Assembly (NCBI RefSeq): GCF_000258425.1
Contig: NC_017461.1
Coordinates: 1 to 64,000 of the forward strand
Reading direction: 5' to 3'
Source: Fervidicoccus fontis Kam940
Lineage (GTDB): Archaea > Thermoproteota > Thermoprotei_A > Sulfolobales > Fervidicoccaceae
DNA length: 64,000 bases
Both the position numbers and the translations under genes were made by a program. Every line of letters begins with the position of its first letter. The stretch's first letter is position 1. Positions 1 through 64,000 of the stretch are shown here, piece by piece. The notes below the pieces were generated by a model. That model had not been told where the DNA came from and ran no database searches. It saw only the letters and a list, made by a program, of their open reading frames with translations.

Positions 1-794
1 TCTGAAAAAATCATCACAACAATCAGCTTTTTCCCTGAATCTCTCAGATAGAATTGAAAGTTGGCATATTTACTCCCCTTGCTCAGAATCAAGCATTGAA
101 TCTCTCAGATAGAATTGAAAGTTCACAAATTTAGTCACAAATGCGCTAGGAAACAGAAGAATCTCTCAGATAGAATTGAAAGTCAAACCCATGCTTTCTT
201 AGTATTTCTGCTGCTTCTGAATCTCTCAGATAGAATTGAAAGCTCTTGCTAATGCTCTAGCAGTCGATCATAGTAGGCGAATCTCTCAGATAGAATTGAA
301 AGAATAGCAAAATCCACTTATCGCCTACCCAATCTTTAAAGAATCTCTCAGATAGAATTGAAAGATTTTAAGCGGGATCGTGGCTCCTGTGCTGTCAACC
401 GGAATCTCTCAGATAGAATTGAAAGTTGCCTTTATCGGTAATGTATATTTTCCGGCTTACATGAATCTCTCAGATAGAATTGAAAGAACCATCCCCAAAC
501 ATATTGAATACCGCTAAGTATAGCGAATCTCTCAGATAGAATTGAAAGCTTGAGACCCCTTGCCCAACTCCTGCTGAAACACTTATGAATCTCTCAGATA
601 GAATTGAAAGTATACAGACCATCTCTCACAGCATCAGCTACAGCCATGAATCTCTCAGATAGAATTGAAAGAGAATTGTAAGTGAAGCAATCGCAACAAC
701 AATAACTAAGAATCTCTCAGATAGAATTGAAAGAACTCTTCCATGTATTCAACCAAACTTTCCAAATCCTGAATCTCTCAGATAGAATTGAAAG
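1..794 (+). CRISPR. CRISPR array 1 (CTC-type repeats), trailer end
   Basis: Thirteen 24-nt direct repeats reading GAATCT, CTC, AGATAGAATTGAAAG lie at 37, 98, 159, 219, 279, 341, 402, 463, 525, 587, 648, 710 and 771, separated by unique spacers of about 36-38 nt. The array runs off the left edge, so its leader is outside the window. The repeat orientation (3' handle ATTGAAAG) implies transcription rightward, making 794 the leader-distal end. All repeats seen are unchanged, with no decay at this end. The repeat is identical to that of array 2, which lies in the opposite orientation; I saw no spacers shared between the two. Confidence 0.98.
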
Positions 795-825
795 TTAAAA
801 TTAATAGCGAAATTCAAGCGGTGAT

Positions 826-2625
826 TCATAAGAACTTCTTCAACACTTCCTCTATAGGGAAACTTTCCTTAGATCTTATCCATGCTTCTTCAACGAAGAA
901 CTTTATTGCCATTTTCGCTGCTGTTTTGTCTATCGGAATTGCATCAGAACTCGTGCTGAAGTAGTTCATCATAGACATCGCGGAAGCTAATTGAATTGCC
1001 CTCTTCTCCAGTCTCATCGAAAATGGCACAGTCTTTCCTCTCAAGCTTTCAAGAACGAGCTCGGATGCTCTTTCTATTAGGCTGATCATCTCATCGGTGA
1101 GCAAGATCTTCTTCTCGTTGAAGATTCCCCTTACCATAGGGTTCTTGGTCTGTATAGCATAAATGAGAGTGAGATGATCTCTGAGCCTTGGGGCAACCAT
1201 CCTCATCTTACTTTGAAGAGCTCCGAGCATGAGCCTCATCTGGCTCTTCGAGAGCTCGCTGTACTTCTCCTTTGTGAGCCTGTGGAGCCTGCACAGCATT
1301 CTATCTTCGATGGCATTGAAGTTGGGATCGCTCACAGTTACCTCATATCCAACTTCTTCCACTTTCGTGTTATAGTTCACTGAAAAGAAAGAAGAGAACT
1401 TATAGGGGCCTATGCTGTAGGACTTCGTCTCATATCGGATTGTTCCTCTCTCCATAGCGAGCTTCATTGGTTCCACCATACCTCTATATTTGAACCAGTC
1501 GTTGAACTCGGTAACTATGAAGTTTAACTTTCTATTTTCATACGCCTCACCTATAGCTATGAACTTCGCTGGGGTCATACCGCCGCAGTACCTGTTTAAA
1601 CCCGGGAGACCGTGCGGAGGGACGCCTGAGCTCTCGTTGCCGAGTATCATGTCCTTGGAAGCAAACGTTTTACCTGTTCCAGGCTCACCGAAAAGAGCTA
1701 GGTTGAAGCCGATGCTGCCAGCCTTATTATTCGAACCTGTTATGATATCAGAGTCTGCGAGGGAGTACTGCTGAGTTATCGTGAGTAGGTGGTCGAAATA
1801 AATCGCGGGGCCGAAAAGATCCTGCAAATAATCTATGAGAAATTGGGGCGAGAAGGTTTTTCCAAAATTAAAATTCACAGCTTCATCGAGCCTTTCCTTT
1901 ACGAGTGAGTTTAAATAACTCTTGAACTCTTCCTCCATCCTCTTAACTTCATTGAGCTCCTGTTCGGCATCCTTTGTGCTCAGCTTCGGGATCGGAGACC
2001 TTTCTAATTCAGAAAGGGCCTCTATTACCGCTGGCCTTATCTCCAAAGGCATCATCCATCCCCAATAATTAAAGTTCTTAGAATGCCAGACGAGATCCCA
2101 TCTCGTGTAGAGCTCAGACAGGAGCCTAGCTGGATAAAATTTTTCTCCTAAAATCTCGCTGACCTTCCCAGCTATCTCATCTATCGAAGCGAATTCGGAT
2201 TCGGCGAGGACTTTTAGCAATGCATAGCCCTTTCTCCCATGTGCCTTGACCACTTCTCTCACAGCTTCCTTTACTTCTCCCCATGAGCTTTTCAGCTCCA
2301 GAGTTCCCCCAGCTTTAACAGTATAGCAATTTCCTCTGAAGTTTTCAATCTCCTTGTAGGGTGAAATCTCAACGACCTTTCTCAGCTGAGAGTCGCTCAT
2401 GATACTCGCCAACTCTTTTAAATCGACCTGCTTTCCAAGCTTCAGCTTCTCCAGCAAAGGAGAGTTCGCTGCTGTGATGGAGTTTGCGAAGACTTCCTTG
2501 TAAAGCCTGAGTCTGTCGATATCGCCCCAGCTAAAATCCAAGTATGGGTAGTACCTCTTGAGTATAATTATCCTTTCTCTGATCTTTTCCTCTGGAGAGC
2601 ACACATATGGAGAACTGGAACCCAT
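826..2625 (-). CDS. AAA+ ATPase, possibly of the MCM/MoxR-like superclade
   Basis: A 599-residue protein whose C-terminal half is an AAA+ domain. The Walker A segment FGEPGTGKTF is at about residue 312-321, a Walker B-like strand FIVTEFNDW follows about 60 residues later, and a sensor-1-like Asn lies in FFSVNYN. The N-terminal 200 residues look like a helical/winged-helix region, with a charged helix (LNEVKRMEEEFKSYL) leading into the ATPase. The family is not certain: the spacing of Walker B, sensor 1 and the C-terminal helices recalls MCM-like or mobile-element helicases. It reads toward the CRISPR trailer and stops 31 bp from the last repeat. A relic CRISPR spacer at 35049-35076 matches its Walker A DNA almost exactly, which favours a mobile-element origin. 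Confidence 0.75.
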   Translation of the reverse strand: MGSSSPYVCSPEEKIRERIIILKRYYPYLDFSWGDIDRLRLYKEVFANSITAANSPLLEKLKLGKQVDLKELASIMSDSQLRKVVEISPYKEIENFRGNCYTVKAGGTLELKSSWGEVKEAVREVVKAHGRKGYALLKVLAESEFASIDEIAGKVSEILGEKFYPARLLSELYTRWDLVWHSKNFNYWGWMMPLEIRPAVIEALSELERSPIPKLSTKDAEQELNEVKRMEEEFKSYLNSLVKERLDEAVNFNFGKTFSPQFLIDYLQDLFGPAIYFDHLLTITQQYSLADSDIITGSNNKAGSIGFNLALFGEPGTGKTFASKDMILGNESSGVPPHGLPGLNRYCGGMTPAKFIAIGEAYENRKLNFIVTEFNDWFKYRGMVEPMKLAMERGTIRYETKSYSIGPYKFSSFFSVNYNTKVEEVGYEVTVSDPNFNAIEDRMLCRLHRLTKEKYSELSKSQMRLMLGALQSKMRMVAPRLRDHLTLIYAIQTKNPMVRGIFNEKKILLTDEMISLIERASELVLESLRGKTVPFSMRLEKRAIQLASAMSMMNYFSTSSDAIPIDKTAAKMAIKFFVEEAWIRSKESFPIEEVLKKFL

Positions 2626-3213
2626 GCATTTGCACCATGCTTTAAAGCAGTAGAAGCTTTGGATAGGCTTCTAATATGTATATGCGTTTCACTTCTATAT
2701 TAGCATGATCTGGCTATCTTGAGAATTTTTCCCGAATTTTTCTCAAATCTTAAGAAAGCTCAGTGGGAAAGAATTTTTCAAGCTTTCCCGCTCAATCGAG
2801 AAACGGGCTTTCAGTTCATGGATTTGGAGGGGAAATCGCAGATTCCCATGAAATCCGCTTTAATAGTCTTTGGTGGTCTGCGATCTATTTACTGAGTTTT
2901 CAAAAGCATCAGAGAATATACCCAATTCTTCAGGTTTTTTCGTTTTTTCCAGGTGTCCCTTAGCCTTCTTCAATTTTCTTTTCATTATTTTATGTGAACA
3001 TTTGTATGCTTATGATTGCGCGTGTCTCAAAAACCTCTAAATATGATGAATCAAGAGGAATAAACAGGTGTGCTGGTATGATGGCTATAAGTTAAGCCAT
3101 CAAAAAGATATTTGCTGAATTGAAAGAGCTGCCTCTGCTGAAGAGGTCATCGGAATCATTCATCATAGTGCGCAAAAGTTTTTTAATGATTAAAAATTAA
3201 AAAATAATGGGAA
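2626..3213. other. gene-poor stretch with a decayed repeat block
   Basis: No intact gene is seen. Positions 2740-2895 align along most of their length with 35120-35275 (shared pieces include GGGCTTTCAGTTCAT-like and CTATTT-CTGAG blocks). The copy here has lost its reading frame, while the other copy reads as an open frame of about 50 codons. Around 3080-3200 a frame resembling AIKKIFAELKELPLLKR is interrupted by a TAA and may be another gene remnant. An AT-rich tract just before 3214 could be a promoter. Confidence 0.4.
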
Positions 3214-4029
3214 ATGCTAATGATAAATGTTGAGAGCCTCGTGGTTTCGTATGGACGGCTTAAGGAGCCTGTTTTGAAGAGTGTTAATGCGGTCTTTGAT
3301 GGAAAGAGTCTTGTTTTGGGGCCGAATGGCTCCGGAAAGACGACCCTTTTTAGGGCTTTGTGTGGGCTTACAAATGTGAAGGGGGGGGGCAGGATTTTAG
3401 TTGATGGTGTTGATGTTGAGAACATATACGCTAAGACAGGAGTTATAGCCGCAAATTTTCCGGAAGTTTTGTCTCTTTTATCGATTAGAGTTGTTGACTT
3501 GATAGATTTGCATGCGGACTTAACTGGCGGAGATCGATCTGTTGCTTTGCGAATTCTTGGTGATTTGGGGATAAGTGAAGCATTTTTGAGAGGTAAGAAG
3601 TTGCATTAGCTTTCAGCAGGTCAAGTGAAGGCTGTTTGCACTGCAATAGCCCTTGCGACTCGCGCCAAGCATGTTCTTTTAGATGAACCTTTCGAACAGT
3701 TGGATCCTGCTAGAAAGAGCAGATTAATCGGATATTTTGAAGGCTATGATGGTTTAATAATCTTAAACACTCATGAGACTTGGCTTATAAGAAACTTGAC
3801 TGGTTGGAAGGTCTTTTTCATGTTTGAGGGAGTCCTATACGGGCCTATCTCGACCGACGATTTGTTGAATGCCAAATTCTCCATTAAAGATGAAGCTGGA
3901 GCCCTTATCAAAATGTTGGTTTCAGGCAAAACCGTGAGCTTAGTTAAAGGAGAGAGTGGAAAGGCAATTTTAAGTTTGGATAGCCTTGATAAAGTATACG
4001 AGCTTGCTTTGGAGGCTGAAAGAGCTTGA
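3214..4029 (+). pseudogene. ABC transporter ATP-binding protein, interrupted by TAG
   Basis: Every hallmark of an ABC ATPase is present in one frame: Walker A LGPNGSGKTTLF (residues 32-43), the signature LSAGQVK, Walker B HVLLDEPFEQLD, and an H-loop in ILNTHE. A single in-frame TAG at 3607-3609 sits immediately before the signature (KKLH-stop-LSAGQ). Homologues usually carry Gln or Glu there, so a CAG to TAG transition is the simplest cause. The two halves are otherwise in the same frame with no other damage. The next gene, a permease, starts 4 bp before this one stops and is also broken, so the whole transporter is probably dead. Nothing in the window supports decoding of TAG as pyrrolysine. 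Confidence 0.85.
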
Positions 4030-4834
4030 CGAAGTATTTCAGACTAAACCTTAAAGCGTTACTTAAAAACCCGGTACTGATCTTCTGGGCAATAATTTTC
4101 GTCGAGTTTTGGGTCTTAATGTGGGCTTATGTTTTTGGGGCAAGCGTGCCATCTTATGAAGAGGCGGTCAAAGATTATGTATCTCTTGCATTCGGAAGCC
4201 TAACCATTATAAGCCTTTCTGCTGTGGCAACAGGAATAATGAATTCTCTTATCTACGCTTCAAAGTCAATAAAGTTTGTAACTAAGTATACAAAGCTTTC
4301 GCCATCAAGGTTTTTGATGGAAAATGCGACCTCCTCGCTTGTGGTTCTGTTAACGGTGTCTGCCGTAATGTTCTTTTCCATGACTGGGGTATTTTGGCAA
4401 AAATTTGGGACGCTTATCCGCCAGAAAACACGTTAGGCTTAGTTGTCAGCTCACTTTTAAGCGCTGTCTTTCTATACGCCTTTTCAGCCTTTCTAAGCCT
4501 CTTGATGATAGTTTTAAAATCCCCTAAATCAGCATCTTTTGTGACAGCCGTCCCATTAATGCTGTCCTTTCTAAGCTACTCCTCCCTCTGGTTAAATTTA
4601 AAAGCATCCGCCTACATATCACCGTTTAACTGCATATCCGCCCTATTCTACTATTATTTTTCAGGTAACGAGCCTGCTACCGGAGGCTACTTCACTTCTG
4701 GCGGCAAAGAACTGATGAACGTGACATTAACAGCTTTTTCCCTAATAGGATGGACTATTATCATGCTCATTCTCGCAATTATTCTGCTAAGAAAGATGCG
4801 CGGAGTAAGCATAGAAGAAATCAGACTTGTATAG
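4026..4834 (+). pseudogene. ABC transporter permease, frameshifted
   Basis: A membrane protein of about 270 residues with roughly six hydrophobic segments, overlapping the ABC ATPase gene by 4 bp. The first frame carries VLIFWAIIFVEFWVLMWAYV and two more segments and ends at 4436. The second frame takes over at about 4400 (FWQKFG joined to DAYPPENTLGLVVSSLL) and carries the remaining segments. The lesion is a 1-2 base slip in the run CAAAAATTTGGGAC. The family looks like an ABC-2 type permease; the substrate cannot be told. Together with the ATPase it forms a dying two-gene operon. Confidence 0.8.
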
Positions 4835-4981
4835 TAGCTGAAGGCTCAACTTTCCAAGCGTGCAAGCTGAAAAATTAAACAAATGGTCTAGATAGGCATA
4901 CGGCATCCGCGTACATCATAGCATTAAGGGCACTAAGAGACCTTCAAAAACTTTAATAAACCTTATTCCCTGAAATAGACG

Positions 4982-5614
4982 CTAACCCTCACTAGATACA
5001 AGAAGCTCCGCCGCCCTGATGGCTGCCCACGTTGGATCTATTAAGGCATTTCTATGCTCTTCTCGAGGGACTGGGCAAGTCCGCCAAGGCCCATGCACTT
5101 TAAGAGTGGAACATTGGCTCCCACTATCTCTGCTTTTACTGCCTCCTTCCTAAGCAGATTCAGCGTTCTTTACCAGCCTTTCTCTATGTCTGCTATTCCT
5201 ATGGGAATTCACCAAACGTCTACAACATTTTTCCGAAGCCAAAGCTCCTAACCCTTTCCCTTATCATTGTCAGCCCCTCTTCTTCTGCCCTGCCCCCACG
5301 TTAATGATCGCTATGTTTCCGCAGAACCTCGCAATGCTGAGGGAGCTCTCGGCGGGACCCAGCACGAATATTTTATCCCCTATCTTCTTCCTCGATACTG
5401 AAACCCCTGGATTTAGAAAGCAGTTGACTATTACTGCATCATAGCCTTGTTAGGCTTCTCTCCAAGCTCTATATGTTTCAACTGTTTCGGGACCTGAAGG
5501 GAGAGATCTCACTTCTACTGCAGTACCTGGGCTGGCATAATACCTGTAGATTTTCTCATCTCCTTCGTTCCACCTGGAGCGCCCTATGGGATTTATTACC
5601 AGGACCTTCTTCAT
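4982..5614 (-). pseudogene. Asp/Glu- or hydantoin-racemase family remnant
   Basis: Translating the minus strand from the ATG at 5614 gives MKKVLVINPIGRSRWNEGD, then a TAA, then YDAVIVNCFLNPGVSVSRKK and GDKIFVLGPAESSLSIARF, then several stops and shifts. The end reads VPLLKCMGLGGLAQSLE and finally DPTWAAIRAAELLVSSEG. These match the Asp/Glu/hydantoin racemase fold: an N-terminal NP motif, a catalytic Cys in the VNCF strand, and a C-terminal DP..AA..AELL helix. At least four lesions are visible. The ATG overlaps the stop of the upstream DUF917 gene (ATGA), so the pair was once an operon. Confidence 0.75.
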
Positions 5615-6729
5615 GCGATCCCTCTCCTGCTAACTAGCTCTTCTACAGGTATGTACTCAAGGTTGAACCCGAAGTGCTTGGGGCCAAAGAGCTCAAGACC
5701 GCGCTCAGTCCTCCAGACTTTCGGAGAGGGGGCAGCTACTGCTATGACCTCCATACCTTCCTTCAGGTCTGTGTTAGTTACAGGATTTCCATCGCTCGAG
5801 AGAAGAGTAAAAATGTCGGGTGGCATTACTAGCGACTCATCGTTGATCCAAACCATGATGTGCTCATTCATTATCCATGATCTCAGCTTTCTCCCAGCAT
5901 AATCTCCTTTCCCTCTTAATTCAGCTTCCCCTCTTAAAAATCCCCTTTCATCTCTCCAACTGTACTTGCTGACTATTCCTTCGAAGACAACCCAGCCTCT
6001 CAGCAGATCAGCCACTCTTTCTGCAGTGATGTTCCCCCTCTCTCCCCTTGCTTTTGCTGAGAGAATTTCGTCGCCCAATTTATAAGCTAAGCTCATGGTT
6101 CCCTTAACAACAGCATTTTCAGCCATCTCTTTAGTGAGAGGAGTATCAACAACAGCTACAAATCCCCCTCCGAGGACTGAAATATATCTTGCAATAGCTT
6201 CGTAGTCGTCTATATAAGCATTTTTTACAACAACCACATCTCCCGTTTCAGTCACGAGAGCAGAAGGAGCCATCGAGTACCCAAAGATGAGCACAGTGCA
6301 TTGATGGAGCTCTGGAGCAGCCCTCCCAAGAAGATCTCCATCTATTGCAGGAAGATCTCTCCTTGCCCCTATGCTTAGAGCAATGGAGGTGTTGGAACCT
6401 CCCATTTCCGATGCAACAACGGCGTTCACTTTCTTCCCTAGCTCTTTTTCCAGTATTTCGAAGGCCTCAGAGATCGGATCTTTGATAACTACTGGCTTCT
6501 TCTGCTTCAGACCAGGTGCTATGGATCCTACATAATACGGTACCACGATGACTCCATCGCTGGGCAAAGATTCCAAGTCAGCTATTTTGATGGGCTTCTC
6601 CTTTTCCTTTAGGACCCCGCTCAATGCTTTGTAGCCTTCCTTCGGATCTCCGCCTCCGCCAGTTCCTAGAACTGTAGCGCCAATAACGAGCCTTTCTACA
6701 TCTCCTTCATTTTTGAGCTCCTTTACCAT
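5611..6729 (-). CDS. DUF917 family protein (hydantoinase-related)
   Basis: A 372-residue cytosolic protein of the DUF917 family, recognised from the N-terminal glycine motif LGTGGGGDPKEG (about residue 21-32), the SEMGGSNTS segment and a C-terminal PSPKVWRTERGLELFGP-type motif. Members include S-methylthiohydantoin desulfurase and partners of hydantoinase/oxoprolinase-type enzymes; the substrate of this one is unknown. It is full length and intact. Its stop overlaps the ATG of a racemase-family pseudogene, a combination typical of hydantoin or amino-acid racemising operons, so only half of the original operon seems usable. Confidence 0.85.
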   Translation of the reverse strand: MVKELKNEGDVERLVIGATVLGTGGGGDPKEGYKALSGVLKEKEKPIKIADLESLPSDGVIVVPYYVGSIAPGLKQKKPVVIKDPISEAFEILEKELGKKVNAVVASEMGGSNTSIALSIGARRDLPAIDGDLLGRAAPELHQCTVLIFGYSMAPSALVTETGDVVVVKNAYIDDYEAIARYISVLGGGFVAVVDTPLTKEMAENAVVKGTMSLAYKLGDEILSAKARGERGNITAERVADLLRGWVVFEGIVSKYSWRDERGFLRGEAELRGKGDYAGRKLRSWIMNEHIMVWINDESLVMPPDIFTLLSSDGNPVTNTDLKEGMEVIAVAAPSPKVWRTERGLELFGPKHFGFNLEYIPVEELVSRRGIA

Positions 6730-6931
6730 ATGCTCCCCTATGAGTAATTGAATGTTTTATATTTAATTCTAACCGTTAAGTTTGCAATTCAAATATAATT
6801 GAAAAACTAAGGAATCCGAGGGCTCTATAGATTGCATCGCGAAGCATCCAAAGAAATTCTACAATCTTCTCATTGCCGCTCTCTGGAAAAGATCTCTAAC
6901 CCTCATTGAGGTATGTCCTTAAAAGAACATT

Positions 6932-7711
6932 TTAAAAGAATGCGGAGAGATTCATAAATAGCATGTAAATCGCTACAATAATTATGATTATTGCGAAGAT
7001 TTTGGTAAGCAATCTTTTTGAAACCTTCGATGCGAAGTAAGCACCTATCCACCCTCCGAAAATGCCGCCTAAGATATATGATGCTGAAATAATTAAGTTT
7101 AAATCTCCGCTTATAGCATATCTTATAGCTGTTACCAATCCGAATAATCCTACCGATATCAGGGATGTTCCAACCGCCTGCAATATATTTAAAGCGGCGG
7201 AATAAATTAGTCCCGGCACAATCAAAAAGCCACCTCCAATACCAAAATAGCCTGATGCAAAACCGACCAGGAATCCTATAGATAATAATTTCGCAATTGA
7301 TTCTTCATGTTTTGGTTCTGCTGCCGCGTTAACGCATTTTCTTTTCAGCATGTATATACCAATGATTATCATTAATATAGCAAATAAGAACAAGAGTTTT
7401 TTACCAGGAGTTAAAAGCCCTAATTCAGCACCAATTAATACACCTGCAACTCCTGGAATGCTGAATAAAATTCCTTTCCTAAAATTCACGTTTTTCTTCC
7501 TCGCATGAGGTATCAAATTCAGGAAAGCATTAATGCTTACCGCTAATGCGGTAGTCCCTATTACCATATGCGGATGGTTAAATCCGACGAAATATAAGAG
7601 AAGTGGTATAGCAAGTATTGAACCGCCGCCGCCTATCAAGCCAAGAGAGAATCCTACTATCAACCCGGAAATAATAGAAAGAATTATTTGGATCCCGGTA
7701 GGCTCCAACAT
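6932..7711 (-). CDS. TauE/SafE family membrane transporter
   Basis: A 259-residue protein with about eight hydrophobic segments and the duplicated glycine-rich motif of TauE/SafE exporters: LGLIGGGGSILAIPLLLY near residue 24 and FASGYFGIGGGFLIVPGLI near residue 155. The family moves sulfonates, sulfite or related anions across the cell membrane. It is the last gene of a minus-strand set (YeeE/YedE-like, a hypothetical protein, then this), so a sulfur compound is a reasonable substrate. The start at 7711 is 5 bp downstream of the preceding gene's stop. Confidence 0.88.
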   Translation of the reverse strand: MLEPTGIQIILSIISGLIVGFSLGLIGGGGSILAIPLLLYFVGFNHPHMVIGTTALAVSINAFLNLIPHARKKNVNFRKGILFSIPGVAGVLIGAELGLLTPGKKLLFLFAILMIIIGIYMLKRKCVNAAAEPKHEESIAKLLSIGFLVGFASGYFGIGGGFLIVPGLIYSAALNILQAVGTSLISVGLFGLVTAIRYAISGDLNLIISASYILGGIFGGWIGAYFASKVSKRLLTKIFAIIIIIVAIYMLFMNLSAFF

Positions 7712-7716
7712 ACTCC

Positions 7717-8073
7717 TCAGAACACCACTATGCTATATTCTTCTATTTCCTGACCTGTTTCCGCATCATCTGAAATCGGTTCTATACTGAGCAATTCATC
7801 TTGTTCGGTTGAGTGGTATTTTTTAAGACCAAGAGAACAGGCTTTCACAAATATTCTCATCTCAGCGGCATCGCCGATCCGCCCTTCGAACGGTGATGAT
7901 TCTACCTGTTTTTTGTTTGCGACCTGAATATCCCGCCTCAGAGGCAGCATTTCTATTTTACTAAAGGAATTTTTTAAAGAATTGATTTCAGAATTGAAAG
8001 CTACCATTTCTGCTTGAATGCTACCTTTGCTCGACAGAACCATAGCCAACATCCTTCCCATATTATGTATCAC
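7717..8073 (-). CDS. hypothetical protein between two sulfur transport genes
   Basis: A 118-residue soluble protein that I do not recognise. It has an amphipathic N-terminal half (MIHNMGRMLAMVLSSKG) and an acidic C-terminus (SIEPISDDAETGQEIEEY). No TusA-like Cys-Pro motif or DsrE-like cysteine is present; the one Cys is in VKACSLG. It sits in a likely operon, 30 bp after the YeeE/YedE-like gene and 5 bp before the TauE-like gene, so a role linked to sulfur uptake or its control is possible but unproven. Confidence 0.6.
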   Translation of the reverse strand: MIHNMGRMLAMVLSSKGSIQAEMVAFNSEINSLKNSFSKIEMLPLRRDIQVANKKQVESSPFEGRIGDAAEMRIFVKACSLGLKKYHSTEQDELLSIEPISDDAETGQEIEEYSIVVF

Positions 8074-8103
8074 CGAGGTATAAAAAAAAATAGGTTAAAA
8101 AAC

Positions 8104-9501
8104 TTATCTATATCCAATTTTATTAATTTTCAACCTAAGCATTCCATACAGTACAATCCATGCGCTGAGTAACACCGTAACCATGAAGACAAAGCTTGAT
8201 ACGGCCATCTGTATATTACCGCTCAATATATGTCCTGAAGCGCAACCATTTGCCATTCTTGCCCCGAATAACACCAGGAAAGTGCCTATGAATGAGCCTA
8301 TGGCCCTTTTTGTCTCACTTGGACCAAATCTACGTTCCCATACTTTTGGAACCAGGGGCTTGAATGCCATAAACCTCTTTGATATTAATGTAGCAGATAT
8401 GAGACCGCCAAGGAATGTGCCGAGATCTGAGAGAGGTTCCCAGCCAATTTCGCTAAATGGATTATTTACAGGGACGCCGTTAACCAGGTGCATGCCGCCG
8501 AAGAGCTGGAAGTATAGATTTGAAGCAGCCCACATAGGATTCAACAGATACGATAATTGCGCGCCAATCCAAGAGTATGTTGTAGATTCACCAAATATTT
8601 GATGCAAAATTATCACCGCCACTGCCGTGATCGTAAATTCCGCACCTAAAATCAATATATATCTGGCGTTTTTGATACTGCTTTCATTTGTAATTCTCGT
8701 AATAAAAGGTCTTGCATGCGGATATTTTTCTTTCTCCTCATTTATCAAATCATTAAATTGAATTACGCTCTTGCTTAATCCCAGTATGTGAGCGCCGCAG
8801 GAATCCTTTATCTTTTCTCCTGGATACCTCGGCAATATCAAGAACAAAAGTATTAATACTGTTCCAAAAATAAGCGAGACCTCGAACATTCCTATTTTTG
8901 ATGTTTTACCTAATATGTCAGCCCAGGTAATAGGCCCATAGTTGAGAGTATCCCAGAAAAATGGTTTAGCATAACCGAATATGAGGGACCACGTAAACGC
9001 TCCTAGCAATCCTCCCAATAATGCCCATATAGCATCTCTGCGCCCTTGACCCAACGCAATCCATACCGTCCCTGGAAAATAACCGGCTATTCCAACACCT
9101 ATTCCAAATATTATTCCTCCTATTATTACCCCAGGCACGAAGAAACTTTTGATCCCGAAGTTTGGACTCGGCACTATCAGGTTCAGCGCATAAAGCAAAA
9201 TCGCACCAAAACCTATTGCGAATCCAAAGCAGACCATTAGGAATCGATCCTGGAAAGCCATTACCCTATATAGCGTATCTGGGTCAGAAAAGTTCCACAA
9301 TTCAAGCGGTATAGCGAGTAACATGCCGGCAACGATTCCGAGTAATAGAGGAGCCTTGGTCTCATGCAGGACAATCTGCATGTATATGCCGCCAAAGAGC
9401 ATTAGCAAAGATATTATAAGCAATGTTACTGTTGCTCCTAGAAATATTTTCTCATCTTTTTCCATTTTCTGATACCACAATAAGGAGATCGATGTAGTCA
9501 A
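8104..9501 (-). CDS. YeeE/YedE family (TsuA-like) transporter
   Basis: A 465-residue integral membrane protein with ten or more hydrophobic segments. Family marks are the glycine/cysteine motif MANGCASGHILSG near the C-terminus and GIAGYFPGTVWIALGQGRRDA in the middle; another cysteine lies in KDSCGAHILG. The YeeE/YedE family includes the thiosulfate transporter TsuA, which passes its substrate along conserved cysteines, so uptake of thiosulfate or a similar sulfur species is likely. ATG at 9465 (MEKDEKIFLG) is an alternative start that fits the family better than 9501. It leads a three-gene minus-strand operon. Confidence 0.85.
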   Translation of the reverse strand: MTTSISLLWYQKMEKDEKIFLGATVTLLIISLLMLFGGIYMQIVLHETKAPLLLGIVAGMLLAIPLELWNFSDPDTLYRVMAFQDRFLMVCFGFAIGFGAILLYALNLIVPSPNFGIKSFFVPGVIIGGIIFGIGVGIAGYFPGTVWIALGQGRRDAIWALLGGLLGAFTWSLIFGYAKPFFWDTLNYGPITWADILGKTSKIGMFEVSLIFGTVLILLFLILPRYPGEKIKDSCGAHILGLSKSVIQFNDLINEEKEKYPHARPFITRITNESSIKNARYILILGAEFTITAVAVIILHQIFGESTTYSWIGAQLSYLLNPMWAASNLYFQLFGGMHLVNGVPVNNPFSEIGWEPLSDLGTFLGGLISATLISKRFMAFKPLVPKVWERRFGPSETKRAIGSFIGTFLVLFGARMANGCASGHILSGNIQMAVSSFVFMVTVLLSAWIVLYGMLRLKINKIGYR

Positions 9502-10639
9502 ATAAAAAAATATCGCTAATATTTATAATGTCTAGATAGCATATCCGCTACCTCCAAATGCGCCATCACTATTCGCACCATTAACCAAGAACGTGTAGCT
9601 TACTGGGTATTTGAATCCTTGCAGATCCCATTTAGTATTATGATCTGCTTGGTATGAAAATTATTACGCAAGTAGCCTTTATGCTTGGGCATAAGGATAG
9701 CATGTAAGTTAAAAGGGTATAATGCACACTCGTATATATAATATATTGATAATAGACGAATACATAATTAATACACAACCATATGTGCTATTTTCCATAA
9801 AGTAATTCTTTAAAACCCAGTACCGTGCATCTGAGTATAAAGGTTTGGGTGGAGTAGGTTATGAGCTGGCATAAAGGAGAGAGATCCATAGTCTGGGTAG
9901 ATGAAGTGAGGAAATGAGACATATTCTTCGTCGGAGGCAAAAATGCCAACCTAGGCGAGATGATTGCAATAGGATACAAGCAATCCGGGATTCGCTGTCA
10001 CGCCACACGTCTTCAAATATATTTTCAATTCTAATTGACTGTGAAGGAAGCTTAGTGAGAGAAGTCTGCTGCGGTGAGCTTTAAAGTTCCGAAGTAGCTC
10101 TCGAGCGCTCTCTTCATTCCCTCGAGCCTGCTCCTTTTCCTCGCCTCTGCATGCACAGCAAACAACTTGATCCCTCCAGCTGCATGTTTTTTGAACAGAT
10201 TGGCAGAAGAATTCTTCGTTATTGAAACCTGGGTTGAAAAAAGCAAACGATTTGGGATTTGGAAACTAGCTACTCTCTCCGGATAATTAGGCCATCTCAT
10301 TCTGATCTCACGGTATTAATGCTGCTTGTTTAGTTAGAGAGGTGAGAGAACGAACGTGAGCGAAGCGTTATTTATCAGGTCCTGCTTGAGAATATGAACG
10401 CTACCAGACGCTATCCGTAGAAGCGCTCGTAGCTCATAACAAAAGTTCTGAGCGGCCAGAAAAAGCAGAAATGCTCGTTCTTTCCATTAACGCTTTTGTT
10501 CAATTCAATTCTTTCATCTGAAAAGCCGATCTGAAGTTGCAATTGTCCCCATCAAGCAGAACATTCAACATCTCAGAATGCAAACTTTTTATATTATTAA
10601 CTTCAATAGATCATTTAGATATGAAGAGGTAATCGATCT
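9502..10639. other. decayed intergenic region
   Basis: Over 1.1 kb without an intact recognisable gene. It contains the PEP synthase fragment described separately (9861-10020). A minus-strand open frame of 82 codons at 10052-10300 matches nothing I know. The rest is AT-rich with scattered stops in all frames. A possible TATA-like run lies near 10590-10600, ahead of the zinc-ribbon gene. Confidence 0.4.
9861..10020 (+). pseudogene. ppsA: N-terminal fragment of phosphoenolpyruvate synthase
   Basis: The plus strand reads SIVWVDEVRK, a TGA, then DIFFVGGKNANLGEMI, and after a frame change NPGFAVTPHVF. This is the start of PEP synthase (pyruvate, water dikinase), whose N-terminus has the pattern W-DEV-K-D---VGGKNA-LGEM followed by PPGFAVT. 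Only about 50 codons remain, with one stop and one shift, and nothing of the catalytic His domain follows. It is a dead gene end, presumably left by a rearrangement. Confidence 0.8.
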
Positions 10640-10855
10640 ATGATCAAGTGCCCAGTATGTGGACATGAAGGTAATGAGGGAGAGTTCAAGCTGTTTAAGG
10701 AGCCGTGGAAGTTCAGGTTCTACGATGTTAAAAGGCTGGAGTGCCCAAAGTGTCACGCTATATTCAACTATTACAGCGGAACTTCTCCAAAAGGGAGGAA
10801 GTCAGAGTTTGTGATCAAGGTGAAGCCGAGGGAAGTCAAGAGGGTTAAAAAGTAA
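10640..10855 (+). CDS. small zinc-ribbon protein
   Basis: A 71-residue basic protein with two CxxC knuckles, CPVCGHEG at residues 4-11 and CPKCHAIF near residue 35, so it should bind one zinc ion. The C-terminus is Lys/Arg-rich (KPREVKRVKK), as in small archaeal nucleic-acid-binding zinc-ribbon proteins. The function is unknown. Its own promoter is likely, because the neighbours are pseudogenes and the downstream gene is convergent. Confidence 0.75.
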   Translation: MIKCPVCGHEGNEGEFKLFKEPWKFRFYDVKRLECPKCHAIFNYYSGTSPKGRKSEFVIKVKPREVKRVKK

Positions 10856-10894
10856 AGCCGTCCTTCTCTTTGCTATATCAAAACTGAAGAAAAG

Positions 10895-11830
10895 CTATTT
10901 CTTCAATTTTTCAAAAATCATCTTCATATAGTATGGATTTTCAGTGTGAATTGGTACAATTTCTTTAGGCCTCAGAATACCTATTAAATCAGAAAACTGA
11001 TGGGGGTAGTAGTGACCAGAGAGGCGCAACCTATATACTTCAATGCCAAGCATTTCGAACCACTTTGCCAATACCGATTCTTCCACCTCTTTATAGCCTT
11101 CATTAGGCTCAGGATCTGTTAAGACAGCGACAGCTCTCGGAATCTTCAATTCCTTCCCCCATAGCTTCATCCTTCTCAAAATTTCGAGCAAATTAATTGG
11201 TTCAACTATTAGAATATAATCTCTTGGGTTCTGGAGGATGTCATATTCGATGCTTACTGCATTAAGAAGAATTGGTGGCGGAGCTTTTCCTTCAATCGCC
11301 ATGTATATATCCTCAGTCGTAGAATTGTACCTATCGCGGATTTGCTCGACCATCCAGAAAATCCTTTCAGAACCTACTACTACTTTCCTTCCGAACATTC
11401 TAGCAAAATCCAATAAAAAGCTGAATAGCTCAAAGTCCAAAGGGTCTATAAATACGACAATTAAGTCATAAGCAATGAATATTTTGTTGAAGGCATCTCT
11501 TAACATATTGACAGTGATCGGAAAGCTCTCAAGTTTAGAGCTGAAGTTTGTCCCCTCAATAAGAGCTAAGTCAACCCTTTCAATGCCGAGCTTTTCAATG
11601 AAGCAACGAAGATCGCAGTGGAATATAGTTGAGGGAGATTCTATTCTTAGATCTCCATTGTAGAAAATGTTCGTATCTTTGCCAAAGTAAATGTAGGCAG
11701 ATGAGTGAAAAGCGCTATGGTGAACAGGTATAAGGTAGTCTATGCAATATCCAACCGAAAATTTTTTGGTAATGAGTTGAGTATATATATTATAGAGTAT
11801 GTGATAGCATAAACAGACCGAATTCAGTTT
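10895..11830 (-). pseudogene. N-terminally truncated beta-CASP metallo-beta-lactamase (RNase J-like)
   Basis: The open frame runs from 11830 with no usable early start. It reads KFSVGYCIDYLIPVHHSAFH, IFYNGDLRIESPS and ALIEGTNF, then a beta-CASP domain and a C-terminal SGHYYPHQFSDLIGILRPKEIVPIHTENP-type segment. This is the back two thirds of an RNase J/CPSF-like nuclease. The N-terminal metal-binding HxHxDH motif is absent because the frame closes at a TAA (11831-11833), and I find no matching sequence upstream. A start inside (GTG/ATG near 11506) would give only 203 residues. It is most likely dead, although a short beta-CASP protein could still be made. Confidence 0.65.
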
Positions 11831-12295
11831 TTAAAAATCTACTGAGCTTTACTTGACTACGCCTCTTTAATGCGAGAGACAGTAGTTCAATCCTTATTTC
11901 TGTTTTATAATTATAAACATTCAGAAACTCTTACAACATGCAAACTCATTCAAGATATGAAATATAATTTTATGAATTCTCAAGAATACTTGGTGGAGCA
12001 GTTATCAAATTTAAAATAAAACTGAGGAATATGTGGAGATTTCTTGCCCTTTAGGACGGGAAGATAACGGATGTTAAAGCACACTATTTTGATAAAAACT
12101 AATTAATTCATACTCAGGTTAAATGATAGAATTTGCTTTTAGTTTGGTGCTATGTTTTGAAAATAAGTTCAAGCTATATAGGTTGCAAGCTTGCCATAGA
12201 AATTGAAGGCATTCGGAATGATATTTACGAATGATGAAGGAAGGTCATGGATATTTTGGCTTGAGGACCGTGGAAGATCGCATCCTCATATAATC
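11831..12295. other. AT-rich region without recognised genes
   Basis: No reading frame of note is present on either strand. The sequence is AT-rich and separates the truncated RNase J-like gene from the VapBC pair. The missing 5' end of the RNase J-like gene should lie here if the gene were whole, but no HxHxDH-like translation is visible. Confidence 0.4.
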
Positions 12296-12703
12296 TTAAA
12301 CTGATGGGATAATTGCTTTTACTCCAACGTCTTCAGAGGCTTTTGCCTGCTTTTTATCGAGAGTTATCAATGGAAGATTTTTCTCTGCAGCTAGTGCTAT
12401 GTATAGAGCATCATAAACAGTTGTGCCAGTCTTCAGCGCTATTTCAAATCCTTTCGAGATGTATTTGCCCTCGGGCTCTATTAATACGTTGATACCGATC
12501 ATTGAGAGCAGTATCTCTCGCAACCTTACAGCTTGGTCTATGCTAATAGTTTTTCTAACCGAATAATCTCTCCATATGGTGTTCAATACTTCTTTCACGG
12601 CCAGATCTATAGTTGTACATAATTTTACAAATACTACCAGTCTTTCCCACCCAGGTTCTTTTCTAATGAATGCAGCTAGTACAGAAGCATCAATGACTTT
12701 CAC
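12296..12703 (-). CDS. vapC: VapC-family PIN-domain toxin
   Basis: A 135-residue PIN-domain ribonuclease. The acidic residues of the active site are visible: D5 in VIDASVLAAF, E39-like in VKEVLNTIW, D98-like in TVYDALYIALA and D116-like in ITLDKK. VapC toxins cut specific RNAs when freed from VapB. The gene overlaps the 3' end of the vapB gene by 14 bp, the usual order and coupling for the module. It lies about 90 bp from the distal end of CRISPR array 2. Confidence 0.9.
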   Translation of the reverse strand: MKVIDASVLAAFIRKEPGWERLVVFVKLCTTIDLAVKEVLNTIWRDYSVRKTISIDQAVRLREILLSMIGINVLIEPEGKYISKGFEIALKTGTTVYDALYIALAAEKNLPLITLDKKQAKASEDVGVKAIIPSV

Positions 12704-12920
12704 GGTCCTCCCTCACAGAAGAAGTTGAGGAGCCCCTGGGGGACTCTATAGGTATTTGTGAGAGCTCCTCGACAATTTTTTTAATATTGTCCTCGGCTTC
12801 CAGCGTTCTCAGCTTTTCTTCTATAAATTTCCTTATCTCCTCAGCCCAATTGACCTTATCCTTATACCTGTTCATCTTCTCCTTGATATCCCTTCTAAGC
12901 TTGAGACTGAAAACACTCAT
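12690..12920 (-). CDS. vapB: VapB-type antitoxin
   Basis: A 76-residue protein with an N-terminal ribbon-helix-helix-like start (MSVFSLKLRRDIKEKMNRYK), a charged helix, and a flexible tail that would wrap the toxin. Archaeal antitoxins of this kind have VSVRIP-type starts followed by WAEEIRKFIEEKL, as seen here. It is translationally coupled to the vapC gene and probably represses its own promoter near 12925-12960, where the sequence is AT-rich. Confidence 0.85.
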   Translation of the reverse strand: MSVFSLKLRRDIKEKMNRYKDKVNWAEEIRKFIEEKLRTLEAEDNIKKIVEELSQIPIESPRGSSTSSVREDRESH

Positions 12921-13012
12921 CTAACCACCAAGATAATAGTAGGTAAACTAAAAAATAAACCTATTGGTTTACTTAGAAATAAAGTCATCACGAAAACATA
13001 TACCCCAGCCAC

Positions 13013-14144
13013 CTTTCAATTCTATCTGAGAGATTCCTAGTAGAATTAAAGTATGTTGATAGGCTGAACAAGATCTTTCAATTCTATCTGAGAGATTCAA
13101 AGCGGGTTAAGAGTTTTCAAAGAAGACGAGTTCCACTTTCAATTCTATCTGAGAGATTCACATAACTTTAATTCAGAAACGCTAAAGCTCTTGATTGGAA
13201 ACAGAGACTTTCAATTCTATCTGAGAGATTCAGTGGGCTTACAAGACATTTTTAGTCTAAGAGAGAGCTTTCAATTCTATCTGAGAGATTCAAATCAAGC
13301 AATTATGTGAAAGCGGCAAGCTGGTCAGCTTTCAATTCTATCTGAGAGATTCAAATAGCTGATGCATTAGGGTTCTTCATAACTATCACACTTTCAATTC
13401 TATCTGAGAGATTCATGTCGATATACTTATTTTTTCGCCTTTTGCCTTTTTCTTTCAATTCTATCTGAGAGATTCACGTTAAGCGTGGCAGCACTTGAAG
13501 CAATATTCACATCTTTCAATTCTATCTGAGAGATTCTGTGGGCTGGTAAATACTTCGAAGCCGTGCTGCCGACTTTCAATTCTATCTGAGAGATTCAAGT
13601 CAAGCCCTGTCCCAGCTATTTTTGTTGAGGCGCTTTCAATTCTATCTGAGAGATTCAACGCTGGCTTTAATGAATTGAATTTCTTCACCTCTTTCAATTC
13701 TATCTGAGAGATTCATGGTGAAGTTGTTGAAGAACAGCCCGGTTTTATAATCTTTCAATTCTATCTGAGAGATTCCGGAAGAAATAGCACAGCAAGTTAA
13801 GCTCATACTTGACTTTCAATTCTATCTGAGAGATTCAACCCAAACCCCAAACCAAGTAAAAGATCCTAGAGCCTTTCAATTCTATCTGAGAGATTCGTAG
13901 TTCAAATTAGCGTTGATCAAATTATGGTGCCGGACTTTCAATTCTATCTGAGAGATTCCAATGCGTTTGAATTTACTGAAATGCATTTGGTAATACTTTC
14001 AATTCTATCTGAGAGATTCACAGCATGGGATCCTTCAGCCTATCCAAGTTGCTCTCACCTTTCAATTCTATCTGAGAGATTCTACAAAATAATGCTAAAG
14101 TATTTGAAGCAGTTACAAAGCTTTCAATTCTATCTGAGAGATTC
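13013..14144 (-). CRISPR. CRISPR array 2 (CTC-type repeats)
   Basis: Nineteen 24-nt repeats (CTTTCAATTCTATCT, GAG, AGATTC on this strand) start at 13013, 13075, 13136, 13208, 13268, 13329, 13391, 13452, 13513, 13573, 13633, 13691, 13752, 13813, 13873, 13935, 13996, 14059 and 14121. They are separated by 18 spacers, mostly 34-38 nt, with one of 48 nt (13160-13207). The AT-rich leader follows 14144, so transcription is leftward. The repeat equals that of array 1. The leader-repeat junction reads TGCA then GAATCT, as in the other arrays. The trailer end (13013) shows no repeat decay. Confidence 0.98.
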
Positions 14145-14568
14145 TGCACGATTTTTTGAGCTCATTTGTATAATTTATAATTTGGTATTATAATAAAAAC
14201 TTTTCGGTCCAATTGCAAAAATTGCAAGATCTGATATATTTTTCCCCATTTTTTCTAGGAAATTGTAATAAAAAATATATAATAGAAATATGTTTAATTT
14301 ATCCTTTAGTTTAAAATCAGCTTTGTTCCCAACTATGCGAAATTTCATCCATAAAATTCATTCACAAATTTTTATTTATAAAGGATTTAAATACTTCCCA
14401 AAATAAAAAGGGAAAAAATAATGAATTTTAGATTAAGGTTTGGTGCTTTTCGGCTCTAGCATTTTAAAAGCAGAATTTTATGGTTTCTAAATGATATTAA
14501 AGATTTTAGCGAGAGAGTATAAAATTTCAGTAAAATATTATATTTATTCAAAATGAAGAAGAATATAG
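14145..14568 (-). promoter_or_regulatory. leader of CRISPR array 2 and shared 5' region of the CARF-PIN gene
   Basis: About 420 bp of strongly AT-rich DNA between the array and a divergent CARF-PIN gene. At 14386-14420 it keeps the block TTTATAAAGGATTTAAATAC followed by TTCCC and GGGAA arms, which is nearly the same as 56426-56466 in the leader of array 3. The rest has diverged strongly from the leaders of arrays 3, 4 and the mini-array. It must hold the pre-crRNA promoter near its array end and the promoter of the CARF-PIN gene at its other end. Confidence 0.75.
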
Positions 14569-15900
14569 TTGGTGAAACATTTGGACCTGATAATTCCCTA
14601 CTCTCCAAGCAATCAGGTTCTCATAGGAACGCTCGGCTATGAGCTTCTAGCGAGCGATAATATAGAGAGAGTCATTGTACTTTCTGAGAATGATGCTGGC
14701 TCACAAGCTGAGGCTTTGAGATCTATAGGCAAAAAGCTGGGAATCAGCGTTGAGATCAAGAACCTCGGGACTGAGCTCCACTCGTGGTCCTCCTTTTCAA
14801 TGACCCCAGACTCTGTTCTCGACATAACGCCGGGAAGGAAGATCTATGCCTCCCTCCTACTTCAGAGCTGCATGAAGAGGGAGGGATGCAGGGCGAGGTA
14901 CCTCTACTTGGAGGACGAGAAGAAGTACGGGTACAATTACTTCGGATACATGCCCATGTGGGCATTCAAATTCATTGAGTTCCACCCAGAGCTCCACCAA
15001 GCAGACTTGAGCGTCAGAAGGCTTGAAAAGGTGCTCCACGCGGAAGGAATAGAGGAGAAAGAAGCAAGCGTTATTCCAGAAACTTTTCAGTCCATAATAA
15101 ATCTCCACTCATATTCAGGAGATGAGGAGTTCTCGATCGAGGCCTGCGGGGGGAGGGCTGAGTTCAGATTTGGAGATAAAGGGCTGTTTCTAAAGGATTT
15201 CTCATTCTTGGGAAAAGGGGATGAGGAGGCGTTTGATGAAGCTCTGAAGAGCTTTCTCGAAATAGAGAACAGAGATGAAGCTGCTGAGAAGGCCAAGAAA
15301 TGCATAGATGAGGGAGGGGTCATCGCACTGGACACCAATGTTCTAATACAGGGAAGGATGTTCAACTTCTTGAGATCCCACAGTAAAAATGTGGAAATAC
15401 TGAAGCCGGTTTGGTCGGAGATCATCCCTTATGCTCTTGAGGAGAAGATCAGCTCAGTTGGAAGGAGGCGCCTCGCAGCATTGAGCAGGGCCGCTGCGCT
15501 CAACAACTCTGTACCTGCTATGAGGGATTACCGCAGAGGGGATCAGGAGATCATCAACTCCCTCAAAAATATGAAGAACGAAAAAATGAAGGTCTGCTTC
15601 ATGAGCTCCGATAGGAGGCTGAGTGCCATTGTCTCAACGGTTCTTGGAGACGACACAATATTTCTCGAATCGCCAGAGCTCAGAGAAGAGAGCAGAACGT
15701 GCGCCGAGGAGGTCGCGGGCTTCATGATGAATCTGGCTTTTTACTGCAATGAAGGCAAGCTCAGGATAGGAAGGGAAGAATATATGTTCAAGCTTGGAAA
15801 GATAAGCAACAAAACGCTTCAAATGCCTGAGCTGAGGGTCTCTTCTGAATCGATGAGCGTTTTGAAAGCCATAGATTTGCTCGTTAGGGCTACCGTTTAG
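14569..15900 (+). CDS. CARF-PIN fusion protein (paralogue 1)
   Basis: A 443-residue two-domain protein. The N-terminal half looks like a CARF sensor: IIPYSPSNQVLIGTLGYE at the start and DITPGRKIYAS (residues 85-95), matching the D-T-G-G-K ligand motif of Can1/Card1-type CARF domains. The C-terminal part is a PIN-like nuclease with D255 (VIALDTNVLIQGR), an acidic residue near E284 and D348 (MSSDRRLS). By analogy it would bind a cyclic oligoadenylate made by a type III Cas10 and then cut RNA or DNA. TTG 14569 starts the frame; TTG 14581 (DLIIPYSPS) is also possible. It is paired head-to-head with the array 2 leader. The paralogue is at 60074-61393. Confidence 0.8.
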   Translation: MVKHLDLIIPYSPSNQVLIGTLGYELLASDNIERVIVLSENDAGSQAEALRSIGKKLGISVEIKNLGTELHSWSSFSMTPDSVLDITPGRKIYASLLLQSCMKREGCRARYLYLEDEKKYGYNYFGYMPMWAFKFIEFHPELHQADLSVRRLEKVLHAEGIEEKEASVIPETFQSIINLHSYSGDEEFSIEACGGRAEFRFGDKGLFLKDFSFLGKGDEEAFDEALKSFLEIENRDEAAEKAKKCIDEGGVIALDTNVLIQGRMFNFLRSHSKNVEILKPVWSEIIPYALEEKISSVGRRRLAALSRAAALNNSVPAMRDYRRGDQEIINSLKNMKNEKMKVCFMSSDRRLSAIVSTVLGDDTIFLESPELREESRTCAEEVAGFMMNLAFYCNEGKLRIGREEYMFKLGKISNKTLQMPELRVSSESMSVLKAIDLLVRATV

Positions 15901-15910
15901 CTTATGCTGT

Positions 15911-15936
15911 GTTAAAAATAAGCAAGACTAAGAGAA
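15911..15936 (+). repeat. 26-bp motif, copy 1
   Basis: This is a 26-bp sequence with core AATAAGCAAGACTAAGAGAA. A copy with one difference lies on the minus strand at 40822-40847, and its first 21 bases recur at 47413-47433. All three are just downstream of a gene and close to a CRISPR repeat or leader. Here it follows the stop of the CARF-PIN gene by 10 bp and precedes a solitary CRISPR repeat by 30 bp. The function is unknown. Confidence 0.7.
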
Positions 15937-15966
15937 TATGCTTCTTGAACTGAGAATGTTACTGAG

Positions 15967-15990
15967 GAATCTCTCAGATAGAATTGAAAG
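15967..15990 (+). repeat. solitary perfect CRISPR repeat (CTC type)
   Basis: One unmutated 24-nt repeat identical to those of arrays 1 and 2 stands alone between the CARF-PIN gene and the DUF72 gene. No second repeat and no full leader adjoin it. It is in the same orientation as array 1. It may be the last remnant of an array or a product of off-site spacer-integration chemistry. Because it is unmutated, it could still be a Cas6 cleavage site in a transcript reading through from the CARF-PIN gene. Confidence 0.95.
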
Positions 15991-16102
15991 TTTCTTGTAG
16001 GAGAGGGCTCCACCCCTTCAATCTCCATCGAAGTCAAAGGAGATGAGCAAGTAGGTAACTATAAGTACTCATTTTCAAATATAAAAATATTTGATGATTG
16101 CT

Positions 16103-16807
16103 ATGCCTCTTTCTTATGTTGGAACGAGCGGCTGGGTATACGACTGGAATGAAGGAGGGGATCTCAGGTGGTACGCAGAGAGCTCTGGGCTCAACGCTGT
16201 CGAGCTGAATGCGAGCTTCTACAGGTTCCCCTTCCCCTCCCAAGTTCTCGGATGGAGGAAGAGGGGGGAGAGGCTCAGGTGGTCAGTGAAGGTCCACAGG
16301 AGCATAACACATCTCAGGAAGATGGGGAAAGGATCTGAAAAAATATGGGAAAAGTTCAGAAGGCTGTTCTCCCCTCTCGATGATATAGTAGATTTCTACC
16401 TTTTCCAGCTACCCCCGAGCTTTTCCTGTAGGGAGGAAATGATGAAGAAGATCGAGGATTTCGAGTCCTCCTCCAAGCTTGGGGAGAGGATGGCAGTTGA
16501 GTTCAGGAGCAGCTCGTGCTTCAGAGAAGAATTGTCTTCTTGGGGGGAGAGGCTGGGGATCACCTTGGTTTCAGTCGACTCACCTGAAGGGACATGGGTA
16601 GCGAAGTCTAGCAGTTCTCTCTATTTGAGATTGCATGGGAGGGGGGAGTGGTACTTCTACAACTATAGCAGAGAGGAGCTCGTAGAGCTGATAGAGAAAT
16701 CGATCTCGCTAAAGCCTGAAAAGATCTACATATTCTTCAACAACGACCACTACATGCTGGAGAATGCTAGGCTGGCCCTCGAGATCCTGAAGAAATATGA
16801 GGGGTAG
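16103..16807 (+). CDS. DUF72 (YecE-like) TIM-barrel protein
   Basis: A protein of about 235 residues of the DUF72 family, recognised from the N-terminal YVGTSGWVYDW motif, the NAVELNASFYRFP strand, FSVKV-like WSVKVHRSITH and the C-terminal IYIFFNNDH segment. DUF72 proteins are TIM barrels of unknown reaction, widespread in archaea. ATG 16103 (MPLSYVGTSGW) fits family starts and lies about 20 bp after a TATA-like AATATAAAAAT at 16077-16087, suggesting a leaderless message; the frame also has ATG at 16094. The 3' end overlaps the convergent asparagine-synthetase-like gene by 99 bp. Confidence 0.88.
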   Translation: MPLSYVGTSGWVYDWNEGGDLRWYAESSGLNAVELNASFYRFPFPSQVLGWRKRGERLRWSVKVHRSITHLRKMGKGSEKIWEKFRRLFSPLDDIVDFYLFQLPPSFSCREEMMKKIEDFESSSKLGERMAVEFRSSSCFREELSSWGERLGITLVSVDSPEGTWVAKSSSSLYLRLHGRGEWYFYNYSREELVELIEKSISLKPEKIYIFFNNDHYMLENARLALEILKKYEG

Positions 16808-17581
16808 GAAGCGTTCATCGAACCTCGAAATGCACATGTCCTTAGTTCCAGATCCGCTCTCGGCTGGGGCTTTCATCCTCTCCGCGATCATTCCGAGCCA
16901 GCTTTCCCCGAGGATCTCCCTCAGTATTTCCTTTCTCATCATTCTGCTTGATCTCAAGCAATATATTGGGATCTGCAGGGAGAGGTCTCTAATTGGTTCA
17001 TCGAGGAAAGGGGAAAAAGCATTCATGTTGAGGCACTTCGCTATTTCCACCTCAGGAAACCTTCCGTATGAGAGCATTCTTATTGAGTTATCTAGATCTT
17101 CTTCTCCCAAGCTCAGGAGGAAGCTGTATCCCGCGAAGAGCTCATCTCCCCCGCTACCAGTGTAAATGCACCTGCACCTGTCATCTCTCGCCTTTTTTAT
17201 TACTGAGTAGAAAACCGCGTCGTTCCTGAACTCTATACAACCTCCATCGAGGTGAGAGTTCAGGTTTTCCTCTCCGATGCACTCAGTTATACTCTTCCTG
17301 AGATCCTCAGATCGGTAAGGTTCTATGAAAACGAGCTCAGCATCTATATTGAACTTCTTTGAAAGGTAGTTGGCGAATGCTATATCTTTCGGGAGCCCTC
17401 CTCTGTACACTGCAATATATCCTTTCGGCTTGATCCCCTCTAGCAGAGATGCGAGGAGCACAAGCGAGGAATCTATCCCCCCGCTTAATGCGATGCAGTC
17501 GCATCCGCTCTTCTTAACTGCTCTCCTGAGCATCTTGAGGAGCTCCTCCCCATAATACCAGCAAGGCGCTTTGATCCTCAA
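16709..17581 (-). CDS. asparagine-synthetase-like PP-loop protein, B12 cluster copy A
   Basis: A 290-residue protein with the adenylating half of asparagine synthetase B: PP-loop LSGGIDSSLVL at about residue 33-43 and the TGSGGDELFAGYSFL motif near residue 141. No glutaminase domain is present. Such stand-alone domains activate a carboxylate with ATP for amidation; the substrate is unknown. The start is TTG at 17581, overlapping the stop of the decayed Dph6-like gene. The paralogue at 34037-34816 ends at about the position matching residue 260 here. The last 30 residues of this copy (FLPLIFLQDLEGQ onward) are antisense to the DUF72 gene, as if the original stop had been lost. Confidence 0.82.
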   Translation of the reverse strand: MRIKAPCWYYGEELLKMLRRAVKKSGCDCIALSGGIDSSLVLLASLLEGIKPKGYIAVYRGGLPKDIAFANYLSKKFNIDAELVFIEPYRSEDLRKSITECIGEENLNSHLDGGCIEFRNDAVFYSVIKKARDDRCRCIYTGSGGDELFAGYSFLLSLGEEDLDNSIRMLSYGRFPEVEIAKCLNMNAFSPFLDEPIRDLSLQIPIYCLRSSRMMRKEILREILGESWLGMIAERMKAPAESGSGTKDMCISRFDERFLPLIFLQDLEGQPSILQHVVVVVEEYVDLFRL

Positions 17582-18124
17582 TCAGATCACCCTCAGAATT
17601 TTGTAACCGTCGTAATCCTCAACCAGGGATTTTGAATATGAAAGCGGGGCTCTGTGCATTGGTCCGGAGATGACGAGAGTGTGGTACTCCCCCCTCTTTT
17701 CGCATCTCTTAAGAAATTCTCGACGCTCTCAGAGCTTATCTCTCTGCCAAGCCAATTGCTCATAGAATATTCGCACCCTACTACTAGAGTCCTTATCCCG
17801 CTGGCAATCTCCTCATGAAGGAGCTCTTCAGGATCTATCCCCCAGAGGCTCTCAACAAGCTTTGCCCCAACCTCCTCCCCTAACCTCTCCATGTATTTGA
17901 GGTGATCCTCTACGTATACATCCCCAGCAATTATCTCCTCTGCTCCAAGCTTTCTGAGCACATCCGCGGTCTCCTCGAACTCCTTCCCCTTATTTAGCTT
18001 TACAGCAGCAACAAGTCTTCCAGTGAGGAGGATCGTTTCTGGGGACTTCCCCATGTTTAAAAGTGAGGGCTCGGTCTGGGAAAATCGTAGACAAGGAAGA
18101 GACCTACGTCGAACCTTTCCTCAT
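17582..18124 (-). pseudogene. Dph6/MJ0570-like PP-loop ATPase, decayed copy A
   Basis: Reading leftward from ATG 18124, the frame gives DVGLFLVYDFPRPSPHF and then a stop caused by a missing T. The next frame gives MGKSPETILLTGRLVAAVKL through SVENFLRDAKR, and a third gives GEYHTLVISGPMHRAPLSYS to KILRVI. Against the intact paralogue at 33411-34034 this copy lacks the N-terminal PP-loop (SGGKDSYYA), has one frameshift and has a deletion of the ADPLGEN region. The family makes diphthamide or related ATP-driven amidations. It is dead. Confidence 0.85.
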
Positions 18125-18282
18125 TTTTATAAGCAGCATAAGAGGAGCCTCTCTCTTTCCAGAGATCTCAAGATAGAGATAGCCCGTCCCTCCTCAACTC
18201 CTTCTGTAGGAATGAGATCCTCAACTGGAACAAACTCTATGCGGATCACCGGAGCCTCCGCAAAAAGCCTCCTCCCACCCAT
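18125..18282 (-). pseudogene. SerK/ParB-like kinase remnant, copy A
   Basis: The minus strand from ATG 18282 reads GGRRLFAEAPVIRIEFVPV, EDLIPTEGVEEGRAI and ILRSLERERLL before stopping. This corresponds to the first 45 residues of the SerK-like protein at 32748-33410 (LLRIDEIIPAEDIEEPRLKYL). The remaining 170 codons are gone, and the sequence jumps directly into the decayed Dph6-like gene. Its place between cbiB and the PP-loop genes matches the order of the other cluster. Confidence 0.75.
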
Positions 18283-18306
18283 AACCTCCACTCGTTGAAA
18301 GATCTA

Positions 18307-19266
18307 TCAGAAAAGAATATATAAAAACAGCGATAAAGCCAGTAGAGTCGCGGTGAATGCGAGGGACTCGCACAGGGCGAGCCTCAAAGCTCTTTCCAGA
18401 TCGTGATAAGAGGGGAGGGGAAACTCCTTTCCTATCGTATAGTGCATGTGCTTTTCAAGCTTAATTCTCAGGCACCCCGATGCAGCAGACATCGGATTTC
18501 CCGCATTTATGCTCTCCGTGCAGTTCCTGTACTTTCTGAATGCAGCCCAGGCCTCCTTCACCTTCCCACCGACGCACGGGCAGAGAAGGACTGTGATGAG
18601 GGACCCGATCCTTGCAGGGATGAAGTTCAATATGGTATCCATTTTCGCGGAGGCCCATCCCTTCTCCCTGAACTCATCATCTTTATATCCAAGGGCGGAA
18701 TCCATAGTATTGGCCAGCCTCTGCAGCAGAGCACCCAAAGGCCCAAGGAGCAAGTAAAAGAAGAGTGGAGATATGAAGCCATCCACCATGCTCTCGAAGA
18801 GGGACTCGATCCCCGCAGACGCTATATACCCCTCACCCAACCTGCTCAAATCCCTCCTCACTATATTGGAGGCGCTTTCTCTCGCGCATTGAATATCTCC
18901 TCTCTTCAGGCAGTCGCTCGCTTCCCTCACATAGTCTATCAAAAGCCTCTGAGAAATCGACACCTTCATGATATATATTGAGAGGATCATCCAAACTAAT
19001 TGGCTCACTGGCCTGAGTATGAACATTGCGAGACCGTAAGCAACTAGGTGGATCCCTACAGAGCAGATCCAGATCGCGACTCCCGCGGCCTTGCTCTTGG
19101 GGAGCCTTCTATGGAGGAAGAGGGCGAGCGCATAGGATGTGTGGACGGGGTGCATATAGTAGAGAAAGCCTTCGTGCTTCGGATACATCCAGTCGAGGAG
19201 TAGGGCGGAGAGGAGGATGATCGAAAAGTAGGAGAAGCCTGGTGGATAAAGCCAGCTTAGATCCAT
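18307..19266 (-). CDS. cbiB: adenosylcobinamide-phosphate synthase CbiB
   Basis: A 319-residue membrane protein of the CbiB/CobD family, which attaches aminopropanol phosphate (from CobD) to adenosylcobyric acid. Family marks are LDWMYP and HPVHTSYAL near the N-terminus, SRLGEGYIASAGIESLFESMVDGFISPLFFY in the middle, ANTMDSALGYKDDEFREKGWASAKMD and NAGNPMSAASGCLRIKLE near the end. About five hydrophobic segments are present. It overlaps cobS by 10 bp. A broken 3' copy lies at 32505-32719. Confidence 0.93.
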   Translation of the reverse strand: MDLSWLYPPGFSYFSIILLSALLLDWMYPKHEGFLYYMHPVHTSYALALFLHRRLPKSKAAGVAIWICSVGIHLVAYGLAMFILRPVSQLVWMILSIYIMKVSISQRLLIDYVREASDCLKRGDIQCARESASNIVRRDLSRLGEGYIASAGIESLFESMVDGFISPLFFYLLLGPLGALLQRLANTMDSALGYKDDEFREKGWASAKMDTILNFIPARIGSLITVLLCPCVGGKVKEAWAAFRKYRNCTESINAGNPMSAASGCLRIKLEKHMHYTIGKEFPLPSYHDLERALRLALCESLAFTATLLALSLFLYILF

Positions 19267-20027
19267 AGATAAGCACCTGCAGCATATACAGTAAGGAGGA
19301 GGGCGTAGCAGAGCTCATTCGAAAATCCCAATACATCGCCATTGGCATATCCTAAAGCTTTCTTGCCCATATAATATGAGAGAAGCGAGGATAGAAGGAG
19401 GGAGGACAGGGAAAGGGCTGTGATGATCAGAGAGAGCTTCAAGCTGAAAGAGAGCATGAGTGTAAACGGAAAGGAGATGAGGAGGGAGGCTGCAAGGCTT
19501 GAAGGAGAGGAGCTCCTCTTGAATTCTCTTCCCATCCCTTCAGGAGGCTCCCCGCTGAGTAGGGAGGTGAGGATCATCGATGAGGGGGACCAGACTTCGG
19601 CTGAAATGGGAAAGAGTATAAGAGCATATCCGGGCTCTTGAAATGAAGAGAGAGACGAGTAGAGCCACAGAGTAAATACGGAGAAGGACGCTATAGCGTA
19701 AGATCCCCTGTACTTATCCTTGAGGACTTTTTTAGCATCGACGCCAAACCTCCCAGCAAGCAGGGCTTCAGTGAAGTCTATAAATCCGTCTGCATGGAGA
19801 AAGCCCTGCATGATGAAGTGAAGGGCTACAATAGAAAATGCGATCAGGGGGACGAGCTTTATTTTGAGGGAGAGGAGGACAGCGGCTGGAATTATCGCGA
19901 TGCCTCCCCTCAAAAGCCCTATAATGGGAAGCAGGTAAACAGATCCGAACGAAAGGCCTCCTTCTCTGTACTTTCTTGGGACTGGAATGGGAGTTAGGAA
20001 GGAGAGGAGAGAGAAGAAGTCTTTCAC
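19257..20027 (-). CDS. cobS: adenosylcobinamide-GDP ribazoletransferase (cobalamin synthase)
   Basis: A 256-residue polytopic membrane protein of the CobS family, which joins adenosylcobinamide-GDP to alpha-ribazole (phosphate). Diagnostic pieces are SFLTPIPVP at the start, LHADGFIDFTEALLAG and the KDKYRGSYA motif near residue 100, with the acidic metal-binding HADGFID pair intact. It sits 4 bp after cobD and overlaps cbiB, so translation is coupled. No second copy is seen in the window. Confidence 0.93.
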   Translation of the reverse strand: MKDFFSLLSFLTPIPVPRKYREGGLSFGSVYLLPIIGLLRGGIAIIPAAVLLSLKIKLVPLIAFSIVALHFIMQGFLHADGFIDFTEALLAGRFGVDAKKVLKDKYRGSYAIASFSVFTLWLYSSLSSFQEPGYALILFPISAEVWSPSSMILTSLLSGEPPEGMGREFKRSSSPSSLAASLLISFPFTLMLSFSLKLSLIITALSLSSLLLSSLLSYYMGKKALGYANGDVLGFSNELCYALLLTVYAAGAYLWI

Positions 20028-20031
20028 TATT

Positions 20032-21075
20032 CTACTCGTTTTCTATCACCCTCTTCAGGGCATTTATAAGCTCATCGTCCTCATGGGGCTTCCTGATCCC
20101 TATCCTTATAAAGCTGCTCCCCAATCCCTTAAACGAGGCGCAACTCCTAACATGTATTCCCTCCCCCTTCAGCAGGAAGCTTAGATCCAGACCTCTGGGA
20201 GACTCAACCAGTATGAAGTTAGCGGAGCTGTCATAAGGCTTAAGCCCAAGGGATTTAAGCTCATTCAGCATCCTCTTCCTCTCGCCTTCGATATACCTCC
20301 TCGACCGCATTATAAATTCCCTCGCCTCATCCTTCCTGCTCAATAGCTCCCTAGCGAAGCAGTCCGCGAGGCTTCCAACGTTCCACGGCTGCCTCACAGC
20401 ATCTATTTTCTCAAGCACCTCTCTGCTTGAAGAGAAGAGAAATCCGAGCCTTATTCCTGGGAGGGAGAGCCACTTCGTCATGGACCTAACGAGGAGGAAG
20501 TTCTCTGGAATGCCTGATCCCAACTCTATTGCGCACCTACTGCAGAGCTCCGAATACGCCTCATCCATTAAAACCCTCGCTCTGCATCTTGAGAGCTTCT
20601 CGATTATTTCTCCCCTCTCAATATAGATCCCGAGGGGGTTGCTCGGATTAGTTATGACTATAAGTGAATCTTCCCTTCCGCACGCTTCCTCCAGATCAGA
20701 AAAGTTCAGGGAAAAAACGTCTCCGCTTTTCCTATAGAAAACAGGCTTGTATGATATCCCCAGCGCTTTCGAAAGAACCTCATATTCTCCATATGATGGC
20801 TCCAAGACGTAGATCCATTTAGGCTTAAGAGCGAATATTGCAAGGTTTATCGCCTCCCCTGCACCTGAGGTCGGCACTATGTCTTCTTCTCTGCAGCCGT
20901 AAAAGCTTGAAATGGCCCTCTTCAGCTTTTCATAGTTGTAGTCTGGATACCTCTCAAGAACCCCGCTCTTAATGCACCTCTCCACTACCTCATAGGACCC
21001 TTCAGGAGGTCCCAAAGGGTTAAGGTTAACGCTGAAGTCTACCCCCTCTTCTCCCCTTCCTCCGTGGATCCGCAA
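20032..21075 (-). CDS. cobD: threonine-phosphate decarboxylase CobD (HisC-like aminotransferase fold)
   Basis: A 347-residue PLP enzyme of fold type I, beginning IHGGRGEEGVDFSVNLNPLG, the CobD/CobC start pattern. It has NPSNPLG, MDEAYSEL, and the Schiff-base lysine in RSMTKWLSLPGIRLGF. CobD turns L-threonine phosphate into aminopropanol phosphate for CbiB. The start overlaps the cobY gene by 37 bp. The neighbours (cobY, cobS, cbiB) make CobD far more likely than histidinol-phosphate aminotransferase. Confidence 0.9.
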   Translation of the reverse strand: MRIHGGRGEEGVDFSVNLNPLGPPEGSYEVVERCIKSGVLERYPDYNYEKLKRAISSFYGCREEDIVPTSGAGEAINLAIFALKPKWIYVLEPSYGEYEVLSKALGISYKPVFYRKSGDVFSLNFSDLEEACGREDSLIVITNPSNPLGIYIERGEIIEKLSRCRARVLMDEAYSELCSRCAIELGSGIPENFLLVRSMTKWLSLPGIRLGFLFSSSREVLEKIDAVRQPWNVGSLADCFARELLSRKDEAREFIMRSRRYIEGERKRMLNELKSLGLKPYDSSANFILVESPRGLDLSFLLKGEGIHVRSCASFKGLGSSFIRIGIRKPHEDDELINALKRVIENE

Positions 21076-21584
21076 AGCTCGACCGCCTTCTTCAAATCTT
21101 CAGGTGTGTCTATGTCTAAAAGATCTCTGTCCTCGTTAAAATACACATTCTCCCAGCTGCCCCCCTCCCTATTGAAAAGGGAAATCCCTGTTTCCTCGGC
21201 TGATCCACTTCTCATTTTTACGAGAGTGACGACATCTGCTTTAGAATTCAATGCTTTATCCAAAAACCTCTCTAATGCTTCCCTCGAAAGGAAGGGCATG
21301 TCTCCGGGAAGGATGAGAGCGGGGAAGGTGACCCTCTTCAGGATGAGTGATAGGTCCTCAACATATCCAAGGCCAGGGCATTCAACTGCTTGAACCCCCT
21401 CTCTCCCCTCAACCTTCCCCAAGTCCTCTCCCCTCACACATACATACACTTTTCCATTTCCCCTGACCTTTTCAGCGGCATCGATGGAAACATCTATGAG
21501 CCTCTTCCCGCATATTATGAGAAAAGGCTTCTTCAATCCCCCCAGCCTCTCTCCTCTCCCTCCAGCCATGATCACTATATCCAA
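21039..21584 (-). CDS. cobY: adenosylcobinamide-phosphate guanylyltransferase CobY
   Basis: A 181-residue nucleotidyltransferase of the archaeal CobY type: MAGGRGERLGGLKKPFL (the GTP-binding loop and Lys), VYVCVRG and LPGDMPFLSRE, with a C-terminal DLLDIDTPEDL. Archaea use CobY in place of CobU to make adenosylcobinamide-GDP. It lies 3 bp downstream of cbiS and overlaps cobD, in the middle of the salvage operon. Confidence 0.9.
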   Translation of the reverse strand: MDIVIMAGGRGERLGGLKKPFLIICGKRLIDVSIDAAEKVRGNGKVYVCVRGEDLGKVEGREGVQAVECPGLGYVEDLSLILKRVTFPALILPGDMPFLSREALERFLDKALNSKADVVTLVKMRSGSAEETGISLFNREGGSWENVYFNEDRDLLDIDTPEDLKKAVELCGSTEEGEKRG

Positions 21585-21587
21585 GGC

Positions 21588-22682
21588 TCACTTCCTCGAA
21601 TACTTATCGTATATCCTGCTGAGCACCCCTCCAACAATCGCTCCGACCACGTCGTCAGTCATCAGAGGCAGCCCGCTCAAATCCTCGAGATCTTTATCCC
21701 CCTCCTTGATCCTGTCTATCCAGTAGTATGCGAGGAGGCCTTTGAATCCGTTTAAGTATTCGGCAATAGCCTTTCCCATTACCTCATCAGCTATTATTCC
21801 AGAGGAATCGCTTGAGTACTCCTCCGCTTCAATCCCTGGAAGCAGCCCAAAGGACAGGAATGATTCGGCGAGCCTCGCACTCCTTATGATTATCCTCAGG
21901 TTCGGGTCCTTTAGAATGGAGTCGATCTCCTCTTTTATTTCTTCCTCAGCATCAAGTTCACTGAGGAACGGTATTGGCGCTTTTCTGTAGGCCCTCACTG
22001 CCAGCTTTACGACCTCGTCAATATCTTTGAATCCAAGAGTTTTCGCGGTGTGCTCATCAACAGGAGCGTTCCTGATCTGCTCTGAAAGCGCTCTCAAAAC
22101 CGCTAAGGATGCAGAGATCCCCACATCTGTAGCCGAGCCTGCAAATCTCTCCCCTCCAAATGGAGAGGCGACCATTGTCGCATCTGAAGGCGTTCCTACA
22201 TAAGATGAAGAGTAGCACATTGGGCCGCCGAGTGACATTATCATCCCCTTCACCTCGGAAACTGTCCTGAAGAGGTCCAAAAGCCCCACATCGCTAAGAG
22301 GCTCATCCACGATTACAGCCACATTTATGGTCCCGAACTTCCCTCTCTCTGCACCTTCAAAGCATGAAGGAGAATCTACGCCATACGTAACGAAAGCCTC
22401 CGCTTCTACCCCTTTGTAGCTGGAAGATCCCCTCGAGTATTTTTTCAAGTCTACAGCCGTGAGAAAGATGGCGGACTCCTCAATGTCTATCCCCAAGCTT
22501 CTGGAAGTTTCCCTGCAGAAGTTGTTAAGATCAACATGCTCAAAGTTCTTCGGAACCCTTTTGAACCCTATGTACCTGATCCCTCCATAAACCTTTGGGC
22601 AGCCTGATGTCGAGAGGGAAGAGTAGCTCTTTCCCAGGTCTATAACTAAAGCATCGCTTTCCTCAACAATTACCCTTGATAT
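21588..22682 (-). CDS. cbiS: CbiS: adenosylcobinamide amidohydrolase (CbiZ) fused to alpha-ribazole phosphatase (CobZ)
   Basis: Full length is about 365 residues. The CbiZ domain includes SSLSTSGCPKVYGG, EAFVTYGVDSPSC, GTINVAVIVDEPLSD, SDATMVASPFGG and ATDVGISASLAV. The C-terminal 150 residues carry a PgpA-like CobZ domain (GIIADEVMGKAIAEYL, LPLMTDDVVGAIVGG). This is the fusion described as CbiS in Methanopyrus. The start is odd: homology begins at 22682, where the paralogue has ATG but this copy has ATA, and no ATG, GTG or TTG occurs in frame before TTG 22496. Either AUA is used or the N-terminal 62 residues are lost. Confidence 0.85.
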   Translation of the reverse strand: MSRVIVEESDALVIDLGKSYSSLSTSGCPKVYGGIRYIGFKRVPKNFEHVDLNNFCRETSRSLGIDIEESAIFLTAVDLKKYSRGSSSYKGVEAEAFVTYGVDSPSCFEGAERGKFGTINVAVIVDEPLSDVGLLDLFRTVSEVKGMIMSLGGPMCYSSSYVGTPSDATMVASPFGGERFAGSATDVGISASLAVLRALSEQIRNAPVDEHTAKTLGFKDIDEVVKLAVRAYRKAPIPFLSELDAEEEIKEEIDSILKDPNLRIIIRSARLAESFLSFGLLPGIEAEEYSSDSSGIIADEVMGKAIAEYLNGFKGLLAYYWIDRIKEGDKDLEDLSGLPLMTDDVVGAIVGGVLSRIYDKYSRK

Positions 22683-22688
22683 GGCCTC

Positions 22689-23744
22689 TCACCTCATTTT
22701 CATGAGCCTTTCATACTCAATATATATGGACCGCTTTAAATCCTCCACGCTTCTTCCCTTCAATAGGGCTAGTACTGAGGTCCCTCCTGCCCCAACTCCC
22801 TCCTTCACAAACCCCTCATCATAAGCCTTAAGCCCTTCAAAGGGGGAGTCGGAAAAGGAGAGGTCCGCATAGACTAAGGAAGCTCCAGGGGCTAATGAGC
22901 CCACTAGTTTGCCCATTTTCTCTCCCTTATCATCAAAGACCCACTTCGTAGTTGCTATGCTCACCTTTTCCTTATCGAATTCCTCTCCTGATGCCCTCAT
23001 GAGCGCTAAGGCTGCGAGCATTTGAGTCCCACCTGCAAGTATTACATGGCTCCCCCCGCTCAATGCGCCGATCGCGATTCCAGCTATTGATATGTGGAGC
23101 GGGTCCCCCAAAACGTCGTTAATCTCGAATGGGTCATCCATTCCTTCAGCCCTCTTGAGGGCTGCTTCTACGACCGATTTCTTTATGTCAATAGGGTTTA
23201 CATTTGAGGAGCTGCTTACAGAACTGCAGTCCCCCATGCCCAAACCCTTGAGTATAGAAAGAGCAGTAGTTGTACCACCAGGCATGCTCTCCCCTATCAA
23301 AACAACATCTGATAGAGAGCTGAAGGTCTTCCCCGCGGTCTTCGCCTCAGAAAATAGCCTTTTCGATGTCCCTCTTGGAAGCGCTTCCTCTTTATCTATC
23401 CTCCCCCCGACCCTCCTGCTAGGGAGTGTGAGGGCAGGCAGCTTTGGCTCCACATACGACCCTGAATTCACTACAATGAAGGGCGCGTTTGAAAGCTGAA
23501 GTGCCGCCCTCGTTATAACTGCAGGCGTGGGGATCCCCGAAGGTGTAGTAGGGATAGAGTCTATGCTTTGAGGCTTCCCATACTGAACGTACTCGACATC
23601 TAGAGCTGGAGTGAATAGAGTAGCGGCTGCCATTTCCCCTGCCAGAGAAATGTTCGGAATTGTTGATGTGAGTGTGGAGGCGATTACGCAAACTACTACA
23701 GCTTTTCCCTTTCTCATCTCTTCAGTTTTGAAAGAGCCGTGCAC
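22689..23744 (-). CDS. cobT: CobT-like phosphoribosyltransferase
   Basis: A 351-residue protein of the archaeal CobT family, which makes alpha-ribazole phosphate from nicotinate mononucleotide and a lower-ligand base. Recognised from STLTSTIPNISLAGEMAAAT, TTPSGIPTPAVITRAAL, the glycine-rich IGESMPGGTTTALSILKGLG and ILAGGTQMLAALAL. The start is GTG at 23744. It is the first gene of B12 copy A and lies 6 bp before the CbiS frame. A frameshifted paralogue lies at 44329-45403. Confidence 0.9.
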   Translation of the reverse strand: MHGSFKTEEMRKGKAVVVCVIASTLTSTIPNISLAGEMAAATLFTPALDVEYVQYGKPQSIDSIPTTPSGIPTPAVITRAALQLSNAPFIVVNSGSYVEPKLPALTLPSRRVGGRIDKEEALPRGTSKRLFSEAKTAGKTFSSLSDVVLIGESMPGGTTTALSILKGLGMGDCSSVSSSSNVNPIDIKKSVVEAALKRAEGMDDPFEINDVLGDPLHISIAGIAIGALSGGSHVILAGGTQMLAALALMRASGEEFDKEKVSIATTKWVFDDKGEKMGKLVGSLAPGASLVYADLSFSDSPFEGLKAYDEGFVKEGVGAGGTSVLALLKGRSVEDLKRSIYIEYERLMKMR

Positions 23745-23928
23745 TATCTTAATTCCCTTTTCCGTTTCAAGACACCCCCTTCTTGCTTTGGAAATTAAAA
23801 CAATTGCTATACCTTGAGATCCTTGAATAATACTGATGTTCTTCTAATCAAAAAATAAAAGTTTTATTCAAAACATAAAAGTGAAAGTCCTTGTAGGCTC
23901 ATTTAATTCGGGCAATAGAACTGAAAAT

Positions 23929-24252
23929 TCACTCCCTGGATAGATATTCAGCAAAGAGCCCGACAATCTTTTCCGGGTCATCGCAGTAGATTCTAACAGT
24001 TTTAACTCTATCCTTCTCCCCCCGATTTATTTCAATTTTATTTGATGAGATCCCGGTAAGTTTTGAGAGGAATTTTATTAGAGAAGCGTTGACTTTCCCC
24101 CGCTCTGGAGGTTGTGTAGAATGAAAGATTAGCTCTCCCCGTTCAGAAATGATGCCCGTATCTTTGGATTTCGGCTTGACATATATGATCAGGTCGACAA
24201 ACCCGTTTCCTATCTGAATTGAGCTTTTTGCAACGCCGTTTTTACCAGGCAT
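23929..24252 (-). CDS. DUF167 (YggU-like) protein
   Basis: A 107-residue protein of the DUF167/UPF0235 family: a beta-alpha fold with VYVKPKSKD-type strand (LIIYVKPKSKDTGI), the conserved P--GKVN-SLIKFLSK segment (PPERGKVNASLIKFLSKLTG) and IEINRGEKDRVKTVRI. The family function is not established. It is separated from the B12 operon by 184 bp, which should include the operon promoter, and is followed by a divergent RNA methyltransferase gene. Confidence 0.88.
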   Translation of the reverse strand: MPGKNGVAKSSIQIGNGFVDLIIYVKPKSKDTGIISERGELIFHSTQPPERGKVNASLIKFLSKLTGISSNKIEINRGEKDRVKTVRIYCDDPEKIVGLFAEYLSRE

Positions 24253-24489
24253 ATCGAAGATCCCCGAATTCTATTAGAGCTGAATCTGAATGATGCTCTA
24301 AGCAATTTCTATAATTTAATGAAGAGTTAAAATGCTTTACAGCAGGCGATTGAATTGCATACATGCTTCTCGTTAGACCTTCTTCTGGCGCGGCATCGCA
24401 CAAGATGCAATTGGATGAGGGAGGTGAGGATGAACTGTTATGGAATAGACCTGCGCAAATGATTTGGGGAATTGAGCTTTTCAAAAAAT

Positions 24490-25734
24490 ATGTATTTAAA
24501 GCGTCATAGCGATATTTTAGTTCAGAGGGGGAGGAGTTTCTTGAGCGGTGGTGCGGTAGAAGTAAGGTGCAAAGGAGGATTCTTGAGGAGCATTAAGGCT
24601 GGAGAGGAACTTGTGGAAAAAATTGAGGAGATTTCAAGTTCATATATGATAAGAGCGGAGGACGTGATATGCTCTCTAGCTGAACCTGTTGAGAACTACT
24701 ACCTGAGAGTGAATATAATGAAGGGGAGCAGAGAGTACGTCCTCTCAAAGATGCCTCACGACTCTCATGCTTCTCAAGATGAAAGGTTTGAGGAGATGAT
24801 CAACGTCAAGGTAAGAGGAGGAGAGAAGGTTGAGGAGATGAAGAGATACGTGATCGCCGATATCAAGGCAGCAGAGAGGGTCATGCTGGGCTCAGACCTC
24901 TTCATGCCCGGGGCATTGAAAGTTGTCAATGGAAAGAGGGGGGAAGAGGTCGCAGTTGTTTCGGAAAACGGATATGTTGTTGGGAGTGGAATTCTGGACA
25001 TCGATCCTTCAGAGGTGAATCCAAAAAAGAGGGGAATTGCCGTTAGGATCGAGAGGAGCCCATACAAAATGGTGAAGCTGAACTCTCTGGATATTTTCAA
25101 GGAGGGATACATCTACGACCAGTCATTCCCATCAATGCTCCTCATCCACGCTTCCTCTCCAAGAGAGGGAGATGTTATAGCAGATCTGACCGCATCGCCC
25201 GGCGGAAAGATCTCTCATGCATATGAATTCACTCGCGGAAAAGCTGAGTACTACGCCTTCGATCACACAAATGCGAAAGTTGAGAAGGTCGAGGAAACGA
25301 TGAGGAGGCTCGGGCACGAAAATGTAAAGGTATACAAGGCTGATTCGAGGTCTTTGGGAAAGGAGTTCCCTTGGCTCTCTCCAAGCTTCACAATTGTCGA
25401 TCCCCCATGCACGGGGCTAGGAAATAGGCCTAGGCTCTCTTTCAGCTTTGAAGAGGAAGAGCAGGAAGTCCTTATAAGGCTGCAGAAGGCTCTCCTGAGT
25501 GAAGCCATAAGGATAACATCTCCCGGGGGGAAGATCGTATACTCAACATGCACCTTGACGGTGGAGGAAAATGAAGGAGTGGTCGAATGGGCTTTGAAAA
25601 ACTTTCCAGTATGTGCGGAAGAGCCCCTAGCGCCTTATCCGAGAACAAAGCTTTCAGATTTCCCCTTTGCGAGGTTCCTTCCAGGATACCACAAATATCC
25701 TGGCTTCTTCTTCGCCGTTCTCAAAAAGCTCTGA
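24490..25734 (+). CDS. PUA-domain NOP2/Sun-type RNA (cytosine-5) methyltransferase
   Basis: About 414 residues. A PUA domain lies at roughly residues 110-190 (RYVIADIKAAERVMLGSDLFMPG, GYVVGSGIL). It is followed by a Rossmann methyltransferase with VIADLTASPGGKISHAYE (SAM binding), the DPPCTGLGNRPR motif and the YSTCTLTVEENE motif, giving the two NOP2/Sun catalytic cysteines. The substrate is tRNA or rRNA, as for NSUN6-like archaeal enzymes. The exact start is unsure: ATG 24490 lies inside a TATA-like TGTATTTAAAGCG, so a later start (for example TTG 24541) is possible. Confidence 0.88.
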   Translation: MYLKRHSDILVQRGRSFLSGGAVEVRCKGGFLRSIKAGEELVEKIEEISSSYMIRAEDVICSLAEPVENYYLRVNIMKGSREYVLSKMPHDSHASQDERFEEMINVKVRGGEKVEEMKRYVIADIKAAERVMLGSDLFMPGALKVVNGKRGEEVAVVSENGYVVGSGILDIDPSEVNPKKRGIAVRIERSPYKMVKLNSLDIFKEGYIYDQSFPSMLLIHASSPREGDVIADLTASPGGKISHAYEFTRGKAEYYAFDHTNAKVEKVEETMRRLGHENVKVYKADSRSLGKEFPWLSPSFTIVDPPCTGLGNRPRLSFSFEEEEQEVLIRLQKALLSEAIRITSPGGKIVYSTCTLTVEENEGVVEWALKNFPVCAEEPLAPYPRTKLSDFPFARFLPGYHKYPGFFFAVLKKL

Positions 25735-26031
25735 TCCCATTTAGCATTCAATTCCGACCTCCTCCCAATCCCAAAGAGAGAGGGGACTCGCGCATCTATC
25801 TGCTTTTACATCCTTAATCTGCGGGGAAGTGGATGCGATCAGAGGATCCTCATCTGGAGCTCGAATAGAGCTTTTTCCTCAATGTTTAGAACTGTTAAAA
25901 TGCCTCTATTTTGTTCAAGTAAAGAAAATCGATAAAGTTAAGCTGGTGCGTTTCACCTAAGGAAAAAAAGCTTTAGCGGAGCCAAATATTTCTAGAGCTA
26001 TATTTCATTTTCATGAAAAGAAAAAGGGGGG

Positions 26032-26889
26032 TTATTTTGCAGTCAATCCTTCTTTCCCCGTTTTCTCTTCTTTCTTTTCCCCCATCTCTGCAACTTCTCT
26101 CAATCCTACTATACCGTAAGGGCTGACCGCTCCAGGGCCTGCAGGCATTAGATTAGTTGGTATTAGCATAAGCGTGCCCTTTCCTTGAAGCCCGAGCTCA
26201 TACAATATATTCATCCACCTCAGCTCTAGACCGTACTTGCTTGATTCATACAGCTTTGCAGCCTCTATCATTTTTGCTGCAGCTTCATATTCAGCCTGCG
26301 CAAGCGTGACCCTAGCCCTTCTCTCCCTTTCCGCTGCTGCCTGTCTGGACATCGCTTCCTGGAGGGCTGTTGGAATTAATACGTCTCTAATCTCAACGGA
26401 AGTCACCTTAATCCCCCAAGCCTCTGTCTTCTGATCTATAATGTTCCTTGCAATTGTCCCTATCTTCTCCCTTTCCGCGAGAAGCTCATCAAGAGTGATA
26501 CCTCCTATAACTTCTCTAAGCGTTGTCTGTGCAGCAAGAGTTGTAGCTAGAATATAATCTTCAACGTTCAAAACGACCTTCTCAAGGTCGACTGGCTGGA
26601 AGTACATTACCGCATCTACATTCACAGGGACGTTGTCCTTTGTGAGCGTCTGCTCGGTTTTAAACGCCTGAGTTTGAAGCCTTGTTGATATTACGAATGG
26701 AACCTTGCTTATGAGCGGAACAATGTAAACTATTCCTGGCCCCTTGAAACCTCTAAATCTCCCCAAGACCAAGTAAGGTGCTCTTTCCCACTCCTTAAAG
26801 ACCTTTATGCCTGAGAGAAAGAATATGAGTACGAACAAAACTGCGATAGATATTCCGATAATCTCTCCTAAATTTGCACTTATATACAT
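26032..26889 (-). CDS. stomatin/prohibitin (SPFH) family membrane protein
   Basis: A 285-residue protein with one N-terminal membrane segment (IIGISIAVLFVLIFFLSGIK) and an SPFH domain: GPGIVYIVPLI, TKDNVPVNVDAVMYF, LREVIGGITLDELLAEREKIG and WGIKVTSVEIRDV. A coiled-coil, alanine-rich tail follows (RQAAAERERRARVTLAQAE). It forms the archaeal STOPP pair with the NfeD protease upstream, in which NfeD cleaves the stomatin C-terminus. Transcription follows NfeD on the minus strand after a 184-bp gap. Confidence 0.93.
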   Translation of the reverse strand: MYISANLGEIIGISIAVLFVLIFFLSGIKVFKEWERAPYLVLGRFRGFKGPGIVYIVPLISKVPFVISTRLQTQAFKTEQTLTKDNVPVNVDAVMYFQPVDLEKVVLNVEDYILATTLAAQTTLREVIGGITLDELLAEREKIGTIARNIIDQKTEAWGIKVTSVEIRDVLIPTALQEAMSRQAAAERERRARVTLAQAEYEAAAKMIEAAKLYESSKYGLELRWMNILYELGLQGKGTLMLIPTNLMPAGPGAVSPYGIVGLREVAEMGEKKEEKTGKEGLTAK

Positions 26890-27073
26890 ACATTTTACCC
26901 CAAATATATATATACTTGAATTTTAGGAAAAGGATCTTCCCTCGCAACTATTGAAGCATTAAGAAGCGCATTGCAATTTTTAAAGCTTTGAAAACTCGCT
27001 GATTTTTCAGCTTTTACATCGATCCTTATCCTATAATATTTCATATATATTGCTAAACGCAAATATAAACATT

Positions 27074-28366
27074 TCATATGAGATGTTCCAAATTCTTCCC
27101 CGATTTCCCTCTTGCCTCTTCAACGATTAAAATCAGCTCTTCCCTCGCTACGACTCTCACCTCGCTTCCGGCGCTTATCCTCTCTCCATTCTTCGATCTA
27201 GCCCTCCATATTATCCCCTCAACCCTAACTTCCCCTTCCGGGTCAAGATCCTTTACAGCAATTCCCTTCTTTCCAATTAAAGACTCCGGCCCAGCCTTAG
27301 GCTTAACTCTGAACGTCTTCCTTATCCAGTTCAGGTAGTAAGCGGCGATTATGCCAAGTCCTGCAATAATTCCAAACATTATATAAGAGAGCATTCCGTA
27401 TGGAGAGGGAGAGTAGCTGATCCCAGATGCAAGTATCCATGTGCCGAATAAAGACAGTAGCGTCCCCGCGATCAGTAAGAGACCGTGCCCGACCTTCACC
27501 TCTGCGATTATTAGAGTTCCCCCAACCAGGATGATTAAAACCCCCACGATATTCCCCCCTATTATCTGCGATCCCCAAAGTCCGAATGCGGAAAGCAGGA
27601 TTCCCAATATTGTGAGCAAAATAGTTGCGTGGAAGATGTCGAGCATTATTGCCATCATACCGAGCGTTATAAAAAGCCCATCTACAGTTGGGTTGCTTAT
27701 AAAGCTCACAAACTGGTCATATACGGAAGGAGAGGAAACAGTTTGGGAACAGCCTGAAATGTTCATTGCGACGAGGACATCGGATAGCGAATTGGCTATT
27801 CCGTCGATCAAATGGTACTGGTATGCTTCTCCTGCGCTGTAAGCAGTATTGTTTAACACCATCGCTTTCACGGCTGTGACATTCCTTCCATGAAGCTGGG
27901 CGAGGCTAACCATCCAGGCTAGCATTGCATTTTTAACATGCGCCTGCTCCTCAGCGTTCCCTCCCTCAACGATGGGGGTTGAGGGGCCTATAAAGGTCCC
28001 GTTAGACATGTATATTTTATCCGATGCAACTGCAATATATGATCCAGCAGATGCAGCCATCCCTCCTGGAGGAACAAATGTAACTACAGTTATGTTCTTT
28101 TGCTCAGCCTGAAGCGTCATGTTTACTATGGACATCATTGAATCCAAGTATCCTCCTGGTGTGTTCATTTCGATAATTACATACGGAATGCGGTTCGATT
28201 CAGCGTAGCTGAATGACCTCTGGAATAGGGATACCGCGCCTGGATCAACCTGCATATTGAAGTTTATAATCATGCATTCATGGTTCTCCTGAGCGTTTGC
28301 GAGCAATGGAAAGAGAAGAATGATGACGGCTGCGGATATAAAAATATACTTTAGCGAATTTGGCAA
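27074..28366 (-). CDS. NfeD family membrane-bound ClpP-class serine protease
   Basis: 430 residues: a signal sequence (KYIFISAAVIILLFPLLANA), an extracytoplasmic ClpP-like protease domain with NTPGG (residues about 69-73) and the serine-bearing MAASAGSYIAVASDKIYMS, then four or five membrane segments and a C-terminal OB-fold NfeD domain (GKKGIAVKDLDPEGEVRVEG). The fold and order match PH1510 of Pyrococcus, which cuts the hydrophobic tail of stomatin. It precedes the stomatin gene on the same strand. Confidence 0.93.
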   Translation of the reverse strand: MPNSLKYIFISAAVIILLFPLLANAQENHECMIINFNMQVDPGAVSLFQRSFSYAESNRIPYVIIEMNTPGGYLDSMMSIVNMTLQAEQKNITVVTFVPPGGMAASAGSYIAVASDKIYMSNGTFIGPSTPIVEGGNAEEQAHVKNAMLAWMVSLAQLHGRNVTAVKAMVLNNTAYSAGEAYQYHLIDGIANSLSDVLVAMNISGCSQTVSSPSVYDQFVSFISNPTVDGLFITLGMMAIMLDIFHATILLTILGILLSAFGLWGSQIIGGNIVGVLIILVGGTLIIAEVKVGHGLLLIAGTLLSLFGTWILASGISYSPSPYGMLSYIMFGIIAGLGIIAAYYLNWIRKTFRVKPKAGPESLIGKKGIAVKDLDPEGEVRVEGIIWRARSKNGERISAGSEVRVVAREELILIVEEARGKSGKNLEHLI

Positions 28367-28484
28367 AAGTCATCATCAATTACTAATAATATGATTTTCA
28401 GAATTTATTTTTTGCCTCTTCAAAAGACTGAAAGCAAATGCTTTTTTAGATCTGCAGGAATTAATTATACAGAGGTGGTGTGCG

Positions 28485-29021
28485 TTGGAAGAAATATGCT
28501 TGAAGCCGATCGGATTTGTGAGACATGAGAAGGATGAGGAGCTGAGGAGGAGGTGGGAAGGTGTTGAGGGCGAAATAGAGATACTTCCCGAGTATGAGGA
28601 GGGCTTGAAGGGAATAGAGGGCTTTTCCCACATAATCCTTATAGCCTACCTTCATTTAGTAGAGGGAGAGAAGAGGAGAGTCCTGAAGGTGAAGCCGAGA
28701 AGGCTAAGAAATTTTGGAATAAGCATAGATGACCTCCCTGAAGTTGGGGTCTTCTCTTCCGATAGCCCTCACAGGCCGAATCCTATAGCTATTTCAATCG
28801 TGAAGCTTAAGGGAGTCCAGGGAAGGGTTTTAGAAGTTGAGGGCCTCGATCTATACAGCGGCACCCCCATCCTCGACATAAAGCCTTACGGATATGAAAG
28901 GAGGATAGAAGAGATAAGGGTTCCGTGGTGGTCAGATGAGGTGAAGAGAAGAGTCGAGGAGAAAATGGGAAGGGAAAAAAAGAGAGGGAAAGCGGATGAA
29001 AGCCCTGATCTTCACCCGTAG
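28485..29021 (+). CDS. trmO: TrmO-type tRNA (adenine-37-N6)-methyltransferase
   Basis: A 178-residue protein of the TrmO/TsaA (UPF0066) family: LKPIGFVRHE at the start, GFSHIILIAYLH, VFSSDSPHRPNPIAIS (the SAM-binding signature) and TPILDIKPYG. TrmO adds a methyl group to t6A37 of tRNAs decoding ACY codons. The start is TTG at 28485 after a GAGGTGGTG stretch. It is divergent from nfeD and overlaps the convergent coiled-coil gene by 10 bp. The basic tail (GREKKRGKADESPDLHP) is longer than usual. Confidence 0.92.
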   Translation: MEEICLKPIGFVRHEKDEELRRRWEGVEGEIEILPEYEEGLKGIEGFSHIILIAYLHLVEGEKRRVLKVKPRRLRNFGISIDDLPEVGVFSSDSPHRPNPIAISIVKLKGVQGRVLEVEGLDLYSGTPILDIKPYGYERRIEEIRVPWWSDEVKRRVEEKMGREKKRGKADESPDLHP

Positions 29022-30256
29022 AGCTTATATAGGAGACCCAGAAAGTCGTTTATCGTTCCATTGACCCAGTAGAAGCCCGTTGGTCCCACCATGCACACAA
29101 CGTTGGGATAAACCAGTCCAAGAGAGTTGAGCCTGTTTATGTAAGAAGTGACCGCAGAATATGCCCCACTTGCATCGACCTGGACGAACTCCTGGTAGTT
29201 TATCCCCGCAAGCTCCGCGGCAGCTGGATCTAGAAGAGAGACCTTCCCGCTTCCCTCAATAATTAATGTGAAGCCCCAATACGGGTATTTGCTGTACCCT
29301 GTCCCGTTCAGAAGAACCATGTAGATAGGGGGCATTGATGTGTTAAGGTAGTTACTTAAATAGCTCGCATATAAGGTTGAAAGGAGTAGTGCCTGATCCT
29401 TCGCATCACCATATCCATTGTTCAATACTTCTGTGGCGTTTTCAAAGTAGAGCTCCCTAAGATAAAAAGAAGCGCTCCCTCCGCTCTGATTTACTACCAA
29501 GAAAGGAGTGTCGTAGTTGAGCCTTATGCTTCTTTCTACATAGTTATAGAGCCTGTAGAGTCCTATGTAAGGAGTGGTCTCATTTCCAACAGCGCTCCTC
29601 ATCGCTGAGATCACGGCTGGAGAGTTGTAGTCGAAGAAAGCTTCAAGCTGAGCTCCCGGATTCCCCCTCTCAAATGAGAGCTGGGAAATCGTGGAGAGCT
29701 GAGAGAGGAGGTTCGCATATGAAGTGTTCAAACTAGAGAGTTCTGATATTGCATATGAGTATGTCTCGTTAAGCTCGCTCATTTTTGTCAGGAGCTGCGA
29801 GTAATTTGCCTTCAGGCTTGAATATGAGGCGTTTAAGCTTGAGTACTCGTTCATGAGCTGCGAATAAGATGAGAGCAGGCTCGAGTAAGTCTCATTCAGA
29901 GAGCTCAAATTTCCATTGCAAGAAGCTAGGCTTGAATTCAGGATTTCAATAGTGCTGGTGAGGTTCTGGTTCATCTGCTGGAGCTGGGCGATCGTCTCGA
30001 TATATGTTTGGTTCAGCTGGCTTAAAGAGCTGTTGTAGTAGAAAAGCTTCTGTTGCAAATCCGAAATCGTCCTCAATGCATTTTCGAGGGACTGCTGAAC
30101 TGAGCTAGAGCCTCCTGAAGTGTTCTGAGGAGTTTGGGAGCTGCTGGTGAGCTGATAGAGGTACGATGCGAACCCAGTTAAGAGTATAAGCAAAAGGATC
30201 GAAATTAATATGCTCAAGCTTCCTTTTGAAAAGATCTTTTTAGCCAATACATACAC
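29012..30256 (-). CDS. membrane-anchored coiled-coil protein with a transglutaminase-like domain lacking Cys and His
   Basis: A 414-residue surface protein. A membrane anchor (ILISILLLILLTGFASYLYQ) is followed by an Asn/Ser-rich region with many N-glycosylation sequons and a heptad-like coiled coil (repeats of LNETYSSLLSSYSQLM type, residues about 50-190). The C-terminal half resembles a transglutaminase-like domain: YVERSIRLNYDTPF and NNGYGDAKDQALLLSTLY. The catalytic Cys of the GDCxD motif is Ala here, and the usual His position reads YWGFTL, so the fold is probably a non-catalytic binding domain. No partner gene is evident. Confidence 0.7.
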   Translation of the reverse strand: MYVLAKKIFSKGSLSILISILLLILLTGFASYLYQLTSSSQTPQNTSGGSSSVQQSLENALRTISDLQQKLFYYNSSLSQLNQTYIETIAQLQQMNQNLTSTIEILNSSLASCNGNLSSLNETYSSLLSSYSQLMNEYSSLNASYSSLKANYSQLLTKMSELNETYSYAISELSSLNTSYANLLSQLSTISQLSFERGNPGAQLEAFFDYNSPAVISAMRSAVGNETTPYIGLYRLYNYVERSIRLNYDTPFLVVNQSGGSASFYLRELYFENATEVLNNGYGDAKDQALLLSTLYASYLSNYLNTSMPPIYMVLLNGTGYSKYPYWGFTLIIEGSGKVSLLDPAAAELAGINYQEFVQVDASGAYSAVTSYINRLNSLGLVYPNVVCMVGPTGFYWVNGTINDFLGLLYKLYG

Positions 30257-31150
30257 CGTTTTTCTCTGCTTAAAACTAAAAAGATTTTTTATAATATTTG
30301 TCTTTTATAAATAAAAATATTTTTCCTCTCTATATGAAGGACCTGCAAAATCTACTGAAGCCCACGCCATTTTATTCCGGGGATGAAGGCCTTTATTGAT
30401 CATGAACTATTGCCCTCTTGCAAAAAAGTATTATCGCATTAGATGTTACGGTTGAGCTGTGCGCGTCTCCGCTAGGATCGGTTAAGTGAAGAGCTCAAGA
30501 AATTCAGCATTTCTGTGAGGTTTGCGCTCTACTTTTTTGGGATAGGAAAGCTAAAAATTTGCAGTCATTAATGAGGAAATTGAATAGAGTTGAGGGCTTT
30601 TAGCCCAGTTGCTTTCTAATTCAACTCTCTTTGCGCCCTTAAAACAGAAAGATGTACAATGTTATTGCAATTGCGGCCGCATATGCGACCAGTGCAAATA
30701 ATACTTCATCCTTTCTTATGCGCATTCCCACCACCAAGTAAGATTGTAGTGAAATTCATCAAGCTACATGCTTCATATTTTTCCGTTTTAACATTGCGCA
30801 TTTTTATAAAGTATTATTACAGAAAAAGTCTTTATAAATTTTACTCCAAATATTTGTTTATTTTTAAATTATATAACTTTCTTATTCGCTGTAATATTTA
30901 TGGAGAATGGGAGCTATTTGAAAGCGGGGAGCCACCAATCGACCTATGATTGCATGTTTCATGCATTGCCCAAAAGAGCTCTTTGCTCGAAGCAGAGTGC
31001 CATAGATTCCTTAAAAGAAGGCTTTGCTCTAAATGATTATGCTTTTGGAAAGATTTCTCATTCACGATTTCTTAATAAATCGTTTTTTAAAAAAATTTTA
31101 TCTGGAGGGCTCCGTATAAGCTGCTCATCATCTCATTTGAGGGAAAGGCG
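30257..31150. other. 900-bp region with no firm gene
   Basis: No substantial coding potential was recognised. A short minus-strand frame at 30639-30725 would encode a 28-residue membrane peptide (MRIRKDEVLFALVAYAAA then a hydrophobic tail), with no supporting signal beyond its hydrophobicity. The part from 30780 to 30900 is very AT-rich. The region just upstream of 31151 (TAAATCG and TTTTAAAAAAATTTTATC runs) may hold the promoter of the DUF4392 gene. Confidence 0.4.
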
Positions 31151-32140
31151 ATGCATCAATACGAAGAATTGGGAATCAAGCTCGATCAATTGATTAATTC
31201 TGACAGCAATGGAAGAGGAGTTGCGAAAAAGCTCTATCCTTATGCTTTCGAGAAAGCTGGTGAGCCTTTAGTATATAAAGCTGCAAGGGAGCTTGTAGAA
31301 AATTCAGATAAGGGCTCTCCAGTCTTGATAATGACGGGGTTTAGAACTCCCCCACTTTACGTTCAAGAGACAGATGGTCCTTTAGGAGCGGCATCTATTT
31401 CTAGAGCTTTCAGCATATGCTTGAATGCTAAGCCGATAATTCTGACTGAGCAAGACGAGAGGTCCTTGAGAATAGTGAGAGCTGCAGTTGAGGGAGCGGG
31501 GCTCAAAATATCGCCTCTGGAAGATCTGTTAAGAGGAGATCAAGACCTCTCAGCTTCAGTCGTAGGATTCACGCACAGTGAAGAATATGCAGAAGAGGAT
31601 GCGAAAAGACTCATTGATGAGGTGAATCCGAGAGCCGTTATAGCTGTGAAGAAAGCGGGGAGGAACTTCAAGGGCGTATACCATAGCATGAGCGGCTTGA
31701 ATGTGAGCAAATACCACGCGAAGGTTGAATATATAGTCGATGAGGCGAGGAAAAAGGGGATCTTGACAATAGGCACAGGAGATGGGGGTAATGAAGTGGG
31801 AATGGGAGCAATCGAGGATGCTGTAAGAAAGCACGTCCCATATGGAGATGTGTGCAGGTGCCCGTGCAGAGGGGGGATTGCATCATCCTCAAAGGTCGAT
31901 GTATTAATAACGTCCTCGATATCTAACTGGGGAGGATATGCGCTCAGCGGGATGATCTCGAAGATCCTTGAGAAGCCCAACGGCATTCACGATCCTGAAG
32001 CCGAGGAGCTCATGTTCTCCTTAGTCGCTAAGGAAGGAGCAGTTGATGGAATTAAGGGAAAAGCTGGGAAATCTGCGGACGGATTGGGCGTCGAGGCTCA
32101 TAAATCAGTTTTAATGCTCATACGAGAAATGCTCTTTTAG
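31151..32140 (+). CDS. DUF4392 (D-glutamate cyclase-like) protein
   Basis: A 329-residue soluble protein of the DUF4392/GLUCM C-terminal family, related to mammalian D-glutamate cyclase. Seen motifs are PVLIMTGFRTPP, ETDGPLGAASISRAF, IGTGDGGNEVGMG (a glycine-rich turn) and RCPCRGGIASSS with two conserved Cys. In this family the enzyme turns D-glutamate into 5-oxoproline; whether that is the substrate here is unknown. It is complete and in no evident operon. Confidence 0.85.
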   Translation: MHQYEELGIKLDQLINSDSNGRGVAKKLYPYAFEKAGEPLVYKAARELVENSDKGSPVLIMTGFRTPPLYVQETDGPLGAASISRAFSICLNAKPIILTEQDERSLRIVRAAVEGAGLKISPLEDLLRGDQDLSASVVGFTHSEEYAEEDAKRLIDEVNPRAVIAVKKAGRNFKGVYHSMSGLNVSKYHAKVEYIVDEARKKGILTIGTGDGGNEVGMGAIEDAVRKHVPYGDVCRCPCRGGIASSSKVDVLITSSISNWGGYALSGMISKILEKPNGIHDPEAEELMFSLVAKEGAVDGIKGKAGKSADGLGVEAHKSVLMLIREMLF

Positions 32141-32437
32141 CATCGCTCAATGTAAAAAAATAGGAAAGCTCTAGAGCGGCAGATGAGATCCCTCCATTTT
32201 GAGCTCTGCCACGGGTGCTAAAACCTCGGCAACAAAAATCCTCATCTCCCCACAGTTTTCTTCCAGCATAACTCGACACTAGAAACTACAAAGAATGCGC
32301 CGGTATGCATGGTACCAACAGCTACCTCCTGATAAAGAGCAACGCAGGGATGGCTTGATACTGCGATCTCGATGAAGGGAAGATGACGAGCGAATTAAGA
32401 AATGTTATGAACAGCTATGAGAACAGAATTCTGAATG
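32141..32437. other. decayed segment upstream of the nrdG-derived repeat
   Basis: No intact frame is present. A plus-strand translation around 32310-32435 reads GTNSYLLIKSNAGMA, a stop, then YCDLDEGKMTSELRNV and MNSYENRILN, so this was once coding. I cannot assign its family. It runs directly into the 67-bp copy of nrdG sequence. Confidence 0.4.
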
Positions 32438-32504
32438 GCTACGGACTTCAAGGTACCTCCAGATAAGATGTTCGGCTTGAGCTCACTTCTCGCACAGAAA
32501 CTCT
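32438..32504 (+). repeat. 67-bp exact copy of an internal nrdG segment
   Basis: Positions 32438-32504 are identical, base for base, to 43698-43764 inside the nrdG-like gene, in the same orientation and 11,260 bp apart. The identity stops abruptly at both ends. On its right side it abuts a broken cbiB 3' end without a gap. The perfect match contrasts with the clearly diverged B12 paralogues next to it, so this duplication is recent. Confidence 0.97.
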
Positions 32505-32719
32505 ACTGAGAGAGTGAACACGGGGAACCCAATGTCCGCTTCCTCAGGCTGTCTGAAAGTCAGGCTGGAGAAGATTGGACATTATACGATAGGCAGGGAA
32601 TTCCGTTTCCTTCCTCCGAAGATTTGGAGAGAGCGCTTAAGCTCGCAATCTGCGAGTCGCTTGCATATTTGATCATTGTTCTCCTCATATCATCATCTTT
32701 TTATTTCCTTTCAAACTAA
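32505..32719 (+). pseudogene. cbiB: 3' fragment of cbiB, copy B
   Basis: The plus strand encodes TERVNTGNPMSASSGCLKV, RLEKIGHYTIGREF, then after a one-base slip near 32604 FPFPSSEDLERALKLAICES and LAYLIIVLLISSSFYFLSN. This aligns with the last 70 residues of CbiB at 18307-19266. The rest of the gene is missing; the nrdG-derived repeat takes its place. It lies just before the intact serK-like gene, the same gene order as in copy A. Confidence 0.9.
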
Positions 32720-32747
32720 TTCGATGTGGGTGAGAGCATTGTCCACG

Positions 32748-33410
32748 ATGAGTATAAGATCCTGGAGGAATGCTGAGCTCCTTCGAATAGATGAGATCAT
32801 TCCTGCAGAGGATATAGAGGAGCCGAGGTTGAAATATTTGCTCGCTTCTCTGAGAGAGAAGAAGGTCCTTCACAGACCAATTATCGTTGAACACAGGAAA
32901 ATGCTGGTTATAGATGGGCATCACAGGCTAAGAGCTCTAGAAGCCTCAGGGGCTAAGCTAGTTCCTGTCATACTTGCAGACTACAGAAGTGATGTTAGAT
33001 CTGTTGGAAGGTGGATGTATATAGGTTCGTGGAGCATCGATAGGGAAACAGTTCTCAAAAGAGGGCTCGAGGAATTGGAGCACTTGGTAAAAAGAGGAGG
33101 GAGCAGGAAGATAGAAGCTAAGGTCAGAAATGAAACGATGAACATAAAAGCTGACAGGCTCGATGCCTATATCTCCCTCAAGTATTCCGAATTGCTTAGG
33201 AGAGTGATGAATGAACTGAGCAAGGTCCCATTCGATGAGGGAAAGTGCAGATCTTCCGAGATTTGCCTCTCTTTTCCAGAGCTAGAGATAGATGACATGT
33301 ACAGGATCCCCTATACTTCTCTCCTCCCTCCGCGCTCAACACTGCATGAAACGAGCCTTAAGGAAATAGAGGTCCCCTTCAAGTTGAATGATCTAGGAGG
33401 TAAGTTTTAA
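32748..33410 (+). CDS. SerK/ParB-like kinase in the B12 cluster
   Basis: About 220 residues with a ParB/Srx-type N-terminal domain: LLRIDEIIPAEDIEEPRLKY, RPIIVEHRKMLVIDGHHRLRALEASG and VPVILADYR. Archaeal SerK, a free-serine kinase that uses ADP, has this fold and the DGHHR motif. Located between cbiB and PP-loop genes of a B12 salvage cluster, it could make L-threonine phosphate for CobD. ATG 32748 is chosen by comparison with copy A; ATG 32724 is also in frame. The copy A version is a 45-codon remnant. Confidence 0.75.
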   Translation: MSIRSWRNAELLRIDEIIPAEDIEEPRLKYLLASLREKKVLHRPIIVEHRKMLVIDGHHRLRALEASGAKLVPVILADYRSDVRSVGRWMYIGSWSIDRETVLKRGLEELEHLVKRGGSRKIEAKVRNETMNIKADRLDAYISLKYSELLRRVMNELSKVPFDEGKCRSSEICLSFPELEIDDMYRIPYTSLLPPRSTLHETSLKEIEVPFKLNDLGGKF

Positions 33411-34034
33411 ATGAGGGTTGCCTTCCTTTCTGGAGGAAAGGACTCTTATTACGCAGCATACAGGAGCAGCTCGGGCTTCGATATAGGCTTGTTCCTCGTT
33501 TACGATTTCCCGAGGCCGAGCCCCCATTTTCTGAACCTGGGAAAGAGCATAGAAACGATCCTCCTAACTGGAAAACCTGCGGTAGTTGCGAAGCTGGACA
33601 AGGGAAAGGAGTTTGAGGAAACAGTATCTATACTCAAGAGGCTCGGAGCAAGTGAGATAATAGCTGGGGATGTTTACATTGAGGATCACTTGAAGTATAT
33701 GGAGAGCTTGGCGAGAGAGTCAGGTGCAGCTCTGATCGAGAGCCTTTGGGGTCTAGACAGCGAGGAAGTATTGAGGAAAGAGATGGAGGATGGGATAAGG
33801 GGTCTGGTCCTGGGATCGATTTCTTCGATAGACAAATGGATAGGAAGAGAGCTGAACGCTGGAAGCGTTGACAGCTTCATTGAAGATGCGAAGAGAGCTG
33901 GAGCAGATCCGCTTGGGGAGAATGGAGAGTATCACACAATTGTTACCTTTGGACCTATGCACAGGGCTCCCCTTTCCTATTCCAGAGTTTCAATTGAGGA
34001 CTACGATGGATACAAGATCCTGAGGCTGATCTGA
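33411..34034 (+). CDS. Dph6/MJ0570-like PP-loop ATPase, intact copy B
   Basis: A 207-residue N-type ATP pyrophosphatase of the diphthine-ammonia ligase family: PP-loop LSGGKDSYYA (residues 6-15), IIAGDVYIEDHLKYMESLA, and the C-terminal GENGEYHTIVTFGPMH motif. Dph6 amidates diphthine on elongation factor 2, but B12-linked paralogues may act on a corrinoid or another substrate. The start ATG follows the serK-like stop directly. The copy A relative at 17582-18124 is decayed. Confidence 0.82.
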   Translation: MRVAFLSGGKDSYYAAYRSSSGFDIGLFLVYDFPRPSPHFLNLGKSIETILLTGKPAVVAKLDKGKEFEETVSILKRLGASEIIAGDVYIEDHLKYMESLARESGAALIESLWGLDSEEVLRKEMEDGIRGLVLGSISSIDKWIGRELNAGSVDSFIEDAKRAGADPLGENGEYHTIVTFGPMHRAPLSYSRVSIEDYDGYKILRLI

Positions 34035-34036
34035 AC

Positions 34037-34816
34037 TTGAGGACCAACGCTCCTTGTTGGTACTATTCTTATGCCTTATTCAAAATTCTGAAGGTTGTAG
34101 TAAAGGAGAGCAATTGCGACTGCATAGCTCTCAGCGGAGGGATAGATTCCTCAACAGTCCTCGCAGCCGCTATTTCAGAGGGCATTAAGCCCAGGGGCTA
34201 TGCTTCAGTATATAGAAATGGTCTCCCTAAAGATATTGCGTTTTTGAACTACATCTCTAAGCTCTTCAACTTGGAAGTGAAATATGTCTTCATTGATGAC
34301 CAGGATATTGAAGGGCTGAGGAAAAGCATCGTCGAATGCATCGGAGAGGAGAAGCTGAACTCCCACGAAGATGGAGGATGCATAGAGTTCAGAAATGATG
34401 CTGTATTTTACTCAGTGATCAGAAAGGCCAAGGAAGATGGATGCAAATGCATTTATACTGGAAGCGGGGGCGATGAGATATTCGCGGGATACAGCTTCCT
34501 GCTGAGCAAGGAAAGCGATGAGCTAGACTCATCTATAAAAAAACTGGCTTACGGCAGATTCCCCGAGCTTGAAATAGCTGAGTGCCTGAAGATGAGAGCT
34601 ATTGCGCCTTTTCTCGATAACAGGTTGAGGAGCTTCGCTCTGAGCATACCTGTAAATTGCTTGAGGTCAAATGAAATGAAGGGAAAGGATGTTCTGAGGG
34701 AAATTCTCAGAGGAGTTGGCTTGAAGCTGATAGCTGAGAGGGCAAAGGTTCCTGCGGAAAGTGGTTCTGGGACAAGGAGCATGTGCACTTCCCCCTTAGA
34801 TGAATATAGAGAATAG
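34037..34816 (+). CDS. asparagine-synthetase-like PP-loop protein, B12 cluster copy B
   Basis: A 259-residue stand-alone synthetase domain, clearly paralogous to 16709-17581. It has LSGGIDSSTVLAAA near residue 33, NSHEDGGCIEFRNDAVFYSV and YTGSGGDEIFAGYSFL. No glutaminase domain is present, so ammonia or another donor must be supplied. Its TTG start lies 2 bp after the stop of the Dph6-like gene, as in copy A. The C-terminus (SGSGTRSMCTSPLDEYRE) probably represents the family's native end. Confidence 0.82.
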   Translation: MRTNAPCWYYSYALFKILKVVVKESNCDCIALSGGIDSSTVLAAAISEGIKPRGYASVYRNGLPKDIAFLNYISKLFNLEVKYVFIDDQDIEGLRKSIVECIGEEKLNSHEDGGCIEFRNDAVFYSVIRKAKEDGCKCIYTGSGGDEIFAGYSFLLSKESDELDSSIKKLAYGRFPELEIAECLKMRAIAPFLDNRLRSFALSIPVNCLRSNEMKGKDVLREILRGVGLKLIAERAKVPAESGSGTRSMCTSPLDEYRE

Positions 34817-35024
34817 AAAAGCTATTTTTGCTGAACGAATTCACGGTTCAGAAACTGAATTGAATCCCTTTTCATCTCCCTGAGAGGAGTATGAGTGCAG
34901 GAAATTCCGAACAAACGACCATTCCACTGCATTGAAGGCATATATACTATTAACCTCAGTCTTTCCATCTTCGTTATTGGAAATATCTTTATAATTCAGG
35001 ATGAACAATAAATTTCCTATACAA

Positions 35025-35100
35025 GAATCTGTTAGATAGGATTGAGACAACGTTTTACACGTTCCAGGCTCACCGTGAATCTATCAGAAAGAATTGAGAG
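35025..35100 (+). repeat. degenerate two-repeat CRISPR relic
   Basis: Two decayed 24-nt repeats lie at 35025-35048 (GTT type, three changes) and 35077-35100 (ATC in the loop, three other changes against the CTC type). They enclose a 28-nt segment at 35049-35076. That segment matches 1664-1691, the Walker A-coding DNA of the AAA+ ATPase gene, at all but two or three positions, and read as codons it encodes GEPGTCKT. No leader adjoins it. The inter-repeat distance is shorter than in the live arrays (36-39 nt). Confidence 0.8.
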
Positions 35101-35119
35101 CCAGAATCCCTCCATCTTT

Positions 35120-35275
35120 CTCTCGGATCTGAAAAAGCTGAACGGAAACAGAAATTTTCAAACTTTCCTGCTCAATTTGAGAAAAGAGCTTTCAGTTCAT
35201 AAAAAATTGAAGTATAGCATGGATCCCATGGATGTCGCTCCAATGGTTTATCAGGTCTATGATCTATTTTCTTGA
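35120..35275 (+). repeat. diverged block shared with 2740-2895
   Basis: The plus strand encodes SDLKKLNGNRNFQTFLLNLR, KELSVHKKLKYSMDPMDVAP and MVYQVYDLFS, ending at 35275. The DNA aligns with 2740-2895 upstream of the AAA+ ATPase. Shared stretches include GAGCTTTCAGTTCAT here against GGGCTTTCAGTTCAT there, and a common ATCTATTT..TTGAG/ACTGAG end. The copy here keeps an open frame, so it may be the end of a real gene. With the Walker A-like relic spacer 45 bp away, both landmarks of the 1.6-2.9 kb region recur here. Confidence 0.6.
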
Positions 35276-35715
35276 GCTTCTCCTGTTTTACTTAAAAAGC
35301 GATTCAAGAATTCCTCCGTAATCTTATTTGCTATCTTCCTTACATCCTCTTCATCGAAGTCAAGAGTTGGAAGTTTGTTTATTCCCTCCTTTGCAACAGT
35401 TATCTCATAAGTAGGCTGTATCCCCTTCTGTTTCAGCACGTTAGAAGCACACATGAGCTGGCAACCGTTAATAGCTATTACTGCTCTAGCTTTCTTGAAG
35501 ATATCTAAGTGAAGCTTGCTTCCAGAAGCTACTGCCGAGAGGCAGCACATCCTCACCTTGTCCGGAAACGTTTTTGTGAGCATTCTGGCAACTTCGTTGC
35601 CTATCTGCCCAGTTGAAGAAGCTCCATCGCAGGTCGCAACAATTATCAGACCTTCAGCGTAAGTGCTGCAAGAAGGGAGAAGCTGATATTTACTTGTTTT
35701 CTCAGAGCTCATCAA
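35257..35715 (-). CDS. DGC-domain putative zinc-binding protein
   Basis: A 152-residue protein with the DGC motif in VATCDGASSTGQIGNEVAR (about residue 27-45), then RMCCLSAVASGSKLHLDIF and AINGCQLMCASNVL, giving six conserved cysteines likely to bind a metal. The DGC family is of unknown function, often near sulfur or selenium genes. It is complete, ends 18 bp inside the shared repeat block and has no operon partner. Confidence 0.85.
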   Translation of the reverse strand: MMSSEKTSKYQLLPSCSTYAEGLIIVATCDGASSTGQIGNEVARMLTKTFPDKVRMCCLSAVASGSKLHLDIFKKARAVIAINGCQLMCASNVLKQKGIQPTYEITVAKEGINKLPTLDFDEEDVRKIANKITEEFLNRFLSKTGEAQENRS

Positions 35716-35875
35716 GGTAGTTCCCCTTCCAAATGATAGCAGTCAAGACTTACTCTGATAAAACATGTCTTAATAAATATTAAATATATATTTGGTGAAA
35801 TTCATGGGAATCTCTTTTCCCTCCTTGTTTATTTCCGATACTTAAAACACTTTTCTCCATAGCACACCAATTTCT

Positions 35876-36806
35876 CTATAGCCTTACCCTCAACCTCTTT
35901 GCTGCTTCTCTGTAAACGTGATCAAGGAACTCGTAGTTCTCCAAGATGCTGAGCTTCTCCAGCTTATCAATCATCCTAGAGAGCGTCGATTTGGGCATAA
36001 CTATCCCGAACTTCTCCCCAATATACTTCCTCACATCACTCCAGCTTCTCTTTCCATTCGCTATTGCTTCGAGGACCATCTTCTCCCTGTCACTGAGCTT
36101 CGATAGCTCGCTCAGGGCAAGCTCTACAGCAGCCTCCCTTATGTCATCCATCCCCCTCTTCCCATCGATGTATTTCCTGCCGAAGAGGACGAGCCACCCA
36201 ATTATTTCGTCGAAGAACTCCACAGCTTCCCTAATCTCTTCCTCTGGTGGTTCAAAACCTTCCTCTCTGAACCCCCTCCTCAAGAATTCCTCGGACATCC
36301 CCCTGGAGAATCTCTCCACGCTCACCTCATAGATCCCTCTTCCGTAGAGAGGGGAGGAGGGGTTCTCTGTCCCCAGGAATTCCCGGAGGAGCCCAATCTC
36401 GGAGCCAGCAACGATGAAAGTTATGTGCTCCAGGTTGTCATAAGAATATGCGATGAGGTTCTTGACTTCAGCGGAGAGGGGAGGTCTAAGGTTCTGAACC
36501 TCATCCAACATGACGACGAACCTCCCTCTTCTTGTTTATTTCTGTCAGCAGCCCCGCGAGGCTGAGAGAATCCCTCCCTTTCCATCTGATCTCTAGGGAG
36601 AGCCCGGCGACTTCGACTCCCCCTTATCCCCTCGGGAGCTTCTTCATTTTGGCGATATTGCTGCTCATCGCATCCGCTACCCTCATGTACATATCATCCC
36701 TTTTGACTAGGCCCCTCATGTCTAGGTAGACCCCATCTACCTCGTTTGCGAGTACCTTCAGCACGCTGGTCTTGCCTATTCTCCTTATTCCCAAGAGGGC
36801 AATCAA
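35876..36806 (-). pseudogene. archaeal ATPase (PF01637-type), truncated and frameshifted
   Basis: The remains read IALLGIRRIGKTSVLKVLA (Walker A) from 36806, then a shift near 36620, GLSLEIRWKGRDSLSLAGLL, another shift near 36533, and RFVVMLDEVQNLRPPL (Walker B) through a C-terminal winged helix (MPKSTLSRMIDKLEKLSIL). This is the STAND-like archaeal ATPase family common in thermophiles. The part before Walker A is missing, and the break point lies within 20 bp of the TnpB remnant, consistent with an insertion into the gene. Confidence 0.85.
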
Positions 36807-36822
36807 TGGATACCGTTTGTCC

Positions 36823-37410
36823 CTAGATGTTCATTCCAATCATTTTATATAGGTTCTTGGTCGCATCTAGGGACTTCCACCTCGCCCACAGGTCACGAGC
36901 TATCGCTGTGGGCTCATGGGTGGTTGTCGAGCCCAACGGCACGAGGCTCCCATCTAGGGGAGACCTGCCTAGGCTCGGAGCAGTGCTCCCATCGCCTAGG
37001 CGGATCTTGAGGAGGTTCCAGACGGCTACCACGTCCCTGTGCCAGGCCTCGCCGCCCTTAGTGCACCTCCCGAGCCTGGATCCATTCTCGTAGGCGATCT
37101 CCGAGCAGTGGATCGGGCAGAGCCTGGACGTATTCCTCGGGTTCACGTAGACTACCGGAAGGCCGTGTTCTCGGGCTTTCTCCTCAATCGCCTTCTGCAT
37201 GCCTCTAAAGGCGGCTTGGAATATCCTGTGCCTCAACTGGCGATCCCTTATCCTGGAGACCATCTTCTCACCGGGTCTCCTGCCGAGCCTCTCCATGACT
37301 ATGGCGTAACCTCTCTTGGAAGCCTCTCTCACAATGATGTTCGCAATCTTCCACCTCGCGTCATCTTTCTTTTCCTTTTCCTTGAGCTTCCTCAGGATCC
37401 TCTCTTATTC
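36823..37410 (-). mobile_element. tnpB: TnpB (IS200/IS605, IS1341-like) remnant
   Basis: The C-terminal half of a TnpB nuclease is readable: ILRKLKEKEKKDDARWKIAN, the RuvC-II strand GYAIVMERLGR, the VYVNPRNTSRLCPIHC zinc finger, GRCTKGG and RuvC-III WHRDVVAVWNLL. The frame is broken near 37405 (a TAA ahead of ILRKLK), and the zinc knuckle has an extra residue (CPIHC). The N-terminal half is not recognisable. No tnpA is present. It lies against the Walker A end of a broken archaeal ATPase. TnpB proteins of this kind are RNA-guided nucleases; this one is dead. Confidence 0.8.
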
Positions 37411-37682
37411 TTTCTCGAAAAAAAGGTGCCCGAGCCAATATCGAGAAGCTCTTCTCCAATCGAGAACTCTTTTTCCCAACTCCTATTTACTTTCTGTGGA
37501 TCGATGGTCGTTCGATCCTTTCGGTGAACTCCCCCTCCATATATTCTCCGTCGACATACCCTGAAATATCCTCTTTCTCGGATCTTTAAACGGATGGAAG
37601 CATGCATTCTGGATATAGATTTTCTCAATCCGCATCTCTCTCAGAGGATGCAGGAGGATTCGTCCTGAAGAGAGAGGGAGGG

Positions 37683-37868
37683 GTGGAGGATGAAATGAAG
37701 CGGTTGGAAAGCAGGCTGAAGCGGGCCGAGAAGCTCCTCGGGAGCCACAAGCTCCCGATGAACAGGATCAAGAACATCATCGAGACCAGCGTGGACTGGA
37801 GAGTTTGCTCTCCTGATACGATCAGGAGGATCTCGAAGGAGCTGAAGGAAGCCCAGTCTATAGATTGA
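37683..37868 (+). CDS. small helical protein ahead of the mini-TFB gene
   Basis: About 60 residues if started at GTG 37683 (VEDEMKRLESRLKRAEKLLG). The frame is open back to 37602. It is highly charged and probably alpha-helical (RIKNIIETSVDWRVCSPDTI). I do not recognise a family. Its TGA overlaps the TTG start of the TFB-like gene (TTGA), so the two are translationally coupled. It opens a four-gene plus-strand operon. Confidence 0.55.
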   Translation: MEDEMKRLESRLKRAEKLLGSHKLPMNRIKNIIETSVDWRVCSPDTIRRISKELKEAQSID

Positions 37869-38407
37869 GCGAACGAGGGAATCCTTCTATGGAAGAGTGC
37901 TCTGGTTGCAAGGAGTTGATCTGGGACTACAGGACGGGGGACATCATATGCTCCGAGAGCGGAGAGATCTGCGAGAAGATATACGTGGAAGAAGATGCTC
38001 CTGCGAGAGTAGAGGGGGAGGGGAAGAAGTCCAGGGGGAGGAAGAAGGACCTACAGAGGTCCTACAGGGCATATTTCAGGCTATTGAAGAAGGCGAAAAG
38101 AAAGGGGCTCCTGATAAGCGAGGAGGGCTTCATGCGCTATCTCAGCTCAGGCAAGCAGGTCATGGTCTTCTCCCATCCCAAGACCCCCTCCCTCATGCGC
38201 TTCATAATGGAAAATGAGATCATCAGGAGGGCTTTCGAGAGGGTGAGCAGGGATCCCAGGTTCTCCGGGAGGACTCTGAGGGCCAAGGCGGCTGCAGCGA
38301 TGATCTTGGCTTCAAGCGACAGCATTGCGCGCATAGCCGAGGTGACCGGGCTGAGCCCCGAGCATATAGCGAGGCTGAGGAAGCTTCTTAAGGAGGACAG
38401 CTTTTAA
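37865..38407 (+). CDS. short TFB (TFIIB)-like protein
   Basis: A 180-residue protein, against about 300 for a normal archaeal TFB. The N-terminus has a zinc-ribbon pattern C12-x2-C15 (CSGCKELIWDYRTGDIIC) with C29, but the fourth position is Ser32 (CSESG) and the nearest other Cys is C36. A basic linker (KKSRGRKKDLQRSYRAYF) takes the place of the B-finger. Only one cyclin-like half follows (LRAKAAAAMILASSDSIARI). It may be a promoter-recruiting variant or a repressor of transcription. It is coupled to the genes on both sides. Confidence 0.7.
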   Translation: MSERGNPSMEECSGCKELIWDYRTGDIICSESGEICEKIYVEEDAPARVEGEGKKSRGRKKDLQRSYRAYFRLLKKAKRKGLLISEEGFMRYLSSGKQVMVFSHPKTPSLMRFIMENEIIRRAFERVSRDPRFSGRTLRAKAAAAMILASSDSIARIAEVTGLSPEHIARLRKLLKEDSF

Positions 38408-38426
38408 AGGGAGATTTTTTCTGGGG

Positions 38427-38735
38427 ATGAGAATGGAGTTCGAGGCCAGGCTCTTCAGGTTCGTGAGCACGGGGGACATCTCAATTTTGAACGAAAGGGC
38501 TTTCTCCTTCTTCAGGATGAAGCACCTCCTCTATTTCTTAATTTCTATCTTCTTCCTGTGGAGGGGGATGAATGGGAGCCCCTCCCTCCTGGCTATGGGA
38601 TCCACGCTGGTCGCTTTCTCTATCCTAACTTCCCTGCTGAGCAGAGGGGCTATGAGCTTCGAAGCGAAGATGATGGCTCTCCTATCTTCTATTCTCGAGA
38701 TGACCGTCTCGCTGGGGAGAGAATATGAAGGTTAA
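38427..38735 (+). CDS. small membrane protein in the mini-TFB operon
   Basis: A 102-residue protein with two predicted membrane segments (HLLYFLISIFFLWRG and LLAMGSTLVAFSILTSLL), charged ends and no recognised family. It overlaps the next gene by 11 bp (TAA within the start region) and lies 19 bp after the TFB-like gene, so it is part of the same operon. Confidence 0.65.
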   Translation: MRMEFEARLFRFVSTGDISILNERAFSFFRMKHLLYFLISIFFLWRGMNGSPSLLAMGSTLVAFSILTSLLSRGAMSFEAKMMALLSSILEMTVSLGREYEG

Positions 38736-40812
38736 GTTCGGCTATAGAGTGAAGGGATCCTTCGAGATACCGTTTGGAAATTACAGGGTGGAGCTCTCTC
38801 CATACGATTTGGAGAGCATAGTCCTGAAAGGCTACGTTCTTCATCCCAGAATAACCCCCAGAGGGATCCTGGGGAACGCTTGGGTCGAGAGCATTGAGAA
38901 CTGCGAAAACGCCGTTTTCTTGAACGAGGACTCGTATATTTGCAGTGCTCTCGCAGGACTTTCACACGAGGAAATGGGGGTAGCCCTGATCAAAGGCATA
39001 AAGGAGTACATCGTTGAGCTAGGGAACGGAGCAAGATATAAGGGGGAAAGGGCAGTTTTCTCATCGGCAGCGGGAGCCTCTGTCATCGCCCTCTACGATC
39101 CTCCCTACACCCATGTCTTCACAGCAACGCAGGAAGGTTCTACTGTTCATGAGAGGGTCTACAGGGGGGAACCCGAGAGGGTTAGCATAGGCTACAGGAG
39201 CTTTTCCGTAGTCTATAGAGATGGGAGATCGCAGATCTTTCACGCAGACGAGATAAGTGAAGCGGGCTTTCCCATCGATGCTCTAGCTCATTGCAATGGC
39301 ACCGTCCTAGGAAAAAGCTCTGGATGGCTCATTTGGATGGATTCAGAGATGCCGAAGCCAACCACCATAGTTGAGAGCGAAAAGATCAGCTTCATTGGCT
39401 TCCAAAGCGGGCTCCCCATCTTCAAGATAGAGAATAAGCTCCTTCGATTAGAGGGAGGAGCGCTGATAAACGTGGAGATACCTGATGCTTCAGGATTCGT
39501 TACTGCGAGCAATGTCATAGTCATAAATCGAGACGATGAGCTCTTCGTCTATGATGCGAACCTGAAGCCATATATGAAGATGAGGAAGGATGCTTCTTCG
39601 AAGTGCTTTGCTCATGAAAGCGAGGTCTTCTGCTGCACTGAAGGCATTTGCGGGTTTCTTGAAAGAGGGGAAAGCGAGCTTCAAGCTTCAGCAGACATCT
39701 CTAGCGGTTCTCACACTCTCCATATCGCAGCGACCGATTTCCCCTTCTACATTGTCTCAGAGAATGAAGAGAGAAGAGGGGGAGAGATAGAGATGAGGGA
39801 GGAGAGAGCGACGATACTTGAGCCGTTTGAGTTCTTGGTGGAGCTGAGGCACCTGCTGGGTTCGCACAAGCTATACCTCCTATCGCCTGAAGCTGAAGTC
39901 TCCATCGACGCGGAAGCGAAGATTCTCACTAGCTCTGGAAGACACGAATGCGGGGGATCGGCCTACGGGAAAATAAACGTGAAGAGAGTCGAAGCTCCTG
40001 AGAGGATCAAGCTCTTCGCCCTGGGAAAAGATCTCAAGGAGGGCGAGAACATAGAGCTCTGCCTAGAGAAGGCTTCGGAGACTATAAATGTTGAGGCCTT
40101 CGATGCTATATCTAATGTCAGGAAGGAAATAGCGAATATAAAGCCGAGCATAACCTACATCGGTTCTCCCTCATCTGATATCAAGGTTGTACATGAATAT
40201 GATGAGAGCGTGATCGAGATCGAGAGCGATGCTGAGGTGAGGAATCCAATACTGCACTGCAGGAATGGTGATTTTCCCCTTCAGGGAAAGATCAGCGAGG
40301 TCAAAGGGTGCGTGGCTCCCGCTTTCATAACTTATGAGCTCTACAGAGAGGGTTTCATTTTTCTTAGGAGGAGGGATGTTGTGCTCAAGGGATTGATTGA
40401 CTTCCTGCCTCTGAGCATAAAGGAGTCTGGACTGAACGAATATAGCGAGGGGGGCTTCGTGGTGAAGATTGCGGTTCCAGAGCTACCAAACATCGATCCC
40501 CTGAGCAGCTTTAAGCTCAAGGTCGGAAGAGGTGCTGAGCTCTATTTCAAGAGCAAGCAAATCGGAAGGATCGCCATCCTGCTGGGGGATAGGAGCTTTT
40601 TGAAGACAGCAATAGTCAGGGCTGGGATGAATGTTTTATATATTCCCTTCAGCTCGAGCTATTTCCTAACTTTCGATAATGGTCATAGAACATACAGCTA
40701 TAAGCTAGAAGTTCCAATCGAAGAACTGATGAGAATTGCCGTGAAGCAGGCAGAAGCCCTAGCGATGAAAACTGAGCAACGCATCAATTTTATCAATCTG
40801 CAGCAGCTTTGA
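38725..40812 (+). CDS. large protein of unknown family, possibly beta-propeller
   Basis: A 695-residue, mostly beta-strand protein that I do not recognise. Between residues 100 and 370 it has repeated four-strand-like units (for example VSIGYRSFSVVYRDGRSQIF, SGWLIWMDSEMPKP, DDELFVYDANLKPYM) that suggest a beta-propeller. The C-terminal half looks like beta-sandwich domains. There is no signal peptide or membrane segment. It is the last and largest gene of the mini-TFB operon and ends about 130 bp before the mini-array leader. UpsX-like proteins are a loose comparison only. Confidence 0.6.
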   Translation: MKVKFGYRVKGSFEIPFGNYRVELSPYDLESIVLKGYVLHPRITPRGILGNAWVESIENCENAVFLNEDSYICSALAGLSHEEMGVALIKGIKEYIVELGNGARYKGERAVFSSAAGASVIALYDPPYTHVFTATQEGSTVHERVYRGEPERVSIGYRSFSVVYRDGRSQIFHADEISEAGFPIDALAHCNGTVLGKSSGWLIWMDSEMPKPTTIVESEKISFIGFQSGLPIFKIENKLLRLEGGALINVEIPDASGFVTASNVIVINRDDELFVYDANLKPYMKMRKDASSKCFAHESEVFCCTEGICGFLERGESELQASADISSGSHTLHIAATDFPFYIVSENEERRGGEIEMREERATILEPFEFLVELRHLLGSHKLYLLSPEAEVSIDAEAKILTSSGRHECGGSAYGKINVKRVEAPERIKLFALGKDLKEGENIELCLEKASETINVEAFDAISNVRKEIANIKPSITYIGSPSSDIKVVHEYDESVIEIESDAEVRNPILHCRNGDFPLQGKISEVKGCVAPAFITYELYREGFIFLRRRDVVLKGLIDFLPLSIKESGLNEYSEGGFVVKIAVPELPNIDPLSSFKLKVGRGAELYFKSKQIGRIAILLGDRSFLKTAIVRAGMNVLYIPFSSSYFLTFDNGHRTYSYKLEVPIEELMRIAVKQAEALAMKTEQRINFINLQQL

Positions 40813-40821
40813 ATCGATTTC

Positions 40822-40847
40822 TTCTCTTAGTCTTGCTTATTTTCAAC
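40822..40847 (-). repeat. 26-bp motif, copy 2
   Basis: This is the inverted copy of the motif at 15911-15936, differing by one base, with core AATAAGCAAGACTAAGAGAA on the minus strand. It lies 10 bp after the stop of the 695-residue protein gene and about 100 bp before the mini-array leader. Copy 1 also lies 10 bp after a stop codon, though in the other orientation relative to the gene. Confidence 0.75.
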
Positions 40848-40944
40848 TTGGCTCTGTTGTTGGGAGGCAGGTTGTGGTAAAATTTTCCAAAAAGTTATTC
40901 AGCAAAACCTTCTGCTACAAACTACTGAAGCTGTCTCACTTTTC

Positions 40945-41283
40945 GCAATATTTCCCGAGCTATTTCGGGAAGTATTTAAACCCCTTATAAATGCAAAATT
41001 CAGACAAAATTCTATATATAATTTCAACATGTTATTCCATCAAAGCAGGAGACATTATAAATGAATAACTTATTTGTTAAATTATTATATACTTTTAATT
41101 ATAATTTCCCAGAAATTTCTGGGAATTGATGGTCCTTTCGCGATCTTTTCGAGCGAGAGCGAAAAGCTTTTATTGATAATACCGCACAAGTTCATGAATT
41201 AAGCGGAAAATTTGTAAGGGCAAAAAGCTTTTATTGATAATACGCCATTATAAATAGTAAGAATGAACGCTACAAATAGTGCA
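40945..41283 (+). promoter_or_regulatory. leader of the one-spacer mini-array
   Basis: This is closely similar to the leaders of arrays 3 and 4 over their full 272-bp shared length, with a handful of base changes (for example AAAATTCT for AAAATGCT). It has one 61-bp insertion, so that AAAGCTTTTATTGATAATA occurs twice (about 41164-41182 and 41225-41243). Both palindromes (TTCCCGA..TCGGGAA near 40968 and TTCCCAGAAA-TTTCTGGGAA at 41106-41125) are kept. A TATA-like CATTATAAAT at 41247-41256 would place the transcript start just before the first repeat. Confidence 0.9.
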
Positions 41284-41368
41284 GAATCTACTAGATAGAA
41301 TTGAAAGTTTTTTTCGATCCATCTTCCGGATTTCTGTATACCACGAATCTACTAGATAGAATTGAAAG
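41284..41368 (+). CRISPR. mini-CRISPR: two ACT-type repeats and one spacer
   Basis: There are two identical 24-nt repeats, at 41284-41307 and 41345-41368, reading GAATCT, ACT, AGATAGAATTGAAAG. They enclose one 37-nt spacer (41308-41344). The triplet ACT is found in no other array here. The array is preceded by a complete leader and ends 31 bp before the likely ATG of nrdD. No repeat decay is visible, so Cas6 could still cut it. Confidence 0.95.
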
Positions 41369-41399
41369 CTTTTCATGACCTTTGGAATGGTGTTTCCCT

Positions 41400-43307
41400 A
41401 TGGAGAAGCAGGTTGTAAACCGCGAACCGGAGAAGAGGATAGACCCTCTGGTGAAATACGCAGAGTGGAACAGCCTCGACGTCAACGAGAACGCGAACAG
41501 GTACATAGGACCCACTGGGTTCTTCAGCTACCTCCTCGAAGATTACATGAAGAGGGAGCTCCTCGGGCTCATGCCAAACAGGGTTCTCAGATCCCACTCG
41601 GAAGGACTCATCTATATCCACAAGCTCCCTCACAGCATCTACATCCCGTATTGCTCGGGCCACAGCATAAGCAGGCTCCTCGAAAAGGGTCTGGAGACTT
41701 TCACCGTAGTGTCTAGACCGGCGAAGCACTTCGATACATTCGTAGATCACGTCGCAAATTACCTCATAACCATGCAGCACTACTTCACTGGAGCTCAAGC
41801 ATTCTCGAGCGTCGAGTGGTACGCTGGCCCATTCATAAGGAATGATGGGCTCGATAGCAGAGAGGTGAAGCAGCACATCCAGAGGCTGCTCTTCAACCTC
41901 AACTACCCAACGAGGGTTGGAATGCAGACGCCCTTCACCAACTTCACGGTCACGATGGACGCCGCCAGGAAGGCTCTGGAGGGAGACAGCGCCGTATATG
42001 ATGGGAAGAAGCTCAATCCTCTCGGAGCATACGAGGACGAAGCTAAGACCTTCTTCAAGGCGATGGTAGAGCTGCTCATGGAGGGGGATGCTCTCGGGCA
42101 ACCCTTCACATTCCCGATCCCGACCCTCATGACAACAGCTTCGTGGCTCTGGGAGGACCCAGAGCTCCATGAGCTCATATTCAGGGCAGCAGCCAAGAAG
42201 GGAAGCTTCTACTGGCTCAACACGAGGGTCGTTGATCCCGATGCCTCATTCGCGATGTGCTGCAGGATAGCGATAGACAGGAGCGAGCTGACCTACGCCC
42301 TTTCTGGGAAAGGTAAGCCAGGTCTGGGAAGCTTGAAGATGAGGGACCTGGAGGAGGTTCAGAACGAGTACTGGAAGAAGATGGAGAGGCAGAGCTTCGG
42401 GGGAATATGGGCCATGCCCGACATAACTGGAAGCGTCAATGTTGCTGATGTGAACCTCCCCAGAGTAGCTTTGGATGCCCAGAGCGAAGAATCAAAGTTC
42501 TGGGAGCTGTACGAGGAGAGGCTCATGCTCGTGAGGGAGGCTGTGGACTGGTTCAGGCAGAGATATGTTAAGCTCATGAAGCAGTACCCGAGCCTCTATG
42601 GAATGATTCTGAAGTACATGCCCGAGTTCCCATCGAGCCACTTCAATACGATAGGCTTAGTTGGCTTGCCCGAAGCCGCGGCGATATTTATGGCTGATCC
42701 GAAGCTCTGGTTCGAGGGTTCGAGGAGCAACAAGATGAGCGCAGCCGATCTCATGAGGAAGATGGTGGAGTTCGCAACGAAGCATGCGAGGGAGTGGATG
42801 AGGGAGAGCGGTGTGCCCTGGAACGTCGAGGAGGTACCCGCTGAGTCCGCTTCTCCGAAGATGGCAAGCATGGACCTGAAGCTTTACCCCCATCTCTCTG
42901 AGTATTTGCCAGATCCCAGCGAGCCCGTTTACAGCACGAGCATCGCCCCATACTATGGGAGCATAGAGCTGCCGGAGAGGATAGAGATAGAAGCGAGGGT
43001 GCAGAAGTTCTTCACTGGAGGAGTCATGATGCACATATTCCTCGGGGAGGAGGCTGAGCCGGAGTCCCTAGCTAAGCTAGCTAAGAGGATGATGGAGATG
43101 GACCTAGTATACTGGAGCTTCACTCCTTCCCTAACTTACTGTCCCTCGTGCAGGAGAACCTTCACTGGCCTCCACACAAAGTGCCCGGTCTGCGGGAATG
43201 AGAATGTTGAGATATGGAGCAGGATTATCGGCTATTACAGGCCGCTGAAGAACTGGAACCCGCAGAGGAGGAAGGAGTTCTGGACGAGGAAGCACTACTC
43301 CTGGTGA
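41400..43307 (+). CDS. nrdD: anaerobic ribonucleoside-triphosphate reductase (class III)
   Basis: About 635 residues. Glycyl-radical reductase marks are RYIGPTGFFSYLLEDYM at the start, PYCSGHSISRLLEKG, DPDASFAMCCRIAIDRSEL (active-site Cys pair), a C-terminal zinc site TYCPSCRRTF...CPVCG and the radical loop SRIIGYYRPLKNWNPQR. It makes dNTPs without oxygen, after activation by NrdG. No ATP-cone domain is present. ATG 41400 is preferred; TTG 41382 is in frame. The only DNA between the 695-residue protein gene and nrdD is the mini-array and its leader, so the leader promoter probably drives this gene. Confidence 0.95.
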   Translation: MEKQVVNREPEKRIDPLVKYAEWNSLDVNENANRYIGPTGFFSYLLEDYMKRELLGLMPNRVLRSHSEGLIYIHKLPHSIYIPYCSGHSISRLLEKGLETFTVVSRPAKHFDTFVDHVANYLITMQHYFTGAQAFSSVEWYAGPFIRNDGLDSREVKQHIQRLLFNLNYPTRVGMQTPFTNFTVTMDAARKALEGDSAVYDGKKLNPLGAYEDEAKTFFKAMVELLMEGDALGQPFTFPIPTLMTTASWLWEDPELHELIFRAAAKKGSFYWLNTRVVDPDASFAMCCRIAIDRSELTYALSGKGKPGLGSLKMRDLEEVQNEYWKKMERQSFGGIWAMPDITGSVNVADVNLPRVALDAQSEESKFWELYEERLMLVREAVDWFRQRYVKLMKQYPSLYGMILKYMPEFPSSHFNTIGLVGLPEAAAIFMADPKLWFEGSRSNKMSAADLMRKMVEFATKHAREWMRESGVPWNVEEVPAESASPKMASMDLKLYPHLSEYLPDPSEPVYSTSIAPYYGSIELPERIEIEARVQKFFTGGVMMHIFLGEEAEPESLAKLAKRMMEMDLVYWSFTPSLTYCPSCRRTFTGLHTKCPVCGNENVEIWSRIIGYYRPLKNWNPQRRKEFWTRKHYSW

Positions 43308-43316
43308 GCTCCAGCT

Positions 43317-44078
43317 TTGAGCGATGCGAGGCTGATCGGGGCAGGCTGGAAGAGCATTAGCCTCATCGACGTCGTGGATTCAGTGACCTTCACTGTATGG
43401 CTCTGCGGATGCAACCTCAGCTGCCCCTTCTGCCACAACTGGAAGCTAGCTGGCAACAATCCAGAGAGGTGCGACTTTCTGGACAACAGGAGGCTCCTCG
43501 AGGATGTCGAGGCATCTAGAGGCCTGATCGATTTTCTGCATGTGACTGGAGGGGAACCCCTGGTTCAGTACATTGAACTCGGGAAGCTTCTTCGGACTTT
43601 GAAGGAGAGCTATGGCATCGAGGTGAGCTTGAACACTAACTTGACCCTCACCTCTCCCTTGAGTAGAATTATTGAAGAGGATCTGGTGGATCACCTCGCT
43701 ACGGACTTCAAGGTACCTCCAGATAAGATGTTCGGCTTGAGCTCACTTCTCGCACAGAAACTCTGGCAGAAATATGAAGAGGGCCTCTCGCTCGTCGCAG
43801 ATCACCAGCTCCCGCTCGAGCTGAGGATCCCGATAGCTAAGTTCACCACCCCCGAGCTCCTCGGAGAATATCTAAGAAGAGTGGAGAGGAGCCTCTCCAG
43901 GCTAAGCAAGCTGGTCATTGTTATCAACCCCCTGCTTGGTGAGCCAGCAACTACTCCAAGGGATAGAGAGTGGTGCTCCTCTCACTGCAATCCAAGCAAC
44001 GACCGATTGGATGAGATAGCTGAAAGTGTGAAAAAGCTCGGCTTCGAGGTCAAGATCAAGAAGTGGGTCCTGGGCTGA
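43317..44078 (+). CDS. nrdG: NrdG-like radical SAM activating enzyme
   Basis: A 253-residue radical SAM protein with the cluster motif CNLSCPFC (C-x3-C-x2-C) near residue 36, then FLHVTGGEPLVQ and LNTNLTL strands. It is longer than bacterial NrdG, as is usual in archaea. It generates the glycyl radical on NrdD. The start is TTG at 43317, 10 bp after nrdD, so they form an operon. Positions 43698-43764 are duplicated exactly at 32438-32504. Confidence 0.92.
   Translation: MSDARLIGAGWKSISLIDVVDSVTFTVWLCGCNLSCPFCHNWKLAGNNPERCDFLDNRRLLEDVEASRGLIDFLHVTGGEPLVQYIELGKLLRTLKESYGIEVSLNTNLTLTSPLSRIIEEDLVDHLATDFKVPPDKMFGLSSLLAQKLWQKYEEGLSLVADHQLPLELRIPIAKFTTPELLGEYLRRVERSLSRLSKLVIVINPLLGEPATTPRDREWCSSHCNPSNDRLDEIAESVKKLGFEVKIKKWVLG
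43698..43764 (+). repeat. source copy of the 67-bp exact repeat
   Basis: This is the internal nrdG segment that recurs without a mismatch at 32438-32504. It is in frame with and part of the intact gene, so this is the donor copy. Confidence 0.97.
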
Positions 44079-44328
44079 GAAATGATGCAAAAGATGTGGA
44101 AAAACTATAGTTCTTTATCCTTTCATGGGGCGATATTTCTCTGGTTGCTCTTCTTTGTTTTGTGTGAAATCGTTCAGCTTATAGTCCCATTTCACAGCTG
44201 TGTGGAGCTCTCGAAAATTTCTTTCAATGATCGATCATAAGATCCCCGGTAGAAAGTACAACAAGAGAGAAATTTTTTCTCGCTATTTTTCAGAGTAACA
44301 TCCTATCCAAGATGAGAGAGGAATTAAG

Positions 44329-45403
44329 ATGGTAGAAGGAATCGAGACTGCGCATGGTAGCTTGGATTTAGAAGGGCTGGTAAAGGAGAAGCCGATCGCT
44401 GTGTGTGTCATTAGTTCAACGCTCACATCTACAATACCGAATATATCATTAGCAGGAGAGATATCCATAGCAACCCTTTTCACTCCCACTCTCGATGTAG
44501 AATACGTCTTCTATGGAAAGCCCATGAGCATAGATATTATTCCAACCACTCCCAGCGGGATACCAACTCCAGCTCTCATAACAAGAGTAGCGCTCCAGCT
44601 CTCAGGGATCCCCTTCATAGCAGTTGATTCAGGTTCATATATTGAACCCAGGATGCCCTTCATTGCCTTGCCGAGTAGGAGGGTCGGGGAAGATAAATGA
44701 GGAGGAAGCTCTCCCGAGAGGCACTTCGAGGAAGCTCTTTCTCGAGGCGAAGAGTCTGGGAAAAGTCCTCGGATCCCTCTCGAGAGTCGTCATGGTCGGA
44801 GAGAGCATGCCTGGTGGAACTACGACTGCCCTCTCCATACTGAGAGCCCTCGGAATAGGCGATTACAACTCCACGAGCAGCTCCTCGAATATTAATCCTG
44901 TAGATATAAAGAAGAAGGTGGTGGAAAGAGCCTTAGAGAGGGCGAGAGGGGTGAGCGATCCCTTCGAGATAAATGATATCGCTGGAGATCCTCTGCACAT
45001 ATCTGTAGCAGGTATGGCAGTCGGGATATTGAGTGCAAACAGCTACGCGATACTTGCTGGAGGAACTCAGATGCTCGCAGCTCTGGCATTGATGAAGTCC
45101 TCGGGTGAGAGCTTCAATGAAGAGAGTGTGGCAATAGCGAGGACGAGATGGGTCTACGAAGATAGGGGAGAGGAAATGGTCAAGATAGTGAAAAGGATAT
45201 CGCCGGGATCATCGATCCTCTATATAAACTTGAACTTCTCGGATTCTCCTTTCGAAGGTCTCAGAGCGTTCGAGAAAGGCTTCGTGAAAGAGGGGGTGGG
45301 AGCAGGAGGGGCATCGATACTTGCCATCTCGAGAGGAGTGAGTATGGAAGGTCTGAAGGCATCTATTTATAAGGAGTATGAGAGTCTCATAGAGAGAAAG
45401 TGA
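44329..45403 (+). pseudogene. cobT: CobT-like phosphoribosyltransferase, frameshifted copy B
   Basis: The first frame (from ATG 44329) reads ISSTLTSTIPNISLAGEIS and FIALPSRRVG, then terminates at 44700. The second frame carries KINEEEALPRGTSRKLFLE, VGESMPGGTTTALSILRALG and ILAGGTQMLAALAL to 45403. The slip lies in the GGGTCGGGGAAG run near 44688. Otherwise it aligns end to end with cobT at 22689-23744. One indel is the only visible lesion, so a recent mutation or a sequencing slip is possible. Confidence 0.9.
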
Positions 45404-45409
45404 GGCTCT

Positions 45410-46029
45410 ATGGCAAAAGTAATTGATGAGAGCAGCGACTTCCTTCTCATAGATCTCGAAGGAGAGCTCATGTCTCTCTCTACTTCAGGCTGCCCGAAGG
45501 TATATGAAAGAGCGAGATATTTAGCCTTCAAGAGGGTGCCGAAAGGCTTCGAGCATGTTGATCTAGATGAATACTGCAGAGAGGTATCGAGGAGCCTCGG
45601 AGTTGATATCGAGGAAACAGCCCTTTTCTTCACTGCAGTGGACCTGAGGAATTACTCGAAGGGATCATACAGCCATAGAGGAGTGAAAGCTGAGGCGTTC
45701 GTAACCTATGGCGTTGACTCACCATCATGCTTCGAGGAAAGAAGGCGGGAAATTGGGACGATAAACGTCGCAGTAATAGTAGAGAAGCCCATGAGCAGGG
45801 TTGGGCTCCTCGATCTCTTCAGGACAGTCTCTGAGATAAAGGGCATGTCGATATCGCTCGGAGGTCCTATGTGCCCCTCTCATTCCTCAGTAGGAACGGC
45901 ATCCGACGCAACAATGGTAGCATCTCCTCAAGGCGATGAGAGTTTTGGTGGGATAGCTACGGATGTAGGCATCTCTGCTTCTCTAGCGCTTCTCGAGGCG
46001 ATCTCCCAGCAAATTGCATCGATACCCCT
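45410..46029 (+). pseudogene. cbiS: cbiS copy B, truncated after the CbiZ domain
   Basis: From ATG 45410 it encodes a CbiZ domain closely similar to copy A (LSTSGCPKVYERARYL, AFVTYGVDSPSCFEE, SDATMVASPQGDES, ATDVGISASLALLEAIS). Homology stops at about SQQIASIP (46025-46029), and the frame then runs a few codons into foreign sequence. The CobZ phosphatase half is absent. The remaining 210 residues could still be an amidohydrolase, because CbiZ works alone in other archaea. It uses a normal ATG with GTGAGG upstream, unlike copy A. Confidence 0.85.
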
Positions 46030-46260
46030 GACCTTTAACTTTTGCCCCATGTCATGAAGGAAGCCTATCAAGAAAGCATCTTGAGATTCTGGTACATCCT
46101 CATATCTTTTACCATAAACCTCGACAAAAATTTCGAAGGCCCTCCCTACAGCGTAGCTGTGAAGAAGAAGCGATATCGATGTCCAGTACTTCGCAGGGGT
46201 AGATGATATAGGTGGAGGAAGCAGAGAATAGGCGATTTTAAGGTCGCGAGCGTAACCCAA
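46025..46260 (-). pseudogene. HD-domain cas gene fragment (Cas10d or Cas3''-like)
   Basis: Reading leftward from TTG 46260: GYARDLKIAYSLLPPPISS, LLLHSYAVGRAFEIFVEVYG, SQDAFLIGFLHDMGQKLKV. The LLHSYAV helix and the FLHDMGQKL motif are typical of the HD nuclease domain at the N-terminus of Cas10d/Cas10 or in Cas3''. The frame then passes directly into antisense cbiS sequence at about 46025. Only the first 80 residues or so remain. It differs from the intact Cas3'' at 49095-49880. Confidence 0.6.
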
Positions 46261-46400
46261 TATTGATTCACTCTTACATCATTTCTTATATGATTTTGTT
46301 TTTTAATATTTAAAACTTACCCGCCATTTGGTCAAACTATGACAAGGGGAGGGAGAGAATGTCAATTTAATAATGTATGGAAGGTTTTTTAGATCAGACC

Positions 46401-46417
46401 ACAATTTATAAGGAGGT
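46401..46417 (+). promoter_or_regulatory. TATA-like element and Shine-Dalgarno for cas6
   Basis: ACAATTTATA (46401-46410) is followed by AGGAGGT (46411-46417), ten bases before ATG 46427. The strong Shine-Dalgarno shows that this ATG is the real start and that the message is translated with a leader. Confidence 0.6.
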
Positions 46418-46426
46418 CGATAGTAG

Positions 46427-47266
46427 ATGAACATTAAAGGCTACAGGGTAATCGTGGAGGTCGAGTCGAGCCAGCCAGTAGTGGAGTTCACAGGGAGGTT
46501 GGTCAAGTCATTCGTTTTCGCTTTGAACCCGCATTTGGAGCTCATGAAAGGCTTTGAAGGAATTTTGTCGCCACTGCACATATCCCCACTCTTCAAAGTG
46601 AAGCTTGACCACGACTTCGGTGAGCCGGCTTACACATTTGCTGTTGTTTCAAAGAAGGAGGAAAGGGAGATAGAACCCCTGAACTTGAACGGAGAGTTCG
46701 TATTTCACGTTGGGGGAGATGAGAGTACAGTGAACAACGTAGTGGATAAGATAGGAAAAATCAATGGTTCCATCTTTCTCAGGATCCACGACGCCTTGGT
46801 CAAGTATAAAGTTGAAAAAATAGTGGACGTTACCGAGGAGGTATTTGGAAAGGTATATCAAATAACTGACAAGGTTAAAGTCTACCTGAAGTCACCGGCA
46901 CAAATATTCAACCCCTATGCATCTACGAAACTCCCAAAATTCACTCCTTCTGCGATTGAAGTACTGATCGCCCCATATGCTATATTGAACCGAAATTACA
47001 CGATAACGGAGAGCTTAGTCGTTTCCTCTTTTCCAACTATCGGGAAACTGGTGGAAACTTGGTACAGCATAAAGACTTTGAGGCCTATAGCAATATTCTT
47101 CAAGGGAAAGAAACAAGTTAACCTGGCAGGAAGTATAACCTATTTGATTCAGAACGAGAATGCTAAGGAGCTCGAAATGGTGCAGAAAACTCTGGCAGTT
47201 GCGGAACTAGCAGGTATAGGTAGATCGCGTCAGAATGGTTTCGGAACAACAGTCGTGGTCAAGTAA
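46427..47266 (+). CDS. cas6: Cas6 crRNA endonuclease, paralogue 1
   Basis: A 279-residue RAMP protein with two ferredoxin-like halves and the C-terminal glycine-rich loop GIGRSRQNGFGTTVV characteristic of Cas6. It cuts pre-crRNA in each repeat, 8 nt before the repeat end, leaving the ATTGAAAG handle. It is on the plus strand, alone, with its own ribosome binding site, opposite the main I-A operon. A relic repeat lies at 47432-47455 between it and the second cas6. Confidence 0.88.
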   Translation: MNIKGYRVIVEVESSQPVVEFTGRLVKSFVFALNPHLELMKGFEGILSPLHISPLFKVKLDHDFGEPAYTFAVVSKKEEREIEPLNLNGEFVFHVGGDESTVNNVVDKIGKINGSIFLRIHDALVKYKVEKIVDVTEEVFGKVYQITDKVKVYLKSPAQIFNPYASTKLPKFTPSAIEVLIAPYAILNRNYTITESLVVSSFPTIGKLVETWYSIKTLRPIAIFFKGKKQVNLAGSITYLIQNENAKELEMVQKTLAVAELAGIGRSRQNGFGTTVVVK

Positions 47267-47412
47267 ATAGAGGGGAGGTTTCGCTTCAGATGTCCAGGAA
47301 AGTATTTATAAGCTTTTCCGACAAAAAAATACATGTCTGCAAAGCTGACGGGATCCTTTTTGTCGGTGAAAATTGGGGTCCCGCATAGAATTTCCCGCAT
47401 GTCAAAGCCCCG

Positions 47413-47455
47413 GTTGAAAATAAGCAAGACTAAATCTGCCAGATAGAAATGAAGG
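47413..47455 (+). repeat. 26-bp motif (partial) fused to a relic CRISPR repeat (GCC type)
   Basis: Positions 47413-47433 repeat the first 21 bases of the motif seen at 15911 and 40822. They run straight into a decayed repeat at 47432-47455 (AATCT, GCC, AGATAGAAATGAAGG). The stem ATCT/AGAT is intact and the loop is GCC. The same GCC loop occurs once in array 3, at 55194-55217 near its trailer end. Confidence 0.75.
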
Positions 47456-47493
47456 GGAGGATAAAAAAAGAAACAGAGCTGATTTCACTGTAA

Positions 47494-48408
47494 TTAAGAG
47501 TCAAGGAAAAGGGAGATCTCTCCCAGTCCTATTCCCCTGCTTTTCCCTACCCCAACTATCTCCGCGATCTTAAGTAATCTAACAAAAGCTCCAGCAACCC
47601 CCTCGTTCATTGCCCTGTAGTTGATCCAACCGATTATTCCCCTGCCTCTCCTCATATTTCCCTTATCATCCTTTCCAAGCAAAACAGTGACAGGTTTGAG
47701 CTCGTGATCGACCTCTTCTACGAACAGGTCAAAGAAGCGAAGCGCCATGTAGGGGACCCTTTGATCCTTTTTGCCTATTTCACCCAAGTGCTCTAGCAGG
47801 TTCTTCAAGACGCTGCCCGCGAGCAAACCAGGAGTTGGTAACAGGGAATAGCTATCCTTCAGAGCAGAAGCTCTCTTCGAGAGCCATGGCGGTGTTGCTA
47901 TCTTCTTGCTCAATATCGTCGGAGTTAGGAATCTCACCCTCACGGATCCCGCTGTTGAAGCAGGAACTTCCCGTATGATGTCGATCGTGGTCACCTCTAG
48001 CTCAACTTCGCCATAGGGAGTTTTGACCGAGACATATGGCTTCGGAAGGTAACTCATCAATGCATTGCTATCAGATATCAGGACGATCTCCGCCTCATAG
48101 AACTTATCAGGATCCATATGAAGGAGACCCTTTTTCCCCTCGAGAGCTACAAGCCTCCCTCCGCTGCCAGGAAGCCTGAGTGCCTTGTAGAGCACTTTTC
48201 TAGGTCTCTTCGATTCAGCATACATTTCCCATATATTGTGCAGATCTTCCGAAGATGCTACCGCGGCTTTGAGCAGGTTCGAGCTCAATGGCGGAAGCAT
48301 TATGAAGTCTCTCGACTTGACCCTGTAGCTTATTCTAATCAGGCTTCTCGTTCTCAAGAACTCCTCTACAATCGCGTTCACTTTTTTGAGCATTTCAATC
48401 AACGCCAT
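47494..48408 (-). CDS. cas6: Cas6-like RAMP protein, paralogue 2
   Basis: A 304-residue protein ending in the glycine-rich loop VGVGKSRGIGLGEISLF, with GSVRVRFLTPTIL-type strands of Cas6. It is quite different in sequence from paralogue 1. It is the last gene of the type I-A operon and overlaps csa3 by 14 bp. The two Cas6 proteins may serve different repeat families, or this one may be bound to the I-A Cascade. Confidence 0.8.
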   Translation of the reverse strand: MALIEMLKKVNAIVEEFLRTRSLIRISYRVKSRDFIMLPPLSSNLLKAAVASSEDLHNIWEMYAESKRPRKVLYKALRLPGSGGRLVALEGKKGLLHMDPDKFYEAEIVLISDSNALMSYLPKPYVSVKTPYGEVELEVTTIDIIREVPASTAGSVRVRFLTPTILSKKIATPPWLSKRASALKDSYSLLPTPGLLAGSVLKNLLEHLGEIGKKDQRVPYMALRFFDLFVEEVDHELKPVTVLLGKDDKGNMRRGRGIIGWINYRAMNEGVAGAFVRLLKIAEIVGVGKSRGIGLGEISLFLDS

Positions 48409-49090
48409 CAGAGTGGTTTTTTTCTCCTTCAGATGGAAGTACGTTCCTGAAAGCTCTGGAAATAACCATTCCCTTGGGTGTGAGTTTGTACAGATCTTTC
48501 CTTCCTCTCTTTTCTGGTGTTATCAGCCCCAGCTGTCTGAGTAGCTTCACTGATCTGAATACTGTTGGCTTCGATTTTCCAAGCTCACGGGAAATATCGT
48601 CGAGCGTCAGCGCTTCCTTTCTGGAAATCAAGTCAAGAACTCTCAGCGACAAGCTGGATAAAAATGGCTTGACAGTTATGTAAGTAAGAAAAGATATATC
48701 GTATCTACCCTTCAGATCTTCGGTCCATATTCTGATTTGGAGCCTATAGGGATCCACAGAAGCAATAGCTGCTCCGAGGGTTATTATACCGATGAGCCTC
48801 ATTCCACTGCTAACATCTATTATGATGCTCGATTCTTCTAGATCGAGAAGCCTCTTTGAAATCTCATGAAAAGCTTCATGTGGTGAAGAGAAATCTATTT
48901 CCCATACTTCCACGCTTCTTTCAACATACTCTTTGATAAAAGTTGTTATTTCATCGAGAGCTTTCAAAACCTTTTCGTTCTTGTCGTTGTTTATAACTGC
49001 TATGAAGAGATCTGCATCAGGCTGTTCTAGAATCGTCTTGAATATGAATTTCGGATCGAATCCAACGGTGAAAATGACCGATTTCTTCAT
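48395..49090 (-). CDS. csa3: Csa3 CARF-wHTH transcription regulator
   Basis: A 231-residue protein. The N-terminal CARF domain begins SVIFTVGFDPKFIFKTILE and has the ligand motif IIDVSSGMRLIGIITLGAAI (residues about 95-114). The C-terminal winged helix reads LTLDDISRELGKSKPTVFRS. Csa3 proteins control cas genes and, in Sulfolobus, spacer acquisition, and can sense cyclic tetra-adenylate. Located inside the interference operon, it may correspond to the Csa3b type. It is intact, unlike the second csa3 at 59329-60028. Confidence 0.9.
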   Translation of the reverse strand: MKKSVIFTVGFDPKFIFKTILEQPDADLFIAVINNDKNEKVLKALDEITTFIKEYVERSVEVWEIDFSSPHEAFHEISKRLLDLEESSIIIDVSSGMRLIGIITLGAAIASVDPYRLQIRIWTEDLKGRYDISFLTYITVKPFLSSLSLRVLDLISRKEALTLDDISRELGKSKPTVFRSVKLLRQLGLITPEKRGRKDLYKLTPKGMVISRAFRNVLPSEGEKNHSDGVD

Positions 49091-49094
49091 TACT

Positions 49095-49880
49095 TCATCT
49101 CTCCTCTATACATGACAAGTCGAAATCGACGAAGAATTTCTTTTTAATGTTTCTCTCTTCACCCATATCGCTTTCAACTTGGCTAGCAGAATAATTGTCG
49201 CTCATGATAAGTACCTTCAGAATATGCTGAGCCATCATCGATACCTTCGCAGCTTTCGGTTCATGCATTTCAAATATATTCCACGCTAAATATCTTTCTG
49301 TAAACTCTTTATAAGTTTCAATTAATCCTTTGAGTTCTTCATCTTCGACTTTCTCCCTCATTTCCAGCCATTCTTCCAGTCCCATCCCATTGACCACTTT
49401 AGCGAGAAAGTCCCTTAAAATGAAAGGTATTTTACTTCTATAGGTACTGTTAAGGAATCTCCCATAAAATCGATTTATTATCGCTAAAGTGCTTAACCTA
49501 TCTCCCATTGCCAGGTGGTGAGCACGCACAGCGAGATGCATTGAGATCGGAACTGCATAGAACGAGAAATCATCGGGTTTCATGTTCTTCTTTAATTCAA
49601 GTTTCTTCGAAGCGATGTGCATTACTAGGCTGGAAAGGATCTCATGTCCTGCGAAGCTTTCAGGTGGCTCCTTGGTTTCAGGATTATGATAAAAAATTTT
49701 CCCCATATCGTGAAATATAATGGTAGAAACCATCGCCATGTCCAGCTCTCTTTCCGGGATGCCGAGCCTCTTAGATAGCCTCGCTGTGTATTTCCTACGT
49801 TTGTAGCACTTCTCATAGAAATCTATCATTTTTTTAATATGTTCATCTAACATCTGTCCTTTTCTAGCCCAAAAGCTCAT
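49095..49880 (-). CDS. cas3'': Cas3'' HD nuclease (type I-A)
   Basis: A 261-residue HD-domain protein with STIIFHDMGKIFYH at about residue 52-65, a second His in FAGHEILSSL and further His in VRAHHLAMG. It is the stand-alone nuclease of the split type I-A Cas3 and degrades the displaced strand with two metal ions. It is coupled to the cas3' helicase gene by a 1-bp overlap. Confidence 0.92.
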   Translation of the reverse strand: MSFWARKGQMLDEHIKKMIDFYEKCYKRRKYTARLSKRLGIPERELDMAMVSTIIFHDMGKIFYHNPETKEPPESFAGHEILSSLVMHIASKKLELKKNMKPDDFSFYAVPISMHLAVRAHHLAMGDRLSTLAIINRFYGRFLNSTYRSKIPFILRDFLAKVVNGMGLEEWLEMREKVEDEELKGLIETYKEFTERYLAWNIFEMHEPKAAKVSMMAQHILKVLIMSDNYSASQVESDMGEERNIKKKFFVDFDLSCIEER

Positions 49881-51538
49881 TATCGTCCACCGTAAGCGAT
49901 GTCCGCATATAAATCTTCTGATATGCTAATGGACTCGATGCAGTTCTCTTTCAAATAAAGGTTAACTTTTTCTATACTTTTCTCTCTACTGAGCATAGCT
50001 TCAATCTTATTTATAAACTCTTCTTTACTCAACACCTTCCCCTCCTCTCTGCAAGTTTCGATGTTGCGAATTTCGTTCAAGAGCCTATCTTTAGGGTATG
50101 CGAAGAGATCCTGAACAGGTATAGAAACGCTGTCTCCTCTCCTCCCCTCGATAAAAGCATTTATGCTAACTATCCTTCTTCCGAGCTCTCCAGTTAAGAA
50201 ATCATTGATGTTTAGAGGTTGATCTCGCGGAGAGAGCGATAGTATGTCCTTTCTATATTGGATGTGCTCCTCGTCGCTTCTCATCAGACCATCCCACTCT
50301 TCTACTAGCTTCATATAGCCTATTTTTCCCTCTTTCCCCAATGGTGCTTTGAGTGCGACCCTATTGAGCCTCTCAACTAACAGGTCTTTCGTCGCCTCAA
50401 CTTCTTTTGCATCATAGGGTCCTCGTCTTTCTGTAATCAGTATCACCAGCTCTCCATCCACATCTTCATCCTTCCTCAGGAGCCTGCCTGCCCTCTGTAT
50501 CAAGCTGGGGAGAGGAGACAGTTCGGCAACCATGAAATCGCTGCTAATATCGATTCCAGCCTCTACAACGCTAGTCGCCAGTGCTATATAGCTTTCTCCC
50601 CTCTTGTACATATCCAAGAGCTCCGAAGTTCTCTCTTCTCTATCGTTCTTCGAGAGGAGACCGTGAAGAAGTATGGGCCTTTCTCCCAATTCTAATAGCT
50701 TTCTCTGAGCTTTCAATACTGTTTCCCTGGTATTCAGTATTATGAGGACCCTTTTTCCCTCTCTCTTTCTCTTAATTGCCAAAGAGAGAGAATCATCCAA
50801 ACTTTCGCTCATTGATATGCTCACTCTCTTGGCAAGAGCTTTTTCTTCGAAATCTTCATCTCTGCCGTCCGCTTCCCCGCACTTTTCTCCATATAAGCAC
50901 TCTGTATACTTTATATCAATTTTCAGCATATCCCTGGTCGTTTCCAGCAACTTCTTCGCATTACTGATCATGGATCCAGGTATCGTAGCCGAAGCCAAAA
51001 CCACCGTCGCACCTGTCCCCAAAAGATAGTAGAGCGTGTTATAGAACATTTGCTTCATGCCTTTCTCCAATACCATCAGATGAGGCTCGTCTATGAACAC
51101 TAGAGACTCGCTCACGTTGCTCCTCGATACGGGATAGTGACCCCTCGTCGAAAAATCCTTCTTGAAGAATCCGCGGAGAAGGGCTTTCAATTCTGGAATT
51201 GGAATCTTGTGCAAATGCATGCCTATAGTGTCTATGGTCGTGACGATGACCTTTTTATGGAAAAAAGGCGACTCTCGGCGCTCCATATATTCCCTCGCTA
51301 AGATGTCAGAGTTCTCCCTCAAACAGGGGACCCGTTCTGCTAGCTTTCTGTACAGATCCTCATTCAAAGTTCTCAGGGGGGAAACATAAACAGCCCTCTC
51401 TATGTTCCCATTGCATGTCATCTCTGCAAATTGGAGAAAAAGCTCCGTCTTTCCATAACCTGTGGGTAGCCTCAGGACTCCCAGTCCTGGCACGGAGGGA
51501 TCGAAAAAATCTTGAAACTCAGTTATGAGGAGCCTCAT
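49880..51538 (-). CDS. cas3': Cas3' helicase (type I-A)
   Basis: A 552-residue superfamily 2 helicase. Motif I is RLPTGYGKTELFLQF (K30), motif II FIDEPHLM (DEPH, about residue 150-157), motif III ASATIPGS and motif VI SLIQRAGRLLR. No HD domain is attached, which is typical of type I-A. It unwinds DNA recruited by Cascade and feeds it to Cas3''. It ends where cas3'' begins, and its start is 30 bp after cas8a. Confidence 0.93.
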   Translation of the reverse strand: MRLLITEFQDFFDPSVPGLGVLRLPTGYGKTELFLQFAEMTCNGNIERAVYVSPLRTLNEDLYRKLAERVPCLRENSDILAREYMERRESPFFHKKVIVTTIDTIGMHLHKIPIPELKALLRGFFKKDFSTRGHYPVSRSNVSESLVFIDEPHLMVLEKGMKQMFYNTLYYLLGTGATVVLASATIPGSMISNAKKLLETTRDMLKIDIKYTECLYGEKCGEADGRDEDFEEKALAKRVSISMSESLDDSLSLAIKRKREGKRVLIILNTRETVLKAQRKLLELGERPILLHGLLSKNDREERTSELLDMYKRGESYIALATSVVEAGIDISSDFMVAELSPLPSLIQRAGRLLRKDEDVDGELVILITERRGPYDAKEVEATKDLLVERLNRVALKAPLGKEGKIGYMKLVEEWDGLMRSDEEHIQYRKDILSLSPRDQPLNINDFLTGELGRRIVSINAFIEGRRGDSVSIPVQDLFAYPKDRLLNEIRNIETCREEGKVLSKEEFINKIEAMLSREKSIEKVNLYLKENCIESISISEDLYADIAYGGR

Positions 51539-51567
51539 AGGAATCCCTCGTTATGCGCATAAACACC

Positions 51568-52782
51568 TCAAGCCTTCTTTATGAGCTTCATGAGTTGCCT
51601 GAGTACTCTGGGGTCTCTGAAAGTATATTCAGCATCCCCCGAGAGTCTAGAAAGTCTATAGACGTTTCCATAAGGATCGATGCCTGAGAGGATATTCCAG
51701 AGGCTCCTGACCATTGCGCTCATCGTCGAGAGATCTCCCCATTTCTCCTGGCAGATCGCTGAGCTTCTGCCCGCGGCAGATCTCAGGGTACACTTCAGCA
51801 AGTCCTCGATGCTTTTTTTCAGCGTTCCATACTCCACACCCGTGATGAGGGGCTGAAGCATTTGATAGAGCGAGCTGAGGCTTATGGGGATTTCTTCTGT
51901 CACTATGTATGCGTTGTTCCCAACGGAGATCCTTTGATAGCTGAGGCTTATGACACCCGCTCTACCTAGTATTTGCGGGCTCATGTTGAGGAATAGTAAC
52001 AGGGTATAGGCTTCTCCATGAGAAGGCGGCTCTTTAACCTTTATGGGAGCTTCTGAGAAGTCTTCTATAACGGAAGTTATAACGCTAGCTGAACCTATAT
52101 TCTGGATTTCGGATAATATGAGGTTTTCATCAATCAACAAGCTGAGGAGTGTATCTCCGAAGTAGCCAGAGAAAGAGGCCAGCCAACCACCACCGAGTAT
52201 GCCGTACCAAAGCGGAGAAATCTTCATATCGCCCTTGAATTTCAGCGAGAGGTAGTTTCTTCCATATTCATATTTTTCAAGCTTGAGTACCTGTAACTGG
52301 GCAAAGTCAGCCATGTCTCCTCCTAAATATAGAGTATCACCCGAAAGATTGATGCTTTTCAGCTCTGTTTCGAGGGCGATGTTGCCGATCCTGGATATAT
52401 ACATAGGCATGCTATCTACAACTTTCTTGAAGAAGGAGCAAATGGTGTCATCATCGCTGATGGAAAAGCCAAGCTTTGATGAAAGTCTTTGGGCTACCCA
52501 CTTATAATCGTTGATATTCAGTTTAATACGGGGGCAAGGAAGTCTTTCACTATTCGTGGCCAATAGCTTTGACTTATACATATTTGTGATTGAGGAAAAA
52601 GCCCCATTGAGGACAAGGTCAGGCGAACCACTGAAAACAAGAGAGTCTCCAGCTATATTGACTCCACTAGGTGCATAGCCCGCCATGAATGAGGCGAAGT
52701 ACAGAGAGAGCCTCCTCGCTGTCTGAAACTCGAAAGGCGGAATTTTCATGATAAATCCTCTTTCCCCCATCGTTCTCACCAT
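51568..52782 (-). CDS. cas8a: Cas8a large subunit (Csa4-like)
   Basis: A protein of about 400 residues at the position of the type I-A large subunit, between cas5a and cas3'. It resembles the Csa4/Cas8a2 family: FEFQTARRLSLYFASFMAGYAP at the start and IDPYGNVYRLSRLSGD near the end. It is likely to recognise the PAM. ATG 52749 (MKIPPFEFQT) is preceded by GGGGAAAGAGG and is a better start than 52782, which overlaps cas5a by 7 bp. Confidence 0.82.
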   Translation of the reverse strand: MVRTMGERGFIMKIPPFEFQTARRLSLYFASFMAGYAPSGVNIAGDSLVFSGSPDLVLNGAFSSITNMYKSKLLATNSERLPCPRIKLNINDYKWVAQRLSSKLGFSISDDDTICSFFKKVVDSMPMYISRIGNIALETELKSINLSGDTLYLGGDMADFAQLQVLKLEKYEYGRNYLSLKFKGDMKISPLWYGILGGGWLASFSGYFGDTLLSLLIDENLILSEIQNIGSASVITSVIEDFSEAPIKVKEPPSHGEAYTLLLFLNMSPQILGRAGVISLSYQRISVGNNAYIVTEEIPISLSSLYQMLQPLITGVEYGTLKKSIEDLLKCTLRSAAGRSSAICQEKWGDLSTMSAMVRSLWNILSGIDPYGNVYRLSRLSGDAEYTFRDPRVLRQLMKLIKKA

Positions 52783-53564
52783 TCTATCAGCTTTATCTCA
52801 TTCTCCTCGATAGCGTATGCGCAGATATCTCTATCCGAATATACCCTGAGCTTCTTCTGCGTGAAAACGCTGCCGTCGTATGCGAAAGCCACCTTAATTG
52901 TCGGCATCCCCATCGACGTGGGACCTGACATTTTCCTCCAATCGTAATGCTCGACGATTTCAACCACTCCTCCATCAAAACTCTCTACCTTGAGACCAAT
53001 CTGTGTAAGGGGAACAGTGTAATCGGTCACGAATTCCTTATTGCATATTTCTTCAGCTACTCCATAAGAGACCTTTGTTGGAGAAATGAGAGATTCTTTG
53101 TCTCCCAATCTTACCATGGAGAAAGATGCAGCTATAACTTCCTCCTTCCATCGGTGTCCCAGATTCCTCGAGGCAGCATCCTCATCGAACAGATATATGA
53201 CGGAAAGATCTGACTCTCCGCTGACATAGAGCCTCTGGTAGGCGAAAGCATCGCTCTTAAGTTCTCTTTCATTCTTCTTGTAGAACCACATTTTCGTCAC
53301 AGTGCTATAAGGAAGCAGCGATAGACCGCTTCTGAAATACACTCCTCTGAGCGAAGAAGACAGCAACTTCGGCATGTAGTCTTCGCTCGATTCTGGAAAG
53401 TTCTTCAATTTTGCCAATGGGTAGGAAAGTGCCCCAATCAGCGTAGTTGGTGGCGGTAACCTGAAAGATGTCCTGCTCTTTGTAGCCGTAATTATTCCGA
53501 AATTCACCGCTGAGGATACGGGCAAAAAATTAACTTTTAGAAAAAAGGGTTTATTCTGAGTCAT
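52776..53564 (-). CDS. cas5a: Cas5a Cascade subunit
   Basis: A 262-residue RAMP protein of the Cas5 family with the N-terminal FRLPPPTTLIGALSYPLAKL signature (the PPP-T--GAL motif) near residue 34. It caps the 5' handle of the crRNA in the type I-A complex. It overlaps cas7 by 4 bp and cas8a by 7 bp. Confidence 0.92.
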   Translation of the reverse strand: MTQNKPFFLKVNFLPVSSAVNFGIITATKSRTSFRLPPPTTLIGALSYPLAKLKNFPESSEDYMPKLLSSSLRGVYFRSGLSLLPYSTVTKMWFYKKNERELKSDAFAYQRLYVSGESDLSVIYLFDEDAASRNLGHRWKEEVIAASFSMVRLGDKESLISPTKVSYGVAEEICNKEFVTDYTVPLTQIGLKVESFDGGVVEIVEHYDWRKMSGPTSMGMPTIKVAFAYDGSVFTQKKLRVYSDRDICAYAIEENEIKLIEW

Positions 53565-54670
53565 GGACCCTCTGCACCTAAACGACTCAACACGATTCTC
53601 GTTAATTCTTTGAAGAACTCCTCGGGCGTTTCTGTTGACTTCACCCCTTCGACTTTTTCTCCGTAGACTATCACATCCTTCCAGAACTCCAGTTCAAGAT
53701 TTTTCATCAAGTCGGCAGTTTTTTCCACCTTCTTAATGGTTTCTTCTATGTATCTCTTTTTCTGGGGGGGCACGGGTGCTATGGGAACAGGGTGACTTAC
53801 TACTCCAACTAGGCTCTCTACACTCAATATTGGATTGAACCTGCTCCTCTTCGCTCCGAACTGCTGCGCTCCAAATGTAAGTGATAAGGCTAAGAGCGCC
53901 GTTTTTACTCTCCTGAGCTTTTCAGCATTATCTACAACATCCTCTTTTCTTATCATGCTCGTTTTTCCGATATTCGAAACATCAAGGAAGAATGAGATCC
54001 CATATACAGTGGAGGCTACTTCAACGTAATAGATCATCTGCGACTTTCTCTTTCTCTCCTCTTTCTCTGTTTTCTCTTTTATTTCCTCTTCTGTTTTCTC
54101 TTCTATTTCCTCTTTAGAAGCTATCTGTCTGGTGTGCATTTGAGCTTCTATCACCGATTCAGCTACAGCATCTTCTATGGGGGTCGCATACCCAACATAA
54201 AAGAGGCTGGTCCTTCTGATTGGAAGTTCTTCGGCAAGCATGAAACCTCCAATATCGGCGACAAGGCTTTCCTTGATGGCGACCCTTTCAAACTCATGTT
54301 GGAAATCTTCCACAGTTTTTTTGCTTCCTTTATTTGATTTCGCTTGTTCGAGGATTTCTTTCAGAGAGTCAGTTATGTGTTTTTTATCGGAGAACTTTAT
54401 CATCTCGTTCCTCATTGCCCATTGGTCGATCGGTGGAGGATTGATCTTTTCCTTTTCGTATATCAGTTTTGCCGCTTCGACTAAGTTCGATTGAAATGCA
54501 TGTCCTAGACTTTCTCCGCTGATTGCTGGAACATATATGACTCTGTACCCCTCCGACGTCTTCATTATATATGGAACTCGCCGATGCTTTGAAACGTTTC
54601 CAATGGTCTCTGTCATATTCAGTGCCTCAGCGTTTGCAATAACTCTTCCTGAAATGTATATGTATACCAT
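53561..54670 (-). CDS. cas7a: Cas7a (Csa2) Cascade backbone subunit
   Basis: A 369-residue RAMP protein: YISGRVIANAEALNMTETIG, PAISGESLGHAFQSNLVEAA and VASTVYGISFFLDVSNIGKT are typical of Csa2. Six or more copies coat the crRNA spacer. Residues about 186-210 form a very charged Glu/Lys insert (KEEIEEKTEEEIKEKTEKEE) coded by an imperfect tandem repeat of about 27 bp at 54058-54115; related proteins are shorter there. Its ATG overlaps the stop of csa5 by one base. Confidence 0.93.
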   Translation of the reverse strand: MVYIYISGRVIANAEALNMTETIGNVSKHRRVPYIMKTSEGYRVIYVPAISGESLGHAFQSNLVEAAKLIYEKEKINPPPIDQWAMRNEMIKFSDKKHITDSLKEILEQAKSNKGSKKTVEDFQHEFERVAIKESLVADIGGFMLAEELPIRRTSLFYVGYATPIEDAVAESVIEAQMHTRQIASKEEIEEKTEEEIKEKTEKEERKRKSQMIYYVEVASTVYGISFFLDVSNIGKTSMIRKEDVVDNAEKLRRVKTALLALSLTFGAQQFGAKRSRFNPILSVESLVGVVSHPVPIAPVPPQKKRYIEETIKKVEKTADLMKNLELEFWKDVIVYGEKVEGVKSTETPEEFFKELTRIVLSRLGAEGP

Positions 54671-55002
54671 TACGCAACAACCCCCTCTGCTTTATTTTCT
54701 TCGCTTTCTTTCTCATGAGTTAGCGAGAGAGTTGCCAAAATGCTGCCAGCGATTTTTCCCTTCTTTTCATCCATCAGGAGCCTGATGGTGATTTCCACGT
54801 CCCTCTGTGGAGGAAGTCTATTGGGATCTTCGCTCGCTATCATCCTGAGGGCTCTCCACAGAGATTCTACTCTCAGTTCAGGTTTCTGAGAATCAGCAAT
54901 GACATCTATAGTGTTGTAGGCCTTATTTTCTATAAGAAGGTTCAATGCCGTCGCAACCCTCCTGAGGGCCCACCACTCTGAAGGTTCGAGCTTTTCGGCC
55001 AT
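54670..55002 (-). CDS. csa5: Csa5 (Cas11a) small subunit
   Basis: About 110 residues, helical, beginning MAEKLEPSEWWALRRVATAL and containing VESLWRALRMIASEDPNRLP, matching the Csa5 small subunit that stabilises R-loops in type I-A. ATG 55002 is preferred over 55023: a TATA-like AAGTTTAAATAC (rc of 55035-55046) would start transcription near 55015. It is the first gene of the interference operon. Confidence 0.85.
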   Translation of the reverse strand: MAEKLEPSEWWALRRVATALNLLIENKAYNTIDVIADSQKPELRVESLWRALRMIASEDPNRLPPQRDVEITIRLLMDEKKGKIAGSILATLSLTHEKESEENKAEGVVA

Positions 55003-55075
55003 ATTTATCACTATAATAATCAAACGAAGAAGTTGTATTTAAACTTTTGTTTTTTAGATATATTAATTTTAAAAG

Positions 55076-55101
55076 TTTTATTTCATTTTTATGAAATAAA
55101 A
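55076..55101. terminator. 11-bp hairpin between the I-A operon and array 3
   Basis: TTTTATTTCAT (55076-55086), loop TTTT, ATGAAATAAAA (55091-55101) is a perfect 11-bp inverted repeat. It lies between the end of array 3 transcription and the csa5 promoter and could stop array transcripts from reading into the operon, or bind a regulator. Confidence 0.45.
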
Positions 55102-55132
55102 TTTTCTGCACAATAGGATAGAATTGGGTACT

Positions 55133-56194
55133 CTTTCAATTCTATCTAATAGATTCTTTTTCAAAATGATCAATTCTTTTTCGAAAAGTCATTCTTTCAA
55201 TTCTATCTGGCAGATTCAATATCCAATCCTTACCATGCCCTTCATAATATGTACTTTCAATTCTATCTAACAGATTCTTGAACAGTATGGGGGGGATCCT
55301 CGCGAGACCAATACTTTCAATTCTATCTAACAGATTCCCCGCAGGCAGGCGATAGAAAACATTGTTAATGCGCTCTTTCAATTCTATCTAACAGATTCTA
55401 ACCGGGCTGGTTTGTGCAGTATTCGACGGGATCGCTTTCAATTCTATCTAACAGATTCGCAATTTGCTAATTGCCACAAGAATAAAACAACTACTCTTTC
55501 AATTCTATCTAACAGATTCAGCAGTCGGGCCACGTTAATCCGGGGCTAATTTCCCTTTCTTTCAATTCTATCTAACAGATTCACTCTCAATGTCAGCGTT
55601 ACTAACTCGCAGCTAAATGCTTTCAATTCTATCTAACAGATTCTTGGTAGGCGCAATTACGTTTATTAGCCAACTGAACGCCTTTCAATTCTATCTAACA
55701 GATTCAGCTAAGCAACCGCAACAACAACAACAAAGCACACTTGCCTTTCAATTCTATCTAACAGATTCACTACCTTTGGCAGGAGTTATACGAGAAGAAA
55801 CTAACTTTCAATTCTATCTAACAGATTCAAAAACAATCGAAGAGGACATAGAAAACTTAAGAGAACTTTCAATTCTATCTAACAGATTCGGATCCCCAGC
55901 GTTGACATATACGAAACGAACTCGTCCTTTCAATTCTATCTAACAGATTCCGAAGACAAAAGTAAGCAAGATGAAATAGCGGATTTCTTTCAATTCTATC
56001 TAACAGATTCAATTTATCGCTGGCCAATACTCTTAAAGATCATGGCTTCTTTCAATTCTATCTAACAGATTCAAGCGTTATATTTGAGCTTACTATAGTA
56101 GCGTTCACATCTTTCAATTCTATCTAACAGATTCCAGAGGGTAAGATAAACGAGGGGCTGATCGCCCTATCTTTCAATTCTATCTAACAGATTC
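55133..56194 (-). CRISPR. CRISPR array 3 (GTT-type repeats)
   Basis: Eighteen repeats start at 55133, 55194, 55254, 55314, 55375, 55435, 55496, 55559, 55620, 55682, 55745, 55805, 55866, 55927, 55987, 56049, 56111 and 56171; in the sense strand each is GAATCT, GTT, AGATAGAATTGAAAG. The two leader-distal repeats have loop changes (ATT at 55133, GCC at 55194). The leader is at the right, so transcription is leftward. Counted from the leader, spacers 4-9 (55644-55986) are identical to spacers 4-9 of array 4. A partial inverted repeat (GATAGAATTG, 55117-55126) next to the last repeat can pair with it. Confidence 0.98.
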
Positions 56195-56580
56195 TGCACT
56201 ATTTGTAGCGTTCATTCTTATTATTTATAATGGCGTATTATCAATAAAAGCTTTTCGCCCTCGCTCGAAAAAATCGCGAAAGGACCATCAATTCCCAGAA
56301 ATTTCTGGGAAATTATAATTAAAAGTATATAATAATTTAACAAATAAGTTATTCATTTATAATGCCCTCTGCTTTGATGGAATAACATGTTGAAATTATA
56401 TATAGCATTTTGTCTGAATTTTGCATTTATAAGGGGTTTAAATACTTCCCGAAATAGCTCGGGAAAAAATTACGAATCGCGAGACAGCTTCAGAAAAGCA
56501 TGATTTTTCACAGGTATTTCCGGGATTTTTTTACTATCTCAACTTTCATACAAAAAAATTTGCAATTCTAAATAATGTTT
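56195..56580 (-). promoter_or_regulatory. leader of array 3 and csa1 promoter region
   Basis: Positions 56195-56466 match the array 4 leader (61496-61767) without a difference, in inverted orientation. It contains two palindromes, TTCCCAGAAA-TTTCTGGGAA (56292-56311) and TTCCCGA...TCGGGAA (56446-56465). The second follows TTTATAAGGGGTTTAAATAC (56426-56445) and is well placed as an operator of the csa1 operon. The array-side end reads TTATTTATAATGG, a TATA for the pre-crRNA in the other direction. Confidence 0.9.
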
Positions 56581-56582
56581 CG

Positions 56583-57482
56583 ATGATGCAGATGCTCTTT
56601 TCTCTGGTGAAGGATGTTCCCAAGAGGCTGTATTGGCTCAGGAGCAATGATCCTGTTCCCGAGGACTTGAGAGGATGGAGCTATCATACCTACCCGGTCA
56701 GGCCCAGAGCCTATTTCGGATTGGGGGTGAGCGAAGTAGCGTACAAGTACTGTGAAACCTTCAGAGATCTGTGGATGCGGAGGAAGGAGTATGTCAGGGG
56801 GGAAGTGCTCGAGAGCTCTCCTCTTTACATGGGAAAACTCATCCATTCGCTCATGAACTATGCTTTCAGGGATGCTTCAGAAATAGTGAGCAGAAATCTC
56901 GGTCCTCTGGAATCCATTAGAAGGGCTCAGGAGCTGTCCAGAAAAAGGGCCTCTGAGCTCACGAAGAGCTATTATAGGAAGGCTATGGAATTCTACATGA
57001 CTATGGTGCTCTCGGCGATCAGCACACTCTGGATACAGCAATCTCTGACTAACGATCCTCTCTCTTACATATCGATCAAGACCGAATTCGTCATCGATGG
57101 TACGCCTGTAGGTTTGAGCAACACTCTGAGGGTCGATGCATATCACGAAGGAGGAGTGATAATCGAGTACAAGCTGGGAAATCCAGATCCTTTGCTGACT
57201 GAGAGGCATTCTGTCGGACTCGCAGGATATGCTCTCGCCATCGAGAGCTCTCTCGACATCCCAATAGACTACGGCGCAATCGTCTATATCAGCGAACTTT
57301 CCAGGAGACCATCGATAAAGGTCTTTCCCGTTTACATCTCATCCCTATATCGCAAAAAGTTCTTGGAGAACAGGGACGAAGCGATAGAGGTTCTCATGAG
57401 GGCAACACCGCCTCCGAGAAGCGGCAACTGCTATCAGTACTGCCCCTTCTTCAAGGCGTGCAACGGAGGGGAGAGGAGTTGA
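56583..57482 (+). CDS. csa1: Csa1 (Cas4-like) adaptation protein
   Basis: 299 residues. The Csa1 family is related to Cas4 RecB-like nucleases. Seen are YHTYPVRPRAYFGLGVSEVA, the catalytic-type stretch VIIEYKLGNPDP (residues about 196-207) and a C-terminal iron-sulfur cysteine cluster CYQYCPFFKAC. It heads the adaptation operon csa1-cas1-cas2-cas4, the Sulfolobus gene order, and helps choose PAM-flanked spacers. Confidence 0.9.
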   Translation: MMQMLFSLVKDVPKRLYWLRSNDPVPEDLRGWSYHTYPVRPRAYFGLGVSEVAYKYCETFRDLWMRRKEYVRGEVLESSPLYMGKLIHSLMNYAFRDASEIVSRNLGPLESIRRAQELSRKRASELTKSYYRKAMEFYMTMVLSAISTLWIQQSLTNDPLSYISIKTEFVIDGTPVGLSNTLRVDAYHEGGVIIEYKLGNPDPLLTERHSVGLAGYALAIESSLDIPIDYGAIVYISELSRRPSIKVFPVYISSLYRKKFLENRDEAIEVLMRATPPPRSGNCYQYCPFFKACNGGERS

Positions 57483-58462
57483 GGCTGCTTGTTATAACCG
57501 GCTATGGGAAAAGACTCTCTGTCGAAGGAAAGGTCTTCAAGATTGAAGATAGGAATAAGAGCTCTTCGAAGGTAAATCCAGCAGATATTGAGAGCATAGT
57601 AATTGAATCGAGTGGAGTGAGCATAACTTCCGCAGCAATAGAGCTCGCCTCGATGGCCGGAATACCCATATTTATAATCAGAGGAAGGGGATCCCCCACC
57701 GTGATATCTCCGATATACTCCGTGAAGACCGCTGAGACCAGAAGGAAACAGTACTCTGCTACGACGGGAAAATCCGGCTGCACCCTCGCCAAGAGCCTCG
57801 TCAGATCTAAGATATCGAACCAGGCTGAGTGCCTGAGAAATCTGAACCGATACTTCAACGATGAAGATGTGAGGAAGGAGGTGGAAAAGCTCAGGGAAAA
57901 CTCGAAGAGGGCGCAGGAGCTTCAGTGCTCGGAAAATTGGAGTTCTCAACTGAGACAGATCGAATCGAGCGCCGCGAGGGCTTACTGGGGGAGCTTGGCA
58001 GTATTCCTCCCAGAATCTATCGGCTTCGATGGAAGAGATGTGGATTCGGGAGATGCGTTCAATTGCTCTCTGAACTACATCTATGCTCTCCTATACAGTG
58101 AATGTTTCAAGAAGCTATCGATAGCTGGTCTTGATCCTTACGGAGGGATATATCACGTCGATAAGGCGGGAAGGATGAGCTTAGTCTACGACTTCTCCGA
58201 TCCGGTTAAGCCATTTCTCGATTACAGCCTAACTAAGGAGAGACAACTCCTCCTCAACATCAAGGTCTCAGATGGAGTCCTGGATGAAGATGCCAGAAAG
58301 AATATAATTCTTCTGTACGATGGGGCGAGGAAATCTAAAGTCAGAATCTACGACAAGACGAGCGTAACTTTTCAGGAAGCCCTCACATCTTTTGCCTTCA
58401 ATCTAGCTGAGAGCTTCAGAAAAAGCGAGGAGGCCAGGATGGATATGTCGATGAAGTGGTGA
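57479..58462 (+). CDS. cas1: Cas1 integrase
   Basis: About 327 residues. The N-terminal beta domain reads LVITGYGKRLSVEG, followed by ADIESIVIESSGVSITSAAI and IPIFIIRGRG. The C-terminal helical domain has the catalytic-type residues in IESSAARAYWGSL (Glu), DPYGGIYHV (His) and LVYDFSDPVKP (Asp). It joins new spacers at the leader-repeat border with Cas2. TTG 57479, overlapping the csa1 stop, matches family starts; GTG 57458 is also open. Confidence 0.94.
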   Translation: MRLLVITGYGKRLSVEGKVFKIEDRNKSSSKVNPADIESIVIESSGVSITSAAIELASMAGIPIFIIRGRGSPTVISPIYSVKTAETRRKQYSATTGKSGCTLAKSLVRSKISNQAECLRNLNRYFNDEDVRKEVEKLRENSKRAQELQCSENWSSQLRQIESSAARAYWGSLAVFLPESIGFDGRDVDSGDAFNCSLNYIYALLYSECFKKLSIAGLDPYGGIYHVDKAGRMSLVYDFSDPVKPFLDYSLTKERQLLLNIKVSDGVLDEDARKNIILLYDGARKSKVRIYDKTSVTFQEALTSFAFNLAESFRKSEEARMDMSMKW

Positions 58463-58465
58463 TCT

Positions 58466-58756
58466 TTGGGCTTCTATATAATCGTCTATGACATAGGAGA
58501 TCAGGGCAAGAGACAGAGGGTCGTGGAGATCCTTGAAAAGTGGGGGCTGAGAAGAATACAGAGGAGCGCGTTCGTGGGATACGTGCAGGAGGGAAGAGCG
58601 AAGGATATCGCGAGAGAGATAGAGATGACGATCGATTTGGAGAAAGATGTGGTCCACATAGTCCAAATAGAGAGGAAAGAATGGAATCGGGCTATTGTGG
58701 TGGGAACGAGCAAATGGAGCGCCGGATCTCCCGAAGGATCGGTGGTCTTGAGATGA
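58466..58756 (+). CDS. cas2: Cas2
   Basis: A 96-residue ferredoxin-fold protein starting GFYIIVYDIGDQGKRQRV, with the Cas2 Asp in YDI, and RRIQRSAFVGYVQEG. It bridges Cas1 dimers in the integration complex. The start is TTG at 58466, 3 bp after cas1. The tail (TSKWSAGSPEGSVVLR) overlaps the cas4 start by 4 bp. Confidence 0.93.
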   Translation: MGFYIIVYDIGDQGKRQRVVEILEKWGLRRIQRSAFVGYVQEGRAKDIAREIEMTIDLEKDVVHIVQIERKEWNRAIVVGTSKWSAGSPEGSVVLR

Positions 58757-59334
58757 AAGAGCTGAAGGGCAGCATAAGCTTGAGCCTAATAAGGAACCTA
58801 CCATATTGCGAGAGAATGGTCTGGTTCAAGTTAAACTCAGATATAGAGGAACCTCCAACCCCCTCGATGATTCTATCGAGCGAGAGGCACAGGGATCTCA
58901 AGAGAATCGCGGAGAGCCTCATGCTACCTCAGCCCATGCAATTCAACAAGAAGCTATGCCATCCTCAAATTCCCGTCTGCGGTTCGCCCGACATCATTTC
59001 TGGGGAAGAGAGGAAGATCATAGTCGAGTACAAGCATTTTTCCAGGGAGAGAGGCGACTTCCAAGACTTCAGAGCCCAGCTGCTGACATACGGCTGGTTA
59101 GTTCAAGAAGTGGAGGGGAGAGTCTGGAAGCTAGTCCTCATGGTGGGAAGAGAAGTTGTCTGGGAGCAGGAATACAGTTACGAACTTCACATCAGCGCGA
59201 GGCATCTCGTAGAAAGACTCCTGAAGATTTTGGACTCTCCTACACCTCCAAGCGCGAGCTATGGGGGAAAGTGCTCATACTGCTTCTTCAAGTCAGTATG
59301 CTCCTCTTCCAACCAGCCTGCCGAAATTTTATGA
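58753..59334 (+). CDS. cas4: Cas4 exonuclease
   Basis: 193 residues with the RecB-like core CGSPDII...KIIVEYKHFS (residues about 75-97), QLLTYGWLVQE and a four-Cys iron-sulfur site made by PYCERMVWF near the N-terminus and CSYCFFKSVC near the end. It trims pre-spacers and sets their orientation. It is the last gene of the adaptation operon and converges with the broken csa3 (6-bp overlap). Confidence 0.93.
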   Translation: MKELKGSISLSLIRNLPYCERMVWFKLNSDIEEPPTPSMILSSERHRDLKRIAESLMLPQPMQFNKKLCHPQIPVCGSPDIISGEERKIIVEYKHFSRERGDFQDFRAQLLTYGWLVQEVEGRVWKLVLMVGREVVWEQEYSYELHISARHLVERLLKILDSPTPPSASYGGKCSYCFFKSVCSSSNQPAEIL

Positions 59335-60028
59335 CTTCTTTTCCAATAATTCTCTACTTTCTTCGCTGAGGAGGGCGGCTGCCTCTCCCCAGGGAGTGAG
59401 CTTCAGCGGGCTCCTCCCCTTCCTCTCTACCAGTCCGAGCTTTTTCAGGTAAGATATCCTGTTCACCACGGTCTTCTCTCCGCAGCCAGTAGCCTTAGCG
59501 ATGTCCTTTACGCTCATGTTTCCCGAGTTCAACACGGCTCGGAGAAGCTGGGAGTCCTTCGTGCCTAGTCTGCTCATGAGGAATTGGATGAAACCCTCCG
59601 GTATCTCCAGGTCCGAATCTGTCCCCCTCTATGCTCGTCTCAACGGAGAAAGATCTCTTCATGCTGAACAGGGCAAGCATCAGCATGACCGTGATCCCCC
59701 TGAGCCCTCCACCAGCTTCAACGACAATTCTCCTGTCTCCGCAGACCTCCCTTATCTTCTGTGCTATCGCTGGGATGCCCTTCCACGGTTCAGCGGGATC
59801 GATCCTGAGGGTCTGCATGTTCTCTTCCTTCACCCCAGCCTTGCTGGCGTAGAGCTTGAACTCCTTCACCGCCTTCTCTGATGCGGGGATGGAGGGACCG
59901 GAGATCACGAGGATCCTATCCGCCGTCTTTACCCCTCTATCGGCAATCCTCCTCAGTCCTATATCCGAATGGAACCCTAGAGTGACGATGAGACAAACCT
60001 CCAATTGAACCACCTTTATCCCGCGCAC
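59329..60028 (-). pseudogene. csa3: Csa3 regulator, frameshifted at a G5 run
   Basis: The CARF frame starts EVCLIVTLGFHSDIGLRRIA, includes the ligand motif VVEAGGGLRGITVMLMLALF and runs to SVETSIEG. The wHTH frame resumes SDLEIPEGFIQFLMSRLGTK and continues NMSVKDIAKATGCGEKTVVN to 59329. They meet at a run of five G (plus strand CCCCC near 59622-59627), where one base difference would restore about 232 residues. Sitting beside csa1-cas4, this would be the adaptation regulator (Csa3a-like). It may be mutated, a sequencing error, or phase-variable. Confidence 0.85.
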
Positions 60029-60073
60029 CGTGCATATTTCATATGGCTCATTATTAATGATTTGCCTTCCGTA

Positions 60074-61393
60074 CTAAAGAGTTTCCCTAACTATCATGTC
60101 CAAGAACGCTAAGTCGTCAGCCCTTTCGGGACCTTTCAACTTGAGATTGGGTATACCTGTACCCAGCTCGCCGATCCTCCCGAGCTCGAAGGAAAAGGTC
60201 CTTTCAGCCATGCTCAGCTTGAACCCCTTGCACTGGAAAGCTAGGTTCAGAAAGAAGCTGTAGAGCTCCTCCGCGCAGAATTTCCTTCCCTCTTCGAGAA
60301 ATGGAGCTCTCATCAGAACTTCATCTCCCCTCAAGACGTTGCTCACTGCTAGGCTCAGCCTGACGTCTGAGGTGAGGAAGCAGACCTTCTTCCTCTCGTC
60401 GAGCAACTTCTTCAGGGAGTTGATTATCTCAACGTCTCCCTTCAGCATCCTATCCATAGTGGGAATGGTCTTATTCAGGGCTGTGGCTCTGATCACCCCA
60501 AGCAGCTTCTTCCTCCCGAGAGAGGTCTCCTTCTCCTCCAGCGCCTGGGGGAGCAGCTCTGCCCAGATTGGCTTCATTATCTCCACATACTTGTACTGGG
60601 ACTTCAGATAGTCGAAGATCCTACCATGGATGAAGACGTTGGTGTCGGGGACTATGATCCCCCCTTCGCTTACGCACTTAGAGAGTTTAGAGTAGACCTC
60701 CTCCTTGTTCTCCAGCTCCAGAGAGCTCGAGAGAACCTCCTCGAAGGTTTCCAAATCTCCAGAGCCAAAGGAGCTGTAGCTCTTCAGGATGAGGCTTTCC
60801 TCTGTGAACTCGAACTCGGCCCTTCCACCGCATGCTTCTATGGAGAACTCGTTAGCTCCAGACTGAGAGTACAGGTTCACGATAGCTTGTATTGTTTCTG
60901 GAGCTACCTTCTGTAAATGCTCCTGAGGGTCAGAGATGTGAACTTCCTTGAGCTTCGATGCATCTAATTTCAAGAGATTGAGCTCTGGATAGAGCTCGAT
61001 GAACTTGAAGGACCACTTCGGCATATAGCCGAAGAACTTGTACCCATATTTCTTCTCCTCCTCTATGTAGAGGTACCTCGCCCTGCAGCTCCTGGAGACT
61101 AGGCATTTCTGGAGGAGGACAGAAGCATATATCTTCCTACCAGGTGTAATGTCCAGGATCGTATCTTCCGGTATCTCGAGACGGGCCCAGGACCTCGGGT
61201 CTCTCCCCAGAACCCTCAAGCTCAGCTTCGCTCCCAGAGCTCGGGAGATCTTCTCGATGATTTCCAGCATCTCTTCCGGTTCCTGCTCCGATGTCAAAAT
61301 GATCTCCTCGAACTTCTCTCCAGTCGCGATCTCGTATCCGAGCGTCCCCAGGAGAACCTGCCTGCTGGGAGAATAGGGTATGATGAGCTTCAT
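60074..61393 (-). CDS. CARF-PIN fusion protein (paralogue 2)
   Basis: About 439 residues and colinear with 14569-15900. The CARF half has LIIPYSPSRQVLLGTLGYE and DITPGRKIYASVLLQKCL. The middle SIEACGGRAEFEFTEESL block is shared with the paralogue. The PIN half has IIVPDTNVFIHGRIFDYL and VCFLTSDVRLSLAVSNVL. ATG 61393 matches the paralogue's start. It is divergent from the array 4 leader, the same arrangement as paralogue 1 with array 2. The likely role is a cyclic-oligoadenylate-activated nuclease serving the type III system. Confidence 0.82.
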   Translation of the reverse strand: MKLIIPYSPSRQVLLGTLGYEIATGEKFEEIILTSEQEPEEMLEIIEKISRALGAKLSLRVLGRDPRSWARLEIPEDTILDITPGRKIYASVLLQKCLVSRSCRARYLYIEEEKKYGYKFFGYMPKWSFKFIELYPELNLLKLDASKLKEVHISDPQEHLQKVAPETIQAIVNLYSQSGANEFSIEACGGRAEFEFTEESLILKSYSSFGSGDLETFEEVLSSSLELENKEEVYSKLSKCVSEGGIIVPDTNVFIHGRIFDYLKSQYKYVEIMKPIWAELLPQALEEKETSLGRKKLLGVIRATALNKTIPTMDRMLKGDVEIINSLKKLLDERKKVCFLTSDVRLSLAVSNVLRGDEVLMRAPFLEEGRKFCAEELYSFFLNLAFQCKGFKLSMAERTFSFELGRIGELGTGIPNLKLKGPERADDLAFLDMIVRETL

Positions 61394-61405
61394 TGAAAGT
61401 ACCAA

Positions 61406-61767
61406 TATAGTTCTAGTAAAGCCAAATAGTTAAAGTTATATTTCAGAAATTCTTTTTTGAGCCGCGCAAAAGAGTGTGTTTCGCGATTCGCAATATTTCC
61501 CGAGCTATTTCGGGAAGTATTTAAACCCCTTATAAATGCAAAATTCAGACAAAATGCTATATATAATTTCAACATGTTATTCCATCAAAGCAGAGGGCAT
61601 TATAAATGAATAACTTATTTGTTAAATTATTATATACTTTTAATTATAATTTCCCAGAAATTTCTGGGAATTGATGGTCCTTTCGCGATTTTTTCGAGCG
61701 AGGGCGAAAAGCTTTTATTGATAATACGCCATTATAAATAATAAGAATGAACGCTACAAATAGTGCA
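61406..61767 (+). promoter_or_regulatory. leader of CRISPR array 4
   Basis: Positions 61496-61767 are identical to the array 3 leader in inverted orientation. They include TTCCCGA..TCGGGAA (61497-61516), TTCCCAGAAA-TTTCTGGGAA (61651-61670) and the TATA-like CATTATAAATAATAAG about 30 bp before the first repeat. The segment 61406-61495 is unlike the matching flank of array 3 and should hold the promoter of the divergent CARF-PIN gene. Confidence 0.9.
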
Positions 61768-62836
61768 GAATCTGTTAGATAGAATTGAAAGTGAGGATGA
61801 CTACATTGTAGTGCCTCCACAGAGACAGCGAATCTGTTAGATAGAATTGAAAGTGTCAACTTCAAGCTGAATTACTTGCTGCTGATCGCTGAATCTGTTA
61901 GATAGAATTGAAAGTTTGTGCCACTTTTTGCGATCGGCGCGATTGTGCTAAATGAATCTGTTAGATAGAATTGAAAGAAATCCGCTATTTCATCTTGCTT
62001 ACTTTTGTCTTCGGAATCTGTTAGATAGAATTGAAAGGACGAGTTCGTTTCGTATATGTCAACGCTGGGGATCCGAATCTGTTAGATAGAATTGAAAGTT
62101 CTCTTAAGTTTTCTATGTCCTCTTCGATTGTTTTTGAATCTGTTAGATAGAATTGAAAGTTAGTTTCTTCTCGTATAACTCCTGCCAAAGGTAGTGAATC
62201 TGTTAGATAGAATTGAAAGGCAAGTGTGCTTTGTTGTTGTTGTTGCGGTTGCTTAGCTGAATCTGTTAGATAGAATTGAAAGGCGTTCAGTTGGCTAATA
62301 AACGTAATTGCGCCTACCAAGAATCTGTTAGATAGAATTGAAAGCTCCAATGCCTGGGGCACTAGAGTTATTATTATTATGAATCTGTTAGATAGAATTG
62401 AAAGTAATAACGAGGCCTTCGTTCTCGAGCTGTTTCAAATGAATCTGTTAGATAGAATTGAAAGACTCCTAGCCCAATATCAATTAATGCAAGTTCTGTA
62501 GAGAATCTGTTAGATAGAATTGAAAGTATAACATGCATCTTATCACCTAAGCTATCATCTTCCTGGAATCTGTTAGATAGAATTGAAAGGCTTTAGATAT
62601 CTCGTGTTCCTTCAGATAGTATTTAAGAATCTGTTAGATAGAATTGAAAGCTTGTTATTTTTCCTTGGCTAACGAGACTGTCTAAGTGAATCTGTTAGAT
62701 AGAATTGAAAGTTAGACACGGCGAGACGCAGATAATACCCTGGACCGGAGAATCTGTTAGATAGAATTGAAAGTATCGTGCATAACGAGTTTAAAGAGTG
62801 AGTACCAATCGAGAATCTGTTAGATAGAATTGAAAA
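61768..62836 (+). CRISPR. CRISPR array 4 (GTT-type repeats)
   Basis: Eighteen repeats (GAATCT, GTT, AGATAGAATTGAAAG) start at 61768, 61830, 61891, 61954, 62014, 62075, 62136, 62196, 62259, 62321, 62381, 62441, 62503, 62566, 62627, 62688, 62750 and 62813, with 17 spacers of 35-39 nt. The leader is at the left. Spacers 4-9 (61978-62320) equal those of array 3; spacers 1-3 and 10-17 do not. The last repeat carries an extra A before its final G. The ring-nuclease-like gene begins 57 bp later. Confidence 0.98.
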
Positions 62837-62892
62837 GCGATTCCGAAAAAGATATATAGTTTATAGCTAAATAGAAGTTTAGGAGAACTGCC

Positions 62893-63636
62893 TTGAGCGA
62901 GAAAAAGTACCATGTAATTGTAACCGTAGGGACAAGCATACTCAGGAACACCTCTTCGGAGGATACGGAAAGAGCCTGCAGCGATCCGAAAAGCCAAAAG
63001 TGCCTTGAATTTCTGGTCAAGAAGCTGAATTTTGATCCGAGTAAGGTGAGCGCAGAAGTAAACTCCATGCGAACATATCTGAATGAGAAAGAGCGGAAAA
63101 TAGCTAGCGTGACTCTTCTGGCGAGCGATACGGATGAGGGGAAAGTGTGCGCGGAGGCCCTCCGAAGCTTCTTCGAAGATCGTGAAATAAAGGCGGAAGT
63201 GATGGTCGTAGAAAAGTTAGGTAAAGCCTTCGAAGTGGGTACTTCGAACCTTATGGATGCGATAGCGAAGGCAGTCGCAACTGCAAGAAAGGAGGGGCTC
63301 GAAATCATCTTGAACTTGACAGGTGGATATAAGGCCGAATCGGCCATCGCCTACGTTTCAGCGCTCCTCCTCAGCGTTGATAAGGTCTTATACATTCACG
63401 AGACCCTGAGGGTCCCAGTGGAATTGCCCGCCCTCCCGTTATCTATAAAGGGAGAAGAGCTCGATAGGCTCAGTAGGCTCACCGAGCTGAACCCTTATTG
63501 CAAAGATTGGCTCGAAGCAGGGTTCAACGTCAGAGAGATCGAGGACCTCGTTGACAAAGGTCTTGTGGAGATGGATGGAGGAAAGTGCAAAGTGAGGGAT
63601 ATAGTGAAGGAAATCCTGAAAATATATGAAAGTTAA
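62893..63636 (+). CDS. CARF protein of the APE2256/Crn1 (ring nuclease-like) family
   Basis: A 247-residue protein. VTVGTSILRN (S15) and ILNLTGGYKAESAIAYVSAL (K147) are the two CARF loops of the APE2256/Crn1 family, whose members such as Sso2081 cut cyclic tetra-adenylate using equivalent Ser and Lys residues. The C-terminal 80 residues are helical (WLEAGFNVREIEDLVDKGL). It would switch off the CARF-PIN effectors. The start is TTG at 62893, directly downstream of array 4; Cmr6 converges from the right. Confidence 0.82.
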   Translation: MSEKKYHVIVTVGTSILRNTSSEDTERACSDPKSQKCLEFLVKKLNFDPSKVSAEVNSMRTYLNEKERKIASVTLLASDTDEGKVCAEALRSFFEDREIKAEVMVVEKLGKAFEVGTSNLMDAIAKAVATARKEGLEIILNLTGGYKAESAIAYVSALLLSVDKVLYIHETLRVPVELPALPLSIKGEELDRLSRLTELNPYCKDWLEAGFNVREIEDLVDKGLVEMDGGKCKVRDIVKEILKIYES

Positions 63637-63657
63637 AAAATGTTCAATTCTTGAAGT

Positions 63658-64000
63658 TTATGTTTTTATAGGGATGAAGCTCACTTCGACTACTCCATAT
63701 CCTGTCATAGTTTTCGCTCCCAAACCAAGCGGGAACTCTCTGAAATTCTTGAAGGCTCCTACGAACTTTGTGAGTGCCTGTTTTTCCTGCTCGTCAAGCT
63801 CATCGCATACAGCTGAGAACGCTCTGAATGTAACCCCGCTGGGAACAGTCAGGAAGAGAATTGGGTTGGGTTTACTTTCATGTTCGCCAATCCCATAATC
63901 AACTTCCCTTTTGCCAATCTTATGATCAGATTCCCTGTAGTGAGGTGTGATAACATCTGCTTCAAATAATCCATTTTGCGCTTTCACTGGATAAGCATCG
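63658..64000 (-). CDS. cmr6: Cmr6-like RAMP protein, C-terminal part
   Basis: The gene enters from beyond the right edge and ends at 63658. The visible 114 residues read DAYPVKAQNGLFEADVITPH, ILFLTVPSGVTFRAFSAV and the glycine-rich loop LGLGAKTMTGYGVVEVSF, the Cmr6 pattern (a D-x-P segment, a D-x-TPHY-type motif, then G-GAKT-GYG). Cmr6 is the backbone cap of the type III-B effector complex. Other cmr genes should lie to the right. Confidence 0.75.
   Translation of the reverse strand, partial: DAYPVKAQNGLFEADVITPHYRESDHKIGKREVDYGIGEHESKPNPILFLTVPSGVTFRAFSAVCDELDEQEKQALTKFVGAFKNFREFPLGLGAKTMTGYGVVEVSFIPIKT

Follow-up and report, generated by a model that had tools for sequence, protein, structure and literature searches.

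The closest described counterparts of the CRISPR arrays analyzed here are found in the Sulfolobales. In Sulfolobus solfataricus, the AB and CD repeat families differ mainly in the loop of the repeat hairpin, and members of the Cas6-1 family of this species cleave the base of a short, 3-bp hairpin (PMC4041471). Alteration of bases 1–4 of the first repeat abolishes spacer integration in S. solfataricus, and alteration of bases 9–12 reduces it (PMC5815122). Binding of Cbp1 in the same species requires bases near the 5′ third of the repeat and at its 3′ end, but not the A13/T14 pair (PMC10883916). It has also been reported that blocks of spacers and repeats recombine between CRISPR loci in the Sulfolobales (PMC4390879). 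Our literature search found no paper on CRISPR in Fervidicoccus. We analyzed the first 64,000 bases of the Fervidicoccus fontis Kam940 genome (the window), which resemble the Sulfolobus AB/CD families with their Cas6-1 and Cas6-3 (PMC4041471) in having repeats of 24–25 bp, a type I-A system and a related Cas6, an 8-nt handle that is identical within the pair of families, a short hairpin cut at its base (here a prediction), and families that differ mainly in the (here probable) hairpin loop. Unlike the Sulfolobus families, those of Fervidicoccus differ at three positions only and are closer to each other.

The repeat GAATCTNNNAGATAGAATTGAAAG had 70 exact matches in the window, with 0 expected in shuffled sequences, and all 70 copies share the frame GAATCT-NNN-AGATAGAATTGAAAG. 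The genome is one contig of 1,319,206 bp, and its final 24 bases (1319183–1319206) are a further exact repeat. Array 1 therefore continues across the contig start; its 14 CTC repeats lie on the plus strand at 1319183–1319206 and then at 37–794 (1–794 in the window), and its leader precedes the contig start, in locus L009. Array 2 has 19 CTC repeats on the minus strand (13013–14144, read from 14144 to 13013), and a solo CTC repeat lies on the plus strand (15967–15990). A mini-array of two ACT repeats (41284 and 41345) with one spacer occupies 41284–41368 (plus strand). Array 3 (55133–56194, minus strand) comprises 18 repeats, 16 with GTT and then, at the trailer end, the two oldest repeats, with GCC (55194) and ATT (55133). 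Array 4 (61768–62836, plus strand) has 18 GTT repeats, the last of which carries a G24A change. Exact matching confirmed all of the triplets that the initial annotation had assigned to these arrays; its range of 13013–62836 took in arrays 2–4 and the mini-array but left out array 1. Its statement that every repeat has the same frame holds for the 70 exact copies, but the copies at 35025 (GAATCTGTTAGATAGGATTGAGAC), 35077 (GAATCTATCAGAAAGAATTGAGAG), and 47432 (AAATCTGCCAGATAGAAATGAAGG) have two or three changes each outside the triplet and are fossils. The first two lie 52 bp apart (35025–35100, plus strand), at a site that is also occupied in ARK-14. The third is fused to a stub of a second repeat family at 47413, forming a chimera (47413–47455, plus strand) in which 20 nt of the second-family repeat are joined to AATCTGCCAGATAGAAATGAAGG. 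A search of viral contigs with the repeat pattern gave no match, and a literature search with limited wording returned no paper on CRISPR-mediated inversions.

The bias of substitutions toward the middle of the repeat is real. Connecting the live types, the GCT of ARK-14 included, by the fewest changes takes at least six substitutions at positions 7–9, and two more are known elsewhere in the repeat (p = 8.5e-5, the triplet being 3 of 24 sites). The fossils at 35025, 35077, 47432, and 73663 show the opposite, with one change inside the triplet and 10 outside it; the contrast between live and fossil repeats was significant (Fisher p = 0.006). These counts were taken by hand from the sequences, and which live type is nearest to a given fossil was a matter of judgement. 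Since the repeats of one array are copies, only about six independent events support the claim within the Kam940 genome. It had been proposed that the live arrays differ in the loop and nowhere else. In this strict form the proposal fails twice: array 4 ends in a repeat (62813) whose G24A change is outside the triplet, and one repeat of a CTC array in Fervidicoccus ARK-14 (G007), a strain with about 99% identity, has A16G.

Repeats of the same frame are present in other families of the order. The search patterns used to collect them hold many repeat positions constant, which makes the resulting 31 types a non-random sample. Among the loci read from the order, positions 7–9 hold 30 of the 38 within-genome differences (p = 1.5e-15 against 3/16), and 12 of 14 when only the types with at least two copies are counted (p = 1.2e-7 against 3/16), both values being computed without correction for relatedness. 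The remaining differences comprise four at position 10 and one each at positions 11, 12, 14, and 16. In the search output, outside the count of 38, two other genomes showed variation between arrays at positions 2–3, near the 5′ end. The view that the triplet drifts between fixed flanks is supported, and further genomes within the order show the same pattern.

The triplet follows the leader lineage, with two leader families and one Cas1. The leaders of array 2 (14145–14415, minus strand) and array 1 share 271 identical bp, and those of array 3 (56195–56466, minus strand) and array 4 (61496–61767, plus strand) share 272. The identity was 96.9% for the first pair (family A) and 99.0% for the second (family B), compared with about 60% between the two families. 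The leader of the mini-array (41001–41283, plus strand, the start being approximate) belongs to family B; it has an insertion of about 61 bp and is 96–97% identical to the leaders of arrays 3 and 4 over the aligned columns. Every leader of both families ends in GTGCA at the repeat junction, and a relic repeat outside the window, at 73663, follows a decayed, B-like leader end. Family A carries CTC, and family B carries GTT and ACT, plus GCC, GCT, and ATT at the old ends of arrays. Spacers 4–9 of arrays 3 and 4 are identical and in the same order, and the spacers on either side differ, which indicates that the two arrays have GTT in common because the leader and a six-spacer block were copied from one to the other. 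Each array would then have acquired new spacers after the copying. The block recombination described in the Sulfolobales (PMC4390879) is matched by the shared leader and internal six-spacer block of arrays 3 and 4 with differing newest and oldest spacers, and we see no difference in kind.

Comparison with ARK-14, a draft metagenome-assembled genome (79% complete) whose contig joins are to be treated cautiously, extends this record. Its contig C57 is 99% identical to the trailer region of array 3 and the cas genes. The last spacer of array 3, AATGACTTTTCGAAAAAGAATTGATCATTTTGAAAAA, is identical in the two strains, lying between GCT and ATT repeats in ARK-14 and between GCC and ATT repeats in Kam940; among the 23 ARK-14 spacers read, no further spacer was common with the window. 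Degenerate repeats occur at the trailer ends of CRISPR arrays, and the oldest repeats of array 3 likewise depart from the others. Here, however, no difference lies outside the triplet, and two strains have the last repeat in common, which suggests a change in the lineage besides decay; array 3 probably preserves a time series from ATT through GCx to GTT. The contig C302 (G007:C302) is 99.5% identical to the sequence flanking the solo repeat (15967), and an ARK-14 CTC array with 23 or more repeats terminates exactly at this site; the solo repeat can thus be regarded as the stub of a lost array.

The cas genes of the window form one type I-A effector set, and no second set was seen within the 64 kb. 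The effector genes Csa3, Cas3″, Cas3′, a weak Cas8a2/Csx9-like gene, Cas5a, Cas7/Csa2, and Cas11a lie at 48395–55023 (minus strand), and the adaptation genes Cas4/Csa1, Cas1, Cas2, and Cas4 at 56583–59334 (plus strand). The type I-A gene set was complete according to NCBIfam, Pfam, and PADLOC, with a weak match for Cas8a and with Csa5/Cas11a detected by PADLOC alone, and the whole genome has a single cas1 match. As the initial annotation noted, two divergent Cas6 proteins are present: Cas6-1 (279 aa, 46427–47266, plus strand) and Cas6-2 (304 aa, 47494–48408, minus strand), which show weak similarity to each other (27% over 62 residues). Cas6-2, the operon Cas6, matched the S. solfataricus Cas6 structures PDB 3zfv (E = 6.8e-29) and 4ill (E = 2.2e-28) over residues 24–300 in phmmer, the latter structure having been solved with repeat RNA, and matched PADLOC Cas6a (E = 1e-39). 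By homology, it is assigned to the Sulfolobus Cas6-1 (Cas6a) family, with a relation to Sso1437/Sso2004 across the whole protein. The ARK-14 ortholog of the Fervidicoccus Cas6-1 (99.3%) has repeats of another family as its neighbor: an array of 49 GTTGAAAATAAGCAAGACTAAGAG repeats, the first of them about 170 bp away. This second-family array has been lost from the window, where stubs are left at 15911, 40824, and 47413, and a two-repeat second-family array with a similar leader lies outside it, at 85947. The location suggests that the GTTGAAAATAAGCAAGACTAAGAG repeats may be another plausible partner of Cas6-1.

We then considered which hairpin the repeats form, using an alignment of the 31 distinct repeat types of the order. 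The consensus of RNAalifold pairs positions 4–16, 5–15, 6–14, and 7–13, with 96.0% of the cells paired. A compensatory change from U6-A14 to C6-G14 occurs in four types, each from a different genome; it is the one base pair with a two-sided change, and its four sequences may be non-independent. A7-U13 or G7-U13 is present in 26 of the 31 types, and an extension of the stem by pair 8–12 was rejected, as 20 types are unpaired there. None of 500 shuffles matched the consensus fold in cells paired or covariation score, a test that relatedness can inflate, and slid registers, in which relatedness is kept, also scored far lower. The stem is most likely UCU (4–6) with AGA (14–16), to which R7-U13 would be added in the types with leader B but not in CTC. 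In that case, the triplet would either form the 5′ side of a loop of 7 nt or, through base 7, close a 5-nt loop. The probable UCU/AGA hairpin encloses the triplet in all Fervidicoccus types, and base 7 can pair with U13 if it is A or G. The base of the consensus stem is base 16, and the 8-nt handle AUUGAAAG requires a cut after the same base; a predicted Cas6-2 cut at the base of a short hairpin fits both this handle and the covarying stem. The calculated hairpins of the Fervidicoccus repeats were very weak (−0.2 to −1.3 kcal/mol). With energies this close to zero, RNA that is free is probably open for the most part, and formation of the hairpin probably takes place on the enzyme, as reported for Sulfolobus.

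The initial annotation had instead paired ATCT (3–6) with AGAT (10–13) around a free 3-nt loop. The part of this proposal that places the triplet in a loop is largely retained, as it lies inside or at the edge of the hairpin loop, but the register of the stem is probably wrong. The 4-bp stem pairs 76.6% of the cells over the 31 types and shows no covariation; C5-G11 is broken in 18 types and U6-N10 in 11, no pair has a two-sided change, and its base is three bases away from the predicted cut. It is nevertheless intact in every live Fervidicoccus repeat, in a distant genus (AAA), and in the TCG and CCG repeats, and CTC, GCC, GCT, and CCG all have it as their minimum-energy fold. In the CTC repeats, pair 7–13 is broken and 3 bp are left in the consensus stem, and the alternative fold reaches just −0.2. 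The types that break 7–13 tend to retain it (Fisher p = 0.04, a comparison chosen after seeing the data); a compensating role of the 4-bp stem was not retained as an explanation, the test being post hoc and the sequences related. We consider it unlikely that this stem is the selected element. Positions 10–11, inside the loop of the consensus fold, are unchanged in Fervidicoccus, so a hairpin alone fails to explain which sites are free. Somewhat less improbable, though still doubtful, is a constraint acting on the DNA, in which a Cbp1/Cbp2-like protein and Cas1-Cas2 would read the ends of the repeat, leaving the middle uncontacted and the RNA hairpin without a role. The requirement of S. solfataricus Cbp1 for the 5′ third and the 3′ end, together with the existence of the related Cbp2 in the Desulfurococcales (PMC10883916), is consistent with this idea, as are the barely stable hairpins and the flank at 17–24, which lies outside any stem and is conserved as well as the stem. 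However, it leaves unexplained both the coupled T6-A14/C6-G14 change and the restriction of base 7 to A or G in all leader-B variants.

It has also been suggested that the loop is deliberately labelled, so that two Cas6 proteins or downstream effectors would distinguish CTC from GTT crRNAs. Cas6-1 of S. solfataricus distinguishes between AB and CD repeats, probably via the hairpin loop (PMC4041471), and the Fervidicoccus genome does carry two divergent Cas6 genes. This pair is not evidence for labelling, given that Cas6-1 has another plausible partner repeat, the one beside its ARK-14 ortholog. We found no positive support for a label: the window showed a single type I-A effector set and the genome a single Cas1 match, the triplet follows the leader, ACT, GCC, and ATT share the leader family of GTT, and arrays 3 and 4 are related by copying. 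A working label is thus very improbable, and we give marginally less credence still to the triplet as an address by which Cas6 or crRNA loading would distinguish leader-A (CTC) from leader-B (GTT) crRNAs. If true, the address would amount to two memory banks inside one type I-A system.

We favor, with a probability of roughly 0.7, one type I-A system in which the repeat drifts at its middle, where it is least constrained, and the changes spread by copying along leader lineages. This reading starts from direct observation of the variation pattern, the leader families, the copying, the orthology of the ARK-14 trailer, the single Cas1 match, the hotspot, and the consensus fold; from these we infer which protein acts on which positions and that the drift is neutral. 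Positions 1–4 and about 9–12 would be held for the integrase, UCU (4–6) and AGA (14–16) would form the short hairpin at whose base Cas6 cuts, and 17–24 would be the crRNA handle, so that positions 7–9 would be the freest part of the repeat. When the integration (PMC5815122) and Cbp1 (PMC10883916) constraints are added to the hairpin, approximately positions 7–9 emerge as the freest sites, if the constraints of S. solfataricus may be mapped by analogy onto the Fervidicoccus repeat. A mutation at 7–9 in the first repeat would be copied with each new spacer, and each lineage of leader and array would carry its own triplet because such a mutation is copied at every acquisition. The phenomenon is ordinary in kind, namely lineage drift with a published precedent in the Sulfolobus AB/CD families. 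It also urges caution where a stem is read from the repeats of one genome, because relatives may place the stem elsewhere. For crenarchaeal Cas6, the finding points to a specific test of the hairpin register, and the mid-repeat drift, frozen in the order of the arrays, is a natural record of which bases can change while acquisition continues.

Arrays that combine two variants in the middle of the repeat were found in other genomes at three loci, L106, L110 and L074, where the paired variants were TCG/CCG, AAAC/AGGC and ATTGC/ACTGC, respectively. In the genome of the window strain, but beyond the window, a relic single repeat, GAATTTGCTAGATGGAATTGAAAG, lies at genome positions 73663–73686 (locus L133), preceded by a decayed sequence resembling leader B, the leader type of arrays 3 and 4 and of the mini-array. 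Within the window, a stub of the second-family repeat, with one mismatch, occurs together with the solo first-family repeat at 15911–15990; only 32 bp separate the two, and the stubs of both families therefore adjoin.

Two 443-aa proteins, at 14569–15900 (+) and 60074–61405 (−), each have a CRISPR leader close by and are 49% identical to each other. Both were matched to CARF+PIN by PADLOC (E = 9e-76 and 1e-135), and the Pfam search returned no matches for either. Immediately past array 4, a CARF-domain protein (62893–63636, +) resembles TIGR02619 and weakly matched a ring-nuclease model.

CobT-like and CbiS-like cobalamin genes (44624–46057 and 21588–23744) have second, partial copies near Cas6-1, besides a fuller cobalamin gene set at 18–24 kb.

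In the draft MAG of the closely related strain Fervidicoccus sp. ARK-14, one contig (G007:C308) carries a single second-family array flanked by sequences corresponding to window positions 37686–40847 and, reversed, 47433–46317. On the basis of this MAG contig, the segment between them is thus inverted between the two strains. The breakpoints lie at CRISPR repeats, and in the window a second-family repeat, whole or partial, is left at each end of the inverted segment (40824–40847 and 47413–47436).

Follow-up and report, generated by a model that had tools for sequence, protein, structure and literature searches.

Within the window (the whole stretch analysed here, the first 64 kb of a 1,319,206-bp single-contig genome), the gene for an anaerobic ribonucleoside-triphosphate reductase, nrdD, lies directly behind a CRISPR leader and a one-spacer array, and is followed after a gap of 9 bp by nrdG, which encodes the activating radical SAM protein; both genes are open. 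The features of the region, with the model scores and junction ranks of their promoter-like elements, are:

40824..40847, plus strand: solitary second-family repeat (CTCTTAGTCTTGCTTATTTTCAAC), an exact match to repeat copies on contig C308 of MAG G007
40932..41283, plus strand: CRISPR leader of the array A/B type with an internal 61-bp insertion (leader alignments)
40952..40971, no strand: dyad 1, TTCCC-N10-GGGAA, CAPPa-like (pattern search)
41106..41125, no strand: dyad 2, a perfect 20-bp palindrome, TTCCCAGAAATTTCTGGGAA (pattern search)
41161..41176, plus strand: BRE/TATA-like element in the duplicated 61-bp unit (score 6.48 at 41163)
41222..41237, plus strand: BRE/TATA-like element, present in five of five leaders (score 6.48 at 41224)
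41248..41257, plus strand: second TATA-like stretch, ATTATAAATA, kept in five of five leaders (alignment; model score <2)
41284..41307, plus strand: CRISPR repeat 1, ACTA variant, GAATCTACTAGATAGAATTGAAAG (repeat search)
41304..41317, plus strand: TATA-like element where the end of repeat 1 (GAAAG) meets the spacer's T7 run (score 6.39, rank 3 of 71 junctions)
41308..41344, plus strand: single spacer, 37 nt (no target found in searches)
41345..41368, plus strand: CRISPR repeat 2, identical to repeat 1 (repeat search)
41365..41378, plus strand: weak TATA-like element spanning the junction between repeat 2 and the 5' region of nrdD (score 4.81, rank 4 of 71 junctions)
41369..41399, plus strand: nrdD 5' region, with an SD-like GGTG at 41389-41392 (alignment, SD survey)
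41400..43307, plus strand: nrdD (Pfam NRDD, 6.5e-144)
43317..44078, plus strand: nrdG (Pfam)
46427..47266, plus strand: cas6, which adjoins the second-family array in the second allele (gene identification)
47413..47455, plus strand: fused remnants, in which a reverse-oriented second-family repeat at 47413-47436 merges with a degenerate first-family repeat at 47432-47455 (repeat searches)
47494..48408, minus strand: cas6a of the type I-A operon (gene identification)
48395..49090, minus strand: csa3, a CARF and winged-helix regulator and candidate ligand of the leader dyads (domain search)

The two repeats ahead of nrdD are 24 nt each, and the second ends 31 bp (41369-41399) before the nrdD ATG, exactly the distance given in a preliminary description of this DNA. 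That start codon agrees with the closest orthologue, whose ATG aligns at 41400 (MEKQVVNRE / MDQQVVTRE), and a TTG at 41382 was rejected on the same alignment. A repeat search and a leader alignment also bore out the earlier report of a complete-looking leader, two perfect ACT-type repeats and one spacer. A genome-wide pattern search allowing up to 2 mismatches located this first repeat family at 37 forward and 37 reverse places, compared with 0 forward and 1 reverse for a reversed-pattern control; its ACT(A) variant is confined to the two copies ahead of nrdD. Two identical copies of a private variant would be expected if this spacer had been integrated here and the repeat copied, or if a longer array made up of that variant had shrunk. 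With fixed-length direct repeats, a spacer of typical length (other first-family spacers measure 34-39 nt, with one of 48), a homologous leader and resident cas genes, the DNA upstream of nrdD has the make-up of a CRISPR array. The bases that differ between first-family arrays (ACT, CTC, GTT, ATT, GCC) would make up the loop of a putative 4-bp hairpin, AUCU-NNN-AGAU. Folded as RNA, the repeat at 41284-41307 did no better than shuffles (z 0.32), and the putative nrdD UTR gave nothing beyond chance (z -0.79 for 41277-41420 and +0.41 for 41361-41430).

Five first-family leaders can be aligned with one another: those at 41284, 61768, 56194 (reverse), 14144 (reverse) and the contig end. Relative to the leader of the array at 61768 (array A), that of the nrdD array is identical at 274 of 283 aligned positions, with 9 substitutions and 61 gap columns, and over its last 60 bp (41224-41283) it differs at a single position. 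The description of this element as a full leader thus holds for its homology to four other arrays, with the reservation that it carries a 61-bp insertion duplicating the BRE/TATA-like AAAAGCTTTTATTGATAATAC (41162 and 41223). In the same way, the claim that all the upstream DNA is leader and array is correct for the leader and array themselves, but homology begins only near 40925-40932, and a solitary repeat of a second family lies at 40824-40847.

Each of the five leaders contains two TTCCC-N10-GGGAA dyads, the spacing being 154 bp in three cases and 153 bp in two; those of array A lie at 61497-61516 and 61651-61670. Of the 10 exact copies of the pattern in the genome, 8 fall in leaders and the other 2 lie outside them, at 78695 and 192634; the two leader sites not among these have one mismatch each. 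The exact reversed pattern is absent from this genome. Allowing one mismatch leaves no genome-wide enrichment (49 versus 42), so that only the exact form of the pattern is informative. None of the 9 leader substitutions falls inside a dyad. In the 7 other genomes of the family the pattern occurs 1-5 times each; in MAG G007, one match belongs to a leader that shares 98% identity with the array A leader and adjoins a CARF-PIN gene, and another lies inside an AAA-ATPase-like gene (a name read off the sequence). Dyad 1 is also found upstream of divergent cas4a or CARF-PIN genes.

These dyads resemble CAPPa, the CRISPR-associated promoter palindrome linked to Csa3a in Sulfolobales, which the cited portion of the source prints as TCCC-N8-GGGA yet calls an 18-bp motif (PMC8699464). 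The two have in common their TCCC/GGGA arms, their location in leaders and acquisition-gene promoters and their near-absence elsewhere, and the concentration of exact matches in leaders (8 of 10) is in keeping with an operator restricted to leaders and acquisition promoters. The arms here are 10 apart instead of the published N8, and, unlike CAPPa as given in that portion of the source, the present dyads read TTCCC-N10-GGGAA and stand twice per leader at 153-154 bp (PMC8699464). A gene for Csa3, with a Csa3 N-terminal domain and a winged helix, is encoded 7 kb from the array. The leader dyads are candidate Csa3 operators, perhaps acting by looping.

We then considered the genes behind the array. 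A search of 40 genomes (this one included) found NrdD matches in 14. Among the other genomes of the family, 7 in number and all outside the genus, none has nrdD (0/7), the lone match, in G003, covering 32 residues at 34% identity. All 8 family genomes, this one included, have another reductase (PF02867), located here at 953354-955102, and the closest NrdD found, 81% identical, comes from a Thermogladius MAG. On these grounds nrdDG is an accessory pair and was probably acquired. A match at 675615 was rejected as a further reductase, being reverse gyrase. A 67-bp fragment of nrdG recurs identically 11 kb upstream (32438-32504, corresponding to 43698-43764); it was rejected as a second nrdDG operon, only the fragment being present. 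Behind nrdG, at 44624-46057, lie a CbiZ gene (Pfam) and an ORF of no assigned family, which places a cobalamin salvage gene beside a reductase of the nrdD type, which we take to be B12-independent.

The cas genes of the island (46427-58462) comprise two cas6 genes, csa3, parts of cas3, cas8a, cas5a, cas7a, cas4a and cas1. Arrays A (61768-62836) and B (55133-56194, reverse) are inverted with respect to one another and have spacers 4-9 in common, in the same order, while their newer and older spacers differ. Because these shared spacers sit within otherwise different arrays, we read them as showing recent array-array recombination followed by separate growth. A CARF gene in the same direction starts 56 bp beyond the end of array A and has a TATA-like element at 62847 (score 8.56).

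A second allele of the island was identified in MAG G007, five contigs of which (C308, C26, C57, C63 and C302; L076-L079 and L048) are 97.6-99.5% identical to the island, as against about 68-75% for the core DNA of that MAG. This disparity suggests a bin contaminant or a transferred island, which in either case provides an alternative allele. At the place upstream of nrdD, the second allele (97.6% identical) has a second-family array and not the first-family mini-array: the sequence of 37402-40847 runs directly into that array, whose repeat has 50 copies on the G007 contig, the last at the far end and reversed, and then into cas6 in inverted order. A separate contig carries only a remnant of nrdG, truncated at 43823. 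In the window, single or partial second-family repeats at 40824 and 47413 flank, in opposite orientation, the segment comprising the leader, the array, nrdDG and cas6, a layout that looks like the product of inversion and collapse between arrays. Relics lie around the array at 35025-35100, 47432 and 73663, with a leader remnant and degenerate repeat spanning 73537-73686, and there is a one-spacer second-family array at 85947-86025. Behind a CARF-PIN gene, a solitary second-family repeat with one mismatch (15911-15934) stands beside a solitary perfect first-family repeat (15967-15990).

Conservation of the arrangement in relatives had been put forward as a check on its significance. No short direct-repeat pair was found within 1500 bp upstream at any of 18 other nrdD loci, a set that includes four divergent relatives seen as partial matches and leaves aside L034, L036, L038 and L039, in which only the later part of NrdD was matched.

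The spacer at 41308-41344 had no match in this genome, in 197 genomes of the order (this one included) or in phages, and no target in viral contigs, where the best matches were one 21-mer and two 18-mers. The whole of array B had no match in phages, and the leader and array had none in plasmids beyond one weak 50-nt hit. The mini-array is chromosomal, and not carried on a virus or plasmid; a viral origin was rejected as unsupported, neither CRISPR repeat family occurring in any of the viral contigs searched.

To assess where transcription of nrdD might begin, a BRE/TATA model was built from 113 upstream regions in 214 kb of this genome, with nrdD left out. The first two motif runs gave weak or SD-like motifs, and the seed used was chosen among four for its BRE/TATA-like consensus, not as the top-marked one, and then refitted without nrdD; the resulting model separates real from shuffled upstream regions modestly (medians 4.97 and 2.94). 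By this measure the 31 bp between repeat 2 and the ATG are without a strong TATA-like element, the best being the one at 41365..41378, made of the GAAAG of repeat 2 and CTTTTCAT. Its score exceeds only 48% of the 113 real and 70% of the shuffled upstream regions, and is therefore like background; the ranking of the 71 repeat/spacer junctions was made after the sequence had been seen. SD-like 4-mers occur at the position of the GGTG in 46% of 114 genes, compared with 18-21% in control stretches, and the median TATA position is the same in SD and non-SD genes, so the GGTG says little about where the message begins.

An alignment of the 31-bp 5' region with that of the Thermogladius orthologue (L030) gave a p of 0.017, with 1 of 113 controls scoring as high. 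Among the other orthologues p was 0.24 (L003), 0.15 (L004), 0.027 (L016), 0.16 (L031), 0.024 (L032) and 0.07 (L035), that is, above 0.05 in 4 of all 7, and the homology is therefore suggestive. The aligned block stops at the repeat border, the repeat itself giving a non-significant p of 0.07; the resemblance of the 31 bp would place the junction at the end of the repeat. Since L030 scores weakly as TATA-like (3.87) at -36, matching the position of -35 here, the native core promoter of nrdD may still be in place.

Starting from the observed anatomy, the common leader with its dyad pair, the accessory nrdD and the alternative allele, we favour, at about an even chance, the reading that a rearranged satellite array of the resident type I-A family replaced or abuts the nrdD promoter, any read-through being a by-product of promoter capture. 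A rearrangement in the recombination-scrambled CRISPR island would have brought a leader-bearing one-spacer array beside nrdD-nrdG, and the junction may have taken the place of the promoter DNA found upstream of the orthologues. Part of the nrdDG message would then start at the leader promoter and carry repeat-spacer-repeat, from which Cas6 could free one crRNA, leaving a short mRNA leader with the SD-like GGTG; this would be promoter capture without a selected circuit. That read-through from the leader produces a repeat-spacer-repeat 5' UTR is plausible and a reasonable guess, because leader promoter elements precede repeat 1, there is no strong native promoter and two cas6 genes lie nearby. 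The contrast with the CARF gene behind array A, whose TATA-like element is clear (8.56) where the best of nrdD reaches only 4.81, also speaks for it. The preliminary description had set the RNA start just before repeat 1, at a leader TATA that was probably the ATTATAAAT stretch, which is kept in five of five leaders and scores below 2 in the model. The leader elements agree with that start, but TATA-like elements lie at both repeat ends, so nrdD could also start without the leader, and initiation there would be nearly as good an account as leader read-through. To a start within or just after an independent array we give a substantial minority chance; the message would begin near the ATG if the 41365 element were used, or near 41335 if the 41304 element were. 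The scores and ranks of both borders and the weak element that L030 has at the corresponding position support such a start, and cryptic promoters within spacers are documented in Sulfolobales in the part of the literature cited here (PMC10883916). However, the 41365 score is ordinary and the junction ranking post hoc, and a start from the -35 element has the weak point that it would give a nearly leaderless message despite the SD-like GGTG.

That CRISPR exerts a dedicated control over dNTP synthesis is no more than a possibility. It is unlikely that nrdDG has been captured into the CRISPR regulon, with a CAPPa-like leader driving a crRNA-precursor 5' UTR, Cas6 freeing the crRNA and fixing the 5' end of the mRNA, and dNTPs rising with CRISPR activation; were this so, dNTPs would rise when spacer integration and repair need them. 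Decidedly unlikely, in our judgement, is a dedicated link in which nrdDG is under the leader operators through Csa3, Cas6 sets the mRNA 5' end and immune activation alters dNTP supply. Both dyads are kept, with 0 of the 9 substitutions in them, csa3 is 7 kb away, and a statement on islandicus by Liu 2017, as relayed in the cited portion of PMC7480081, lends the idea some support. Yet nrdD is accessory, and the layout is absent from 18 of 18 other nrdD loci and from the second allele and is known from one genome only; these observations also go against the earlier proposal that the array ties dNTP synthesis to CRISPR activity. In addition, according to the part of the source cited, binding of CAPPa DNA by Csa3a of S. 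solfataricus was non-specific in vitro (PMC8699464). That the array is a dead relic, decayed and neither transcribed nor extended, with nrdDG silent or read from elsewhere, we consider very improbable: although other relics surround it and its spacer has no found target, its repeats are identical and of a private variant, as expected from acquisition in place, the last 60 bp of its leader are nearly those of array A, and nrdD and nrdG are open.

Searches of the open-licence literature turned up no description of a CRISPR leader or array fused to a ribonucleotide reductase gene. The virus-borne mini-CRISPR arrays of SPV1 and SPV2, in the sections of the report drawn on here, likewise have 1-2 spacers behind a host-like leader and use host cas genes; the present array differs from them in being chromosomal, beside the cas island, of a repeat family found in 0 viral contigs and 31 bp from a metabolic gene (PMC6858448). 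The Cbp1-Cren7 work on cryptic spacer promoters, as far as its cited passages go, likewise concerns TATA-like elements at repeat-spacer borders in a thermophilic archaeon, but there the promoters are internal to long arrays, whereas such a promoter in the present array would point into an open reading frame (PMC10883916). The islandicus system of Liu 2017 likewise involves joint regulation of CRISPR and DNA metabolism, in the excerpt available through PMC7480081 through a regulator that acts on separate promoters; in the present case the fusion of leader and nrdDG is physical and the co-regulation putative.

Should the leader drive nrdDG, the arrangement would be a naturally occurring example of metabolic gene expression behind a crRNA precursor and, if this holds true, a simple system in which to ask whether Cas6 cutting alters archaeal translation. 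The dyad pair of the leaders would extend a Sulfolobales-type operator to this archaeon and define a testable regulon. Even as an accident, the arrangement would indicate that array-array recombination can hand CRISPR promoters, together with their operators, to neighbouring genes.

Follow-up and report, generated by a model that had tools for sequence, protein, structure and literature searches.

The stretch analysed here (the window) comprises the first 64,000 nucleotides of the genome of Fervidicoccus fontis Kam940, which is assembled as a single contig of 1,319,206 bp with a completeness of 99.9%. Towards its end lie two CRISPR arrays, named here arrays 3 and 4, which face away from each other around a set of adaptation genes, and type I-A interference genes adjoin array 3. 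The features of this region, with PADLOC assignments, are the following.

53561-54670: Cas7a (cas7/csa2), PADLOC E=4e-71
54670-55023: Cas11a, PADLOC E=5e-6
55133-56194, minus strand: CRISPR array 3, 18 repeats and 17 spacers
55620-56010, minus strand: shared block of array 3, spacers 4-9 with flanking repeats, equal to the array 4 copy
56195-56466, minus strand: leader of array 3, 272 bp, identical to the leader of array 4
56583-57482, plus strand: csa1 (Cas4/Csa1 family, Cas4a), PADLOC PDLC02084, E=1.6e-62
57458-58462, plus strand: cas1, PADLOC PDLC02064, E=4.9e-63
58466-58756, plus strand: cas2, PADLOC PDLC02075, E=7.5e-26
58753-59334, plus strand: cas4, PADLOC PDLC01250, E=6.4e-24
59340-60028, minus strand: csa3 (CARF plus winged-helix regulator), PADLOC PDLC01044, E=2e-37, frameshifted near 59627
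60074-61405, minus strand: CARF-PIN protein gene, PADLOC PDLC01068, E=1.1e-135
61496-61767, plus strand: leader of array 4, 272 bp, identical to the leader of array 3
61768-62836, plus strand: CRISPR array 4, 18 repeats and 17 spacers, the final repeat ending in A
61954-62344, plus strand: shared block of array 4, spacers 4-9 with flanking repeats

The initial annotation had read csa1-cas1-cas2-cas4-csa3-CARF-PIN between the arrays; PADLOC agrees with this order, with the correction that csa3 is frameshifted in this sequence. An extra G near 59627 gives GGGGG, versus GGGG in a sister-strain contig (G007:C63), and reflects either a true mutation or a homopolymer sequencing error. The cas1 gene is the only one found in the genome. 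With csa1-cas1-cas2-cas4 between two oppositely oriented arrays, and homologous leaders on both, arrays 3 and 4 are an ordinary outward-facing type I-A pair, served by one adaptation module. Their coordinates, their opposite strands and the 17 spacers in each hold to the base as first annotated. The equal number of spacers is unremarkable, since arrays with the same repeat tend toward comparable lengths according to a survey (PMC12814883). Array 3 ends leader-distally in degenerate repeats (GAATCTATTAG..., GAATCTGCCAG...), and the outer edge of its leader is a palindrome (TTCCCGA-GCTATT-TCGGGAA).

Recomparison of the two arrays reproduced both identities that had been claimed, 272 bp for the leaders and 391 bp for spacers 4-9 and their repeats, while spacers 1-3 and 10-17 are all different. 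As inverted arms they measure 396 and 301 nt, the 396-nt arm (I1) consisting of the 391 bp plus edge matches near chance level. In local alignments the six shared spacers (36-39 nt) score 36-39, with a maximum of 15 for shuffled spacers, and a chance match is rejected on the length, order and score of the six. Independent acquisition in both arrays is not credible either, given the identity and the order of six spacers. The distal spacers, the terminal degenerate repeat and the outer flank are separate for each array, without homology past the last repeat, which rules out an old simple duplication, as had been argued before. The same ordered spacers are found in two arrays between different flanking spacers, the pattern of block copying between arrays, and the six ordered matches together with array ends of their own indicate that spacers 4-9 were copied between two pre-existing arrays. 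It is a real and clear case, of a kind already known.

What these spacers target was searched in several collections. Those of arrays 3 and 4 gave only chance-level matches to phage records (E 1-4), those of array 4 gave no match to plasmids and no self-target outside the repeats, and neither exact 23-24 nt pieces of spacers 4, 5, 6, 7 and 9 nor one conserved target motif were found in IMG/VR. Some spacers overlap without being identical: array 4 spacer 1 (61792-61829), array 2 spacer 9, spacers 8 of arrays 3 and 4, and array 1 spacer 12. Such overlaps, between different arrays or with the sister strain, reach local scores of 19-23 against the shuffled maximum of 15, and their sequences suggest shared targets in unsequenced viruses.

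Among the seven genomes of the same family (G001-G007), only the MAG G007 matched the locus, and G001-G006 gave no match. Its matching contigs are about 99% identical to this genome and are probably sister-strain DNA. The MAG itself is assigned to another genus, and the presence in it of these near-identical contigs (C12, C57, C63 and C302; L024, L035 and L036) represents either binning contamination or recent transfer. On contig C57, which covers only the leader-distal end of array 3, spacer 17 is the same and spacer 16 is different. This end is therefore old and its inner neighbour has already been turned over, which argues against a recent duplication of the complete array; what remains is that a block inside the array or close to the leader was copied. 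For leader 4, the sister strain differs at 1 of 89 bp inside the leader (its outer 89 bp) and at 10 of 89 in the adjoining intergenic DNA. Such slow change within the leader could reflect constraint; constraint alone does not force two leaders to be identical, since twin leaders of relatives can differ by roughly 9-38%.

Three more arrays or remnants are relevant to the history of these leaders.

1-794, plus strand: array 1, 14 repeats, the first at 1319183-1319206 (before the sequence start), twin of array 2
13013-14405, minus strand: array 2 with its leader (14145-14405), 19 repeats
40951-41368, plus strand: third leader copy with a two-repeat mini-array (repeats at 41284 and 41345), about 97% identical in the matching parts, with an extra stretch

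Leaders 1 and 2, whose pair spans the origin, are identical over 271 bp and about 64-68% identical to leaders 3 and 4; a comparison of arrays 1 and 2 found no common spacers. Past the 272 bp, leaders 3 and 4 show no similarity above background apart from a weak, diverged homology of about 25 bp, and the third leader copy (40951-41283) shares more of this residual outer homology with array 3. The residual homology among leaders 3, 4 and that of the mini-array at 41284 suggests, as a reading of the alignments, older leaders that would have been homogenised only within the tract. A second remnant leader lies outside the window, close to a diverged repeat, at genome positions 73542-73686, where 80 bp match at 86% identity.

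Arrays 1 and 2 lie in surroundings unlike those of the sister strain, where an array with 23 or more repeats (L036, G007:C302, 7430-8799) ends in the repeat that here stands alone at 15967. The window lacks this array; upstream of the lone repeat it has array 2, leader 2 and a second CARF-PIN gene (plus strand). A second csa3 adjoins leader 1. Judged from its alignment with G007:C302, the segment 14145-15990 of the window is a rearrangement, with a breakpoint that would lie in or near an array. The roughly 12 kb separating arrays 1 and 2 (795-12703) are low in G+C, contain genes for sulphur transport, TauE/SafE and PIN-domain proteins, and may be an inserted island.

How general this architecture is was surveyed in up to 20 kb around Cas1 hits in other genomes of the class, giving 60 regions that are not all independent, some coming from one genome and some lying on short contigs. 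Screened automatically, 18 of these 60 cas1 regions contain a pair of inverted arrays whose repeats are similar (L037, L038, L041, L043-L046, L063, L068, L073, L077, L082, L085-L088, L090 and L091), and in 17 of the 60 the inward flanks, that is, the leaders, are alike as well, L082 being the exception among the pairs. In six pairs, all from family f11, the leaders match at 97.8% or more over about 200-230 bp. For the pair L085 the figure is 100% over 218 bp. Spacer sharing was looked for in all 18 pairs and none was found, leaving arrays 3 and 4 as the only case. Further searches of genome contigs with Csa1 and with the leader pattern, and of viral contigs with CARF-PIN, retrieved no relatives.

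In a nearest-neighbour table of leaders, the twins are each other's best match in 15 of 18 pairs, one of the three non-mutual pairs (L085) being a parsing error for which L085_right is to be disregarded in the leader distances. Most twins also cluster by genome in the leader tree, and leaders of different genomes differ widely. In the comparison behind this tree, some relatives have a low first bin, their array ends having been set slightly, by a few bases, out of place. Twin leaders are thus observed to resemble each other within a genome, across relatives, and their being nearest to each other points to a concerted evolution, as far as leader sequences can tell, although for any single pair a recent duplication in that lineage could formally also account for the resemblance. 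Since the twin architecture is widespread among relatives, both arrays of the Kam940 pair are probably old.

New CRISPR spacers are inserted next to the leader. When the three newest spacers are removed from each array, leader, repeat and spacers 4-9 abut, so that a single tract explains both identities. We therefore regard non-reciprocal homologous recombination (gene conversion), most likely of one leader-anchored tract and followed by the gain of three spacers per array, as the probable origin of the shared block. One tract of about 660 bp, comprising the leader, the first repeat and spacers 4-9, which would then have been the newest, may have been copied from array to array, its inner end falling within the 24-bp repeat that precedes spacer 10, the first of the recipient's older spacers. 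Three new spacers would afterwards have been added at the leader of each array, and the trigger could perhaps have been gaps that Cas1-Cas2 integration leaves where leader and repeat meet. The single event, its direction and its trigger are what we infer from the pattern. For the direction, the repeat loops read GTT except towards the old end of array 3, where they are GCC or GCT, one or two base changes that would hint at array 4 as the donor. The identical leaders of the pair 1/2 in the same genome speak for such a leader-anchored process.

Recombination between inverted copies, proposed in the initial annotation, is therefore supported, and what changes is its form: the exchange of a middle patch is not the simplest one, as leader and spacers 4-9 were once contiguous and one tract accounts for both. 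Such an in-register patch, in which spacers 1-3 were already distinct when 4-9 were copied by exchange in the repeats at both ends, the leaders having been homogenised separately, is a less likely alternative that we still take seriously. It predicts a block at equal index in both arrays, as found, while the one-tract reading needs exactly three later gains in each array, roughly 1 in 6 by a rough estimate. Moreover, the pair 1/2 and six or more relatives have homogenised leaders without any spacers in common, so the two identities could have arisen in separate events. On the other hand, a patch requires two events and two exchange points inside 24-bp repeats flanked by unrelated spacers, whereas a leader-anchored tract has 272 bp of homology on one side.

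An assembly artefact, in which the 391-bp and 272-bp stretches were mis-joined, so that one array in reality lacks spacers 4-9 or the 5-6 kb middle is misoriented, appears very improbable. These repeats may be longer than the reads of older technology, the sister-strain contigs break within them, and the homopolymer difference in csa3 looks like a sequencing error. Nevertheless, a duplicate of 4-9 needs the junctions 3-4 and 9-10 in both arrays, and collapse errors make none; the genome is a single, nearly complete contig, and misorientation of the middle segment would leave the duplication in place. The orientation of that segment in the assembly is uncertain if reads were shorter than about 400 bases.

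The earlier proposal of a flip switch, in which recombination at the inverted arrays would regularly invert the adaptation module with a regulatory effect, finds no support and is highly improbable. Long inverted identities make inversion physically possible, CRISPR loci have been credited with large-scale chromosomal recombination in Thermotoga (PMC5637354), and the pair 1/2 displays a rearrangement near an array. However, 116 bp separate leader 3 from csa1 (56467-56582) and 90 bp separate leader 4 from CARF-PIN (61406-61495), presumably containing their promoters, and these upstream regions lie between the leaders and move with the invertible segment. Because this DNA travels along and the leaders are identical, a flip at the leaders would alter no pairing of gene and promoter and would leave expression unchanged as far as can be read from the DNA, and one through spacers 4-9 would merely exchange leader-proximal spacers between arrays. 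Least probable of all is a recent inverted duplication of the whole array with later replacement of both ends, which would explain the common repeat, leader and block, against which stand the differing distal spacers, terminal repeats and outer flanks and a twin layout so widespread that both arrays are probably old.

CRISPR memory is usually taken to be acquired at the leader and to disappear by deletion, and the copied block means that it can also pass between arrays within one cell. If the copying was leader-anchored, it would account for twin leaders staying identical, would make shared spacers unsafe as proof of common array ancestry, and could be tested in Sulfolobus, where paired identical leaders and genetics are available. 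The homogenisation of leaders as a general pattern is a more interesting lead than the spacer copying. Our tentative proposal is that the twin leaders of Thermoproteota evolve in concert through gene conversion anchored at the leader, perhaps set off by spacer-integration intermediates, with a tract that sometimes enters the array. If true, conversion would provide the twin array with a backup of the newest spacers, and both arrays would stay equally competent for acquisition, arrays 3 and 4 being the fossil of one such event. In a literature search of incomplete coverage we found no paper on gene conversion of CRISPR leaders.

Several known systems share parts of this arrangement. Arrays 1 and 2 have, like 3 and 4, identical leaders, inverse orientation and homologues of csa3 and CARF-PIN beside the leaders, but they lack shared spacers and face each other instead of away. 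The inverted type I-A loci of Sulfolobus islandicus REY15A carry identical leaders of 206 bp (PMC9456107), although this is another organism and the available part of that paper describes no shared spacer block. Spacer overlap was reported in 11.9% of same-repeat arrays of one genome, in the accessible portion of a survey that includes sharing like that seen here but does not describe leader-linked copying (PMC12814883). Spacer copying is also described, in a review, for S. solfataricus P1/P2, where blocks of spacers and repeats become duplicated inside a locus and can be exchanged by recombination among the loci of one cell (PMC4390879, section 4.4); unlike these, arrays 3 and 4 are inverted twins with identical leaders and carry the shared block at equal index.
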